Shown piece after piece: positions 1-64,000 of a stretch of DNA of 64,000 nt. The number at the start of each line of letters is the position of its first letter. The stretch's first letter is position 1. Under the pieces are notes generated by a model. That model searched no databases and had not been told where the DNA came from. It saw only the letters and a list, made by a program, of their open reading frames with translations. The translations under genes were made by a program, and so were the position numbers. Origin of the DNA: Erodium maritimum (Eukaryota; Streptophyta; Magnoliopsida; Geraniales; Geraniaceae); the NCBI GenBank assembly GCA_963921825.1, contig OY997591.1, positions 34,617,825 through 34,681,824 of the forward strand. The letters are read 5' to 3'.

Positions 1-179
1 GGAGACTCAATCCGATCATCGTTTCTTTGGTGTTCTCTTCCTTTTCTTGAACTAGTTGGTAAGGAAACATCCATATTGTTTATTCTCTTGTGTATCTAAT
101 ATTTGGTAGTGTTCTATGACATGGTCTCGAGTTATTTCCGCTGCAAGTATGTGTTCATACCCTCCATCGAGACCCAACA
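1..179 (+). repeat. E1 copia 5' LTR, 3' end only
   Basis: This is the last 179 bp of a Ty1/copia LTR. It ends in CCAACA, one base before a tRNA-Met primer site. It matches the ends of the LTRs at 18988-20675, 36159-37846 and 45004-46701, but is more diverged than they are from each other. The rest of the LTR lies left of the window. Confidence 0.9.
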
Positions 180-180
180 G

Positions 181-193
181 TGGTATCAGAGCC
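181..193 (+). other. E1 primer binding site (initiator tRNA-Met)
   Basis: TGGTATCAGAGCC is the complement of the 3' end of plant initiator tRNA-Met. It starts one base after the LTR end, the usual copia spacing. Minus-strand DNA synthesis would start here. Confidence 0.92.
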
Positions 194-1727
194 GTGCTAC
201 CTTCGTGATTCACAAAAGAACTTTCGGTTTTGCTTGCTAGTTTCGGTTTTGCATGTTAATTTGCTAAATTGTTTGATAACATGTTTTAAATTCTTTTTTA
301 TGGGTTTAATGCATGAAAAATGAATTTTTGAAAAGTTTATCAAATTTGGAATTTTTGAAAAAAATTTGATTTTTCGGGTCTCGGGAGCGGGACTCTCGGG
401 GAGCCGAAACTGGGACCGAACGGGGCTCTGTTGGACGGAGCTAGGCCAAGCATGACCATTGGATGCTCAATATGCCTAGCTAAACCGTTTTGTTAGTCAT
501 GACGAGTTTGGAACCGTCTTGACGAACTCAAAAATCAAATGTTCAAAAGTTTCAATTTTGAACGGTTTCGATAAACCGAGTATCAAAAATTTTCGAAACT
601 TGGAAATTAATTAAAACCGGAAAATCACATGATGTTTGATAACATTCTTGTTTGATAACACGATGTGTGATGTGATGTTGGCATGGTGTACATAATAGCC
701 CCGAGTTCGATTTAATTATTTATCGCTTTTCACGGCCTGCGAGCCGTTAGAGTTAGCATGTAATTATTTTTTCGAGGTGTGGTTGTCGTACCACTTATTT
801 GTAATATTTATTAATTCCCGACCTGCGAGTCGTGTATTAAATTGTAATATTTTACTCAAGACGAAGAAAGGGCGAAAAGGTCATTTGGTGGCTTCTCGGG
901 TTTTGACATCGGCTTGGAGTCGGTGGAGCTCAAGAAGCTAGTGGGAGTTAGTTTAGTGGGCTATTGTGTACATATTTAACGCTTTATGCTTGGTTTAGTT
1001 TTTGCATGATCATTTCTATGTGTTTTAGAATTGCATGCTTAACTTAATTTACCGAGCATATAACCTCACATGCAAAGATAAAATTGGCTTTAATCATTGT
1101 CTGTGAGCCCTTAGAATCGTCATTACATTGGATGTAGTTGACGGGTTCGAAGGAAGAATTACATTGGATGTAATTGGAGGCATCATTACATATGGAATGT
1201 AGTTGATGTGCTCATCGCATCTAGGATGTGCCAAAAGTTTAAAACACAACCGGACAAGTAAAAACGGGTCATGTCCGATACCTCACAATTATCAACACCT
1301 TACTACCTCCCCGTCCTATGGGTGTCGTGCGCATTAGCGGAGCATCCATGGGAAAGCGGGGTAGTAGGTTTGGACGACATGTGTAGGTGTCGTGCGCATT
1401 AGCGGAGCACCCACATAGTGACAGGCCATAGTTGAAAATTGGTGGACCCGACTACGATTCTCAGCCTGAGGTTGAGCTAGGGTATCAGATAGGGTAAGCC
1501 GTGTACATGAGTACATACCCTAGCCAAGAGTCACATTGGATGTGATTGGATGGAGTCCTACCTACATAGCTCGATTAAGTGGTGAGCATTAGTTCAACTT
1601 AATCGGGTGAATCAAGGATCTTGGTTTTAGATTCTCAAGGTTTAGAATCAATTGGTTTGTGTTTGAACTTGATCTTCATAAAATTTATTCAGTTTATTGA
1701 TTATATTTTGTTTGTCGTGTAGATCAA
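194..1727 (+). other. E1 untranslated leader
   Basis: A 1.5-kb leader between primer site and gag, without a convincing gene. It aligns with the leaders of E2 (20690-22233) and E4 (43450-44989, minus). Around 1320 and 1386 a 27-bp stretch occurs twice (it begins GGTGTCGTGCGCATTAGCGG), 66 bp apart. The same duplication is seen in the other copies, so it is ancestral. Short frames here are shared only because the repeats are similar. Confidence 0.75.
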
Positions 1728-3431
1728 ATGGCAAGTATTTCAGCGAACAATAGTAGTTTGTCACTAAAAACCATTCTTGATAGGATCAAGCTAAGTGGGA
1801 CAAACTACTTGGACTGGGACAGAAACTTGAGGATAGTCTTCAAATTCGAGCACAAAGAATATGTCCTAGACCAGGCTATCCCCGAGGAGCCAGCTAATAA
1901 TGCCATTAGGGCCATTAAGGATGCATACCAAAAGCACCTTAGCGATTCTATAGATGTGGCATGTATTATGCTGGGCTGCATGGAGTCTGATCTCCAAGAC
2001 CAGTTCATGGAGTACTCTGATGACCCCTATACTATGATGCGGATCATAAAGGGTATGTTCAAGGAAAGGGCACATATCGTGAGATACAATGTCCTTAATG
2101 ACCTTCTCTCCTGCAAAATGTCAGCAGGAGTCTCCGTGGGTCCTCATGTCCTAAAGATGAAGGGGCATCTCGAACATCTTAATCGACTGGGTCTTAAGAT
2201 AGAGAACGAGATGGCAGCGGATGTGGTTCTCCGTTCCCTTCCTCGTTCATATTCTACGTTCGTCATGAACTATCATATGCACGACATGGACAAGACCATT
2301 TCAGAGTTGCATGGAATGTTGGTAACTACTGAAAAGAACGTCAAGGATCAGGGATCCAAGGATGTTCTCATGGTCAGACAGGGAAACAGTTTCAAGAATA
2401 AGGGAACTGTTAGTGGTAAAGGCAAGGCCCCTATGCACTTGGCAGGAAAGATGAGGCATCCGAAGCGTCCTAACCCTCCTAGGACCGGGGAGTCCTCAAG
2501 GAAGGGGAAGGAGGTCGAGAATGTCTGCTTCTACTGTCAACAGCCTGGTCACTGGAACAAAGATTGCAGGAAGTTTCTTGATGATCTGAAGAAGGGTGGT
2601 GGGACTGCTCCTTCATCAGGTATTTTCTTTATAGAGCTAAATCTCACTACTTCCAAAGATTCATGGGTATTGGATACCGGGGCTGAATCTCACATTTGTA
2701 CTAATGTGCAGTGGCTGGAAGGTAGGAGAAGCTTGAAGAAGGACGAGGTGGACCTCAGAGTAGGCAACAAGACTAGAGTTGTGGCGACTGCTGTAGGATC
2801 CATAAGTCTTCTTTTGCCAAGTGGGCTAGTTTTTGTTTTGAACAATGTATATTGTGTACCTACTTTCAGTAGGAATATTGTATCTATTTCTTTGTTGGAC
2901 AAGGAAGGATACAATTTTGATGTTGGAAATGAGATTTTCAATATTTTATGCAATGATATATTTTATGCTAGCGCCAAAATGGTTGGAGGATTGTACATAT
3001 TGGATATGGATAACAATGCCTCAAGCTCTATGTATAATGTAAATACCAAGAGGTCTAAGTCCAATGATTTAGACCAAACTCTGTTATGTCACTGTCGTTT
3101 AGGCCACATAAACGAGAAACTCATATCAACACTTCACAAGTGTGGACTTCTTATTCCATTCGAATTTCATTCGATTGATAGATGCGAATCTTGTTTGATG
3201 GGAAAACTGACTAAAGCGCCCTTCATCGGTCGCGCTGAAAGGGCGGGTGACTTATTGAGGCTAATACACTCGGATGTGTGTGGACCAATGAGCACACTTG
3301 CCAGGAGGGGTTTTAGCTATTTTATCACATTTACAGACGACTTCAGTAGATATGGTTATGTCTATTTGATGAGACATAAGTCTGAAGCTTTTGATAAATT
3401 CAAAGAGTTTAAGACTGAAGTAGAAAACTAG
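1728..3431 (+). pseudogene. E1 copia gag-protease-integrase, 3'-truncated
   Basis: An open frame of 567 codons holding the first part of a copia polyprotein. Residues 1-230 are gag. A CCHC zinc knuckle (CFYCQQPGHWNKDC) lies near residues 267-280. The aspartic protease site VLDTGAESH is near 316. The GAG-pre-integrase His/Cys region (HCRLGH ... CESCLMGK) is near 455-490, then the start of the integrase core with HSDVCGP and FTDDFSRYG. The frame stops at 3431 inside the integrase core, and copia similarity ends about ten bases later at LINE1; reverse transcriptase and RNase H are absent. The start ATG has the same context as the gag starts of E2, E4 and E5. Unlike those three it keeps a full gag, an intact knuckle and the canonical DTG, so it represents the ancestral coding form. 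A broken element, not a host gene. Confidence 0.9.
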
Positions 3432-3439
3432 CTCGGTAA

Positions 3440-4255
3440 AAGCATTGCTGATTTTGTATAGTTGACCTCCAAGCCAGATGCTAAATGGAATATTGAGAGG
3501 GCATTTTTCAGATTGTCAGCTCCTTCCAATGAGGCTTGAATGAAGAAAATACTGTCATCTGGAAATTGAAGGTGAGTAATTGAGGGGCCATTGAGTCCCA
3601 AAGAGATCCCAGAGAATTGTTGATTTAGTACCCCAGCTTCATTATTGAGCCCTTCTGCAACTAATGTGAATATGAGAGGGGAGATGGCACAACCTTTTCT
3701 AACTCCCCTAAATAATTTGAAATCAGGTGAGGGGAGCCATTTATAAGCATAGAAACATGGGCTTTAAAGCATGAGATAATCCAAATTCTTCATAGTACAC
3801 AAAATCCCATTCTGGTGATGATTTTCATGATACAGATCCAGCTGACATTATCAAAAGCCTTTGCAAAATATTCTTTAAAGATAAGGTCCCTTTGTTTTGT
3901 CTGTTTGAGATGTTGCACAACTTCATTTTCAATTAGAATCCCATCCAAGATTTCTCTTCCTAAAATAAAGCATGTTCGCTCCTATCCCACTACCTGATCT
4001 AGTACTGATTTGAGTCTGGTGGCTAGTAGCTTGGATATAATTTTGTGAACCCCTCCTATCAAGCTTATTGGACTATAATCATCAAAGGACTGTGGGGAAG
4101 AACATTTGGAAATGAGGGTCATGAATGAGGAGTTTAGTCTGTTTCCCAACTAACCAGACATATGAAAATGATTGAAGAAAGCCATAATATCTGCCTTGAT
4201 TATTTTCCAACACACTTGAAAAAATTTGAGTGTGAAACCATCAGGTCCTGGGGCC
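3440..4255 (-). pseudogene. LINE1 reverse transcriptase fragment
   Basis: Minus-strand translation gives RT blocks in order. These are the entry block with [10 protein letters not shown] (about 4255-4220), a decayed FAKAFDNVSW block (about 3865-3835), INGSPSPDF and RGVRKGCAISP (about 3750-3690), and the catalytic box at about 3565-3552. The canonical F-A-D-D reads F-P-D-D here, and the aspartate-bearing FKIDF block reads FKEYF, so two catalytic motifs are altered. Several stops interrupt the frame. The fragment ends soon after LEVNY, at the E1 junction. Confidence 0.82.
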
Positions 4256-4900
4256 TTATCTCCTGAGCATGCCAGGGTTTCTTGTAATACCTCTTCTTCT
4301 GAGAATGGTCTTTCTAACTAGGATGCTTTTTTTTGGGGATGTTGAGTTGAAGTGGAGATGATCCAGCACTGATAAATCAGTATGTGAGGGTCCAAAACTG
4401 GCACCGAAATGATTTTTTACTGCTTCTTTAATTTCTTGGGGCTCAAGCAAGAGGCTCCCTTGGTATGTAATTTGGGTTATCTGCTTTCTGACCCCATTGT
4501 AGTTGGCAATTCTGTGAAAGAACTTTGAACCCTTATCCCCCTCACGAATCCATTTCCTTCTGGCTTTTAAGCTCCAAAGTTTGGATAGTATCTTTGTTTT
4601 CACAATCAATCCAGCTTTTAAGCATCCTCTTATGTTGCATTCCAATGGAGTGAGAATTCTTGTATCAATTAATGAATCCAACTGATCAATATCTTTTCTG
4701 AGAGTACAGATAGTGGTTTCAAGCAAACCAAAGACCTCTAGGTTCCATTTTTTTAGGTCTTCTTTGAGAAGCTTCAACTTTTGCCAAAGAACTATATGAG
4801 GCAGACCATAAAGCTTGTAATGTTGGGAGAAATCTGGAGTTCTCAATCCAAATATTGAGAAATTTAAAAGGCATTGGTCCCTAAATAATATCAGCATCAA
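4256..4900 (-). pseudogene. LINE1 endonuclease-RT linker
   Basis: A 214-codon minus-strand frame with the usual plant-LINE linker between endonuclease and RT. It includes LWQKLKLLKEDLKKWN and a WIREGDKGSKFFHR motif (this GD..S.FFH signature precedes RT in plant L1 ORF2). It continues the endonuclease region upstream and the RT region downstream after frameshifts. No independent function. Confidence 0.8.
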
Positions 4901-5591
4901 ATAGAGTTATAGGCTTGTGATCAGATATACATCTTAGGAGGCTTAGTTGAGTTACAGCCCCAAAAGCAGCTAAGAAATCACTAGAAACCATATATTTGTC
5001 CAGTCTTGAAGCAGTAGAGCCAGGACCATACCAAGTATACTTTCACACTGAGAGTGGAAGATCAATGAGGGCCAATGTGTCAATGAGATTTTGGAAAGCA
5101 GACATATCAGAGATTGAAGATCTTGAGTTTGATCTTTCTTCTGGGGCTAACACATCATTGAAATCTCCAGCCATAAGCAATAGATCAAAGGGTTGTGCTG
5201 ATTGTATAAATTATATGATGGAGCTCCACAAATCTCTTCTGCCTCTCCAAGAGAAAGGATAATATACATTAATTATAAGGCAATATTTATGAATAGAGGT
5301 TACCATACCAGACCAAATAAGAGCTCCATCTAGAGGGGTAGTGGAATTTTTTTGAAAAGAAGATGATTTCCACATGGATATTAAGCCAATAGAAGCCTCA
5401 ATATATGGGACATGTTCCATTTCCCAACCCCTAGATATTCCACAAGATCTCAAGAAGGAGGAAGGGATTGTCTCAAGCTTGGACTCTTGGATGAGAATGA
5501 ACTCTTGAGCTTGCTTGCGTATCACGTCAGCTAAGGTCCTCTTCTTCTGTGAAGAGGAAAAGCCTATAAAATTCCAAGAGAGGACCTTCAT
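4901..5591 (-). pseudogene. LINE1 ORF2 N-terminus: apurinic-type endonuclease
   Basis: ORF2 starts at the minus-strand ATG at 5591 with MKVLSWNFIGFSSSQKKRT, typical of the endonuclease-exonuclease-phosphatase domain of plant L1 ORF2. A glutamate-bearing motif (LIQESKLE) follows. A GDFNDVL motif is readable near 5170 and a family-like decayed segment follows to 4900. The open part runs 5591-5211; beyond it the frame is broken. This domain nicks target DNA in LINE insertion. It overlaps the end of ORF1 (5599) by only a few bases. Confidence 0.8.
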
Positions 5592-5598
5592 GATCAAG

Positions 5599-7055
5599 TT
5601 AATGATGAGAAGGGTTTGGAAGTTGTCTGCTTCCAAGATCCTCTAAGCCTTCAAATGAATCTTTCTCTAGATCAATACAATCATCCTGACTTCCCACCTC
5701 CAGCTCAACACAAGTGTTTTTTTTCCTGCTTCCAGAGCTCTTAGAGAATCGATCACCTGATCCTCTGAGCCTTTTGATCTGATCCCAATCTGCTTGGAAA
5801 AATTCCAAGCTCTTTGGCACTAATGAGGAGAAGTAGCTAAGGTAATGGATAAGGAATTGATACCTTCTCTCAACTTTGATCTAGTTTCATAGCCATGAGT
5901 ATTGCCTTGAGTTCTTTTTTTTGAATATTTTGATACATAGATGGGAGTTTGAATTTTGACTGATAAACCCATGAGGTCAGACATCTCATTCACTTGTTGC
6001 TGCAAAAATGGACTGAGAATGGACTGTGAGGGGAGGGGAAGAACTGTTAATTCTTCACTGTTGAGCATATCCAGCCCATTTGCAGGTTGAGATTGTAAGT
6101 TTAGAAACCTTGAGCCCAGAAATTGTTCAAGAGCATTAAATAGAGAGGGTATTTCATTGTCCTTGTCTGATAAAATAGCTTGGGAAAAAGACTTTGGCAA
6201 TTTATGAGGAGAGGGTTTTGTTCTTTCTACCAATATGAGGGAATTGGTGGACAAAGGCTTTATTTGTTGTGTAAGATCATAGCCTTCCAGATATTGAGTT
6301 AAAGCCAAATTATCTTCAAGTGAGGCTGGGGCCACAACTTCAGGTGTTAGTGTAGCTGTCGATGTAGAAGCCAAATGGATAACCAAAGTCTGAGAGAGAG
6401 AAGGTTCAGAGGAGACATTCTTCTACAAACCAGCAACCTCAACATGAGGAGTAACAGTTTCCAAGCCTTCTTCGCCAAACACCACCATTAATACATTCCT
6501 CAAACTAGAATCTGAAGGGGAATAAGTGTCTTTCACAATTAAATTGTCCAATGAATGAGAGGAATGGTCCATGTGAGGCTCACAATCTTTGTCCCCTCAC
6601 AATCTTTGTCCCCTTCCATAAATGGGGATGACAAAGAGGCATTGGCTGAACTTAGACAATTGGTGCCCAAAATGGAAGATGATTTTTCAGAGTCTTTGGG
6701 TGTGTTGGCAGGCGGATCAGAACTGCTGGTGCTTTGTGAGCCAGAGCTAGATGAAGACCCTCTTCCATTAAAAATTGGTATGGCTGCAACATCCATAGAA
6801 TGAATCCAGATATTAAATGAAACATCACCAACTTTGACTTGAAATTCCTTTGAAATGTCTGAGAAACTGGAGGAATGTATCAGAACATGAGCAATATCCA
6901 TATGCACACCAGAGAAAGCTCTAGGATGAATAAAAACCAGGGTGCCAAATTGTTGAATACAAGTTTCCAATGTTTCAGTACACCAACCATGAAAAGGAAT
7001 GCCATGGATGGCCACCCATCTGAATGCTCCACTTTCTCTACAAAGATTAATCTTT
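5599..7055 (-). pseudogene. LINE1 ORF1, C-terminal part
   Basis: Successive minus-strand frames (7015-6539, 6386-5820, 5820-5599) make the C-terminal part of ORF1. The first begins MAIHGIPFHGWCTETLETC, matching VALYGIPFLGWCKETFEVAC in LINE2 ORF1; this W-x(8)-GWC block belongs to the DUF4283-like nucleic-acid-binding region of plant LINE and retroelement proteins. The rest is low-complexity, Ser-rich sequence. At least three frame breaks. Confidence 0.75.
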
Positions 7056-8123
7056 CAAGGTAAGATGGTTAACCAATTATCCATCAAACCTTCTTCATCC
7101 TTTAACAATTCTGCATCAAAAAGAGGATCATGGCAATGGACTAAGATAACTTTATTCCTTAGAGATTTGAGCTGGACATCAAAAACCCCTTCACTAGTAA
7201 TCTCATACAGGATTGATTCAGCATTGTATATGCTATGAGTGACTGCAAAATGGGAGTTACAGAGTTGTTTGTCAAGAGCTGGTACCAATGAGCCTTGAAG
7301 AACAAACCATGTACTCTCAACCTTTGATTTTTATTCTTTGTTCCAGGCCTTAGTGACAAAAAGCTTATGAGAATAAAAGACAGCTCCATTGAACTTGGAT
7401 ATAGCTTTTTGGAGTCCACTTTGATCAGAAAAATGACAAAAGCCAAACCATTTCCCAACTCTATTTTTCTTTGGAGCAACAACTGCTTTGTCCAATCCAC
7501 TGATACAAGAAGACTCCTCAAACAACCACTTTTTAGAAGCAAAGTGGGGAAGATTATAGATAAATTCCACCCAAGGGGAAGGAGGAGATTGAGAAAATTT
7601 TCTTTTCTTGCTTCCATCTTCTGACTGGAGAGATTTGAAAGATTCAAACCCAGGAGGAGGGTACCCCATGGATGAGGATCCTTCTTCATTATGTGCTTTT
7701 GAGGGGTTGATGGTGGACTTCAAGTTGTCTCCAAAGCTGACTCTTTTGGAAGATCTAATAGGTAGGTATCTAGTCAGACTCTGACCTTTTCTTAGCACAG
7801 ATCAAAGCTCCCAGAGAAGATGAAGAAGGACCGTGATTCCTTTGAGGGACTGTTTGTCTAAAGGTTATTTGCTGATCATATGAAGGTGTTGAATTCGGAT
7901 CAGAGGTAACTGGACGAAAATACTTGTCATAGAACACCTTTTGGCCATCAATGAGCTTGGTTCGACCACCAGGAGAGTACTCTTGGATTCGATATGAAGA
8001 GGATGAGGAAGGTTTCCTATTCCTTCTTCCTTTCTTCTTAATTCCTTTCTTCAAAGTGACTAAATTGGTATCTGTCATAGTGAGGAAGAAATAGAGATAG
8101 AATGAAGAAGATACAAAGGCCAA
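7055..8123 (-). pseudogene. LINE1 ORF1, N-terminal part with RRM-like fold
   Basis: Minus-strand frames 8123-7770, 7798-7331 and 7288-7055. The first is a basic Ser-rich N-terminus; an inner ATG at 8078 (MTDTNLVTLKKG) is as likely a start as 8123. The second carries an RRM-like segment (EFIYNLPHFASKKWLFEES ... KWFGFCHFSD ... KLFVTKAW) that lines up with the clearer RRM in LINE2 ORF1. ORF1 proteins of this type bind the element's RNA. Broken by frameshifts near 7780, 7330 and 7050. Confidence 0.75.
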
Positions 8124-9100
8124 AACCAGAGGGACAGAGTAGCCTTCAACCCATCATACTGGTAATGAAGCTGGATGAAGATGAAATAGGAGCAAAAGAA
8201 GAAGAAGATGGAGAAAAGGAAGGTAAAAGCAGGTCCACGGTGGTTCGATGGCCTGAATTAGTCCATCATGAACACTATAGCGGGCCAGAAGAAGAGTCTA
8301 TAGATGAAGATCTTCAGAGCTTGATGTTCCTGAGGTGTTCTTCAAAATGAGCAGTGTTCTTCATAGTTATTGTTGGCTTCTAGAGAGAACGCAGGTTTTC
8401 CCCTTGGCGTCTAATTATTGGCACCGTTTCAAATAGCATCTTGTTCTTTGTAGAACCACATATTTATCCTCGTGTGTTGCTGTTCCCCTGTACGTTGTAG
8501 CAGATCCACTGTGTTATCAGAACCATTTTCCACAAACGTAATTCGTCAACACCTTCCAAGGATCCTAAAGCATAACATTATTACATGGGAAAACAGTGTC
8601 ATAAGTAGTTGGATGAGAAAAGAGGACAAATATTCAAGAATCTCCATATACCATATTTCTGACACTAGTTCTACGATATGCAGTAGAAGAAAATTTCCTC
8701 ACCTTCTGATACGGCCCGAAATGAGATGACGAGGAATTGGGACAAAATTTAGGGTTCCTGATGAAAAAGAAGAATGAAGAGAGGAGAAATAGGGATGAGA
8801 AGGGGGGATTTATCGAAATGGCCCCCGATTCCAAATCCCTTTGCACCCTGACCTCCCAATTTCTGCCTCTTTTAATTTTCTTTTTTTAAAACCAAAACCC
8901 ATGAAAACCCAATTTTTCCCCTCATTCAGTAACTTAACTGATTTATCTTCTTCTCCCCACCCAGACTAACAGTCACAATCCTTCATCTTCACCCCTATAT
9001 CAGTTCAGTTCACCCCTCCCTCTTTGTACGCATAATTCGTCGAACCGAACCGGCCTCGCCAGCTATCGTCTCTACGTTCCGACAAAGTCATCGTCGTATC
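8124..9100. other. No gene recognised; possible LINE1 5' leader then promoter-like region
   Basis: Purine-rich up to about 8350, perhaps the LINE1 5' untranslated region. From about 8850 to 9100 it is pyrimidine-rich (CTTCTTCTCCCCACCC, TTCATCTTCACCCC), as in plant core promoters and 5' leaders, and lies ahead of the gene at 9918. A minus-strand frame at 8846-8634 was not convincing. No domain seen. Confidence 0.4.
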
Positions 9101-9917
9101 GTTCTTCATTAATCACGTAACTTTAGACTTTAAATGTTCATAGTCGATCGAGATATTTAGCTTAGGTCTTTAGTATCGATCGTTATATTTTTGAAGTATG
9201 TGTGGCATTGGACAGATGCATCTTAATGAATAGTTATATAAGTTTGATTAGATTAGATCACTTCTAAATTTTAGGTTATAGATGTTTATGTTAAGATATA
9301 ATAGATATTGCTTGTTGATGAAGACTGTGCAATAATTTGTATGGTAGGTTAGACTACATTTTGGTGCAATTTTTGTTACCAATTAAGAAACTAAAAGGAT
9401 CCTGATTGTACTTTTTATTTAGGTCCATGTGAGACAAATCCTACTCTAGCCTAATCTAATTCCTAACCTAACCTCCACCCACCCTTACTCCCAAGCAGTG
9501 GGCCCTTTTTTTGTTAGTTATTAGTTTGATCATCTTTGTTGAATTTAGATTTCAATTGGATTGTTGCTAGATCTTTCAGGCTCTTGAACTGGACAGACTG
9601 ATAATGTTTGACTTGCTCTCACGAGTTTGTACTAGATGCTGCTGTTGTAGTAAAAGCTTCTTGTGAGCTTATCTTGTTAATATCTATGATGATGCCTTAT
9701 TCTTGTTGTTGAACCAACAATAAGGCATTGCTACTTGTTCCAATCCGTAATTGTGTTCCTTTGTTCAAGTGTATTCTGTCATGGACTACAGTTTACAATA
9801 TGTATTACACACTATGAGAGATTTGGTTTCCCATCTATTTGTTTTGTATAGCGTATGAATATTATCAAACTCTTATGATAGCTACTTGTTTTTTGTTAAA
9901 TATGGATAGGGAACTTA
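9101..9917 (+). other. Probable 5' UTR intron upstream of the gene at 9918
   Basis: AT-rich, T-rich sequence without open frames. It ends in a T-rich tract and GGATAG just before the ATG at 9918, which would suit a 3' splice site near 9908; a donor could be the GTAAC near 9116. This is inference only. A short imperfect hairpin occurs at 9693-9727 (TGCCTTATT ... AATAAGGCA around CAACAA). Confidence 0.35.
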
Positions 9918-10223
9918 ATGGCGAGCCAGGACAGCGTCAAAGTTTTTGACCCCAGGGCAGAGCGTCGTTGCGGACGAAGGGGACCTTGTATTATCCCGAA
10001 GCCAGCCCGCCGTATTCGAAGGAGGGTGAATGCTTATGAACATGGTCAACATGTTCAGCCTCCGCCTGAGGTCAATATGATAGCTGAAGAACATGTGCAA
10101 CATGTTCAGCCTCCGCCGCCTGAGGTCAATCTGTTCAATCCCCAAAAGCCAGTACTAGAGCAAGACGATCATGATGCAGTGATAGCTGCGTTGTTGAAGG
10201 AATTTGGGCAGGAGATAAAGTAA
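9918..10223 (+). CDS. Small unidentified protein with internal repeats (array start)
   Basis: A 101-codon frame. Residues 15-36 are Arg-rich and basic (CGRRGPCIIPKPARRIRRR). Residues 41-75 hold a duplicated unit, HVQPPPEVN then HVQPPPPEVN. The C-terminus is acidic and helical (AVIAALLKEFGQEIK). After the TAA at 10221, in the +1 frame, a second copy of that C-terminal block follows (GVIAGLFKEFEQDLK) and ends at 10319. So either the gene lost its last third by a frameshift, or the stop is real and the tail is a relic. I do not recognise the family. It has the same orientation as the array that follows. Codon-like repeat structure favours a real gene. Confidence 0.5.
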   Translation: MASQDSVKVFDPRAERRCGRRGPCIIPKPARRIRRRVNAYEHGQHVQPPPEVNMIAEEHVQHVQPPPPEVNLFNPQKPVLEQDDHDAVIAALLKEFGQEIK

Positions 10224-10319
10224 GAATGTTCTCAGCAAAGAAGAAAAAGAGGAGCGGGATGGAGTAATTGCCGGCTTATTCAAGGAGTTTGAGCAAGACC
10301 TTAAGAATTTTCGGCATTG
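10224..10319 (+). pseudogene. Frame-shifted repeat of the C-terminal block of the 9918 gene
   Basis: Read in the +1 frame relative to 9918, this encodes SKEEKEERDGVIAGLFKEF and stops at 10317-10319. It parallels DDHDAVIAALLKEFGQE just upstream, so the C-terminal helix was duplicated and then put out of frame, or the true stop lies here and the annotated stop is a mutation. Confidence 0.45.
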
Positions 10320-10830
10320 ACTATTTTCTACTATTAGTTATTATTATTTCTTAGTATGGATGACATTATTATTATGACTTGGATTGAGTTTATTAGTATT
10401 ATGACTTTGAATGAATGATTTTGTTATGTATGTATGAATTTCTTGTTATGTATGACTACTATTATGACTTGGACAATGAGTTTATTATGTATGTATGAGT
10501 TTATTGTTGTAGTTTTAATTTGTGTGGTCCCTCGCGGTAAAGAATTTGATAAATTAGTTCATCTCTCTAGTTAGGGGTGCATGAATGTCTCGATCGTCTT
10601 ACAATTATGGTGTATCGAGATACAATATACACTCGTGCCTCTATCGATCGACTAATATTGTAGAGAATCAGACCATTTTAGTTTGGGAATGGATATGTGT
10701 ATCTCGATCGGAGTATTTCGGTGTGCCGATCGAGGAATACAGTGTAACACATTTTGCATGCTTTTATGACAATCAACCCATCCAATCTATGATGGGAACA
10801 CACACTGATCGGACCGGAGGGATTGATGGA
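10320..10830. other. Intergenic: AT-rich repeats and CGATCG cluster
   Basis: 10320-10510 is a loose repeat of TATTATGACTTGGA and TATGTATGA phrases. 10585-10740 has four CGATCG hexamers. The apparent frame at 10585-11001 is low quality and overlaps the C1 promoter, so it is not called. Confidence 0.5.
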
Positions 10831-10840
10831 GAATATATTC
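10831..10840. promoter_or_regulatory. Array palindrome, C1 promoter
   Basis: GAATATATTC followed by C, preceded by GGGATTGATGGA. It is the same palindrome as at 11688, 12622 and 15051. A CAATAAATA box lies about 67 bp downstream at 10898, then C1. Confidence 0.5.
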
Positions 10841-11020
10841 CTTCTCACATACCTAGACGCACTTCACGTGACTACACCCATATTCCACTAATTTTTCCAA
10901 TAAATATGCATCTTCCCCTCCTCTTCTTCACTTCACATTACCTTGCTACTAAACAGAAATCATGTGATATTCACTCATCAATCCCTTATACCCACCACTG
11001 AAATAATTTCCCATGATCCG

Positions 11021-11224
11021 GAACATTGTAGGAGGATGGTGAAATTTCAGAAAATGAAGAATGCGCTATTTAGGATACAAGTGAAGGTTGAGTAGATGAT
11101 AGAAGAGCTGAGTACGGTGGACAGACCGGGATGGACAATCGTCGACCATAGAAAGGCGGATGAATTCGTGGAGCAGCTTCTTGTCCTTGAATACTTCATA
11201 GTGACATTCACATCATCGGGATGA
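11021..11224 (+). pseudogene. Array gene C1 (type I)
   Basis: Type I copy of the array family. Readable from 11021, with an in-frame ATG at 11036 (MVKFQKMKNALFRIQVK). It aligns with RMMEFQTMKTCLLKIQVK in C5 and RMMKFQSIKIGLLKI in C9. An in-frame TAG at 11087-11089 interrupts it, then the frame continues to TGA at 11222 with the type I tail LLVLEYFIVTF (compare LLMDLEYLENFI in C5). The N-terminal ~18 codons seen in C5 and C9 are lost or degraded. Predicted all-helical, no known domain. Probably a pseudogene. Confidence 0.5.
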
Positions 11225-11687
11225 TTAGAGGGTGATGAAGCAAGTTTGTTTGTTTTCTATTGCAAAAGTAGGTATCGAAAAGCAGACCACAATTTTGCAG
11301 CATGTGTGGGTCTGTGTTGTAATAAGTAAGGTTGACGTGTAATGAATGAATGTTCAATATGTGTAATGAATGGATTTTTACAATGACTGTGTGATAATGT
11401 TACACTGCGTAGCCCAATGGCCTATACAGATACGACAATCGGGAAGGGTTCAGGTTACGTGTGTATGAAGAAAACTTGTGTATCTCAATCGTCTAGACTA
11501 CCCAGACGATCTTGTATACTACCATTTTAGACTATCGGTTATCCTACATAGACGATCGGTAAGTAATATGGATGTTTTGTGGGTTTTTTTATTTCACTCA
11601 CGGGGCGGGAGAAGGAGTGAGTGACCAGAAGTGATGGATGATAAGGGGGATTGATAGGCTCACTTTATATCTTCTTAGGGGAGGCAA
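11225..11687. other. Intergenic between C1 and C2
   Basis: 3' flank of C1 and distal promoter of C2. Contains GATCG-rich phrases (for example CAGACGATC) and GGGGGATTGATAGGCTC just before the palindrome at 11688. No gene seen. Confidence 0.45.
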
Positions 11688-11699
11688 GGAATATATTCC
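11688..11699. promoter_or_regulatory. Array palindrome, C2 promoter
   Basis: Perfect GGAATATATTCC, extended to the 16-bp palindrome AAGGAATATATTCCTT. A TATATAAA box is at 11758-11765 (70 bp on) and the C2 ATG at 11861. Confidence 0.6.
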
Positions 11700-11757
11700 T
11701 TTTCTTCTCACCTCTTCACCTTATCCATCAACCCCCACAACCACCGGTCACCCACAC

Positions 11758-11765
11758 TATATAAA
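11758..11765 (+). promoter_or_regulatory. TATA box of C2
   Basis: TATATAAA, 96 bp before the C2 ATG, in pyrimidine-rich context. The leader carries AATAGTCATCCAG before the ATG, a phrase echoed before C3, C8 and C10. Confidence 0.65.
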
Positions 11766-11860
11766 TGAAGACAAGGCCCTGCTCTACTCTGTACCCCCAA
11801 CCTTAATTCCCCCTATTTATTCCTCCGTCCGGTTATACACAAATCAAATAGTCATCCAGA

Positions 11861-12223
11861 ATGAATCCTTTGTCTCCAGCCGAGAGGACTTTGGCGATAT
11901 GCTGTCGGGATCTCGTGCAAGAGAGACTGTCGAGGTATCAGTCGGATAAGACTGAGCTACTGGCCCTCATAGCTGAAACGGCACGGCGGATAGAGAATGT
12001 TAGTAATGTCCCCCGACATGTCCTTAATTTGATGGAGGAAATGAATGCCAAACTTGATGAGTTTGATCGGGAGGAAGAGAGGCACATGCTGTATTGTCAG
12101 TTATTAACTTTTGTCCTTCTCGTTAGGGCATGTTTTAATAACGTTCTTATATGCACTCTGAAGTATCTTTTTATCAGCTATTTGTATTCTGAACCTTATT
12201 TTGAATATGTATTTCGTTTTTGA
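11861..12223 (+). CDS. Array gene C2 (type II), small helical protein
   Basis: A 120-codon frame starting in the conserved context AGAATG. The first ~84 residues are the type II family: MNPLSPAERTLAICCRDLV, then QSDKTELLALIAETARRIE, then NVPRHVLNLMEEMNAKLDEF and an acidic EEERHML end. They align with C3 along the whole length. The last ~36 residues are hydrophobic (LLTFVLLVRACF, then YLFISYLYSE) and correspond to C3's stop and 3' UTR read in a shifted frame. So the conserved protein probably ended near residue 85 and the tail is read-through, although as written it would add a membrane-like segment. Heptad-like Leu/Ile spacing suggests a helical hairpin or coiled coil. Family not recognised; function unknown. 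Good TATA box and shared palindrome upstream. Confidence 0.6.
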   Translation: MNPLSPAERTLAICCRDLVQERLSRYQSDKTELLALIAETARRIENVSNVPRHVLNLMEEMNAKLDEFDREEERHMLYCQLLTFVLLVRACFNNVLICTLKYLFISYLYSEPYFEYVFRF

Positions 12224-12621
12224 CATTGTTTATTGTGAACTTTCTTTTGAATATTTGTATTCTGAACATTCTGTTGACAAATCGGATTTTGGTTATTGTT
12301 TTTATTAATCTCGATCGTCCGTGAAATCACATCACTATTTACAGGTTATAAGAATGTTTAAGATGTCTAATGAATGGATGTTATTTATTTTTAACGAACT
12401 GCATATACCGATCGTGCCATTTAGAAAAGACAATCGAGAAGATCTTGTTTTCTTCAGTAACAAAAACGACGATCGGATCTGTATATACCGCCGATCGATC
12501 AAACAAATGGGTACGGTAAACCAGTTTTTCTGTATCTTCCACATTCTTGGTAACCGGACTAACCTAACATGAAGGATGAATGTATGTATGGTCACAGTGG
12601 ATGTCTCCTTTAGGAAGGAAA
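12224..12621. other. Intergenic between C2 and C3
   Basis: Holds CGATCG at about 12313, 12408, 12469 and 12492, and the phrase AGAATGTTTAAGATGTCTAATGAATGG, which recurs before C4 near 13700. Overlapping opposing frames here are chance. No gene called. Confidence 0.45.
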
Positions 12622-12633
12622 GGAATATATTCC
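12622..12633. promoter_or_regulatory. Array palindrome, C3 promoter
   Basis: Perfect GGAATATATTCC after GGAAGGAAA. The TATATATGAA box is at about 12776 (154 bp on) and the C3 ATG at 12879. Confidence 0.6.
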
Positions 12634-12878
12634 ATGTTAAAGTGAAATATAATTAGGTCAAAACCTACTCACCTCTCTACCCCCTTCTTCCTCGGTTCCT
12701 ACACCTTCTTCAGCCATTTTATTTGGACGATCGAGGAAACAACTGAATGCATACTACTTCGTCAGCCACCTTCACTATATATGAATACACACTCCCACTT
12801 TCATTTTACTCCCTTCATACTCTCATCTCTTAGCTACCCCTCCCTTCCCTTTCTCCACAAGTCCTATATTCATCCAGA

Positions 12879-13178
12879 ATGGACCCAAACATAGGCGTGT
12901 CCCCAGCTGAGAGGGTGAATATAGAGCATTGTAGACTTCTCATTTGGGAGAGTATCTTGCGGTGTCAGTCGGCTAAGGCTGAGCTACTAGTGGTCCAAGA
13001 TGGAGCGACACAGCAGATGGAGAATTGCAGGAATGCCCCCAGAGAGGTACTGGCGGCACAATTTAGGCGTCTTGAATCATTCATGGGGAAATCGAAAATA
13101 AAACTTGATGCGTATAAGCAGGAGAAAGCAGAAGCATTGTTCATATTGCCACTTTGTGAATTTTCTATTTCTCGGTAG
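12879..13178 (+). CDS. Array gene C3 (type II), intact small helical protein
   Basis: The best-preserved array gene: 99 codons, ATG in the context CCAGAATGGAC, stop TAG at 13176. Residues 1-13 are MDPNIGVSPAERV. A helix with RLLIWESILRCQSAKAELL follows, then a Gln/Met-rich turn with Cys-Arg-Asn, then APREVLAAQFRRLESF and a Lys-rich stretch (KSKIKLDAYKQEKAEAL). The end is short and hydrophobic (FILPLCEFSISR). No signal peptide, no zinc site, no catalytic motif seen. Family resemblance to C2 and C4 is clear: SPAER start, Q-S-x-K-x-E-L-L and LDxxxxEE blocks. Function unknown. TATATATGAA box about 100 bp upstream. Confidence 0.65.
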   Translation: MDPNIGVSPAERVNIEHCRLLIWESILRCQSAKAELLVVQDGATQQMENCRNAPREVLAAQFRRLESFMGKSKIKLDAYKQEKAEALFILPLCEFSISR

Positions 13179-14002
13179 GATATGTGTTAATAACGTTATG
13201 GTTTGCTGTAATACCATTATTTATGAGTTTTTTCATTAGTGTTCTGCATTGTATGTTAACTATCAACGTTGGTTATCCGTTAATATTATTCAACTATTCT
13301 GCACTTTATGTTTCATATGGTTGTTCCTCTCAATTAGTATTAGAGTATGATCCGATCGGTTTATGTAGTTGTCGATCGACCTATCGTGCATGCATGTGAT
13401 GTGACCTAACAATGCATTTCTTTTGAGCAATCAAGACTTCTCGATCATATAGGTGTATTATACGATCTAGCCGTATTGTATATGACTGAGTAATGGCATG
13501 CTTTATGAGGTCTGTCCACACCCTCCCTGTCTATCAGCCTTGATGTCATATAAATTGGAAGATGCTATATATGATCAACGAAGACTATTGTCACAATTAA
13601 CCCGATATTATGGTTAGCTTACACGCAGCTTCATATTTTGTAACTAATGGTGTTAGGGTTAAGTAAGGTTTATGTGTAATGATTGAAAGTTAGGAGGTCA
13701 TATAAATGTTTAAGATGTCTAATTAATATATGTTATCGATCGGATATTGAAGATAAACTTAGTACGCCGATCGATACTTCCATAACAGACAAGCGGTGAG
13801 ATCTTTTTTTGTGACGTATCACGAGCTATCATAATACCCGATGGTCCATACTAGAATCCGATCGTTAAATAAACTGGATTTTTTTGCCACAGTTTGTCGT
13901 ATCTTTCACATGGCTAGTAAATGGAATGATGTGACCACCCTGACCTGAACACCCATGATTGATGGATGGATGGTCACAGTTTATGTCTTCTTGGGAAGGC
14001 AA
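13179..14002. other. Intergenic between C3 and C4, CGATCG-rich
   Basis: AT-rich with CGATCG at about 13353, 13372, 13737, 13769 and 13858. AATAACGTTATG just after the C3 stop matches the C2 and C4 3' flanks. A GTTTAAGATGTCTAATTAAT phrase at about 13708 repeats that near 12357. No gene seen. Confidence 0.5.
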
Positions 14003-14014
14003 GGAATATAATCC
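14003..14014. promoter_or_regulatory. Array palindrome, C4 promoter (one mismatch)
   Basis: GGAATATAATCC, one base off the perfect palindrome, after TTGGGAAGGCAA. The TATA-like TATATTATATAA lies at 14109-14120 and the C4 ATG at 14186. Confidence 0.5.
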
Positions 14015-14185
14015 ATGTTACCAATTCTAGTCAAAGCAAATATGAAAACCTACTAACCTCTTCACCTTTTCCTCTTCGGTTCCTACACCTTCTTCAGCCA
14101 CAACTCCTATATTATATAACTACAAACTCAACTCATTTCATTTACCTTGTTTTTCCGATCGACTCCTCAAATTCCATAACGTAGA

Positions 14186-14460
14186 ATGGAGCCGGATACC
14201 ATTATGTCCCCAGCTGAGAGGGAGAAGTATGAAATTTTTCGAAGAGCCGAGGAGGATAGGTTGTTGAGGTTCGAGGCACGTAAAGTTGAAATATAGCCCT
14301 CCGAGCTAAAGCGTCAAAGCGGGTGGACAAGATTAGGAAGGTCCCCAAAGGGGAATTAACAACACAGTTTAAACGTGCCTGCAAATTATGGGAGTCACAT
14401 ATATGCAGATGGATGCGTTGGTTCAAGAAGAACAGCAGAAGCATGAAGAGAGGAGAGTTA
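14186..14460 (+). pseudogene. Array gene C4 (type II), frameshifted
   Basis: Starts as the family does: ATG in AGAATGGAG, then MEPDTIMSPAEREKYEIFRR and EARKVEI, then TAG at 14294. Type II similarity goes on in other frames: a block with GELTTQFKRACKLWES (compare EVLAAQFRRLESF in C3), then QMDALVQEEQQKHEE (compare KLDEFDREEERH in C2). At least two frameshifts separate the three blocks, so it is a pseudogene. Note that SPAER, the most constant part of type II, is intact. Confidence 0.6.
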
Positions 14461-15050
14461 TAAGGATTGAAAATAACCTCTAAAGAGACAAGGAGATAAA
14501 AATATTGAAGAAGAGATAAGAACAAAAAACTATTGAGTGGAATCATATATAAATACACAGGAGAGAGACAGTGAAAAGATAAGTACAAAAAAAGTTAACT
14601 GACGTGAGCGTTAGGGTTTGTTGTTATAACGTTATTTATGAGCTTTTTCTGTAGTTTTCTGCACTTTATGTTCACTATGTATGTGGTTCGAATTGGTATT
14701 ATTCTAGTCATCTCAAGTTTATGTTTTACTCAACCGTCTTGTGTTCGTATGGATACATGACTACACGTCTCGATCGGTTTGTGTTTGTATGAATACCTGA
14801 TTCACTGTCTCGATCATTCTACGTGCATGCATGTCATGGATCGTTCTCGTTTTGTGTTTGACATTAACGATCGGTTGTTTGTTTACTGCGATCAGGAACA
14901 TACACGCCCTGATCTACAACAACTACTTCATATATCGTCCTTGCAACAATGGTATGTCATGTCAAGGCATCCCTTCTGGCATAGGCTTAGAGGGGACCTA
15001 TGATAGGCACACTAAACAGAGGGGGGGGGGGGAAGCACTTGGGAAGGGAA
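14461..15050. other. Intergenic between C4 and C5
   Basis: 3' flank of C4, with a repeat of GTCTCGATCGGTTTGTGTT-like phrases (14740-14830) and CGATCG at about 14771 and 14868. A 12-G run lies at 15021-15032. No gene called. Confidence 0.45.
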
Positions 15051-15062
15051 GGAATATATTCC
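15051..15062. promoter_or_regulatory. Array palindrome, C5 promoter
   Basis: Perfect GGAATATATTCC within GAAGGAATATATTCCTTTCC, the most extended copy. CAATAAATA follows about 55 bp on, and the C5 ATG is at 15158. Confidence 0.6.
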
Positions 15063-15157
15063 TTTCCCCCTGGTCAACTCTATAACACCAAAACAATGAC
15101 AATTGTCAATAAATATCTTACCTCATAACCATACCACACCTCACTTCCCCATAAAGA

Positions 15158-15397
15158 ATGGCACCAAACCACGAGGATGATGCAGCACAAGAGCGGAAAG
15201 TTCAACACCAGTAGAGGATGATGGAATTCCAAACAATGAAGACATGTCTACTTAAAATCCAAGTAAAGGCGGTAGAGATGAGGGCTGAGATTTCGCAAGC
15301 TGACAGAGGGGATTCTACTTTGTACAAGCTCCTCATGGACCTTGAATATCTTGAAAACTTCATAGAGGCATTCATATTCGAAGGCACAATGTTGTGA
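15158..15397 (+). pseudogene. Array gene C5 (type I), one in-frame TAG
   Basis: The most complete type I copy: 79 sense and stop codons from ATG (AAAGAATGGC) to TGA at 15395. The N-terminus is MAPNHEDDAAQERKVQHQ, then TAG at 15212-15214, then MMEFQTMKTCLLKIQVKAV, a polar stretch with DRGDS, and a hydrophobic, aromatic tail (LLMDLEYLENFIEAFIF). C9 has CAG where this copy has TAG, so a single C-to-T change made the stop. Without it the product would be about 79 residues, all helical. No known domain. Promoter palindrome and CAATAAATA box upstream. Confidence 0.55.
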
Positions 15398-15440
15398 AAT
15401 GTTCGTAACTAGGTTTTCCAATATGTATGATTTTATTTTT
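15398..15440. other. 3' flank of C5
   Basis: Short AT-rich flank before the duplicated segment at 15441. It holds TTCGTAACTAGG and a T-rich run. No feature. Confidence 0.4.
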
Positions 15441-15711
15441 AATCACTATGTTTAGAGGTTATTGTGATATGGTACTGCAGGTCATCTCGATCGTCGACGG
15501 TTCTCTGAAGCGTGGTTACCATTACAATTTAAACTTATGATCTTGTGGTTAGGGTTAGGCTTAGGATTTGTTCCGATCGATAACACAATAAGCCCGATCG
15601 TCCGTTTAGGGTTAGTGTCTCGGATGGGAAATAAGGATTGCTTATCTGGGCAGGCTTTATGTCCTAAGCCTGGAGGAAGCCTATGATGGGAATATTACAC
15701 TGGAAAGGGAA

Positions 15712-15723
15712 AGAATATATTCT
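15712..15723. promoter_or_regulatory. Array palindrome, first copy in tandem duplication
   Basis: AGAATATATTCT, a perfect palindrome with the outer G:C pair changed to A:T on both sides. No gene follows directly; the next unit is its own duplicate. Confidence 0.5.
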
Positions 15724-16014
15724 TTAAGGATCACATTGAACAAAAATTCAATCACTATGTTTAGATGTTATTGCGATATGGTACTGTAGATCATATCGAT
15801 TGTCGATGGTTCTCTGAAGCGTGGTTACCATTACAATTTAAACTTATGATCTTGTGGTTAGGTTTAAGGTTTATTCCGATCGATAACACAATTACCCCGA
15901 TCGTCCGTTTAGGGTCACGGTCTCGGACGGGAAATAAGGATTGACTATCCGGGCAGGCTTTATGTCATAGGCCTGAAGTAAGCCTATTATGGGAATATTA
16001 CATTGGGAAGGGAA

Positions 16015-16026
16015 AGAGTATATTCT
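16015..16026. promoter_or_regulatory. Array palindrome, C6 promoter
   Basis: AGAGTATATTCT, one mismatch from the copy at 15712. CAATAAATA is at 16059, 44 bp on. The C6 ATG is at 16136. Confidence 0.5.
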
Positions 16027-16135
16027 TTGAGGATCACATTGAACAAAAATTAAATTATCAATAAATATCATACCTCACAACAACCACATTCACTTCATTA
16101 AACTTCATCTATTCAACAATGTCATTCTCTGTATA

Positions 16136-16315
16136 ATGGCCAATCAGAACCAGGCTAACCTTGTAGCTGGGATTGAGAACTTGTTGGGGATGGAGGAAGT
16201 GAAGGTCACTATGGAGAGGAAAAAACTGAAGGCCCTACAGCTGATGGAGACGGTTAGGGCGGTCGAAGAGACTTTTCATCTTATGTTACAAGTATCCAAG
16301 AAGTATTGGATTTAA
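16136..16315 (+). CDS. Array gene C6 (type III), 59-residue frame
   Basis: A 59-codon frame: MANQNQANLVAGIENLLGM, then VKVTMERKKLKALQLMETV and an end with FHLMLQVSKKYWI. Charged and helical. After the TAA, a shifted frame continues with LNALEELIDNQVV, which matches EELIQSQVT in C7, so the ancestral protein was about 85 residues and this copy is cut by a frameshift near 16290. A 5-codon upstream frame starts at 16119. No domain recognised. It lies after the duplicated promoter. Confidence 0.45.
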   Translation: MANQNQANLVAGIENLLGMEEVKVTMERKKLKALQLMETVRAVEETFHLMLQVSKKYWI

Positions 16316-16780
16316 CCGAAGTACACCTCAATGCTTTAGAAGAGCTAATAGATAATCAAGTGGTTTAGTTAAATCGTATTTTTGATAATGGGTCTAATTT
16401 TCTGTATCGGTTAATATTGACATTTTCAGTACAATTTATGAGTCGATCGTCTACGTAGTATACCAATCTACATATTTTCAATTTCGATCTTATTGTTATC
16501 AGTCACGATCATTTGTTTGTTCACAACGATCGGTACATTGTGCCGCCCGATCGGCATATTTGGACAACATAGAGGCACACATTTAAAGAGACCATATAAA
16601 TCGATCGAGGCTACGCTACTCGATCGACTTTTTTGTACCATTCAAAATTCAAAGAAGTATGATCATATTTGCGTGTAACGGTCGGCTGATTACCGTTCAG
16701 ATTTCAGAAAACTGAGAATAGTTTGTCTTTAAGTTATAGGCATAGAGGGGTCCTACGATGGGACCTTTTCTTGGGAAGGA
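16316..16780. other. C6 tail relic and intergenic, CGATCG-rich
   Basis: 16316-16380 carries the out-of-frame tail of C6. Then five CGATCG hexamers lie between 16443 and 16625. The 61-codon frame at 16493 has no family similarity and is not called. Confidence 0.45.
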
Positions 16781-16792
16781 CCAATATATTAT
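16781..16792. promoter_or_regulatory. Degenerate array palindrome, C7 promoter
   Basis: CCAATATATTAT after TTGGGAAGGA. The core AATATATT survives. The conserved phrase GGGGTCCTACGATGGGACC lies 30 bp upstream, and CAATAAATA at 16824. Confidence 0.4.
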
Positions 16793-16914
16793 TTCAAAGT
16801 TTTACTAAAAGTCTTCCAATGATCAATAAATACCAAACTCCACCAACACCCACCACATCCTTCACTCAATATTCCACAAATACAATATTGTGAAGAATTG
16901 CTCACCTTACCCAG

Positions 16915-17160
16915 GATGCCATTGTCGCAGGGTATGACAACTTATTGAGTATGAAGAAACTGAAGTCTTCTATGTAGAGGAACAAGAAGAAGGCAGTACA
17001 GCTCATGAAGAAGGTTAGGGCGGCTAGAGGAAAGGAATGTTCATGTAATGTAACGGAGCTAAAGAATTATTGGATGAAGCGGATGTCATCATTGGAATAG
17101 TGGAAGAGCTTATACAATCTCAAGTGACTATTTTAAACCGTCTTCGTTGCTGTGGAGTCT
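16915..17160 (+). pseudogene. Array gene C7 (type III), broken
   Basis: Reads DAIVAGYDNLLSMKKLKSSM, TAG, RNKKKAVQLMKKVRAA, then frameshifts to EADVIIGIVEELIQSQVTIL. It parallels C6 block by block (LVAGIENLLGMEEVKVTM, RKKLKALQLMETVRAV, NALEELIDNQVV). The start codon at 16916 is one base out of the family frame. Pseudogene. Together with C6 it defines type III. Confidence 0.5.
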
Positions 17161-17491
17161 AATTCTCTGTATTCAAGCATGTTTTAATTTTCTGTACTCA
17201 AGGACGTCTTTAGTAATGCCGATCGAACAAACAATGTTTTATTTAAATGTTATCGATCGTCTATAAATTTTATCGATTTTCCTAATGGGACTAGCCATAA
17301 AGCCGATCGTCTAACATTTGGGAAAGGAAGGATTAAATTAATTAACTAACTCATTCCTTCTTTATTCCTAATTCAAATCAAATCACATTCGAAAACCAAC
17401 TCACCTCTTCACCTTCCTTCACCCACCCACCCACTCTATATAAACACACCGACTCTTCATCATCTTTATTACACACATCAGATAGTCGAGA
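17161..17491. other. C8 promoter region with TATA box
   Basis: CGATCG at about 17220, 17254 and 17303. The palindrome site is decayed: GGGAAAGGAAGGATTAAATTA at about 17319-17340, with TTCCTT downstream. A TATATAAA box at 17437-17444 in a C-rich tract, and ATCAGATAGTCGAG ahead of the ATG at 17492, as before C2 and C10. Confidence 0.5.
17437..17444 (+). promoter_or_regulatory. TATA box of C8
   Basis: TATATAAA after a CCCACCCACCCACTC tract, 48 bp before the conserved ATG at 17492. Confidence 0.6.
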
Positions 17492-17805
17492 ATGTACCCC
17501 AACAAAAAACTGAGATGATATCATCCCTTCTACTTGATGCCGAGAAGAGCTTGTTGAAGTATCAGACCAAGAGGAACAGTTTGCAAACCAGCCAAGTACT
17601 TGCGGAACGCATGATGGCTGTAGAGATATTAGACCACGAAGGGGAATACACAGATGATTATAGAAGTGTTTTCTTAGTATTTCATGAAACGAAAATGCTC
17701 TTGGATGCCGTGGACAAGCTTGAAGCACTTCAGCACACCATACTTTCGCGTTTAAGTAGCTTGAGATTAATAGGTTTCTGTATCCAACAAGTGTCTGAAA
17801 TCTAA
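17492..17805 (+). pseudogene. Array gene C8 (type II-like), start frameshifted
   Basis: The family start at 17492 (AGAATGTACCCCAAC) reads MYPNKK and then stops after a 2-nt frame offset. The main frame opens at an inner ATG at 17515 and runs 96 codons to TAA at 17803. It holds LLLDAEKSLLKYQTKRNSLQ, the counterpart of RLLIWESILRCQSAKAELL in C3. Then come MMAVEILDHEGEYTDD and a Leu-rich helix with DKLEALQHTILSRLSSLRL. It may still be translated from 17515, so a shortened functional protein is possible. No known domain. Confidence 0.5.
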
Positions 17806-18019
17806 CTATATGTATTGAATAAATGTGTTTTCTGTTGAGACGATCGTCCATTTTTTCTCTTTTTTTACATCGCGATCTTCCTATATAGGCTCTTCATCTT
17901 AAAAGGATGAGCCGATCTGTATACACAATGTGGCGATCGATATATTTTGGTATGGATATGATACATGATCTCCCGATCGTTATTTTAGGTCCCTAACTAA
18001 CTCATCTATAAATAAATAA
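17806..18019. other. Intergenic between C8 and C9
   Basis: CGATCG at about 17841, 17934 and 17975. A TATAAATAAATAAA stretch just before the ATG at 18020 may be the TATA region. No palindrome of the array type was found here; the nearest sequence is a lone TATATTTTGG. Confidence 0.45.
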
Positions 18020-18370
18020 ATGGACCAAATAGCCCACAACTCTCTCTCTCCATGGCAACGACACGGCCCAATTACTCATAATTCACCACACCTAACCGAA
18101 GCGAGATCACAAACAAAGGACCCAAACAACAACGATGAGAATCTAGCAGAAGAGCAGAAACGTCAACACCAGCAGAGGATGATGAAGTTCCAGTCAATTA
18201 AGATCGGGCTTCTCAAAATCTAGATAAAGGTGGTAGACATAAGAGGTGTGATTTTGAATTGTGACAGAGAGGAATGGATATCCGGCGATGCCGGTAGTGC
18301 TGCGCATCTCTGGGAGCTTGAAGATCTTGATTCCTTCATACATGCATTCACAGTCGAAGACATAGTGTAG
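18020..18370 (+). pseudogene. Array gene C9 (type I), one in-frame TAG
   Basis: ATG at 18020 opens 67 codons to TAG at 18221, and the same frame goes on 48 codons to TAG at 18368. The first ~40 residues (MDQIAHNSLSPWQRHG...) have no match in other copies and may be 5' leader read as protein. From about residue 45 it is type I: EEQKRQHQQRMMKFQSIK, LLKI, stop, then IKVVDIRGVI, DREEW and LEDLDSFIHAF. C5 has CAA at the site of the first TAG. Pseudogene, or truncated product. Confidence 0.5.
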
Positions 18371-18753
18371 TGCAATGTGTGTGTCTTGTTGTAGTAACAT
18401 TTCGCTAATTCCTCATCGTAGTACCTTTGGTTACGTGTAATCTATATGTTTGGTAATGTATATGCGTCTTTCTTTCTAATATGGGTAATGTTTACTCGGT
18501 CGTCCTCCCGCGGTCCTCGATCGTAGTTTATTTGTATAATAATGTTCATCTATGACCCGATCGCCTCTTATGCCTACTGATCGTCTATTCGTGTATGAGT
18601 TCATGTAGGCGATCGACTAACAAAAAAAAACCACTCTCGTCTACAATGTTGATGTTCGTAAATGTGCCACGTACAGTGATACGTCTTTTCCTACCATGCT
18701 TTATGTCCTAGACCTGGACGCCTATGATGGGAATTTGTTTATTGGGAAGGAAA
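18371..18753. other. Intergenic between C9 and C10
   Basis: CGATCG at about 18518, 18559 and 18610. The promoter phrase GCCTATGATGGGAAT is at about 18720-18734, as before C5-C7. No gene seen. Confidence 0.45.
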
Positions 18754-18765
18754 AAAATATATTCC
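18754..18765. promoter_or_regulatory. Array palindrome, C10 promoter
   Basis: AAAATATATTCC: right half intact, left half A-rich, after ATTGGGAAGG. CAATAAATA follows at about 18827 and the C10 ATG at 18926. A TTCAAA hexamer repeat lies at 18791-18808. Confidence 0.45.
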
Positions 18766-18925
18766 CCATATATCCCCCCCCCCCTCTAAATTCAAATTCA
18801 AATTCAAATAACTACACCCCCTACACCAATAAATAAATACTCACTCTCGACTCACCTCATCTTCACCTTAGCAGCACCCCAACCTTCACCTACACATCCC
18901 TACTCCATCTATCAGATAATCAAAC

Positions 18926-18987
18926 ATGGCCACTAACCAGGAAAAAATTATTGTATCCTAATCTGTACAAATTCAATACCAGCAGCG
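18926..18987 (+). pseudogene. Array gene C10 (type I), left half
   Basis: ATG in AAACATGGCC, then MATNQEKIIVS, TAA, and the type I block IQYQQR, which matches QHQQR in C9. Similarity stops at 18987, where the E2 LTR begins. The right half resumes at 26886. The leader holds ATCAGATAATCAAAC, as in C2 and C8. Confidence 0.6.
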
Positions 18988-20675
18988 TGTTAGTCTTAGT
19001 GCCCGTAGTTCAATCCTAAATGTCCAAATGTACATATCATCGTTAGCAATAAAATTAAAGAGGCTTTATATTACTTATGTGTTGGAGTAATATATCGACG
19101 TGTGCTCTGATCTATGCCCACCATGCGAATAGAACCATAGATCGAGATAGATCACACTCGATGGGTCCCTAGTCAACAAAGCTTCACTAGAAGCGACTAG
19201 TATGAAAGATGGCTCTTTATAGCTTACGTTCTGTTAGTCATTGGAATGGGATTCCGGAGTCTGATCATAGATATCATGTGGGACATGATATTGGACGACC
19301 CGCCCTGAATATGTGCCATAGATTAAGTCATGAACATATTCAGTGTCGTAGCTTGTCATGTATCCTTAGACCAAGGAGTCTTTGTGATCGCTATGTAGTC
19401 AACAACTGAGTTTGACCTGAGCCTAACGTTGTCCGTAACAGGGCTTCCATAACGGCCATGATTGGCTTGGGGACGGGCTACATGAGTGACACAAAAGACG
19501 GCTAAGGGATTTATCCCTCATACTGAGGTATGAGAAAGATATCGGTTCTCGGCCGCTTGATCGAGAGTGACTGAAAGAATAGCATGGCCATGCACATGAT
19601 ATTGGGTATCATATCTTTAGTCATCTCACATATCAAGGAACATTGATTGAGAATAATAAGGATGACGGCTCTATGCCTTATCTCAATCAGGATATCGGAG
19701 ATAAAAGGATAATGACAGGGATGACGGAAAGGTTAGAATCGACAGGGTCGATTCGTTATGCAGTGTCAGGCAATACTAAAGTCTCGTTAGTTGCCACTTA
19801 AATAGGATCAAGTAAAATGGGATTTTACGTTGATCTATTGACATGCATAAACCTAAGGGTCACACCGGAGGATGAAACTCATTGACACATTTATGGAGAA
19901 TGGCCAAAAGGGAGTTGTCTCGGGACATGACCAAAACTGGGTTTTGGGTCATGTGCCCGTAAGTGAATAGGACTTTACGGATCGAGACAAGGCTTGGAGT
20001 TTTGGCATTGATTGCGTCGGATAATGTTGGACATTTCCGGTATGGAAGGCTTGGAGGCGATGAGCGAATCACGGGACCTCGTTGGAAATGGCCACGGGCC
20101 ATGTTCCAAGAGGCCCATGAAATGCCCATGCAACCAAGGCCCATGGAACTAATTAATCAAGTCTTGATTAATTAGTACTAAACAAGCAAGACAAGGATTA
20201 AGGTATTGGTGATTCACCACCTAACCCAATCTTGTCTTGCCATACTTTGTCCTATTTACACCTTACTTGACACCATACTTGTCCCATGCCTTTAGTTGGA
20301 CAAGTATGGGTTTTGTTATGTTTAAGTCATCTTTTTTCAACATAACAAACACAAGACAAGAATAGGAAACACAACTTCTCTCTCCCTTCCCTTGCAATTT
20401 CGGGTTTGGCAAGCTCCCACCTCCATTTTTGTGTTCTTGAGTCCTCAAAGAGAAGAACTACGTGGCTTTGATTCCCATGTGGATACGTAGGCGTCTTGGA
20501 GACTCAAGCCAATCATTCGTTACCCGGTGTTCTTGTTTTGGTAAGAACTAGTGCTGAATTTTTCTCTTGTGAATCCATTCTTTGTTAGTTGTTTCATGGT
20601 TTTAATCGTCTCTTGGTTTTCCTTCAGTTTCTGCTGCGAGTTGGTTCATCTCCAACCCTACCTCGAGACCCAACA
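18988..20675 (+). repeat. E2 5' LTR (1688 bp)
   Basis: TGTTAG ... CCAACA. Same length as the solo LTR at 36159-37846. A conserved 66-codon frame inside (19209) occurs in all copies, but follows simply from their youth. A perfect palindrome lies at 20149-20175. Confidence 0.93.
20149..20175. repeat. 27-bp perfect palindrome in the copia LTR
   Basis: CTAATTAATCAAG, one T, then CTTGATTAATTAG. Present in E3, E4 and E5 LTRs as well. It could form a hairpin in LTR RNA; its role is unknown. Confidence 0.8.
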
Positions 20676-20676
20676 G

Positions 20677-20689
20677 TGGTATCAGAGCC
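20677..20689 (+). other. E2 primer binding site
   Basis: TGGTATCAGAGCC one base after the LTR, complementary to initiator tRNA-Met. Confidence 0.92.
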
Positions 20690-22233
20690 GTGCTACCTTC
20701 GGGATTCACAAGACGGTGTTCAAAGTTTCGGTTTTGCTTGAAAGTTTCGTTTTTGGCGTGTTGTTTTGCTAAATTGTTTGATAACATGTTTTAAATACTT
20801 GTTTATGGATTTAATGCATGTAAAATGAATTTTCGAAAATTATTTCAAATCTGGAAATTTTGAAATTGTTTTTTTGATTTTTCGGGTCTCGGGAACGGGA
20901 CTCTCGGGGAGCCGAAACCGGGACCGAACGGGGCTCCGTTGGACGGAGCTAGGCCATGCATGACCATTGGATGGTTGATATGCCAAGGCTAAACCGTTTT
21001 GTTAGTTATGACGAGTTTGGAACCGTCATGACGAACTCGAAGATCAAATGTTCAAAAGTTTCATTTTTGAACGGTTTCGATAAACCGAGCATCAAAAAAA
21101 TTTCGAAACTTGGCTATTAATTAAAACCGGAAAATCACATGATGTTTGATAACATGCTTGTTTGATAACACGATGTGTGATGTGATGTTGGCATGGTGTA
21201 CATAATAGCCCCGAGCTCAATTTAATTATTTATCGCTTTTCACGGCCTGCGAGCCGTTAGTGTTAGCGTGTAATTATTCTTTCAAGGTGTGGTCGTCGAA
21301 CCACTTGTTTGTAATATTTATTTATTCCCGACCTGCGAGTCGTGTATTAAATTGTAATATTTTACTCAAGATGAAGAAAGGGCGAAAAGGTCATTTGGTG
21401 GCTTTTCGGCTGTTGGCTTCGGCTTGGAGTCGGTGGAGCTCAAGAAGCTAGTGGGAGTTAGTTTATGGGGCTATTATGTGCATATTTATCGCTTTATGCT
21501 TGGTTTAGTTTATGCATGATTAATTCTGTGTTTTAGAATTGCATGCTTAACTTTATTTACCGAGCATATCACCTCACATGCAAAGATAAAATTGGAATTT
21601 TAATCCTTGTGTGTGAACCCTTAGAACCGTCATTGCATTGGATGTAGTTGACGGGTTCAAAGGAAGAATTACATTGGATCTAATTTGAGGCATCATTGCA
21701 TTTGGAATGTAGTTGATGTGCTCATCGCATCTAGGATGTGTCAAAGTTTTAAACACAACCGGACAAGTAAAAACGGGTCATGTCCGATACCTCCCAATTA
21801 TCAACACCTTACTACCTCCCCGTCCTATGGGTGTCGTGCGCATGAGCGGAGCATCCATGGGAAAGCGGGGTAGTAGGTTTGGACGACATATGTGGGTGTC
21901 GTGCGCATTAGCGGAGCACCTACATAGTGACGGGCCATAGTTGAAAATTGGTGGACCCGACTACGATTCTCAGCCTGAGGTTGAGCTAGGGTAACAGATA
22001 GGGTAAGCCGTGTACATAAGTGCATACCCTAGCCAAGAGTCACATTGGATGTGATTGGATGGAGTCCTACCTACATAGCTCGATTAAGTGGTGAGCATTA
22101 GTTCAGCTTAATCGAGTGAATCAAGGATCTTGGTTTCAGATTCTAAAGGTTTAGAATTTATTGTTGGTGTTTAAGCTTGATCTTCATAAAATTTATTCAG
22201 TTTACTGATTGAATTTTATCTGTTGTAGATCAA
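20690..22233 (+). other. E2 untranslated leader
   Basis: Colinear with 194-1727 of E1 and about 90% alike by eye. No gene. Short open frames on both strands here are shared with E4. Confidence 0.75.
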
Positions 22234-22600
22234 ATGTCAAATTCAGCGAACATTAATAGTTTGTCATTAAAAACCATTCTTGACAGGGTCAAGCTAAATG
22301 GGACAAACTATTTGGACTGGTACAGAATTTTGAGGATAGTCCTCAAGTCTGAACGCAAAGAATATGTCCTTGACAAGGCTGTCTCTAAGACCATATCAGA
22401 GTTACATGAAGTGTCATTAACTGCTGAGAAGAATATCTCAGGGATCTGGGATCCAAGGATATTCTGATGGTCAACAAGGGAATTGGAAGTGGCAAGGGCT
22501 GGGCCCATGCGCACTTGGCAGGAAAGATGAGACACCTGAGAATGTCTGCTTCTACTCACAACAGCCTGGTCATTGGAACCGGGATTACAGGAAGTTCACG
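22234..22600 (+). pseudogene. E2 gag remnant with 136-codon deletion
   Basis: Begins like E1 gag (SLSLKTILDR ... KEYVLDKAV) and jumps to KTISELHE. Against E1 (1878-2291) this is a net loss of 408 nt, in frame. A frame break and stop follow at 22465 (DPRIF, stop). The zinc knuckle, in another frame near 22540-22592, reads C-F-Y-S ... H ... D-Y: its third Cys is Ser and its last Cys is Tyr, so it cannot bind zinc normally. E4 and E5 share the deletion, the stop and the Cys-to-Tyr change. Confidence 0.85.
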
Positions 22601-22603
22601 GCT

Positions 22604-22747
22604 GATCTGAAGAAGGGCAGTGGGACTGCGCCTTCATCAAATAGCCTGGATGATCTGAAGAAGGGCAGTAGGACTGCGCCTTCATCAGGAAACCTGGATG
22701 ATCTAAGGAAGGGCGGTGGGACCGTGCCTTCATTCGGTATTAACTCT
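22604..22747 (+). repeat. 48-bp triplicated coding repeat after gag
   Basis: Three 48-bp units start at 22604, 22652 and 22700 with GATCTGAAGAAGGGC or GATCTAAGGAAGGGC. E1 has one unit at the same place (about 2583). The triplication is shared with E4 and E5. Confidence 0.85.
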
Positions 22748-22942
22748 ATAGAGCTACATCTCTCTACTTCCAAAGATTCATGGGTATTAGATACCATGAC
22801 TGAATCTCACACATGCACTAATATATGGTGGCTGAAAGTAGGAGAGATTTGGAAAGCACGAAATGGACCTCAGAGTTGTGGGAACTGCTGTAGGATCCAT
22901 GAGTCTTGCTTTGCCAAGAGGCCTTGTCTTAGTATTGTATAA
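22724..22942 (+). pseudogene. E2 protease remnant
   Basis: Reads DSWVLDTMTESH where E1 has DSWVLDTGAESH, so the catalytic D-T-G is D-T-M. After KVGEIWKA the frame is lost relative to E1, and the integrase part resumes in another frame at 22863. E4 and E5 carry the same change and frame loss. Confidence 0.85.
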
Positions 22943-24099
22943 TTTATATTGCATACCTACTTTTAGTAGGAATATTATATCTGTATCCGTGTTTGACAAG
23001 GAAGGATATAATGTTAATATTGGAAATGGAGTTTTCAATGTTCTATGCAATGATATGTTTTATACCATTACTGACATGGTTGGAGGATTGTACATATTAG
23101 ATATGGGTAACAATGCCTCAAGTTCTATATATTCCGTTAATACCAAGAGGTCTAAATCCAACGATTTAAACCTAACTCTGTTATGGTACTGTCATTTGGG
23201 TCGCATAAACAAGAAGCGCCTATCAGCACTTCAGAAGTGCGGGCTTTCAGGTTCATTCGAATTCCATTCGATCGATAGGTGCAAGGTTTGTTTGATGGGA
23301 AAAATGACTAAAGTGCCCTTTATCGATCGCGATGAAAGGGCGGGTGAATTATTGGGGCTGATGCACTCGAATGTGTGTAGACCAATAAGTTCACTTGCCA
23401 GGAGGGGTTTTAGCTACTTTATCACATTTACTGATGATTACAGTAAATATGGTTATGTCTATTCGGTGAGACATAAGTCTGAAGCTTTTGATAAATTCAA
23501 AGAGTTTAAGACTATAGTAGAAAACCAGCTCGACAAAGGTATTAAGGCACTTCGATTGGATCGAGGTGGAAAATACTTGACCACAGAGTTATTAGATCAT
23601 CTAAAAGAGAATGGGATCCTTTTGGAATGGACTCCTCCTAGGTCACTGTAGTTGAAAGGTGTAGCCAAACGGAGAAATCGGACATTGTTAGACAATGGTC
23701 TGTTCCATGATTAGTTGGACTGATCTCCCAATCTCTTTTAGGGGTTTTGCTCTAGAGATGACCGCATTCATAGTGAATCGGGCATCGACGAATGGTGTGG
23801 AAGGGACACCATTTTAAAAATGGTACGGGATGATGCCCGCTTTGTCCTTCCTAAAGATTTGTGGTTGCGAGGCTTATGTGAAACATTTGGTTTCGACTAA
23901 GCTCGAACCAAGATCTAAGATATGCAACTTCGTGTGGTATCCCAAAGCAACAAGGGGATACTATTTCTACAATCCCAGTGAGAACATCGTGTTCGTCGCT
24001 TGGGGTGGGGTCTTTATGGAAAAGAAGTTTTGTTTCCAAAGACGTCATTGGGAGGACTGTGCATCTCGAAGAAATTCAGGATGGTACAGATATGTCTAA
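22863..24099 (+). pseudogene. E2 integrase (decayed)
   Basis: The frame 22863-23651 (262 codons) holds the end of protease, the GAG-pre-integrase region (CHLGR ... CKVCLMGK) and the integrase core with FTDDYSKYG and LDRGGKYL. In E1 the zinc-like His reads CRLGH; here HLGR, so that His is lost. It stops after WTPPRSL, where copia elements normally read on into an NGVAERRNRTLL-type block; that block follows out of frame. The C-terminal part lies at 23830-24099 (CGCEAYVKHL, WYPKATRGYYFYNP). Lesions match those of E4 and E5. Confidence 0.85.
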
Positions 24100-24187
24100 A
24101 CCAATTGACAACCCAGTAGAAAGGAGCCAGAGATTGTCGTAGAGTGAGAACCAATTCCTGTTACAATTCCGGAAGGTCCAAGGCGAT

Positions 24188-25094
24188 TTGAAAGGGTCAA
24201 TCTTCCACCTCCAAGATATGGTATCCGGAGGTGACAATGAAGTCATGGTGGATCATGATGATCCAGCCACCTTTCAAGAAGTCGTGGATGGGCCCGACTC
24301 CGAGTTATGGCTGGGAGCCATGAGGGAGGAAATGCAATCCATGTCGGACAACCGAGTCTGGGAAACGGTTGATCCCATCAATGGTGTAAGAACCATCGGA
24401 TGCAAATGGATCTTCAAGGTGAAGATGGACATGGACAACAACCCTCTGACCTACAAAGCTCAACTGGTGGCGAAAGGTTATAGGCAGATCCAATGGATTG
24501 ACTATGAGGAAACCTTCTCCCTAGTGGCTATGGTCAAAATCGATCCAAATTCTTCTTGACATAACTGCGTATCATAATTACGAGATATGGCAAGTGGATG
24601 TCAAAACCGCTTTCCTAAATAGAAATTTGACTGAGTACCTTTGTATGTCTCGGCCCAAAGGTTTTGACGATCCGAAGAATACGGGAAAGATTTATAAGTC
24701 GTTGAAATCCATTTATGGATTGAAACGAACTTCTCGGAGTTGGATCCTTCGTTTTGATGAAGTTGTAATTGGATTTGGCTTAATCAAGAACGAGGATGAA
24801 TCTTGCGTTTGTAAGAAGGCTAGTGGGAGCAAGATTACCTTTCTGGTTCTCATTGAAAACGACATCACAACCTTGCACGAGACTAAAGCTTGGTTGAGGA
24901 AGTGTTTTTCAATAAAGGACTTAGGCGATGCTTCTTATATCTTTAGGATTAAGATATGTAGAGATCGCACCAAGAGGGTCTTCGATTTAAGTCAGGGAAC
25001 CTATGTGAACAAGGCATTGAGTAGGTTCTTAATGATCGATTCAAAGAAAGGACTCTTACCCACTAGTCATGGCATTCATCTCAGCAAGACTTAG
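24188..25094 (+). pseudogene. E2 reverse transcriptase lacking its catalytic box
   Basis: Two frames, 24188-24559 and 24594-25094, joined by a frame break, carry copia RT (RVT_2) blocks: VDPINGVRTIGCKWIFKVK, YKAQLVAKGY, DVKTAFLNRNL, KSIYGLKRTSRSW. The sequence then runs FLVLIENDITTL. In copia RT a Y-V-D-D box and a few hydrophobic residues follow FLVL, so about seven codons including both catalytic aspartates are missing. E4 has exactly the same gap. The enzyme cannot polymerise. Confidence 0.87.
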
Positions 25095-25349
25095 TGTCCT
25101 AAGACACCTGATGAGCTAAAAAGGATGATGAGAATCTTATGCGCCTGGGGGTAGGATCGATCATATATGCCATGACATGTATGAGACCAGACGTCTCGTA
25201 AGCCTTATGTTGTACCAGTAGACATCATTCTAACCCGGGGGAAAGATGATGTTGAACTAGTCGTCGAAGGATGAGTAGACGCTAGTTTTCCAAGACAAAT
25301 CCAGATGACTTTAGAAGTCAATCAGGACATGTGTTTACGCTGAATGGAA

Positions 25350-25611
25350 GAGCTTTAGCTGGGAGAGCTTAAAGCAAGATATCATTGCCGAATCTACGAC
25401 AGAGGCCAAGTACATGGATGCTGCAGAGGCAGCTAAGGAGGCTATGTGGATTTGCAAATTCATGGCAGGGCTGGGTGTAATTAAAAACCCATCCAGCCCG
25501 GTGAATCCATCTTGCGACAACACAAGGGCCATTGCGCAAGCTAAAAGCCTAGATCGTATAACAAATCCAAACATGTACTGCGGCGTATCCACCTCATCAG
25601 ATAAATACTGA
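25350..25611 (+). pseudogene. E2 RNase H remnant
   Basis: Reads ESTTEAKYMDAAEAAKEAMW then NPSCDNTRAIAQAK, the conserved copia RNase H blocks with the E and D residues. It stops at 25609, short of the usual HI(E) end. The segment between RT and here (25095-25349) is out of frame. Confidence 0.82.
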
Positions 25612-25751
25612 ACTGAGGTGAAGTGAAGATAATCGATATTGCAACAGATGATAACATAGCCAACCCTTTGACTACGGCAGTGTCACTGCCTGAACATGTT
25701 AGACATGTAAAGTCGATGGGGACATATTGGAGTTTAGATTGGAACTAGGGC

Positions 25752-25762
25752 AAGTGGGAGAT
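25752..25762 (+). other. E2 polypurine tract
   Basis: AAGTGGGAGAT directly before the right LTR; primes plus-strand DNA synthesis. The same tract precedes the LTR in E4 (39923-39933, minus). Confidence 0.85.
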
Positions 25763-26885
25763 TGTTAGTCTTAGTGCCCGTAGTTCAATCCTAAATGTCC
25801 AAATGTACATATCATCATCAGCAACAAAATTAAAGCGGCTTTATATTACTTATGTGTTGGAGTAATATATCGACGTGTGCTCTGATCTATGCCCACCATG
25901 CGAATAGAACCATAGATCGAGATAGATCACACTCGATGGGTCCCTAGTCAACAAAGCTTCACTAGAAGCGACTAGTATGAAAGATGGCTCTTTATAGCTT
26001 ACGTTCTGTTAGTCATTGGAATGGGATTCCGGAGTCTGATCATAGATATCATGTGGGACATGATATTGGACGACCCGCCCTGAATATGTGCCATAGATTA
26101 AGTCATGAACATATTCAGTGTCGTAGCTTGTCATGTATCCTTAGACCAAGGAGTCTTTGTGATCGCTATGTAGTCAACAACTGAGTTTGACCTGAGCCTA
26201 ACGTTGTCCGTAACAGGGCTTCCATAACGGCCAGGATTGGCTTGGGGACGGGCTACATGAGTGACACGAAAGACGGCTAAGGGATTTATCCCTCATACTG
26301 AGGTATGAGAAAGATATCGGTTCTCGGCCGCTTGATCGAGAGTGACTGAAAGAATAGCATGGCCATGCACATGATACTGGGTATCATATCTTTAGTCATC
26401 TCACATATCAAGGAACATTGATTGAGAATAATAAGGATGACGGCTCTATGCCTTATCTCAATCAGGATATCGGAGATAAAAGGATAATGACAGGGACGAC
26501 GGAAAGGTTAGAATCGACAGGGTCGATTCGTTATGCAGTGTCAGGCAATACTAAAGTCTCGTTAGTTGCCACTTAAATAGGATCAAGTAAAATGGGATTT
26601 TACGTTGATCTATTGACATGCATAAACCTAAGGGTCACACCGGAGGATGAAACTCATTGACACATTTATGGAGAATGGCCAAAAGGGAGTTGTCTCGGGA
26701 CATGACCAAAACTGGGTTTTGGGTCATGTGCCCGTAAGTGAATAGGACTTTACGGATCGAGACAAGGCTTGGAGTCTTGGGATTGATTGCGTCGGATAAT
26801 GTTGGACATTTCCGGTATGGAAGGCTTGGAGGCGATGAGCGAATCACGGGACCTCGTTGGAAATGGCCACGGGCCATGTTCCAAG
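25763..26885 (+). repeat. E2 3' LTR, truncated (last 565 bp missing)
   Basis: Colinear without net gaps with 18988-20110. It ends at CCAAG and is followed at once by C10 sequence. CCAAG occurs at the same place in both partners, so the deletion used 5 bp of microhomology. Confidence 0.92.
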
Positions 26886-27040
26886 TCAAGGAGGTACAGC
26901 TGATGGATGATCTTAGGGATGTCGACAGAGGGGGATGGACAACTGAAGACGAGCATAATGCGGATTTATTAATGTAGCAGCTTTAAGGCCTGGAACACAT
27001 AGTAGTGTCATTCACATATGAAGGATAAGAAGGCCGATCG
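26886..27040 (+). pseudogene. Array gene C10 (type I), right half
   Basis: Continues the type I family after the LTR break: (Q)VKEVQLMDDLRDVDRGGW, then ADLLM, TAG, QL, TAA, GLEHIVVSFTYEG and TAA near 27028. It matches C1 (VDRPGW ... LLVLEYFIVTF). About 45 nt of the gene, relative to C9, are missing between the halves. Apart from the insertion it has its own stops, so it was probably decaying already. Confidence 0.6.
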
Positions 27041-27459
27041 AGCAAGTTCGTTGATATTGCACAACTCCGTATCGGGAACAAAGACCACCAAATTTTCCAA
27101 TTACTGTGTGAGCCTTTGTTTTTTTTCATAAGTAGGATAAGTGTGTAATGTCAATCATGATCACTAGTGAACTTGTTTTAATTATTGTATTTCATAATTT
27201 ACTATTGCACTCTGTGTCTCGATTGTGTAAATGTGTGTGCCGATCTGCTCCACCTTAATTGAAGAAGAGCCACGTTCTTCTCCGATCAAGTGAAAGGTTC
27301 ACGATCGTCCATATTTTCTTCACATATGGTTATTGTTGTTATTTTTAGAATAATTTAGTAATATTCACCGATCTACCACTATATATTACCATCAGTTGAT
27401 CTCAAACGGATGGGCTGGTTTTGTGGGGTAGTTTTTTGTGCCTCATTGGCAAATCTGGT
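27041..27459. other. C10 3' flank
   Basis: AT-rich, with CGATCG at about 27034 and 27302, as in other array intergenic regions. No gene seen. Confidence 0.45.
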
Positions 27460-27608
27460 TTAGTTGTTGTATAAGGTTTTAATATTTGTCCTAACTCCTC
27501 CATGTATCCTCTTACCACTCATAAGAGGGTTCAATCTACATATGCTTTTGCTGATAAAAAAAGGGAATGATATCGTCTTTAAAAATGAATTTCTCATGGT
27601 CAATATTA
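27460..27608 (-). pseudogene. Unidentified interrupted reading frame, segment C (C-terminus)
   Basis: Last part of a minus-strand reading frame, ending in TAA at 27460. It reads into the MITE target site at 27600-27608. Once the MITE is removed, the frame is continuous with 28185-28109. Basic C-terminus (NPLMSGKRIHGGVRTNIK). I do not recognise the protein. Confidence 0.5.
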
Positions 27609-28099
27609 GGAAAAACTCTGGGTCCAAACCTTTCTCAACGTTTCGTTTTAACGTCCTAATCCAGACCAACGTTTCGTTATAGTTCCATACAAGAAAGGTT
27701 GGAACTTTTACAAAACCTGATACGAACCATTTAAATTAACGATTTCGTTAACATGGGAAGTGAAAAGTCGAAACTACAATTTCATTCATGTTAACCTTTC
27801 AACTCATCCTTTCCAAAATAATGCATTATTTTGAAATTAAGTGTTGAAAAGTTGTTGGATATGTATACTAAGTGTTCTAATGGCATGTTGAACGGGCATG
27901 GGGAGCTGAAAGGTTAACGTGAATGGAGGTTTAGTTTCGACTTTTCACTTCCCATGTCAACGAAATCGTTAATTTAAACGTTTCATATTAGGTTTTGTAA
28001 AAGTTCCAATCTTTCGTGTATGAAACTGTAACAAAACGTTAGTCTGGGTTAGGACGTTAAAACGAAACGTTCAAGAAGGTTAGGAACCAGAGTTATCCC
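27609..28099. mobile_element. 491-bp Mutator-type MITE
   Basis: The two ends are long inverted repeats (over 190 bp, imperfect). The left begins GGAAAAACTCTGG; the right, reversed, GGGATAACTCTGG. Inner blocks such as ACGTTTCGTTTTAACGTCC and CATGGGAAGTGAAAAGTCG occur in both arms. The flanks are a 9-bp target duplication with one mismatch, TCAATATTA (27600-27608) and TAAATATTA (28100-28108). Nine-base duplications and GG starts fit Mutator-like elements. No transposase. Confidence 0.82.
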
Positions 28100-28108
28100 T
28101 AAATATTA

Positions 28109-28199
28109 CCCCAATAGCCTCTTTAGTTGTACTGGAAACACAATCTAGACCAGAGACCATTGCCTCTTCAATTAAAACTGTTGCAGCAAAAAACCTACT
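28109..28199 (-). pseudogene. Unidentified interrupted reading frame, segment B
   Basis: Minus-strand segment between MITE and LINE2 (the last 14 bases, 28186-28199, are the LINE2 target duplication). Open in one frame (VLIEEAMVSGLDCVSSTTKE), and in phase with segment A at 39135-39380 and segment C at 27460-27608 after the insertions are taken out. Confidence 0.5.
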
Positions 28200-28206
28200 G
28201 ACACTT

Positions 28207-28983
28207 ATGGCTTCTTCTTCAACGAATGGTCCGCCTCCATGGTTTGAGTTCAATAGGTTTGCTGGAGAGGGTTCTAGAGGGGGGGAGACAAGACTAAAAT
28301 CTGTGTTTATCGTGTCTCAAAACCGTTTCGACACTCTGCATATGGATGAGGAAGGGCGTACCCCGGAGGTATTTAAATTATTTGTCCACAATCTACCTCC
28401 TCTTACTTCGAGGGTTTGGCTTCAAAATCTATTTCAAGAATGCGGGGAGATCATGAAATTCGAGATGCCGACCAATCCAAATGGCAGAGGTAAGTGGTTT
28501 GGGTTTCTAACCTACAAAACCTCGGAACAGAGACAGAAAGGGATTGATATCTTCAATGGTTATTTTTTTAAAGGGTACACATTATTTGTAACAAATGCGT
28601 GGGATAAGAGATCGGTGCAAGGTAATGGGCCGGATTTTAGGAGCTGTAGGAAGAAGGATCGAGTTTTTAGACAATCGGAAGAGTGTGAGGTGCTACCTAA
28701 AGGGAGATTAGTGGAGGATCATAAAAAATGGTTGGATAAGGGCCATTTAGCAGCGTTAAACAAAGATTTCTCTATGGAGCTTATAATGGAAGAATTCAAA
28801 GCAGAGAGAGAAGGTGAATTGCTAATCAAAAACCTGGGAAATAGAGTTATTTTATTATACTTTCCGGATGAAGAAGTGGAAAAGAAGGCTCTGAAAGAGG
28901 ATGCTGCGTGGTTGAAATGCTGGATGACTATACTGGTTGACAAGATACATCTTTGCAAGCAAGGGGGAAGTTCACATGGGTAG
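28207..28983 (+). pseudogene. LINE2 ORF1, RRM part
   Basis: A 258-codon frame from ATG at 28207. Residues ~58-135 are a clear RRM: KLFVHNLPPLTSRVW (RNP2-like), then GRGKWFGFLTYK (RNP1-like), then LFVTNAWDKRS. A charged linker and the start of the DUF4283-like region (WMTILVDKIHLCKQGG) follow. The frame ends 8 codons later because the G-run at about 28967-28972 has one extra G; the true continuation is the next frame. ORF1 proteins bind element RNA and help reverse transcription. Confidence 0.85.
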
Positions 28984-29942
28984 CTCTATATGGGATACCT
29001 TTCTTAGGTTGGTGTAAAGAGACATTTGAAGTAGCTTGTGCTGATCTGGGCTCGGTAGTTTGGTCACACCCAGAAAATGAAGCTGGCTCCTCTATTGATG
29101 GAGCTTTTGTTCTTATTCACTCTCAGGAGTATCTTAAGGTTTTCAAGGAAGCTGGACTATTGTCGGAGGAGAAGGAATTCAAATATATGGCTTGTTCTGT
29201 GGACATCTCGATTGTTCCACCTGTGTCTCAAATATTCTCTGTCTCATCAAGCTCTGAACCTTTGACTTCTTTCTCGGGGAATTCTGATTCTCCACTTTCC
29301 AGTGAAGTTAATGCTACTGTGGGAACTGTAGTGCCAAGTTTGATTAGCGCTTGTTTGGAGAAGGCTTTTAAGGAGGTGAGAAACTTATTAGGTGCTCCAG
29401 GGGTGGTTGGTGAAACTGAAGTAATGGCGAAGAACCCGCACTCATTGGTGGAGCAATCTTTGGGACTAAATGATTTCCCAAGTTTGAGCAAGGAGGTTGT
29501 GATAGAAGAGGCACAATCCTCGTCCGTTCCTATATCTTTCAAAGAATCTTTAATTGCTCCTGATACTTCTGGTGAAGAGAATTCAGGGGAAGGTTTTACT
29601 AATCCGAGGATGAGGATAACGGAATCTGGCCACCATCCGATTACTGTTTCTGCCATAGATGGGACTGGTAAATCTCTTGAAGGACAAAAGGAAGCATTGG
29701 GTGCTGGAGAATTAATGGAGATGGGAAGTTCTACACTAGTAGCAGCCGGCTTGGGGCCCATTTTGCAGACTACATTGGTTACTACTTCAATTTTGGGGGG
29801 AATTATTGAAGGTTCAAATTTGGTTTTAAATCCTAATGATGCACTAAATACTCTTGCTGTCAATAAGTTACAAGGAGGTAAAAAAAGAAGAAAAAAGTGG
29901 GTTCTATTGCATACAATACAAGGTCAAAAGCAAAAACATTAA
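28953..29942 (+). pseudogene. LINE2 ORF1, C-terminal part
   Basis: Continues ORF1 after the single-base shift: KFTWVALYGIPFLGWCKETF, the same block as MAIHGIPFHGWCTETLE in LINE1, then a long Ser/Glu-rich low-complexity tail. It ends with a basic patch (KKRRKKW). The G-run insertion is the only frame error within ORF1. Confidence 0.82.
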
Positions 29943-30119
29943 TACCTTGCTCGAAAGCTGCATCAATCAAAAACCAGGGAGATCAGGCTCAAGTTTTCAA
30001 ATAAGGGGGGCAGGATCTTGGGAGTATTGTAAAGCGCTTGGGTTAGAAGCATTTGTATCAGGTGACCTTATTGTATTAGGACTTTGGGGGGAAACACTCT
30101 CACCATGTTGATGATCATA

Positions 30120-31246
30120 CTATTTATTGGTCTGGTTGTTATCTCCCTCTGAATTTGAATTTTTTTGTGGTTAATGTTTAAGCTCCTTGTATTGTTAGAG
30201 CTAGGGCTAATTTATGGTTGGATATTTGTAACAAGATAGCTTCATGCTACCCTGAGTTAATGATTGCTGGGGATTTTAATGCTATCCTTGATCCTAGTGA
30301 AAAAACTGGCCCTAATTTCTCTACTGCAAGTATTAGAGATTTCAGAAGTTTTGTGTCTGATTTGGAGTTAGTAGACCTTCAGGTAGTTGGAGGAAAGTAT
30401 ACTTTGTTCAATTCTAGGTCTGTTGCATCAAGACTTGATAGGTTTCTGATCAGTCATTCTCTATTATCCTCACTCAACAATGTCACTCAATCTTGTTTGC
30501 CAAGGGTATTATCTGATCACAAACCAATCCTTTTATCAAACCCTGTGGTGGATTGGGGTCCTAGGCCATTTAAATTCATTAATGTCTGGATCAGTCATCC
30601 TTTGTTTCAAAAGGATACAAAAAATTTCTGGAGGTCAATATCAGTGGAAGGCTCAGCTGCATATAAACTGTGGTTCAAGTTAAAGGCTCTAAAAAACTTC
30701 TACAGGACTTGGAATGTTCAGACTTTTGGTTGGCTGGAGAAGGTCATTGAAGAAATCAATGGGGAGATAAATTCTCTTGATGCTTTGTTTGAAGAGAGGG
30801 GCCTACGTGATGAGGAGGCCTCTTTGAGGGCCTTATTGAATGCCAAACTTATTCAGAAGCTTAAACTACAATCAAGACTGTGGTGTCAAAAGGCTAGACA
30901 TAGATGGTCTAGGGATGGGGATAGATGTACAAAGTTTTACCATTTGGTGACCAATTTTAATAATGTGAAGAAGAAGATCACTTGTGTAGAAGAAGGGGGC
31001 ATTATTGTGCATTCCCCCGCTGAGATCAGAGAAGTGGCTAAATTACATTTTCCTTTGAGATTTTTGGGGTCCTCATATGTGAGTATCAACTTGTCATCTT
31101 TACCATTCAACAAGCTATCTGTCAGTCAGGCTCAAGGATTGGAATTAGCTTTCACTGATTCAAAAATTTTGGTGGCTATTAAAACTTGTAATGGAGAGAA
31201 ATCCCCTGGTCCTGATGGTTTCTCTATGAGGTTCTATCAAGTTTGA
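30120..31246 (+). pseudogene. LINE2 ORF2 endonuclease (N-terminus lost) and linker
   Basis: The N-terminal MKxxSWN block and QET motif of the endonuclease are absent between 29942 and about 30030, a deletion. The rest is good: GDFNAIL, SRLDRFLIS and SDHKPILLS (catalytic Asp, Asn and His), then FINVWISHPLF, the linker KARHRWSRDGDRCTKFYH and the RT entry CNGEKSPGPDGFSMRFYQV. The frame is open from 30218. It ends at TGA (31244), a likely TGG-to-TGA change in V-W-W-G. Confidence 0.85.
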
Positions 31247-31357
31247 TGGGGAGTGGTGAAATCTGATATCATGGCTTTAGTGGAACATTTATTTAGAGGG
31301 GGCCAGTTAGGTAAAGGGTTAAATTCTTCCTTCATAGCTCTTATTCCCAAAGGCATT

Positions 31358-31736
31358 TGATGCAGTGCATATTGAAGATCTTTTGACAAATCGGCTAGAA
31401 AACCCGAAAATGCAACAGTGTCTGAAATTATCGAAACCTTAGCATTTTTCGGGTCGAAACGGGGCGAAACTGACTTTTTAGAGTCTGGTTCATTATTTCC
31501 TGTTTTTTTATATAAACATTATTTCGAATTAGGGTTTTGGGTAATAATTTCCTTATTGTATTAGGACTTTGGGTACTAGTTTCTCTATTTAAGCACTTGT
31601 TATTCTCGACTGTAATTCAGATTTTATGCAATAAACACCAAAAACGAGTTCTACTCAATTTCTATCCTATTCGATATTCTCTTAGAATAAACGAATTCGA
31701 TAAAGGATTCCTCATTTCGCTCCGCACTTTGCATCA
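31358..31736. mobile_element. 379-bp solo LTR in LINE2
   Basis: Starts TGATGCA and ends TGCATCA, a 7-bp inverted terminal repeat with TG/CA ends. It is flanked by the 5-bp target duplication GCATT (31353-31357 and 31737-31741) and splits the LINE2 phrase IPKG-IAPV exactly. It holds a TATA-like TTTTTATATAAAC (about 31506) and AATAAA (about 31631), consistent with an LTR transcribed on the plus strand. A solo LTR of an unrelated family; no full copy is in the window. Confidence 0.85.
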
Positions 31737-31741
31737 GCATT

Positions 31742-32734
31742 GCTCCTGTAACTTTCAATGATTTTAGACCTATTAGTTTGGTACACAACATCTACAAGAT
31801 TCTCTCTAAAACCTTGGCAGCCAGACTTAAACCAGTCATTGATACTTTAGTACATGATGTACAAACTGGTTTCATTGCTGGTAGACAGACCATGGATGGG
31901 TTTCTAATTGCCTCAGTTGTCATACACTTCATCAAAAAATCTGGTCATGAGGTTATTGTTTTCAAAATTGATTTTGAAAAGGCCTATGATCACATTCATT
32001 GGGGGGCCTTGCTTAATTTATTAAAGGTGATGGGTTTTGGGGCACTATGGTGTTCTTGGATTGCTGAGTGCTTGGAGGCAATGTCTTCTGTGCTGATAAA
32101 TGGATCTCCTTCAGGTGATTTTCCTCTCAAAAGAGGCTTCAGACAAGGTTGCTCAATCTCCTCATTGTTATTTGCACTGGATGAAAGTTTGCATCAGCTT
32201 ATGGTCAAAGGTACCTCTACTGAGATGTTTGCTGGAGTAAAATGTAGTGTCAATGGCCCTGAGATTTCTCATCTGCAGTTTGCAGATGACACACTAATTT
32301 TTATTAAAGCTGGATTTCAACAAGCTATCAATTTAAAGCATACTCTGAATATTCTCCAAAAGGCCACTGGTTTAAAAATTAACTTCCTGAAATCCCAAGT
32401 CCTGTTATTAAATCCTTCTTCAGTTCATATCAATGACATCACTAGTATTTTGGGTTGCTCTTCCATGCAATTACCCTTTAACTACTTAGGGTTTCAGCTG
32501 GGGGCCAATCCAAGGAGAGCCAAAACTTGGGAACCCATCCTCAAGAAATTCAAAAATAAGTTGAGTCTGTGGGAAGGTAGACATAAGTCATTGGGGGGTA
32601 GGATCACTTTAATAAAATCCTCTATGTCATCCTTACCTCTTTATTACATGTCTCTATACAAGGCTCCAAAAGGGGATAATCAAAGAAATGGAAATGTGGC
32701 AAAAGAGATTCTTATGGTCTGGCTTTGTGGATAA
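31742..32734 (+). pseudogene. LINE2 reverse transcriptase
   Basis: The frame from 31778 gives 318 codons of non-LTR RT with all main blocks: NIYKILSKTLAARLKPVI, GFIAGRQTMDGF, KIDFEKAYDHIHW (catalytic Asp), INGSPSGDFPLKRGFRQGC, and HLQFADDTLIF (catalytic F-A-D-D, 32279-32290, intact), then NYLGFQLGANP. The N-terminal edge lies across the solo LTR. It loses frame near 32700. The best-kept RT of the three LINEs. Confidence 0.88.
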
Positions 32735-33875
32735 GAAAGGTTTACATAAATTAAGATGGGAACTCATTTGCAGGCCTAAAAGTGATGGGGGCTTGGGAAT
32801 TAAGAGGTTGAGTTTTATGAATTGGTCACTTTTTGCTAAATGGTGGTGGAGATTTTCTCTGGAAAAAGTTATTATGCTCCAAATATGGGTGGGATAGCTC
32901 AGCTTGGGATTTATCTAAATTCATACTTCATAATGGCAATGTTTTTTGAAACATGTTCAGTCTTTATTGGAACTTTCTAAATTTGCCACAGCTTTTGGTG
33001 CTACTGGTCTAAAATGGTCAGTGCAATCAGAGAATTCAATTGTCTTTTGGGAGGATCTATGGATATCCGATATTCCCTTGAACGTCTTATTTCATAGATT
33101 ATTTCACTTAAGCCAACAAAAAAGGGCTTTGGTCTCAAGCTTCTGGATCAATGGTGATTGGGTTTTAATATTCAGGAGGGAATTAAGAGGATGGGAAGAA
33201 GATCAGTTTGAATTGTTGTGTAACATGATCAATATTATTCCTAATCTCAGTTTGGAGGCTGATAAGGTCTCTTGGGTTGTGGATCAGAAAGGCTTCACAA
33301 TTCAAAGAATGTATAAGCACTTAGATGAAAATTATGAGGAAGATCTGGTGTGGACAACATTATTATGGGAGCCAATTTTACCCCCAAAAATAGCTGCTTT
33401 CATATGGATAATGTGTTTACAAGCTGTCCCAACCAAGTGCTTTTTACTTGCAAGGGGGATCTATTCACAAAACATTTGGTGTCCTTTCTGTGGAGAGGAA
33501 CCTGAGGAAGTTGATCATCTGTTTTTGGGTTGGTTCTAGGTTTGGGAGGTGTGGGGTTTATGTCTGAACTGGTGGGGGGTACAAACTGCTTGTACTGAAT
33601 CCACTAAAGATTGGTTCATTGCTTGGAGGAACCTTGGACCCAATAGCAAAAAATCTCATTGGAGTATGATAGTTTACTTGATTATCTGGAGGATTTGGCT
33701 CTGCAAGAACAACTTGATTTTCAATGCTATATCTCTTCAACCTTCTGAATTATTACAACAGGTGCAAAATGACTCATTTCAACTGCTTTGGGCCAAACAC
33801 AATAACAAACAGTCTTTGTCTTTCCTTGTTTGGATCAATAATCCCATGGATTGCTTTCTAAGGAGGTCTCATTGA
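32688..33875 (+). pseudogene. LINE2 ORF2 C-terminal region (zinc-ribbon-like)
   Basis: Frames 32688-32897, 32946-33539 and 33549-33875. They hold FLWSGFVDKKGLHKLRWEL, the W-WWRF block and, near residue 175 of the second frame, WCPFCGEEPEEVDHLFLGW. This C-x2-C-x7-H pattern is the zf-RVT domain that ends plant LINE ORF2. Two frameshifts and one stop break the region. Confidence 0.82.
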
Positions 33876-34396
33876 TTTGGTGGTTTTTTGGGAGACATTG
33901 GGGTTGGGGTGGTTTTGGAGAGGGATGGGTACTATGGTGAGTTTGGTAAGCACTTAATTTTACTCTACTGTATTTATCTTATGTGTGGGGGTATGTTAGT
34001 GGAAGAATTACTCTTTGTATGATGGTAGGACATTTTAGTTTGAGTGTCAGGTTTTTGTGCCACTTGTTTTGGCTGTTGATTCTGCAGGTGATCTTCTGAT
34101 AGACTTTGGAGAATTAATTCATTTGCTGTAGAATGGTGCTAAAAGGAAGGAGGGGAAGGTTCTGTTTTGCTGCAGAATTTTGTGATGGATGGGTGGGTTA
34201 TTCGGTTTGTATCTGCTGCAAGAGTATTGGGTCAAGAGATATAATTTAAGTTGGGTACTATTGTTGGCTGGGAAGGTTAAATTGGGGTGCTACTAGTGGA
34301 CTGTGTAGTGTAACTTGGGGTACAAGTATTGTTTTTTGGGGGATATGGTAAAACGGGTTTGGTTCTTGGCGCACAAGCAAATCTGTGGGCCTCAAT
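33876..34396 (+). other. LINE2 3' UTR, part 1
   Basis: T/G-rich, non-coding 3' UTR. It ends at TCAAT (34392-34396), which is repeated at 38978-38982 after the gypsy solo LTR. The UTR resumes there. Confidence 0.75.
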
Positions 34397-36158
34397 TGTA
34401 ATAACCACTTCCGGTCAACGCCAGTCAAACCTGCGAAAAACACGAAAATTTAAAAAAGTTAAGGCAGACACTTAATTGAACCTAAATTTGACCCCGAGGG
34501 TCATACCGGACTTAAGTTGACCCCGATATCGACCAAAGTGAGTTCCGGGGGACTCAGGGCAACTTTCTGACCAATTTGGAAAATGTTGACTTTTCGCTGG
34601 AAAAGTCAACCGAGCGACGTTTTGGTCCATTCGGGGACCGTTTCGGATCCAAAAAGCTTAGTCGTCGTCGCAGCGGTCTTAGTTGAGCCGTTTCCTTGTA
34701 ACCCGTCAAGTTTCGTAATTTCTTGGAAAAAGTGCCCGTTCGGGGCCCGAAACGTCCGAATTTCGCGATTCTGATTGGAAGATATTTTCCCAAAAAGGTG
34801 TGGGACCCACTTTGCCACTTGTCAAACAAGTGGTGGTGTTAGGTTTTGGACAAGACAAGGAAGACTACCTACAAGGGGGGGTTCGGCCATGTCGGTTCAA
34901 AAAGGAGAAAGGTTGAGTTTTTAGAAAGAGAAAGAAGAGGGAAGAAAGGGAGAGAAAAGAGAAGAGGGTTGGGGGTTCTTGCCACTATTCACGATCATCT
35001 AACCTTTGGATCGTCTCAAATCTAAAGGAATCGATCTCACATCGACGTTCTCTACGGTGAGCACCTAATCGATTCTCGTTTTGCTTAATTTTGAAAGTTA
35101 GGGTTTGTGTAAAACTAGTAGGGTTTGGTGGTATTGAGGTGTGGGGATTCTTGGAGACGTCTTGGGGACATTTTGGAGCAAGTAGTGAACGTTTTCCGGT
35201 GACCGGGAGCTCGGGGGAGCTCCGACCACCGTGTGTGGTGGCCGGCCGGCCATGGGGTGGCTGGTCGGAGCTAGGGCCGGCCACCACCATAGTGAGCCGG
35301 GCCCACACTAACCCTAGCCACCTACGGCCAAGGGTGGCCGGGTTGGGCCCACACGCTCGGGAATTAGGGTTTCGTGTTCGGGTGGTTTAGAACGTTCCTC
35401 GAATCATTAATCTACAACCGGATAGAATTTTGGAATTAAATTGTAAAAGTTGTAATTGACGGGTTTAGAAACTTGAAATGCTAATTAAATTACTCGGAAG
35501 TCGGAATTGGATTCCGTCGAGTGCATAGGAACCCTTGAATTATTCTAAGACCGTAGAAACGAAAACGGGAATTTTCGGAGCCGCTTAAGGGCGTTTCCAA
35601 AACCCGGGCAGATTCGCCATGCCGGGCGAATCGGGGTTTTCCGCGTCCATTATCGACAATGTCGAGTAATTGGAAAGTTTGGGAGTGATCGACATTGTCA
35701 GGGTTACTTTTGGGCGTCAAGTTTATTAAATTCCAGTTTATGTCTGCGAACTTAAAAGTATTTAAATTGTGTTCTTATTAGATCGTGCCGCAGACAGAGG
35801 AAAGGGAAAGCTAGGCGAGTGATCGAGATCACGTCGGAGCTTGTTAGTGCGCTTTTGGAGATAGCATACGAGGTAGGGAAAAGTAGCCGAATCTCGGCCC
35901 TTGATTAGGGAAAGTTAACAGTAGAATTGCATGTGACACCGGGGTGTCGTGGGTTAAGTGAGTTTATCGAATATTAGAAAGGTAGGCGACACCGGGTAGT
36001 GTCGTATGATACGGGAACGTATCGAACATTAGAAAGGCATGTGACACTTCGTAGTGTCGTAGGAGCAGTGAACTTATCGATATTAGAATTACTGGAGGCA
36101 TATGACCATGCCCGGAGGTTGTTTGTTTAGTTGGTGTCTTTGGTGGCCATGAGAGCCC

Positions 36159-37846
36159 TGTTAGTCTTAGTGCCCGTAGTTCAATCCTAAATGTCCAAAT
36201 GTACATATCATCGTTAGCAATAAAATTAAAACGACTTTATATTACTTATGTGTTGGAGTAATATATCGACGTGTGCTCTGATCTATGCCCACCATGCGAA
36301 TAGAACCATAGATCGAGATAGATCACACTCGATGGGTCCCTAGTCAACAAAGCTTCACTAGAAGCGACTAGTATGAAAGATGGCTCTTTATGGCTTACGT
36401 TCTGTTAGTCATTGGAATGGGATTCCGGAGTCTGATCATAGATATCATGTGGGACATGATATTGGACGACCCGCCCTGAATATGTGCCATAGATTAAGTC
36501 ATGAACATATTCAGTGTTGTATCTTGTCATGTATCCTTAGACCAAAGAGTCTTTGTGATCGCTATGTAGTGAACAACTGAGTTTGACCTGAGCCTAACGT
36601 TGTCCGTAACAGGGCTTCCATAACGGCCAGGATTGGCTTGGGGACGGGCTACATGAGTGACACGAAAGACGGCTAAGGGATTTATCCCTCATACTAAGGT
36701 ATGGGAAAGATATCGGTTCTCGGCCGCTTGATCGAGAGTGACTGGAAGAATAGCATGGCCATGCACATGATATTGGGTATCATATCTTCAGTCATCTCAC
36801 ATATCAAGGAACGGTGATTGAGAATAATAAGGATGACGGCTCTATGCCTTATCTCAATCAGGATATCGGAGATAAAAGGATAATGACAGGGACGACGGAA
36901 AGGTTAGAATTGACAGGGTCGATTCGTTATGTAGTGTCAGGCAATACTAAAGTCTCGTTAGTTGCCACTTAAATAGGATCAAGTAAAATGGGATTTTACG
37001 TTGATCTATTGACATGCATAAACCTAAGGGTCACACCGGAGGATGAAACTCATTGACACATTTATGGAGAATGGCCAAAAGGGAGTTGTCTCGGGACATG
37101 ACCAAAACTGGGTTTTGGGTCATGTGCCCGTAAGTGAATAGGACTTTACGGATCGAGACAAAGCTTGGAGTCTTGGGATTGATCGCGTCGGATAATGTTG
37201 GACATTTCCGGTATGGAAGGCATGGGGGCGATGAGCGAATCACGGGACCTCGTTGGAAATGGCCACGTGCCATGTTCCAAGAGGCCCATGAAAGGCCCAT
37301 GCAACCAAGGCCCATGGAACTAATTAATCAAGTCTTGATTAATTAGTACTAAGTAAGCAAGACAAGGATTAAGGTGTTGGTGATTCACCACCTAACCCAA
37401 TCTTGTCTTGCCATACTTTGTCCTATTTACACCTTACTTGACACCATACTTGTCCCATGCCTTTAGTTGGACAAGTATGAGTTTTGTTATGTTTAAGTCA
37501 TCTTTTTTCAACATAACAAACACTAGACAAGAATAGGAAACACATTTTCTCTCCCTCTTCCATGGCCATTTCGGGTTTGGCTAGTTTCCTCCTCCATTTT
37601 TGTGTTCTTGAGTCCTCAAAGAGAAGAACTACGTGGCTTTGATTCCCATGTGGATACGTAGGCGTCTTGGAGACTCAAGCCAATCATTCGTTACCCGGTG
37701 TTCTTGTTTTGGTAAGAACTAGTGCTGAAATTTTCTCTTGTGAATCCATTCTTTGTTAGTTGTTTCATGGTTTTAATCGTCTCTTGGTTTTCATTGATTT
37801 TCCGCTGCGAGTTGGCTCATCTCCAACCTTACCTCGAGACCCAACA
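36159..37846 (+). mobile_element. E3: copia solo LTR with target duplication AGCCC
   Basis: Exactly 1688 bp, TGTTAG ... CCAACA, same family as the E2 LTR. Flanked by AGCCC (36154-36158 and 37847-37851). No primer site follows, so this is a solo LTR from recombination between the two LTRs of a full element. It lies inside the tandem-repeat part of G1. Confidence 0.95.
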
Positions 37847-37851
37847 AGCCC

Positions 37852-38420
37852 ATACTTTACTGTCGTGTCTTGGGTGCCCATGAGAGCCCGTACTTTACTG
37901 TTGTGTCTTAGGTGGCCATGAGAGCCCGTGTCTTATTGTTGGTGTCTTGGGTGGCCATGAGTACCCGTTGGGTTGTTGAACCCGTGTTATTTTATTGTTG
38001 GTGTCTTGGGTGTCCCTGAGTGCCCGTGGGGTTGTTTAACCCGTATTACTTTATTGTTGGTGTCTTGGGTGGCCCTGAGTGCCCGTGGGGTGTTGAACCC
38101 GTGTCATTTTATTGTTGGTGTCTTGGGTGGCCATGAGTGCATGTGGAGTGTTGAACCTGTGTTGTTGCTGGTTGTTGAACTTTGTTTGTGATTGTGATTG
38201 CGTGGAGGTTGGCTGGCTTGCCTGACAGGGATCGGCAAGTCGAGCGTTCTTTGGCTAGCCTGGCCTGACAGGGATCGGCAGGTTGAGCATTCTTAGGCGA
38301 TGGAAAGTTGCTCCCCTTCCGACTAGCTATCGGAAAAGTAGCTCGGTATATCGCCAACTAGTCGACCGCCTGGAGCCTGACAGGGATCGGTAAAGTGCGT
38401 GGGGCAGGCTCGAGCCCAGC
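37852..38420 (+). repeat. Tandem repeats in the G1 LTR
   Basis: Units around GGTGTCTTGGGTGGCC and ATGAGTGCCCGTGGGGT, about six in 37852-38165. Then CTGACAGGGATCGGCA units (38220-38400). These are the plus-strand form of the repeats at 52090-53320 in the G2 LTR. Confidence 0.8.
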
Positions 38421-38977
38421 CGGTTAGCAACCGGCACTGAGCAGCTGACTGGAGTGCGATCCTTTGTGATCTTGTTTGGTGTGCGATCCTTTGTGATCTT
38501 GGGTGTTGCGTGGTTGTCTTTTGTGTGCTTGGAAGAGGTAGTGATCGTTGTTTCGGGTCTACATTACGGGTCCGAGTGTTGAGTCGGTTGAGGAAAGTAA
38601 CTGTTTGTGTATGTTAGTCGGGTTGTTGTTGGTGTTACATGCATTGTCTGCTAAGTATGCCGTAGTCAGTCTGTTATCCGTGGTGGTGAGCGAACGCTCA
38701 CCCCTAGCTGCCTTTCCTACAGGTACTGGTCGCGGAATGGACTAGGTGAGCTTCCGAAGCTTGAAGAGCTAGGAGCGGGAGTTCGGGTTTACTTTTGAGT
38801 CTAGCGACGTACACTTTTCTTTTTGTCTGCTTGTTGGGACGTACTTTTGAGATGTAAATAATTATTTTGATGAACAAATGGTGGTTTTAAAGTGATTTAT
38901 GTAAAAGGTTTTAAAATATTTTATTGTTTTAAACGTTCGCGTTCCGAGTTCGGTTTTACTGAAATTGGGGCGTGACA

Positions 38978-39134
38978 TCAATTTTCTTGTAAAAGAGTTC
39001 ATTGTAAGTGCTGGGTGGGTGTAGTTTGAACTAAGTTTGTGTTTTGTTGCATTTGAGGGCTCGTTCGTCCCTTTCCCAAGTTTTTGATTCGAAAACTTGG
39101 TTTATAAACCAAAAACTTTGCTGATAAATAAAAA
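38978..39134 (+). other. LINE2 3' UTR, part 2 and tail
   Basis: Starts with the second TCAAT and ends TGATAAATAAAAA before the target duplication at 39135. The A-rich end with AATAAA is the usual plant LINE 3' terminus. Contains the small inverted repeat AAGTTTTTGATTCGAAAACTT. Confidence 0.8.
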
Positions 39135-39380
39135 GCAAAAAACCTACTAAAAATTTCAGCACCATAACACAATTGCTCTAATCTAACCACAATAATATTT
39201 AATGATCCTAAACCCATAATTTCATAATATGTATCAGAAATAATACTCATTCCATCAATTAAAATTCCATTGTTAGAAATGAGTGAAGTGCCAACTCTAC
39301 TAGGCCAAATACCCATTCCCGGACAAATTTTCGATGGAACATGAATTTGTAATCCAAAAGGTTCTGAACATTACATGTAC
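39135..39380 (-). pseudogene. Unidentified interrupted reading frame, segment A
   Basis: Minus-strand frame open from about 39367, with an ATG at 39316. It runs in phase through the LINE2 target site into segment B and the MITE site into segment C. From this ATG to the TAA at 27460 the rejoined length is 408 nt, divisible by three. Segment A includes SRVGTSLISNNGILIDG. Upstream it meets G2 at TGTAC (39376-39380). No family recognised. Confidence 0.5.
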
Positions 39381-39714
39381 TGTCACGCCCCAAATTCAGT
39401 AGGACCGAACCCGGAACGCGAACGTTTAAGATAATAAAACATTTTCAAACCTTTTAAATCAATCACTTTAAAACCACCATTTAGTTAATCAAAATAATAA
39501 TTTACAGCTCAAAAGTACGTCCCAACAAGCGGAAAAAAACACAAGGTGTACGTCGCTAGACTCAAAAAGAAAACCCGGACTCCCGCTCCTAGCTCTTCAA
39601 GCTTCGAGAGCTCACCTAGTCCGTCCCGCGACCAGTACCTGTAGGAAAAGCAGCTAGGGGTGAGCGTTCTCTCTTCAAGCTTCGAGAGCTCACCTAGTCC
39701 GTCCCACGACCAGT
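39381..39714 (-). repeat. G2 3' LTR remnant with 78-bp duplication at the E4 junction
   Basis: Matches the 3' end of the 5' LTR (51512-51795) at about 96% by eye. A 44-bp segment (CTCTTCAAGCTTCGAGAGCT...) occurs at 39593-39636 and again at 39671-39714. The second copy runs straight into the E4 LTR. The 5' LTR has one copy, so the second arose with the deletion that removed the rest of this LTR. Confidence 0.85.
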
Positions 39715-39922
39715 CGCTTCTAATGAAGCTTTGTTGACTAGGGACCCATTGAGTATGATTTATCTAAATCTATGGTTCTATTCGCATGGTGGGCATAGAT
39801 CAGAGCACACATCGATATATTACTCCAACACATAAGTAATATAAAGCCGTTTTGATTTTATTGCTAACGATGATATATACATTTGGACATTTAGGATTGA
39901 ACTATGGGCACTAAGACTAACA
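39712..39922 (-). repeat. E4 3' LTR, first 211 bp only
   Basis: Minus-strand LTR start (TGTTAGTC reads leftward from 39922). Broken off at about 39712, after GAAGCGACT, and fused to G2 LTR sequence with a few bases (AGT) in common. The matching part of the 5' LTR is 46491-46701. Confidence 0.9.
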
Positions 39923-39933
39923 ATCTCCCACTT
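39923..39933 (-). other. E4 polypurine tract
   Basis: Minus-strand AAGTGGGAGAT next to the LTR, identical to that of E2. Confidence 0.85.
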
Positions 39934-40088
39934 TCCCTAGTTCCAATCTAAACTCCAATATGTCCCCATCGACTTTACATGTCTAACATGTTCAGGCAGC
40001 GACACCGCCTTAGTCAAAGGGTTGGCTATGTTATCATCTGTTGCAATATAGGTTATCTTCACTTCACCTCAATTCAGTATTTCTCTGA

Positions 40089-40350
40089 TTAGATGGATAC
40101 ACCGTAGTACATGTTTGGATTTGTTATGCGATCTGGGCTTTTAGCTTGCGCAATGGCCCTTATGTTGTCGCAAAATGGATTCACCGGGCTGGATGGGTTT
40201 TTAATTACATCCAACCCTGCCGTGAATTTCGAAATCCACATAGCCTCCTTAGCTGCCTCTGCAGCATCCATGTACTTGGCCTCTGTTGTAGATTTGGCAA
40301 TGGTATCTTGCTTTACGCTCTCCCAGCTAAAGCTCTGCCATTCAGCATAA
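40089..40350 (-). pseudogene. E4 RNase H remnant
   Basis: Minus-strand MDAAEAAKEAMWISKF ... NPFCDNIRAIAQAK, as in E2 RNase H, ending in an early stop at 40089. About 90% alike to E2 by eye. Confidence 0.82.
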
Positions 40351-40594
40351 ACACATATCCTGACTGACTTCTAAAGTCATCTGGATTTGTCTTGGAAAAC
40401 TAACGTCTACTCATCCTTCGACGACTAGTTCAACATCATCTTTCCCGGGTTAGACTGATGTCTACTGGTACAACATAAGGCTTACGAGACAGTTGGTCTC
40501 ATACATGTCATGGCATATATGATCGATCCTGCCCCCAGGCGCATAGGATTCTCATCATCCTTTTCAGCTCATCAGGTGTCTTAGGACACTGAGT

Positions 40595-41495
40595 CTAGCT
40601 GAGATGAATGCCATGACTAGTGGGTAAGAGTCCTTTCTTTGAATCGAGCATTAAGAACCTACTCAATGCCTTGTTCACATAGGTTCCCTGACTTAAATCC
40701 AAGACCCTCTTGGTGCGATCTCTACATATCTTAATCCTAAAGATATAAGAAGCATCGCCTAAGTCCTTTATTGAAAAACACTTCCTCAACCAAGCTTTAG
40801 TCTCGTGCAAGGTTGTGATGTCGTTTTCAATGAGAACCAGAAAGGTAATCTTGCTCCCACTAGCCTTCTTATAAACGCAAGATTCATCCTCGTTCTTGAT
40901 TAAGCCAAATCCAATTACAACTTCATCAAAACGAAGGATCCAACTCCGAGAAGTTCGTTTCAATCCATAAATGGATTTCAACGACTTATAAATCTTTCCC
41001 GTATTCTTCGGATCGTCAAAACCTTTGGGCCGAGACATACAAACGTACTCAGTCAAATTTCTATTTAGGAAAGCGGTTTTGACATCCACTTTCCATATCT
41101 CGTAATTATGATACGCAGTTATGTCAAGAAGAATTTGGATCGATTTTGACCATAGCCACTAGGGAGAAGGTTTCCTCATAGTCAATCCATTAGATCTCCC
41201 TATAACCTTTCGCCACCAGTTGAGCTTTGTAGGTCAGAGGGTTGTTGTCCATGTCCATCTTCACCTTGAAGATCCATTTGCATCCGATGGTCCTCACACC
41301 ATTGATGGGATCAACCGTTTCCCAGACTCGGTTGTCCGACATGGAATGCATTTCCTCCCTCATGGCTCCCAGCCATAACTCGGAGTCGGGCCCATCCACG
41401 ACTTCTTGAAAGGTGGCTGGATCATCGTGATCCACCATGACTTCATTGTCACCTCCGGATACCATATCTTGGAGGTGGAAGATTGACCCTTTCAA
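40595..41495 (-). pseudogene. E4 reverse transcriptase lacking its catalytic box
   Basis: Frames 41495-41190 and 41089-40595 carry the same copia RT blocks as E2 (VDPINGVRTIGCKW, DVKTAFLNRNL, SIYGLKRTSRSW). The sequence again reads FLVLIENDITTL, without the Y-V-D-D box, with the identical gap. An inherited, not independent, loss. Confidence 0.87.
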
Positions 41496-41583
41496 ATCGC
41501 CTTGGACCTTCCGGAATTGTAACAGGAATTGGTTCTCACTCTACGACAATCTCTGGCTCCTTTCTACTGGGTTGTCAATTGGT

Positions 41584-42820
41584 TTAGACAGATCTGTACC
41601 ATCCTGAATTTCTTCGAGATGCACAGTCCTCCCAATGACGTCTTTGGAAACAAAACTTCTTTTCCATAAAGACCCCACCCCAAGCGACGAACACCATGTT
41701 CTCACTGGGATTGTAGAAATAGTATCCCCTTGTTGCTTTGGGATACCACACGAAGGTGCATACCTCAGATCTTGGTTCGAGCTTAGTCGAAACCAAATGT
41801 TTCACATAAGCCTCGCAACCACAAATTTTTAGGAAGGACAAAGCGGGCATCAACCCGTACCATTTTTAAAATGGTGTCCCTTCCACACCATTGGTCGAAG
41901 CCCGATTCACTATGAATGCGGTCGTCTCTAGAGCAAAACCCCTAAAAGAGATTGGGAGATCAGTCCAACTAATCATGGAACAGACCATTGTCTAACAATG
42001 TCCGATTTCTCCGTTTGGCTACACCTTTCAACTACAGTGACCTAGGAGGAGTCCATTCCAAAAGGATCCCATTCTCTTTTAGATGATCTAATAACTCTGT
42101 GGTCAAGTATTTTCCACCTCGATCCAATCGAAGTGCCTTAATACCTTTGACGAGCTGGTTTTCTTCTATAGTCTTAAACTCTTTGAATTTATCAAAAGCT
42201 TCAGACTTATGTCTCACCGAATAGACATAACCATATTTACTGTAATCATCAGTAAATGTGATAAAGTAGCTAAAACCCCTCCTGGCAAGTGAACTTATTG
42301 GTCTACACACATTCGAGTGCATCAGCCCCAATAATTCACCCGCCCTATCATCGCGATCGATAAAGGGCACTTTAGTCATTTTGCCCATCAAACAAACCTT
42401 GCACCTATCGATCGAATGGAATTCGAATGAACCTGAAAGCCCGCACTTCTGAAGTGCTGATAGGCGCTTCTTGTTTATGCGACCCAAATGACAGTACCAT
42501 AACAGAGTTAGGTTTAAATCGTTGGATTTAGACCTCTTGGTATTAACGGAATATATAGAACTTGAGGCATTGTTACCCATATCTAATATGTACAATCCTC
42601 CAACCATGTCAGTACTGGTATAAAACATATCATTGCATAGAACATTGAAAACTCCATTTCCAATATTAACATTATATCCTTCCTTGTCAAACACGGATAC
42701 AGATATAATATTCCTACTAAAAGTAGGTATGCAATATAAATTATACAATACTAAGACAAGGCCTCTTGGCAAAGCAAGACTCATGGATCCTACAGCAGTT
42801 CCCACAACTCTGAGGTCCAT
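41584..42820 (-). pseudogene. E4 integrase (decayed)
   Basis: Frames 42820-42032 (262 codons) and 41853-41584. Same content and stops as E2 (ends WTPPRSL; CHLGR in place of C-x-L-G-H; FTDDYSKYG and LDRGGKYL present). A few private changes only. Confidence 0.85.
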
Positions 42821-43449
42821 TTCGTGCTTTCCAAATCTCTCCTACTTTCAGCCACCATATATTAGTGCATGTGTGAGATTCAGTCATGGTATCTAATACC
42901 CATGAATCTTTGGAAGTAGAGAGATGTAGCTCTATAGAGTTAATACCGAATGAAGGCACGGTCCCACCGCCCTTCCTTAGATCATCCAGGTTTCCTGATG
43001 AAGGCGCAGTCCTACTGCCCTTCTTCAGATCATCCAGGCTATTTGATGAAGGCGCAGTCCCACTGCCCTTCTTCAGATCAGCCGTGAACTTCCTGTAATC
43101 CCGGTTCCAATGACCAGGCTGTTGGCAGTAGAAGCAGACATTCTCAGGTGTCTCATCTTTCCTGCCAAGTGCGCATGGGCCCAGCCCTTGCCACTTCCAA
43201 TTCCCTTGTTGACCATCAGAATATCCTTGGATCCCAGATCCCTGAGATATTCTTCTCAGCAGTTAATGACACTTCATGTAACTCTGATATGGTCTTAGAG
43301 ACAGCCTTGTCAAGGACATATTCTTTGCGTTCAGACTTGAGGACTATCCTCAAAATTCTGTACCAGTCCAAATAGTGTGTCCCATTTAGCTTGACCCTGT
43401 CAAGAATGGTTTTTAATGACAAACTATTAATGTTCGCTGAATTTGCCAT
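42741..43449 (-). pseudogene. E4 gag and protease remnants
   Basis: Gag starts at the minus-strand ATG at 43449 (MANSANINSLSLKTILDR). It has the same 136-codon deletion (KEYVLDKAV to KTISELHE) and stop (DPRIF) as E2. The knuckle, near 43130-43085, reads C-F-Y-C ... H ... D-Y, the last Cys replaced. Three 48-bp units follow. The protease reads VLDTMTESH. Confidence 0.85.
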
Positions 43450-44989
43450 TTGATCTACAACAGATAAAATTCAATCAGTAAACTGAATAAATTTTATGAA
43501 GATCAAGCTTAAACACCAACAATCAATTCTAAACCTTTAGAATCTGAAACCAAGATCCTTGATTCACTCGATTAAGCTGAACTAATGCTCACCACTTAAT
43601 CGAGCTATGTAGGTAGGACTCCATCCAATCACATCCAATGTGACACTTGGCTAGGGTATGCACTTATGTACACGGCTTACCCTATCTGTTACCCTAGCTC
43701 AACCTCAGGCTGAGAATCGTAGTCGGGTCCACCAATTTTCAACTATGGCCCGTCACTATGTAGGTGCTCCGCTAATGCGCACGACACCCACATATGTCGT
43801 CCAAACCTACTACCCCGCTTTCCCATGGATGCTCCGCTAATGCGCACGACACCCATAGGACGGGGAGGTAGTAAGGTGTTGATAATTGGGAGGTATCGGA
43901 CATGACCCGTTTTTACTTGTCCGGTTGTGTTTAAAACTTTGACACATCCTAGATGCGATGAGCACATCAACTACATTCCAAATGCAATGATGCCTCAAAT
44001 TACATACAATGTAATTCTTCCTTCGAACCCGTCAACTACATCCAATGTAATGACGATTCTAAGGGCTCACACACAAGGATTAAAATTCCAATTTTATCTT
44101 TGCATGTGAGGTGATATGCTCGGTAAATAAAGTTAAGCATGCAATTCTAAAACACAGAATTAATCATGCATAAACTAAACCAAGCATAAAGAGATAAATA
44201 TGCACATAATAGCCCCCTAAACTAACTCCCACTAGCTTCTAGAGCTCCACTGACTCCAAGCCGATGCCAACACTCGAAAAGCCACCAAGTGACCTTTTCG
44301 CCCTTTCTTCATCTTGAGTAAAATATTACAATTTAATACACGACTCGCAGGTCGGGAATAAATAAATATTACAAACAAGTGGTTCGACGACCACACCTTG
44401 AAAGAATAATTACACGCTAACACTAACGGCTCGCAGGCCGTGAAAAGCGATAAATAATTAAATCGAGCTCGGGGCTATTATGTACACCATGCCAACATCA
44501 CATCACACATCGTGTTATCAAACAAGCATGTTATCAAACATCATGTGATTTTCCGGATTTAATTAATAGCCAAGTTTCGAAATTTTTTGATGCTCGGTTT
44601 ATCGAAACCGTTCAAAAATGAAACTTTTGAACATTTGATCTTTGAGTTCGTCATGACTGTTCCAAACTTGTCATAACTAAAAAAACGGTTTAGCCTTGGC
44701 ATATACACTATCCAATGGTCATGCTTGGCCTAGCTCCGTCCAACGGAGCCCCGTTCGGTCCCGGTTTCGGCTCCCCGAGAGTCCCGCTCCCGAGACCCAA
44801 AAAATCAAAAAAATTTCAAAATTTCCAGATTTGAAATAATTTTCAAAAATTCATTTTACATGCATTAAATCCATAAACAAGTATTTAAAACATGTTATCA
44901 AACAATTTAGCAAAACAACACGCCAAAAACGAAACTTTCAAGCAAAACCGAAACTTTGAACACCGTCTTGTGAATCCCGAAGGTAGCAC
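43450..44989 (-). other. E4 untranslated leader
   Basis: Reverse-strand equivalent of 20690-22233. No gene. Confidence 0.75.
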
Positions 44990-45002
44990 GGCTCTGATAC
45001 CA
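44990..45002 (-). other. E4 primer binding site
   Basis: GGCTCTGATACCA on the plus strand, that is TGGTATCAGAGCC on the minus strand, one base from the LTR. Confidence 0.92.
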
Positions 45003-45003
45003 C

Positions 45004-46701
45004 TGTTGGGTCTCGAGGTAGGGTTGGAGATGAACCAACTCGCAGCGGAAAATAAAGGAAAACCAAGAGACGATTAAAACCATGAAACAACTAACTAAGA
45101 ATGGATTCACAAGAGAAAAATTCAGCACTAGTTCTTACCAAAACAAGAACACCGGGTAACGAATGATTGGCTTGAGTCTCCAAGACGCCTACGTATCCAC
45201 ATGGGAATCAAAGCCACGTAGTTCTTCTCTTTGAGGACTCAAGAACACAAAAATGGAGGTGGGAGCTTGCCAAACCCGAAATTGCAAGGGAAGGGAGAGA
45301 GAAGTTGTGTTTCCTATTCTTGTCTTGTGTTTGTTATGTTGAAAAAGGATGACTTAAACATAACAAAACCCATACTTGTACAACTAAAGGCATGGGACAA
45401 GTATGGTGTCAAGTAAGGTGTCAAGTAAGGTGTAAATAGGACAAGTATGGCAAAACAAGATTGGGTTAGGTGGTGAATCATCAACACCTTAATCCTTGTC
45501 TTGCTTACTTAGTACTAATTAATCAAGACTTGATTAATTAGTTCCATGGGCCTTGGTTGCATGGGCCTTTCATGGGCCTCTTGGAACATGGCCCGTGGCC
45601 ATTCTAACGAGGTCCCGTGATTCGCTCATCGCCTCCAAGCCTTCCATACCGGAAATGTCCAACATTATCCGACGCGATCAATCCCAAGACTCCAAGCCTT
45701 GTCTCGATCCGTAAAGTCCTATTCACGTACGAGCACATGACCCAAAACCCAGTTTTGGTCATGTCCCGAGACAACTCCCTTTTGGCCATTCTCCATAAAT
45801 GTGTCAATGAGTTTCATCCTCCGGTGTGACCCTTAGGTTTATGCATGTCAATAGATCAACGTAAAATCCCATTTTACTTGATCCTATTTAAGTGGCAACT
45901 AACGAGACTTTAGTATTGCCTAACACTGCATAACGAATCGACCCTGTCGATTCTAACCTTTCTGTCATCCCTGTCATTATCCTTTTATCTCCGATATCCT
46001 GATTGAGATAAGGCATAGAGCCGTCATCCTTATTATTCTCAATCACCGTTCCTTGATATGTGAGATGACTGAAGATATGATACCCAGTATCATGTGCATG
46101 GCCATGCTATTCTTTCAGTCACTCTCGATCAAGCGGCCGAGAACCGATATATTTCTCATACCTCAGTATGAGGGATAAATCCCTTAGCCGTCTTTCGTGT
46201 CACTCATGTAGCCCGTCCCCAAGCCAATCATGGCCGTTATGGAAGCCCTGTTACGGACAACGTTAGGCTCAGGTCAAACTCAGTTGTTGACTACATAGCA
46301 ATCACAAAGACTCCTTGGTCTAAGGATACATGACAAGCTACGACACTGAATATGTTCATGACTTAATCTATGGCACATATTCAGGGCGGGTCGTCCAATA
46401 TCATGTCCCACATGATATCTATGATCAGACTCCGGAATCCCATTCCAATGACTAACAGAACGTAAGCCATAAAGAGCCATCTTTCATACTAGTCGCTTCT
46501 AATGAAGCTTTGTTGACTAAGGACCCATCGAGTATGATCTATCTAAATCTATGGTTCTATTCGCATGGTGGGCATAGATCAGAGCACACATCGATATATT
46601 ACTCCAACACATAAGTAATATAAAGCCGTTTTGATTTTATTGCTAACGATGATATATACATTTGGACATTTAGGATTGAACTATGGGCACTAAGACTAAC
46701 A
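45004..46701 (-). repeat. E4 5' LTR (1698 bp)
   Basis: Complete minus-strand LTR. Longer than the 1688-bp copies mainly because GTGTCAAGTAAG is duplicated in tandem at about 45408-45431. Confidence 0.92.
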
Positions 46702-47761
46702 CGCATGACCTGCTCCCGTGTGTCCATGATTCGAACTGGCTGCTCCTCATAGGAGACATCATCAGCCACCTCGATATCTGCCCACTCAATGACGTGGGAG
46801 GGGTCCGCATTGTACTGCCGCAACTGGGACACGTGGAAGACATTATGAACTCTCCCAAGTTGCGGTGGTAATGCTAAACGATAGGCCACTACTCCCACTC
46901 TGCTGAAGATCTCGAAAGGGCCAATACACTGCGGGGCTAACTTGCCCCCGCTGCGTCTGAACCGTACCAGTCCCTTCCTCGGGCTCACCTTCAGGAACAC
47001 GTGATCACCGACTGCGAACTCAGGAGGTCGACGTCATCTATCGGCATAGCTCTTCTGCCGACTCTGTGTGGTCTTCAACCGCTCGTGTATCAGCGCGACA
47101 TTCTCTGTCGTCTCTCGGACAAGATCTGGCCCTAACAGACTCTTGTACCCCACCTCTGCCCAGCAAACTGGCGACCTACACGACCTACCATACAAAGCTT
47201 CAAACGGTGCCATCCCAATACTGGCCTGGAAGCTGTTGTTGTAGGCGAACTCGACCAACGGCAGGTGGGTTTCCCATGATACCTGAAGTCCAGCACACAT
47301 GCCCGCAGCATGTCTTCCAAGATCTGAATAGTGCGCTCGGACTGACCGTCTGTCTGGGGATAGTGTGTTGTACTGAGTAGAACCTCGGTCCCCAATGCGG
47401 TCTGTAGACTCGGCCAAAATCTAGACGTGAAACGAGGATCCCTGTCAGACACTATCGACACAGGGACCCCATGGAGACGCACTATCTCCTGAATGTACAG
47501 GCTGCTCAACTTGTCGACCGGATCAGTCATCCTCATAGCCAGGAAATGTGCCGACTTGGTCAACCGATCGACTACTACCCATACGGCATCGTGTCCCTTC
47601 GGCGATCCCGACAACCCGCTCACGAAGTCCATCGTAATATGCTCCCACTTCCACTGGGCAATCAGTAGTGGCTGCAATAATCCGGCGGGACGCTGATGTT
47701 CGGCCTTCACTTGCTGACAGATGAGGCACCTCGATACAAATTCTGCGACCGCTCTCCGCAT
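46702..47761 (-). pseudogene. G2 integrase and N-terminal part of the chromodomain
   Basis: Frames 47761-47132, 47417-47034 and 47000-46702. The integrase zinc finger end ([20 protein letters not shown]), core DFVSGL ... [12 protein letters not shown] (Asp), [12 protein letters not shown] (Asp) and [10 protein letters not shown] (Glu), then the GPFEI ... YRLALPP ... VFHVSQLR block. It ends with HVIEWADIEVADDVSYEEQP and VRIMDTREQVMR, the start of a chromodomain, cut by E4 at 46701. Two frameshifts. Confidence 0.88.
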
Positions 47762-47767
47762 CCCGCT

Positions 47768-48460
47768 CTACCAGAAGTTCCGCCTGATGTCACGGTACAT
47801 CTTGGTGCCACCCGGGTGCACTGTAAGATGCGAATGATGTGACTCTCGCAACACGTCGTCTCTACAGTTGCCCGGCACGAATAACCCTCCTCGATACCGT
47901 AACCCCCAATCTGCACTGATCTCCCAGCCTACCGCCTCGTCACCGCTGACGACCCTCTCTCGGATCTCTAACGTCTCGACGTCCTCCGACTGCGCCTCCA
48001 ATACTCAGGCAAGTAGTGAGGGCTGAGCCACCAATGAGCACATGGCCACGCCACTAGTAATCTCCTCTAGCTCAAGCCCGAACGTGCTCAGTTCCCCCAT
48101 CATGTCCCACTCTCGGACTGATATGCTAGCAACACTCGGAACCGACTTCCTACCCAGGGCGTCGGCGACCACGTTCGCCTTACCCGGATTGTAGTGTAGC
48201 TCAAAGTCGTACTCCTCAAGTAGCTCCATCCATCGCCGGTACCGCATGTTCAGGTCTCGTTGGGAAAAGATGTACTTAAGGCTCTTATGATTCGAGAACA
48301 CCTGAAATCGCTCGCCATACAGATAATACCTCAAGCCTTTCAGCGCGAACACTACTGCTGCTAATTCCGGGTCATGGGTAGGATAGTTGCGCTCGTGCGT
48401 CTTCCACCGCCTGGAGCCACAAGCAACAACTCTACCCAACTGCATCAGTACACAGCCCAT
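47768..48460 (-). pseudogene. G2 RNase H and connection
   Basis: Frame 48460-48005 (151 codons): MGCVLMQLGRVVACGSRRW, the NYPTHDPELAAVVFALK block, FSNHKSLKYIF, RRWMELLEEYDFELHYNPGK and ADALGRK. Typical gypsy RNase H; the usual Asp in F-T-D-H reads F-S-N-H, so a catalytic Asp is lost. 48001-47768 links to integrase in a broken frame. Confidence 0.85.
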
Positions 48461-49441
48461 TCATCCCCAGGACGCGTCACTATCAATACTGGAGCGGTAG
48501 TCAGACGAGCCTTCAGCTCCGTGAACGCACGTTCATAATCCTCTGTCCACACAAACCCGACTCCCTTGCGTGTCAAAAGAGTCATGGGTACGACTAGATG
48601 TGCAAACTCTTGGACCAACCGCAGATAATATCCTGCCAGCCCCAAGAAGCTGCGGATCTCGAAGACGCTCGTGGGCCGCACCCACTTTGAAACCACATCG
48701 ATCTTCGCCGGATCGACCATTATACCGTCACGGGATACAACGTGACCGAGGACTCTCACCTCAGCGAGCCAAAACTCGCACTTCTCAAGGTTGGCGTATA
48801 ACTGATGTGTGCGCAACAGGGTCAGAATACCCCCTTAGATGTTCCTCATGCGCCGCCTCGTCCTGCGAGTAGATCACGATGTCGTCTCCAAACACCACCA
48901 CAAACTGATCTAAGAACGGCTGGAATATATTGTTCATCAGATCCATGAACGTTGCACGTGCGTTCGCAGTCCAAACGGCATCACCAAGAACTCGTAATGC
49001 CCATAGCGTGTCCGGAATGCAGTCTTTGCGATGCCCGCCTCTCGGACTCGCAACTGGTAATATCCGGATCGCAGATCGATCTTCGAGAAGCATATCGACC
49101 CTCTTAACTGGTCGAACAAGTCGTCTATCCTCGACATCGGGTATCGGTTCTTCACCGTAAACCCGGTTCAGCTTCCGGTAGTCTACACACATCCGAAGCT
49201 CTCCACTCTTCTTCTTCACGAAGAGTGTTGGTGCTCCCCCGGCGATGTGCTCGGTCGGATAAACCCCTTTTTCCCGAAGCTCCTCGAGCTGACGCTTCAG
49301 CTCGGTCAACTCGGCTGACGAGAACCTGTAAGGCGCCATCGATATCGCCGCCGTTCCCGGCACCAGGTCAATCCTTAACTCCACCTTCCGAACTGGTGGC
49401 ACCCGCTCAACTCCTCCGGAAGGACCTCGGGGAACTCGCAC
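48445..49441 (-). pseudogene. G2 reverse transcriptase
   Basis: 49441-48785, 49155-48937 and 48816-48445 in changing frames. [67 protein letters not shown] (Asp), FLVMPFGLR, then VVVFGDDIVIYS. The usual F-I-D-D is F-G-D-D, both Asp kept. Then CEFWLAEVRVLGHVVS and FLGLAGYY, the end of RT. At least three frameshifts. Confidence 0.88.
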
Positions 49442-50113
49442 ACAACTCGCGGTAACTCTCGGCTCTACATGCCGATACTTCCTCCACTGTGGACAAAGTC
49501 GACAGGAAAACTCTGCTCCTACTGCCCAGAATACACGAACCTTTCGTTATGCTTGTTGACACCGTCACTCGTTGCCAGTAACAGTCGATATTGGCTCGGC
49601 ACTTCGCCGGCCAATCCATTCTCAGGATCACGTCAAAGGCTGTCATTTCGTAAGTATCCTTCCCACGGATACACTCACAAACTCAGTCGCTGCCGAACCT
49701 CACGGAACCTTGCGGTCTCTCTAAGACCTCGCTCCTCTACCGTCGTCGTGCCTACCAACTCCGAACACACCTGAATCCTCGGGGTGAGGACTCGATCCAA
49801 CATCAGGGCTCTTGAGCCCTCTCTCGAACCTCTTGTATCGGTTCGCTTTTCTAACTCCGCCGGCACGACAGACCCTAGTCAACACCACATCACCCCTAAC
49901 CGGCGTATCCAGACGCAGGGGTGGACTCAACGACTCTAAACTCATCCCCAACATCTCAGCATCACTCGACGAAGCAAACGAGTGTGACACCCCGGTATCC
50001 AATAAAACTGACGCCCAAATCAGAGACCGAACAACCCCTCCATTAGTCACTCCGGTAAAGTCTAACACAACCCTCACACGGTTCTCTATGCATTTACTTA
50101 TAACCTTCCGCAA
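49407..50113 (-). pseudogene. G2 aspartic protease
   Basis: 50113-49721 holds SVLLDTGVSHSFASS, the protease site with D-T-G intact. 49646-49407 holds FDVILRMDWPAKCRANIDC, the block that ends the gypsy protease region. The joining part is out of frame. The expected upstream gag and CCHC knuckle were not found. Confidence 0.82.
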
Positions 50114-50149
50114 CCCAACCAGTATTCGCTACTCGTCCCCAATCTAACC

Positions 50150-51496
50150 AGGGAAAACCACCACCTCAAAACCTGATACCAAAACGCCACACTACTCAAG
50201 CTATTAATACCTCAATACTCTCTCACGTAAGGGAAACCTCGAAATGGTGATTATGTTCTCAATTCAGCAAATCACAATTGCTCACAACCTCAATACCCCA
50301 ATTGCCCGATCACGTAGGGAGTCCTCAAACGGGGATCACATTCTCAATTCAGCGAATCACTATTGCTCACAACCTCAATACCCCAATTACCCGATCACGT
50401 AGGGAATCTCAAATAACCCACTCACGTGAAGGAAACTCCAAACCACCCGTTCACGCAAGGGAAACCTCAAATAACCCACTCACGTGAAGGAAACCTCAAA
50501 CCACCCGTTCACGCGAGGGAAACCTCGAACACCCGTTCACACAGGGGAAACCTAGTTCGTATGGCGCCGCAGCGCATCAACCCTAACCCCTCTCCGTATG
50601 ATGAGACTCTCACACCGAGGCGCTGTATCACTACCGTAGGTTCTTGATGAGTCTCGAACCCAAGACCTCACCTTTTAACACCGAACTTACGACCTCCACA
50701 ACCCACACAACTGTGAACACAGCCACGCAAAACCAACACTCAAACTGCACAATCAAGACGATGGAACAAGACAGGAATCACGGATCCGTGACAGACCCCG
50801 TCACGGTTGGGGTCACGGAGCCGTGACGAAGGCCCAAAACTCGCCAAAATGCGCTGCTCCATCACGGATCCGTGACAGGGTCCATGACGCTCGAGCATGC
50901 ATGTTTCCCAAATTCGTTTCAGACTCGAACCTTTACCTCTTTTTAACCCCAAAATCAGCCTTAAGGGCCACGCACGCTCGATCACCAATTTAACAAACAC
51001 ACGCACAACGAAAAATTCAAATCACCCAACCTCAATCACAAGCCGACAAGGCCAACCAAAATCAAAAACACGCACACCGGGCCAACAAATTTCGAAACAC
51101 GCCCACCGGGCCCACCAATTTAAAACACGCCCACCGGGCCAACAAATTTCAAAACTTCTCCTTTTCATTATAAAACCTCAGTTCTTGACATCGCGTAGTT
51201 ACAACCCAGTCCAGGCGTCCCGAACTACATTGTACCCATTTGATGTCAACACCGTCACGCTCGACTACAGGGGCGCCCCTGAGTCGAGTCGCGATAGCTT
51301 AAAAACGTTTCACGCAGCAACACAAAAACAATATGCCAGTAATAACCGTACTGCACATACACACAACAAAAACCAAGACTCAAGACACTACGGGTCTACA
51401 CAAGGTTTCCGACTTGCGTACCCAACGCATGACGGGACTTTTACTGACTCGACTCTCCCACCTAATTGACGTACAGTCCGAGGTGTGAAACCTCGA
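50150..51496 (-). other. G2 leader, gag missing
   Basis: 1.35 kb between primer site and protease. Gypsy gag usually needs over 1 kb with a CCHC knuckle; neither is visible in any frame. It holds minisatellites (50256-50555), and a palindromic CACGGATCCGTGA-type phrase (CGGATCCGTGACAG at about 50783 and 50865). So gag was deleted or replaced. Confidence 0.65.
50256..50555. repeat. Minisatellites in the G2 leader
   Basis: 50256-50410: an 85-bp unit twice (TTCTCAATTCAGC...ACGTAGGGA). 50411-50555: five units of 29 bp alternating AAATAACCCACTCACGTGAA and AAACCACCCGTTCACGC types, a higher-order period of 58 bp. Confidence 0.85.
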
Positions 51497-51508
51497 GCTC
51501 TGATACCA
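51497..51508 (-). other. G2 primer binding site
   Basis: GCTCTGATACCA on the plus strand; minus-strand TGGTATCAGAGC, initiator tRNA-Met type, about 3 bp from the LTR end. Confidence 0.88.
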
Positions 51509-51511
51509 AGC

Positions 51512-54500
51512 TATCACGCCCCATATTCAGTAGGACCGAACCCGGAACGCGAACGTTTAAGACAATAAAACATTTTCAAACCTTTTAAATCAATCACTTT
51601 AAAACCACCATTTAGTTAATCAAAATAATAATTTACAACTCACAAGTACGTCCCAACAAGCGGACAAAACACAAGGCGTACGTCGATAGACTCAAAAAGG
51701 AAACCTGGACTCCCGCTCCTAGCTCTTCAAGCTTCGAGAGCTCACCTAGTCCGTCCCGCGACCAGTACCTGTAGGAAAAGCAGCTAGGGGTGAGCATTCG
51801 CTCACCACCACGGATAACAGACTAACTACGGCATACTTTGCAGAACATTCCGGAAACAACAACAACAACCCAAACACCGGGGACCACTATCCCCAAACTC
51901 AAGTAACCCGACTGACACACAAACTGTTACTTTCCTCAACCGACTCAACACTGGGACATGTAATGTAGACCCGACACAAGGACTACGAATTCCTCCAAAG
52001 ACACGAAAGATAACCACGCAACACCCAAGATCACAAAGGATCGCACACCCACAAGATCGCAAATGATCGCACTCCAGATACTCAGTCCCCACGCGCTTTT
52101 CCCAACACGACGGTTGGATCAGGCGACCGACCTGTCGCACTTTTCCCAACACGACGGTTGGATCAGGCTGTCGACCTGTCGCACTTTTCCCGACACCCAA
52201 TCGAATAAGGTTGTCGACCTGTCGCACTTTACCCAAAACGATGGTTGGATCAGGCTGTCGACCTGTCGCACTTTTCCCGACACGAAGTCGGATCAGGCTG
52301 TCGAACTGTCACACCCCATCCCCAGGTAACCAGAATCACAATCACAAGCAAAGTTCAAGAACAGCAACAACGCCGGTTTAACACTCCACAGGCACTCATG
52401 GCCACCCAAGACACCAACAGTAAAACACGGATTCAACAACCCCACGGGCACTCATGGCCACCCAAGACACAAACAGTAAAACACGGGTTCAACAACCACA
52501 CGGGCACTCATGGCCACCCAAGACACACCAACAGTAAAAAATACGGGTTTAACAACCCCACGGGCACTCATGGCCACCCAAGACACACCACCAGTAAAGT
52601 ACGGGTTTAACAACCCCACAGGCACTCATGGCCACCCAAGACACACCAACACGACGGGGTGATCAGGCGGCCGACCTATCGCACTTTTCCCAACACGACG
52701 GTTAGATCAGGTTGTCGACCTGTCGCACTTTTCCCAACACGACGGTTAGATCAGGTTGTCGACCTGTCGCACTTTTCCCGACACCCAATCGGATCAGGCT
52801 GTCGACCTGTCGTACTTTTCCCAACACGACGGTTGGATCAGGCGGTCGACCTGTCGCACTTTTCCCGACACGAAGTCGGATCAGGATGTCGACCTGTCAC
52901 ACCCCATCCCAAGGTAACCACAATCACAATCACAAGCAAAGTTCAACAACAGCAACAACACCGGTTTAACACTCCACAGGCACTCATGGCCACCCAAGAC
53001 ACCAACAGTAAAACACGGGTTCAACAATACCACGGGCACTCATGGCCACCCAAGACACCAATAGTAAAACACGGGTTCAATAACCCCACGGGCACTCATG
53101 GCCACCCAAGACACCAACAGTAAAACACGGGTTCAGCAACCCCACGGGCACTCATGGCCACCCAAGACACACCAACAGTAAAAAATACGGGTTTAACAAC
53201 CCCACGGGCACTCATGGCCACCCAAGACACACCAACAGTAAAGTACGGGTTTAACAACCCCATGTGCACTCATGGCCACCCAAGACACACCAACAGTTAA
53301 ATACGGGCTCTCATGGCCACCCAATACAGAAACTAAACAATCAACCTCCGGGCATAATCAAATGCCTCCGGTAAATTTAATATCGATAAGTTTACTGCTC
53401 CTACGACACTACTAAGTGTCACATGCATTTCTACTGTTCGATACGTTCCCGTATCATACGAAACCACCCGGTGTCGCCTGCCTTTTTATTGTTCGATAAA
53501 CGTACTTAACCCACGACACCCAAGTGTCACATGCATTTCTATTGTTAACTTTCCCTAGTCAGGGCCGAGATCCGGCTACTTTTTCCTACCTCGTATGATT
53601 TCCCCAAAAGCTCACAACCAAGCTCCAGCGTGATCACGATCACTCGCCTAGCTTTCCCCTTCCTCTGTCGGTGGCACGATCTAATAAGAGCACAATTTAA
53701 AACACTTTTAAGCTTGCAAGCATAAACTGAAATTTAATATACTTGACCCCCAAAAGTAACCCCGACAATGTCGATCACTCCCAAATTTCCCAATTACTCG
53801 ACATTGTCGATAATGTACCCGGAAAGGCCCGTTTCGCCCGACCCGGCGAATCTGCCCGGGATTGGAAAACGTCCTTCCGGGGCTCCGAAAATTCCCGTTT
53901 TCATTTCTACGGTTTTAGAATAATTAAAGGGTTCCTATGCACTCGACGGAATCAATTTCCGACTTCCGAGTAATTTAATTCGCGTTTAAAGTTTCTAACC
54001 ACAATCTCCAAATTCTCACCAATTAGAAACCCTAATTCCCTATTTCTCAACACAAGACGATAATAAACAAAAGAACCCAATCCGATCTTTTGATACCGAT
54101 AAACTAGCTCCCCCACGATCTCACCTTTTCCTTAAAGAGAATATATAAGAACACAACTTGTTGTCTGAACTACAATTAATACTCCAACTGTTTTAACTCT
54201 TGATCTCCCACGCACACAGCCACCAAATTGATGTTAAAACATGAAACAAATGGAGTATTTAATGCACCATAATATACCACTCACAGACCAAGCTAAAAAT
54301 AAGGAAATAGGTAGTTGTTCAAATCAATTTCTCACTTGCAAAGTTGAGCTGCTCAACCCGCCTCCTTCAACTAATGATCAATGGATCATTAATGATCAAA
54401 CAATTAAGTGGCTACCACGTACAAGAGCCATAACCACAACAACCTTGATGTCTCTCTCTTCTTTGTCAAGAACAAGCCGCCACACAAAAAGCAAGGAACC

Positions 54501-54897
54501 CTATCCCTTTTTCTCTTATAGTGTTCGGCAGCCTCTCCTCCAAAAATGATCTGCCGTCACTCTCCTCTATCTCAAGACAGCAGCCGCACACACAAGTTAG
54601 GAACAACCTCTGTTCCAAAAAAATTTACAGACGCTCAAGCCTCGTCCTAGAATCTGAAACTGCCGCACCCAAAAGGGTACCACAACCCTAATGTACACTT
54701 ATTGAACATATCAAAAAAAAAGGGCTTAAGTTGGTTAAATGGGCTTAAGGATATGGGCTTTAGTTTGGACCCAAACCGGCCCAAGTCTGATCTTTCTTTT
54801 CCCTTTTTTTTCAACTGGTTCCAAAAATTAACCCGCTTTTCAACCCCGACGTTCCCAAACGAATCAATTTAAAATTTTAACCGAGGCGGTCTTCACA
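51512..54897 (-). repeat. G2 5' LTR (about 3.39 kb)
   Basis: Minus strand from 54897 (TGTGAAGACC) to 51512 (GCGTGATA, where the 3' LTR has GCGTGACA). Contains large tandem repeats. The frame at 54241-54549 and others inside are not genes. Confidence 0.87.
52090..53320. repeat. Higher-order tandem repeat in the G2 LTR
   Basis: Block A: 43-44-bp units CACTTTTCCCAACACGACGG...ACCTGTCG, five at 52116-52312 and again about five at 52677-52905. Block B: ~55-58-bp units GGCACTCATGGCCACCCAAG, five at 52389-52650 and about six at 52978-53320. So A-B-A'-B', a duplication of about 600 bp built of two different minisatellites. Confidence 0.85.
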
Positions 54898-54902
54898 TGT
54901 AC

Positions 54903-55046
54903 ATAATGCACTGGCTTTGACATGGGAATTTCATCGAACACCTTGTCTGCATCAGAAATATCTTCCTCTAGGGTGAGCATCTAAGAAACATCTAAAACAT
55001 CTGAAACCTCTGTAGCTATTTGGTCGAATACACACACTTCTTTAGA
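54903..55046 (-). other. Old host sequence between G2 and LINE3
   Basis: 144 bp of acidic, coding-like sequence on the minus strand (LEEDISDADKVFDEIPMSK) with one stop. It is the G2 right flank and would join segment A (39380) at the TGTAC site, though one base out of frame with it. It may be an upstream part of the same interrupted frame. Confidence 0.4.
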
Positions 55047-55055
55047 TTTTTTTTT
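55047..55055 (-). other. LINE3 poly(A) tail
   Basis: Nine T on the plus strand, next to the LINE3 3' end GCTTATCC (minus). Marks the insertion point; the matching target duplication must lie beyond the window. Confidence 0.75.
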
Positions 55056-55391
55056 GGATAAGCGTTAGGAATTTTATTAAAAACATTCTCCAAAGAGGAA
55101 AATGCTAAGCCAAACCAAAACGGTCAAGAAACTCCAGCAATGAGCAAAAGGGAGAATGTCCCTAACAAAAAAATTAAACACCAATGAGAAGAAGACGTTT
55201 TTCCTCCTCAAGCAACCCACCAGATCCTTTTGACAATCCGAGAACGACCTATCTCCATCAATGGACTTGGAGACCCAAAAAATGCTGAAAGCCTAACTCT
55301 GAATCCTGCCCACTCCAACACCTGATTAAAAAACCGAGGTCCTTTCTAAGTATCCACAACTGCTAGAGAAAACAACGTAACTAGTGTGGAC

Positions 55392-55691
55392 TTAATGTCT
55401 CCACCTCCAAACCAAACCGAGACCTTTCCAAGCCATTAGAACCTTAGGAATCGATTTAGGACATACCCAAAAGACTCCCCACCAAGAACAAACCAGGACC
55501 CAGATAAAAGCTTCCAAGGGACAATGTAATGAGATATGATTCGTATCTTCCATCCCTGATTTACACATTTTGCAAAACATACCTGCAAGAGTGATAGGGA
55601 CGCCTCTCAATTCTAAAAACACAACCGTAGGTGAGGCTGAATGTGCTGCCAACCAAGCCAAAATAGAAAGCTTAGGGGGCATTGCCTTCAC
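55392..55691 (-). pseudogene. LINE3 zinc-ribbon-like C-terminus
   Basis: Minus-strand 99 codons: KLSILAWLAAHSASPTV, then FCKMCKSGMEDTNHISLHCP (C-x2-C-x7-H-x4-HC), the zf-RVT domain, and VLVCSWWGVFW. Frame broken on both sides. Confidence 0.82.
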
Positions 55692-57467
55692 CTATAAAAT
55701 TGAAGCCCAAGGGATGACAGAAGCTATAGCATTTCTAGGAAGAATTCTATAACTTTCAGACACTGTAAAACCGTCCTTGCTCTTAGTCCACGGAATTTGA
55801 TCCCGAGTGAAAGGATTGAGCGACACACCTTGAAGAATACCAAGAAGAGTTGTGAGTTCCGCTCACTCCCAATCCCATAAGGTTTGACGAGGGGAAACAA
55901 CCCAAACCTTGTTGATCTATAACTCAGAAACCCAAGCAAATTGGTCTCTTGTTGCAACGTAGATAAGAGGAAAACAAACTTTAAAGTTGACATTACCATA
56001 CCAAGGATCGTCCCAAAACCACACCCTTGATCCATCTCCCACACGCCAGGAAAGACCTTGACAACCAAACAAGGAACTGAAAATAGGATCATTTGCAAAT
56101 TTAAGAATGTGATGAAAGAGGTAAGAGCTCCCCCTTCGATCAACCTCTTTCAGTCCCATTTAGCAATCGACCATCCAAATTTAGAGCAAATTAATTTCTT
56201 CCACAAGGAGTCCGTATCAATGTTTATTCAGCCAAAAGATCGTCATTCATAGCTTTTAAACGAAGAAGGCCCAAAGCCCCTTTATCTTTTGGTCTGCAAA
56301 CTTTCTCCCAACTAATTTTGGCGAAAACCTTCCCTGAGCTATAGGATTTCCATAAGAAGGACTGTTGGCAGCTCTCCAGAGTACGAATCATTGCTTTAGG
56401 AGCCTTGAGCAGTGACATAAAGAATAACGGTAGGCTTGAGAGAGTACTTGGATTCAAGACAACACGACCAGCCACATATAGGTATTTGGTGTGCTAGATT
56501 GCCAAAGACTGTCGATACTATCTAATGATCGGATCCTAGGTAGCAATGTGCTTCAGAGAGGCTCCCAGGCTGAAGCCCAAGTATGACATAGGCAAAGTAG
56601 TTGATGTGCAATCAAAGGAAGACTCAACTAGGGAAGAAGACAGCAGAGACTCACTCAGAAGAACCGACTTGGATTTATTAAAATTGATTTTCAAACCTGA
56701 TATCCACTGGAAAATTCAAAATGGCCTTTAATCTCTCTAGATCATCCAAGTCCCCTCTAACGAAAAGAAGGGTATCGTCTGCAGATTGGACATGCGAGAC
56801 CGATACCCCGTTTCCTACTTACACTCCACGAAAAAGGCCCTGAGCTTTACCAAATTCCAAAAGCCTATGGGGACCTTCCACTGCTATTAGGAATAAGAAT
56901 GAGGATATGGGACAAACCTGCCTGATCCCATTAAACATCTGAAGTTCTCTTCTAAGAGCCCCATAAACCAGAACAGATAAGTGGGTTCAGAAAAGACCCT
57001 GCATCCACCTTCTCCACTGATTATTAAAATTCATCTGAACTAGCAGTTCGTCTAAATATTCCCAATGCAGCTTATCATATGCCTTCTAGAAGTCTAGTTT
57101 TAGCAAAATCAACTCCCTCTTAGATTTCTTGATTAACTGAATCAGCTCATATGCTACAAGAACCCCATCCACAAGTTGTCTCTCGGCCACAAAACCACTT
57201 TGGGTATCACTTGTGAGATCAACAATCACATTCTTTAGGCGAGTAGCTAACAATTTGGTCAAGATCTTGTAAGTGGTAAATGTTTTGGGATCAAAGTGAT
57301 AAATGTATCACCCATTCCCTTCCCCAAGTCACTATAGCTGTAATACTCATAAAAAATGCTTCAAATGAATCTGCAAGATATCCTAGGTCACTTTTTAGAA
57401 CATAAACATAAAACCGTCTGGAACTGGCAATTTATCACTACCACAAGCATCAATCGCATCCTTAATT
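55692..57467 (-). pseudogene. LINE3 reverse transcriptase and connection, heavily decayed
   Basis: In shifting frames from 57467 down: KLPVPDGF, KLLATRLKNVI, SGFVAERQLVDGV (about 57180), LLKLDF-stop-KAYDKLHW (about 57100-57060), then VSHVQSADDTLLF at about 56800-56770 with S-A-D-D for F-A-D-D. Then VAGRVVLNPSTLSSLPLFFM (56475-56224) and SLFGCQGLSWRVGDGSRVWFW (about 56090-56020). Over ten stops and frameshifts. Confidence 0.78.
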
Positions 57468-58739
57468 TCATCTAGGGAGAAAACAGGCCTCCAATTCCTG
57501 ATCTTGGAATGAAGTCAGCGTGGAGAAATGTAAGATAGGCAAAGAGATTCGATCTTCCAAATTGGCGTGAAAACGACTCTCAAAATGAGCAGACGCTAAC
57601 TCTTTCATGTCAAATGGATCAACAATGGTGCCTTGAGGAGTACGAAATCGAGAAACTCTTTTTCTATGAGCTCGGAAGTTTGCTACTCTTTGAAAATAGC
57701 GAGAGCATCGATCACCTCCTTTGAACCATGAAGCCTTGGACTTGTGGCGCCAGATCTTAGCTAACAACTTCCTCTTAATAATAAGTAGAAGCTTGAACCA
57801 GGACCTATCAACATTTCCAGTTTCTGATAAGTCTTTGAGCTCTTGAATCTTACCTAGCCCATCAATATCTGCTTTAAGCTTCCCAATTTCCTTCTCCACA
57901 ATACCAAACACCTCCTTGTTCCATAAGGTATAACTTGCAAACTCAAAATAGGGATATGATGCCCACAACCTTCTCACCGTAGGCATGAAATCAGCATGTT
58001 TTATCCATGTATTCATGAATTTGATAGGCTTCGTCCCACAGTTAACTATATGCTCACTGATCATAATTGGACGATGGTCGGAGAGATCTCTAGGGTAACT
58101 AGTGTGCTTCACATGCCCATAAGAATCTAAAAAGACAGCTGAAAGTAGAATGTGATCAAGACAAGATGCCTTAGAAGCATGTTCATACCAAGTGTACAAC
58201 GAACCTACAAGAGGCAAGTCAATGAGACCAGTCCTAGAGATGAATTCTTGAAAAAACTTCATGTCTGACCTGGACGATACATTATTTTTTCTCTCATATT
58301 CCAAAAGAACAGCATTGAAATCACCCCAACAACCAAGTGATCCGAGAGAGAGGAAATAATATATAAAAGTAGACCCCATAAAGCCTTTTTCCACCAATAG
58401 AACAAGGTGGATACACATTAATGCAAGAAAAGACTGGTTATTGGAAACACACCTTCCTTGTCAGACTAGAGTCGTTTCAATGGCCTTAGAGGTGTCCATG
58501 ATGAGAGTATCCGTCCTCCAAAGGCTCAGCACTCCACCTACACTCCCTACGGTCGGGATCAAATCACAATTCCATCCCCCATTGAGACCACAACTACGCA
58601 ACACAGAGTAATCGATCTTCCTCCATTTCACCTCCTATAACATTACAAAATAGGGCTTTAATTTTACAACCAGCTCCCTCAGACTACGCCATTTCTGGGG
58701 AGAGTTCAGTCCTCTCACATTCCATGAGATGACTTTCAT
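57468..58739 (-). pseudogene. LINE3 ORF2 endonuclease and linker
   Basis: ORF2 ATG at 58739 (MKVISWNVRGLNSPQKWRSL). The glutamate block reads VML-stop-EVKW, where Q-E-T-K is usual: CAG became TAG. Then LRSCGLNGGWN and SVGGVLSLWR. Frame 58418-57468 (316 codons) has WGDFNAVL, SLYTWYEHASKASCLDHILLS and SDHRPIMIS, then the linker with WFKGGDRCSRYFQR. Catalytic Asp-Asn and Asp-His motifs are present, the frame is not. Confidence 0.85.
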
Positions 58740-58959
58740 ATTTCACAAAGATGTAGGAACAATGGCACCCCCTCAATGCCTATAGACGCGCACTTTCCTC
58801 CCATTCATCACCATCGGCTTGATTTAAATAGTCTTCCAAGGAATGTTTAGAAGGTCCCAATTCTATAGTGTTAAGTTGTAGGAGGAATAATTGACCCGAT
58901 ACGATAGTCTTACTGCTAACCTTGGGAACTAAGGTAGACAACGCCTTCACCTGATTTAC

Positions 58960-59712
58960 TTAACCAATGTTAGCTCCTGCCGAATACTCCTTTTCAACAG
59001 ACCGAGTTCGATAAAACTTGACATGAGTGAATTTTCCAGGTGGAGATGAACAACCCCGAATTGTGACACAATTTGTATTATCGTGTTTGAAATACATTTG
59101 CACCAAAGGAATGGCCAGAAGATCAAGAACACTATCAACCATCATATCAATCTGTTCAACAATTTTCCCTTCCTCTCGGGAATTTTGAATCTTATAAGTT
59201 TGAATAGGTACCTGGATTTTTGGAGATGACTTGGCAGAGGTCGGAGATGAGTCGCCGGCAGCACTGGAGGCAAGACAAGCCCTTTCCGATGGGGATAAAG
59301 TAACCGGAAAAGATCCTTCTCCGATAACAAGGTACAAAGAACAAGCGTTAATTGAGCAATTAGCTGATACCAGAACATCAGCTGAATTGAAAAATTCCTC
59401 ATCTTCGTTTGGGTCAAACAAAAACCAAATCACTTTCCCCAATTTCTCCATTAGCTTCCTCACCGAGCTCAAGGAGCAACCATGCCACGGTACATCTGCA
59501 ATTCTAAACCAACTCCACACACCTCCTTCTAACGCCACATTTCTTGAGAGATGGATGATTTGAAACCATGTTTCAATCCACTTCCAACCGGTTTCTCTCA
59601 ACATTGACCCAAAAACCATATCAGTGCAATTAATCAAGAAAGCTCCTCCCCATATGTGTCGGAGTTCCATACCTCCGGACCCCAAGCGAGGGAAACTCTG
59701 ATGGTGTGACAC
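58960..59712 (-). pseudogene. LINE3 ORF1, DUF4283-like part
   Basis: A 250-codon frame whose N-terminus is cut by E5. SRNVALEGGVWSWFRIADVP, WHGCSLSSVRKLMEKLGKVI and DPNEDEEFFNSADVLVS form the conserved DUF4283-like second domain of plant LINE ORF1. The rest is Ser-rich. The RRM half should lie right of E5. Confidence 0.8.
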
Positions 59713-59720
59713 GTGGCGTT

Positions 59721-61407
59721 TGTTAGTCTTAGTGCCCGTAGCTCAATCATAAATGTCCAAATGTATATATCATCGTTACCAATAGAATTAAAGCGGCTTT
59801 ATATTACTTATGTGTTGGAGTAATATATCGATGTGTGCTCTGATCTATGCCCACCATGCGAATAGAACCATAGATCGAGATAGATCACACTCGATGGGTC
59901 CCTAGTCAACAAAGCTTCACTAGAAGCGACTAGTATGAAAGATGGCTCTTTATGGCTTACGTTCTGTTAGTCATTGGAATGGGATTCCGGAGTCTGATCA
60001 TAGATATCATGTGGGACATGATATTGGACGACCCGCCCTGAATATGTGCCATAGATTAAGTCATGAACATATTCAGTGTTGTAGCTTGTCATGTATCCTT
60101 AGACCAAGGAGTCTTTGTGATCGCTATGTAGTCAACAACTGAGTTTGACCTGAGCCTAACGTTGTCCGTAACAGGGCTTCCATAACGGCCAGGATTGGCT
60201 TGGGGACGGGCTACATGAGTGACACGAAAGGCGGCTAAGGGATTTATCCCTCATACTGAGGTATGGGAAAGATATCGGTTCTCGGCCGCTTGATCGAGAG
60301 TGATTGAAAGAATAGCATGGCCATGCACATGATACTGGGTATCATATCTTCAGTCATCTCACATATCAAGGAACGGTGATTGAGAATAATAAGGATGACG
60401 GCTCTATGCCTTATCTCAATCAGGATATCGGAGATAAAAGGATAATGACAGGGACGACGGAAAGGTTAGAATCGATAGGGTCGATTCGTTATGTAGTGTC
60501 AGGCAATACTAAAGTCTCGTTAGTTGCCACTTAAATAGGATCAAGTAAAATGGGATTTTACGTTGATCTATTGACATGCATAAACCTAAGGGTCACACCG
60601 GAGGATGAAACTCATTGACACATTTATGGAGAATGGCCAAAAGGGAGTTGTCTCGGGACATGACCAAAACTGGGTTTTGGGTCATGTGCCCGTAAGTGAA
60701 TAGGACTTTACGGATTGAGACAAGGCTTGGAGTCTTGGGATTGATTGCGTCGGATAATGTTGGACATTTCCGGTATGGAAGGCTTGGAGGCGATGAGCGA
60801 ATCACGGGACCTCGTTGGAAATGGCCACGGGCCATGTTCCAAGAGGCCCATGAAAGGCCCATGCAACCAAGGCCCATGGAACTAATTAATCAAGTCTTGA
60901 TTAATTAGTACTAAGTAAGCAAGACAAGGATTAAGGTGTTGGTGATTCACCACCTAACCCAATCTTGTCTTGCCATACTTTGTCCTATTTACACCTTACT
61001 TGACACCATACTTGTCCCATGCCTTTAGTTGGACAAGTATGGGTTTTGTTATGTTTAAGTCATCTTTTTTCAACATAACAAAGACAAGACAAGAATAGGA
61101 AACACATTTTCTCTCCCTCTTCCATGGCCATTTCGGGTTTGGCTAGTTTCCACCTCCATTTTTGTGTTCTTGAGTCCTCAAAGAGAAGAACTACGTGGCT
61201 TTGATTCCCATGTGGATACGTAGGCGTCTTGGAGACTCAAGCCAATCATTTGTTACCCGGTGTTCTTGTTTTGGTAAGAACTAGTGCTGAATTTTTCTCT
61301 TGTGAATCCATTCTTTGTTAGTTGTTTCATGGTTTTAATCGTCTCTTGGTTTTCCTTGATTTTCCGCTGCGAGTTTGTTCATCTCCAACCCTACCTCGAG
61401 ACCCAAC
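59721..61407 (+). repeat. E5 5' LTR, last bases lost
   Basis: TGTTAGTC ... GACCCAAC; the final CA is lost in the deletion joint. Same family and near-same length as E2 LTR. Closest to the E3 solo LTR in several shared variants. Confidence 0.92.
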
Positions 61408-61843
61408 TTATAATCACCTTACTACCTCCCCGTCCTATGGGTGTCGTGCGCATTAGCGGAGCATCCATGGGAAAGCGGGGTAGTAGGTTTGGACGACATA
61501 TGTGGGTGTCGTGCGCATTAGCGGAGCACCTACATAGTGACGAGCCATAGTTGAAAATTGGTGGACCCGACTACGATTCTCAGCCTGAGGTTGAGCTAGG
61601 GTAACAGATAGGGTAAGTCGCGTACATAAGTACATACCCTAGCCAAGAGTCACATTGGATGTGATTGGATGGAGTCCTACCTACATAGCTCGATTAAGTG
61701 GTGAGCATTAGTTCAGCTTAATCGAGTGAATCAAGGATCTTGGTTTCAGATTCTAAAGGTTTAGAATTGATTGTTGGTGTTTAAGCTTGATCTTCATAAA
61801 ATTTATTCAGTTTACTGATTGAATTTTATCTGTTGTAGATCAA
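61408..61843 (+). other. E5 leader remnant
   Basis: Corresponds to the last ~430 bp of the E2 leader. No gene. Confidence 0.75.
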
Positions 61844-62552
61844 ATGGCAAATTCAGCGAACATTAATAGTTTGTCATTAAAAACCATTCTTGACAGGGTC
61901 AAGCTAAATGGGACAAACTATTTGGACTGGTACAGAATTTTGAGGATAGTCCTCAAGTCTGAACGCAAAGAATATGTCCTTGACAAGGCTGTCTCTAAGA
62001 CCATATCAGAGTTACATGAAGCGTCATTAACTGCTGAGAAGAATATCTCAGGGATCTGGGATCCAAGGATATTCTGATGGTCAACAAGGGAATTGGAAGT
62101 GGCAAGGGCTGGGCCCATGCGCACTTGGCAGGAAAGATGAGACACCTGAGAATGTCTGCTTCTACTGCCAACAGCCTGGTCATTGGAACCGGGATTACAG
62201 GAAGTTCACGGCTGATCTGAAGAAGGGCAGTGGGACTACGCCTTCATCAAATAGCCTGGATGATCTGAAGAAGGGCAGTAGGACTGCGCCTTCATCAGGA
62301 AACCTGGATGATCTAAGGATGGGAGGTGGGACCGTGCCTTCATTCGGTATTAACTCTATAGAGCTACATCTCTCTACTTCCAAAGATTCATGGGTATTAG
62401 ATACCATGACTGAATCTCACACATGCACTAATATATGGTGGCTGAAAGTAGGAGAGATTTGGAAAGCACGAAATGGACCTCAGAGTTGTGGCAACTGCTG
62501 TAGGATCCATGAGTCTTGCTTTTCCAAGAGGCCTTGTCTTAGTATTGTATAA
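61844..62552 (+). pseudogene. E5 gag and protease remnants
   Basis: MANSANINSLSLKTILDR start; the same 136-codon deletion and DPRIF stop as E2 and E4. Knuckle C-F-Y-C ... H ... D-Y near 62155. Three 48-bp units from about 62214. Protease VLDTMTESH. Confidence 0.85.
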
Positions 62553-63709
62553 TTTATATTGCATAGCTACTTTTAGTAGGAATATTATATCTGTATCCGT
62601 GTTTGACAAGGAAGGATATAATGTTAATATTGGAAATGGAGTTTTCAATGTTCTATGCAATGATATGTTTTATACCAGTACTGACATGGTTGGAGGATTG
62701 TACATATTAGATATGGGTAACAATGCCTCAAGTTCTATATATTCCGTTAATACCAAGAGGTCTAAATCCAACGATTTAAACCTAACTCTGTTATGGTACT
62801 GTCATTTGGGTCGCATAAACAAGAAGCGCCTATCAGCACTTCAGAAGTGCGGGCTTTCAGGTTCATTCGAATTCCATTCGATCGATAGGTGCAAGGTTTG
62901 TTTGATGGGCAAAATGACTAAAGTGCCCTTTATCGATCTCGATGAAAGGGCGGGTGAATTATTGGGGCTGATACACTCGAATGTGTGTAGACCAATAAGT
63001 TCACTTGCCAGGAGGGGTTTTAGCTACTTTATCACATTTACTGATGATTACAGTAAATATGGTTATGTCTATTCGGTGAGACATAAGTCTGAAGCTTTTG
63101 ATAAATTCAAAGAGTTTAAGACTATAGTAGAAAACCAGCTCGACAAAGGTATTAAGGCACTTCGATTGGATCGAGGTGGAAAATACTTGACCACAGAGTT
63201 ATTAGATCATCTAAAAGAGAATGGGATCCTTTTGGAATGGACTCCTCCTAGGTCACTGTAGTTGAAAGGTGTAGCCAAACGGAGAAATCGGACATTGTTA
63301 GACAATGGTCTGTTCCATGATTAGTTGGACTGATCTCCCAATCTCTTTTAGGGGTTTTGCTCTAGAGACGACCGCATTCATAGTGAATCGGGCTTCGACC
63401 AATGGTGTGGAAGGGACACCATTTTAAAAATGGTACGGGATGATGCCCGCTTTGTCCTTCCTAAAGATTTGTGGTTACGAGGCTTATGTGAAACATTTGG
63501 TTTCGACTAAGCTCGAACCAAGATCTGAGATATGCACCTTCGTGTGGTATCCCAAAGCAACAAGGGGATACTACTTCTACAATCCCAGTGAGAACATGGT
63601 GTTCGTCGCATGGGGCAGGGTCTTTATGGAAAAGGAGTTTTGTTTCCAAAGACGTCATTGGGAGGACTGTGCATCTCGAAGAAATTCAGGATGGTACAGA
63701 TCCGTCTAA
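62473..63709 (+). pseudogene. E5 integrase (decayed)
   Basis: Frames 62473-63261 and 63440-63709; same blocks, same end at WTPPRSL and the same frame breaks as E2 and E4. Confidence 0.85.
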
Positions 63710-63796
63710 ACCAATTGGCAACCTAGTAGAAAGGAGCCAGAGATTGTCGTAGAGTAAGAACCAATTCCTGTTACAATTCCGGAAGGTCCAAGGCGA

Positions 63797-64000
63797 TTTG
63801 AAAGGATCAATCTTCCACCTCCAAGATATGGTATCCGGAGGTGACAATGAAGTCATGGTGGATCACGATGATCCAGCCACCTTTCAGGAAGTCGTGGATG
63901 GGCCCAACTCCGAGTTATGGCTGGGAGTCATGAGGGAGGAAATGCAATCCATGTCGGACAACCGAGTCTGGGAACCGGTTGATCCCATCAATGGGGTAAT
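63797..64000 (+). pseudogene. E5 reverse transcriptase, N-terminal edge
   Basis: Reads KGSIFHLQDMVSGGDNEVMV, FQEVVDGPNSELWLGVMREE and PVDPINGV, the start of copia RT. It runs off the window, so the state of the catalytic box cannot be seen. Confidence 0.8.

What the first reader, a model, noticed from the sequence alone, without database searches (positions are those of the whole stretch)
9918..27040. Array of about ten small paralogous genes of an unrecognised family
Between 9.9 and 19 kb, all on the plus strand, lie about ten related short frames (C1-C10) spaced roughly 0.6-1.4 kb. Three sequence types can be read: type I (C1, C5, C9, C10), type II (C2, C3, C4, and distantly C8) and type III (C6, C7). 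C3 (12879-13178) is intact and C2 nearly so; the rest are broken by single stops or frameshifts. Proteins are about 60-100 residues, helical, charged, without a domain I know. Start context (AGAATG), leader phrase (ATCAGATAGTC) and promoter are shared across types, so they were probably made from one ancestral unit and diverged in coding part faster than in promoter. A lineage-specific small-protein cluster is possible.
Basis: partly seen in the sequence, partly recalled or inferred. Interest (0 to 1): 0.75.

Follow-up and report, generated by a model that had tools for sequence, protein, structure and literature searches.

The report
Jumping gene carrying ten small genes
The row of about ten small related genes is the inside of a large plant-type transposon that exists in several scattered copies, and the gaps between its genes are studded with one exact six-letter DNA word (CGATCG) set at whole turns of the double helix, which looks like a docking array for an unknown protein.

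Summary
In detail: ten frames of three related types lie at about 11.0-18.99 kb. C10 is split by a young Copia insertion, its 3' part lying at 26.88-27.03 kb. The interpretation (a host gene cluster) does not hold. The array recurs collinearly elsewhere in the same genome: three copies with most long segments 81-92% identical, and two more diverged. The element is ~12 kb; its left end is window base 8806, and the window copy lacks the last ~2 kb. Two copies have both ends located: one has an exact 10-bp target-site duplication and imperfect inverted ends (17/20), the other an 8/10 duplication. A right-end gene joins the two ends of a MuDR transposase without its core. That makes it a Mutator-like element (MULE). 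CGATCG occurs 37 times in the array (1.1 expected), never in a frame; 145 times in 61.1 kb inside copies against 5 in 54.7 kb outside. It is preferentially conserved in four of six copies and, pooled, spaced with a 10.3-bp period. Best reading: a MULE with an amplified family of helical-hairpin accessory genes and helically phased protein-binding sites, comparable to but not filed under VANDAL/VANC. The reader protein and the small proteins' function are not shown.

The parts
8806..8990 (+). Left end of the element (short imperfect inverted repeat, then terminal region)
   Evidence: Similarity to two other copies starts here and the flanks differ; third copy left end at L027:5797
9918..10223 (+). 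C0, 101-aa frame with internal repeats; leftmost gene of the element
   Evidence: open frame; related frames in three other copies, 77%, 35% and 33% identity
11015..11224 (+). C1, type I frame, broken in this copy
   Evidence: matching open frames in three other copies
11861..12223 (+). C2, type II frame, 120 aa open
12879..13178 (+). C3, type II frame, 99 aa open; predicted helical hairpin
   Evidence: AlphaFold2 pLDDT 89.0, helices 9-51 and 55-98; 99-aa open counterpart in the C1:46 Mb copy
14186..14480 (+). C4, type II, broken in this copy
   Evidence: 97-aa frame in another copy, matched over its first 35 codons
15158..15397 (+). C5, type I, one premature stop in this copy
   Evidence: 79-aa open frame in the C3 copy; stop-free 60-aa part predicted as helical hairpin, pLDDT 85.3
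16136..16370 (+). C6, type III, broken in this copy
16909..17165 (+). C7, type III, broken in this copy
17515..17805 (+). C8, distant type II, 96 aa open
18119..18370 (+). C9, type I, broken in this copy
   Evidence: 83-aa open frame in the C3 copy
18926..18987 (+). C10, type I, 5' part
   Evidence: an 83-aa open frame in the C2 copy matches the 3' part
18988..26881 (+). Foreign Copia LTR retrotransposon inside C10 (3' limit uncertain by about 6 bases); 42-43 bp of C10 present in three other copies are missing here
   Evidence: LTR pair 99.1% identical; gap between window 18987 and 26882 is 42-43 bp in three other copies
26880..27028 (+). C10, 3' part
27390..27390 (.). Point where the window copy is truncated; other copies continue about 2.1 kb to the right end, with a MuDR-derived minus-strand gene
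9901..18987 (.). 37 CGATCG sites, all between frames (four more at 9145, 9177, 27035, 27302)
   Evidence: 37 against 1.14 expected in dinucleotide shuffles
11678..11699 (+). Palindromic promoter box of C2
12612..12633 (+). Palindromic promoter box of C3
13993..14014 (+). Palindromic promoter box of C4
15041..15062 (+). Palindromic promoter box of C5 (exact match)
16005..16026 (+). Palindromic promoter box of C6 (a duplicate lies at 15702-15723)
18744..18765 (+). Palindromic promoter box of C10

Best explanation
SHOWN: the array is the body of a dispersed ~12-kb transposable element with the marks of a Mutator-like element (MULE): a 10-bp target duplication, short imperfect inverted ends, and a right-end gene made of the N-terminal domain and zinc knuckle of a MuDR-type transposase without the core. 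It carries a leftmost gene (C0) and about ten small single-frame genes, related within three types, each with its own TATA-like upstream region; the proteins are ~80-120 aa, and C3 and part of C5 are predicted as two-helix hairpins. Its non-coding DNA is studded with exact CGATCG palindromes, 1-6 upstream of each gene, preferentially conserved in four of six copies, and spaced, when pooled, at multiples of ~10.3 bp. INFERRED: the units arose by serial duplication of one ancestral unit. A sequence-specific protein docks cooperatively on CGATCG on one face of the helix, switching on all the element's genes together and/or keeping the element free of DNA methylation. The small proteins are accessory factors of the element, multiplied and diverging quickly. 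Transposase is supplied in trans. The copies sampled are now mostly dead. Rough confidence by step: mobile element 0.95; MULE 0.85; CGATCG is a protein-binding site 0.8; its purpose is activation or anti-silencing 0.5; an element-encoded reader 0.3.
For: Dispersal: one C3-unit query gave 17 matches (self included) on eight contigs of a 763-Mb genome at 67-100% identity. At six of those loci I read the neighbourhood; five are collinear over several units. Ends: left end shared by window, C3 and C2 copies with different flanks; right end shared by C1:60, C1:46 and C2 copies; TSD TGCTCCATGT on both sides of the C2 copy and inverted ends 17/20. MuDR link: right-gene N-terminus 41% identical over 91 aa (E 1e-18) to that of a neighbouring MuDR-type transposase gene with PF03108, PF10551 and SWIM; zinc knuckle 9/17; the N-terminus is present in four copies. 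Coding: each unit matches an open frame in at least one copy. Motif: 37 against 1.14 expected, one-mismatch variants together near background (30 against 26.5); 145 in 61.1 kb inside (ten stretches of four copies) against 5 in 54.7 kb outside; kept at 27/33, 25/35, 9/15 and 7/10 in four copies against 3/14, 9/24, 1/10 and 0/6 for other non-coding hexamers with two CpGs. Phasing: best of all periods 5-25 bp is 10.4 in the window (P 0.0002 for the 10.2-10.7 band, 0.0014 over all periods) and 10.3 in 112 pooled pair clusters (0 of 20000 jitters as strong; 19 clusters at 19-22 bp, none at 23-29).
Against: In the C3 copy and the C9 fragment the sites are not preferentially kept (18/39 and 1/9). In the C2 copy ten coding two-CpG hexamers are kept at 9/10, as well as CGATCG. 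Phasing is not significant alone in the C3 (P 0.185) and C1:12 (P 0.24) copies and weak in C1:46 (P 0.04); over all periods only C2 (P 0.006) reaches 0.05. One of 17 control hexamers (AACATG, 27 pairs) scores higher than CGATCG. Two one-mismatch words are above expectation (CGATCA 9 against 4.6, CGACCG 3 against 0.9). pN/pS between copies is not below neutrality (P 0.067). The transposase core, DNA-binding and SWIM parts were found in no held copy by tblastn. The exact TSD is from one copy; the other copy with both ends has 8/10, its exact-match scan having found none. No expression, methylation or binding data.
Confidence: 0.7

Rival explanations
1. A lineage-specific cluster of host small-protein genes formed by tandem duplication.
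For: Tandem units with their own promoters, helical proteins, fast divergence.
Against: The ordered array recurs at several unlinked loci with sharp ends, a target-site duplication and a MuDR-derived end gene.
Confidence: 0.03
2. The CGATCG sites serve a host transcription factor (for instance a GATA-type zinc finger) that the element uses to be expressed in one tissue; no anti-silencing is involved.
For: Sites lie upstream of all ten small genes. CGATCG is listed as a GATA-like promoter element in a rice study (PMC10390317, passage), and CGATCG-containing words are frequent upstream of rice sperm-cell genes (PMC3224587, passage).
Against: A host factor would usually tolerate near matches; one-mismatch variants are together near background. 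The GATA link is a label in one paper, untested here.
Confidence: 0.4
3. The element is a Pack-MULE: it captured a host gene once, and the array is amplified host gene pieces without a role for the element.
For: Pack-MULEs lack transposase and carry host fragments (PMC6446971, passage); no selection on the frames is shown.
Against: No host parent gene was identified, but only one genome search was answered. Each unit matches an open frame in some copy, and each keeps CGATCG sites upstream.
Confidence: 0.12
4. CGATCG is a by-product (mutation bias, simple GATC repeat, or copy-paste of spacer DNA) without a reader.
For: Some sites are inherited through duplications such as 15438-16055.
Against: Exact word, absent from frames, confined to the element, conserved above other non-coding two-CpG hexamers in four copies, phased at the helical pitch when pooled.
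Confidence: 0.07

Closest known systems
VANDAL elements with the VANC anti-silencing system (VANDAL21, VANDAL6; Arabidopsis)
   Same: Mutator superfamily; short degenerate or no inverted ends (PMC6446971, passages); short DNA motif concentrated in non-coding parts, where single-base changes drastically reduce binding (PMC5735166, passages).
   Different: Motif CGATCG, not YAGTATTAY or AGTTGTCC/AGTTGTAC; palindromic and with two CpGs; dispersed and helically phased instead of in tandem repeats; accessory genes are about ten small frames (two predicted helical hairpins), with vanB/vanC likeness not compared; no transposase core in the held copies.
MuDR and other autonomous MULEs
   Same: TSD length, end repeats, transposase-derived N-terminal domain and zinc knuckle.
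   Different: Core of the transposase missing; array of about ten accessory genes.
Pack-MULEs
   Same: Non-autonomous MULE with internal genes.
   Different: No host parent gene found so far; cargo is a promoter-bearing multigene array.
Homotypic, helically phased binding-site clusters (recalled examples: EBNA1 dyad sites, plasmid iterons)
   Same: Pairs about two helical turns apart.
   Different: Spread over a ~12-kb transposon; reader protein unknown.

Membership tests
Mutator-like element (MULE), non-autonomous | Target-site duplication of 8-11 bp | tested here: met
   10 bp exact in the C2 copy; 8 of 10 in the C1:60 copy; window and C3 copies lack the right end; left end of the C1:46 copy not found
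Mutator-like element (MULE), non-autonomous | Terminal inverted repeats (short or absent in some groups) | tested here: met
   17 of 20 bases between the two ends of the C2 copy
Mutator-like element (MULE), non-autonomous | Relation to a MuDR-type transposase | tested here: met
   Right-end gene: N-terminus 41% over 91 aa, zinc knuckle 9/17; Plant_all_beta E 1.7e-6, 28.7 bits against a cutoff of 30
Autonomous MULE | Transposase with DDE core (PF10551) | tested here: not met
   tblastn with the neighbouring core, DNA-binding and SWIM parts found only that gene itself in all held loci and the window; it lies outside the right end of the C2 copy
VANDAL/VANC system | Short motif concentrated in non-coding regions of the element | tested here: met
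VANDAL/VANC system | Motif in tandem repeats | tested here: not met
   In the window sites are dispersed; only the 303-bp duplication at 15441-16055 and a 40-bp repeat at 14739-14815 with one site are tandem
VANDAL/VANC system | Genes vanA, vanB, vanC | tested here: inconclusive
   No VAN protein was compared; C0, C2, C3 and open counterparts of C3 and C5 have no Pfam match above cutoff
VANDAL/VANC system | Protein that binds the motif and removes methylation | not testable with these tools
   needs binding and methylation data
Pack-MULE | Fragments of a host gene inside | tested here: inconclusive
   One genome search answered; no host parent identified

The most novel reading that the evidence does not exclude
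A second, independently evolved, sequence-specific anti-silencing system of a plant transposon: the element multiplies a family of small helical proteins, one or more of which (or the core-less MuDR-derived protein) read helically phased CGATCG palindromes and keep the element unmethylated. The C3 copy, which may have lost this protection, has lost 21 of 39 sites, 17 of them by a single CpG-type transition.
Probability: 0.25. Interest if true: 0.85.

Novelty: new variant of a known kind. Interest (0 to 1): 0.64.

Why it matters
A transposon that carries its own array of regulatory binding sites together with accessory genes has, in the papers I looked into, one plant example, VANDAL/VANC. Here the cis part can be read from sequence alone: an exact palindrome with two CpGs, absent from coding parts, conserved in four of six copies and set at the pitch of DNA. 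That makes a definite prediction about a cooperative reader and a definite experiment (probe binding, half-turn shifts). A MULE with about ten promoter-bearing paralogous accessory genes would be an unusual gene content and a case of multigene-family birth and death inside a transposon.

Tried and rejected
Homologues: C3 alone and two alignments against 5.8 billion proteins gave no hit at E <= 10. Viral contigs and prokaryote genomes gave no relative; the promoter box gave 0 viral contigs. PDB by sequence: best E 0.026. Foldseek against PDB and viral models: no match at E <= 0.001; the rows listed are mostly generic helical hairpins. Rfam: none. So a viral origin has no support here.

Coding constraint: within-array pN/pS 0.62-1.26 and between copies 0.72. 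The deeper pairs C1-C5, C1-C9, C2-C8, C3-C8 and C4-C8 are below a simple neutral simulation (P 0.000-0.038 of 500) that ignores transition bias. Between copies, with the observed transition bias, nothing is significant (which left out C4 and the C1:12 and C9 copies). I therefore rest coding status on open frames, not on dN/dS.

Within-array conservation of CGATCG between paralogous spacers (16 of 22 counted in both directions over 6 alignments; other hexamers 648 of 2562) is biased where a weak alignment is anchored by the sites themselves (C5up-C10up, 4/4), so I prefer the between-copy test.

Losses by CpG-type transition are 17 of 21 in the C3 copy, but also 3 of 6, 5 of 10, 3 of 6, 3 of 3 and 3 of 8 in the C2, C1:60, C1:46, C1:12 and C9 copies; so only the C3 copy stands out, and the C9 fragment does not show this decay.

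First hexamer control tested only 3 other words, all overlapping CGATCG, and is uninformative; one search replaced it (17 words, 1 above CGATCG).

The MuDR gene next to the C2 copy was considered as the element's own transposase; it lies about 0.7 kb outside the right end and has one CGATCG in its stretch (L015:4827), so I take it as a different element.

Passages were seen of PMC3224587, PMC10390317, PMC3224702, PMC3906199, PMC10398659, PMC5735166 and PMC6446971; no paper was read whole.
Full report
1. The observation. Ten related plus-strand frames lie at about 11.0-18.99 kb. They fall into three types, and types I and II are weakly related to each other. C2 (120 aa), C3 (99 aa) and C8 (96 aa, from a downstream ATG) are open here; the others are broken. 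A palindromic upstream box occurs 7 times on the plus strand, in the array only, with none expected. The leader phrase occurs at C2, C8 and C10. C10 is cut by a Copia element with LTRs 99.1% identical, and 42-43 bp of C10 present in three other copies are missing at that point.

2. What it is. The only answered genome search, with the C3 unit, gave 17 matches on eight contigs. I read the surroundings of six of the matching loci. The array is collinear at C3:40.8 Mb, C2:23.4 Mb and C1:60.7 Mb (segments 69-92% identical, most long ones 81-92%), and in more diverged form at C1:46.4 Mb and C1:12.8 Mb; C9:29.2 Mb is a rearranged fragment. The similarity starts at window 8806 in three places with different flanks. 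The window copy stops at 27390, whereas other copies go on for about 2.1 kb to a common right end. Both ends were located in two copies. In the C2 copy the ends are inverted repeats (17 of 20 bases) flanked by the 10-bp direct repeat TGCTCCATGT. In the C1:60 copy the flanks match at 8 of 10 bases; the exact-match scan found no repeat of 7 or more there. The C2 copy spans C2:23,430,335-23,447,494 and contains about 5.4 kb of foreign DNA, so the element is about 12 kb.

3. The right-end gene. On the minus strand of the right 2 kb a frame joins an N-terminal domain (Plant_all_beta, E 1.7e-6, just under the curated cutoff) to a zinc knuckle. The N-terminus is 41% identical over 91 aa to that of a MuDR-type transposase gene next to the C2 copy (E 1e-18). 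That gene, in several frame pieces, has PF03108, PF10551 and SWIM; the knuckles match at 9 of 17 positions. By tblastn the N-terminus is in four copies (C3, C2, C1:60, C1:46), while the core, DNA-binding and SWIM parts are in none of the held stretches except that gene itself. With the TSD length (8-11 bp for MULEs, PMC6446971, passages) this makes it a non-autonomous Mutator-like element.

4. The small genes. Each unit matches an open frame (ATG to stop, 55 codons or more) in at least one copy (for C4, C6 and C7 only part of the frame was used as query): for example type I frames of 79 aa (C5) and 83 aa (C9) in the C3 copy, 83 aa (C10) in the C2 copy, and a 99-aa C3 counterpart in the C1:46 copy at 62% protein identity. 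So I take the frames as genes of the element, broken afterwards at different places in different copies. AlphaFold2 gives helical hairpins for C3 (pLDDT 89.0) and for the stop-free 60-aa part of C5 (85.3). No database relative was found. Substitution-level constraint is not demonstrated: pooled pN/pS 0.72 against a neutral mean of 0.80, P 0.067.

5. CGATCG. The word occurs 37 times in 9901-18987, against a mean of 1.14 and a maximum of 5 in 200 dinucleotide shuffles. None lies in a frame. One-mismatch words together are near background (30 observed, 26.5 expected; CGATCA 9 against 4.6 is the largest excess). All ten units have 1-6 sites upstream. Inside, ten stretches of four copies hold 145 in 61.1 kb (foreign insertions not removed); ten stretches taken as outside hold 5 in 54.7 kb. 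Window sites are kept in the C2, C1:60, C1:46 and C1:12 copies at 27/33, 25/35, 9/15 and 7/10. Other non-coding hexamers with two CpGs are kept at 3/14, 9/24, 1/10 and 0/6, and non-coding hexamers without CpG at 0.51, 0.55, 0.32 and 0.42; coding two-CpG hexamers in the C2 copy are kept at 9/10. In the C3 copy (18/39) and the C9 fragment (1/9) the sites are not preferentially kept. In the C3 copy 17 of 21 losses are single CpG-type transitions; in the C9 fragment 3 of 8. The C3 pattern fits a copy that was methylated, but methylation was not measured.

6. Phasing. Seven of 36 neighbouring distances in the window are 19-22 bp (six without a recent duplicate; 0.71 expected, P 5e-5). Over distances up to 130 bp the best of all periods from 5 to 25 bp is 10.4 (P 0.0002 for the 10.2-10.7 band, 0.0014 over all periods). 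Single copies, same band: C2 P 0.0003, C1:60 P 0.0045, C1:46 P 0.04, C3 P 0.185, C1:12 P 0.24; over all periods only C2 (0.006) is below 0.05. These copies share sites by descent. Grouping 180 pairs from the window and six copies into 112 clusters gives 10.3 bp and 0 of 20000 jittered sets as strong, with 19 clusters at 19-22 bp, 0 at 23-29, 6 at 30-34, 2 at 35-38, 9 at 39-43, 2 at 44-48 and 8 at 49-55; some clusters may still be related by descent. Of 17 control hexamers one (AACATG, 27 pairs) scores higher. Sites on one face of the helix are the usual sign of cooperative binding (established knowledge).

7. How it may work. A protein docks on CGATCG and acts on all the element's genes at once, by activation, by keeping methylation away, or both. 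The nearest known system is VANC on VANDAL elements: short motifs in non-coding regions, single-base changes drastically reducing binding, loss of silent marks (PMC5735166, passages; PMC10398659, passages). This element differs in motif and arrangement, and no VAN protein was compared, so it is not filed there.

8. Verdict. The gene-cluster reading is replaced by a Mutator-like transposon with an amplified array of small accessory genes and a helically phased CGATCG array: a new variant of a known kind, with an unknown reader and unknown protein function.

Noticed in passing
window 27602-28107: A ~500-bp near-palindrome (79% self-complementary) shortly right of the truncated element, probably a foldback/MITE-like element.
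   Followed up: no
L015:3091-5610 (minus strand): A MuDR-type transposase gene in several frame pieces (N-terminal domain, DBD_Tnp_Mut, MULE, SWIM, zinc knuckle), about 0.7 kb outside the right end of the C2 copy; possibly another MULE or a domesticated gene.
   Followed up: partly
window 37846-38178 and 52092-53307: Arrays of 38-59-bp tandem repeats, with similar-looking repeat-coded frames in flanking loci (L010, L014, L016, L020, by eye); look like satellite-like parts of LTR elements.
   Followed up: no
window 4001-8000 and 32001-34000: CpG observed/expected falls to 0.03-0.10 in LINE relics, against 0.74-0.85 in the array: strong contrast in deamination history.
   Followed up: no
L024:9633 and L021:9442: Additional type II frames (97 and 128 aa; 28-29% identical to C3) in the diverged C1:46 and C1:12 copies, so the number of units seems to vary between copies.
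   Followed up: partly
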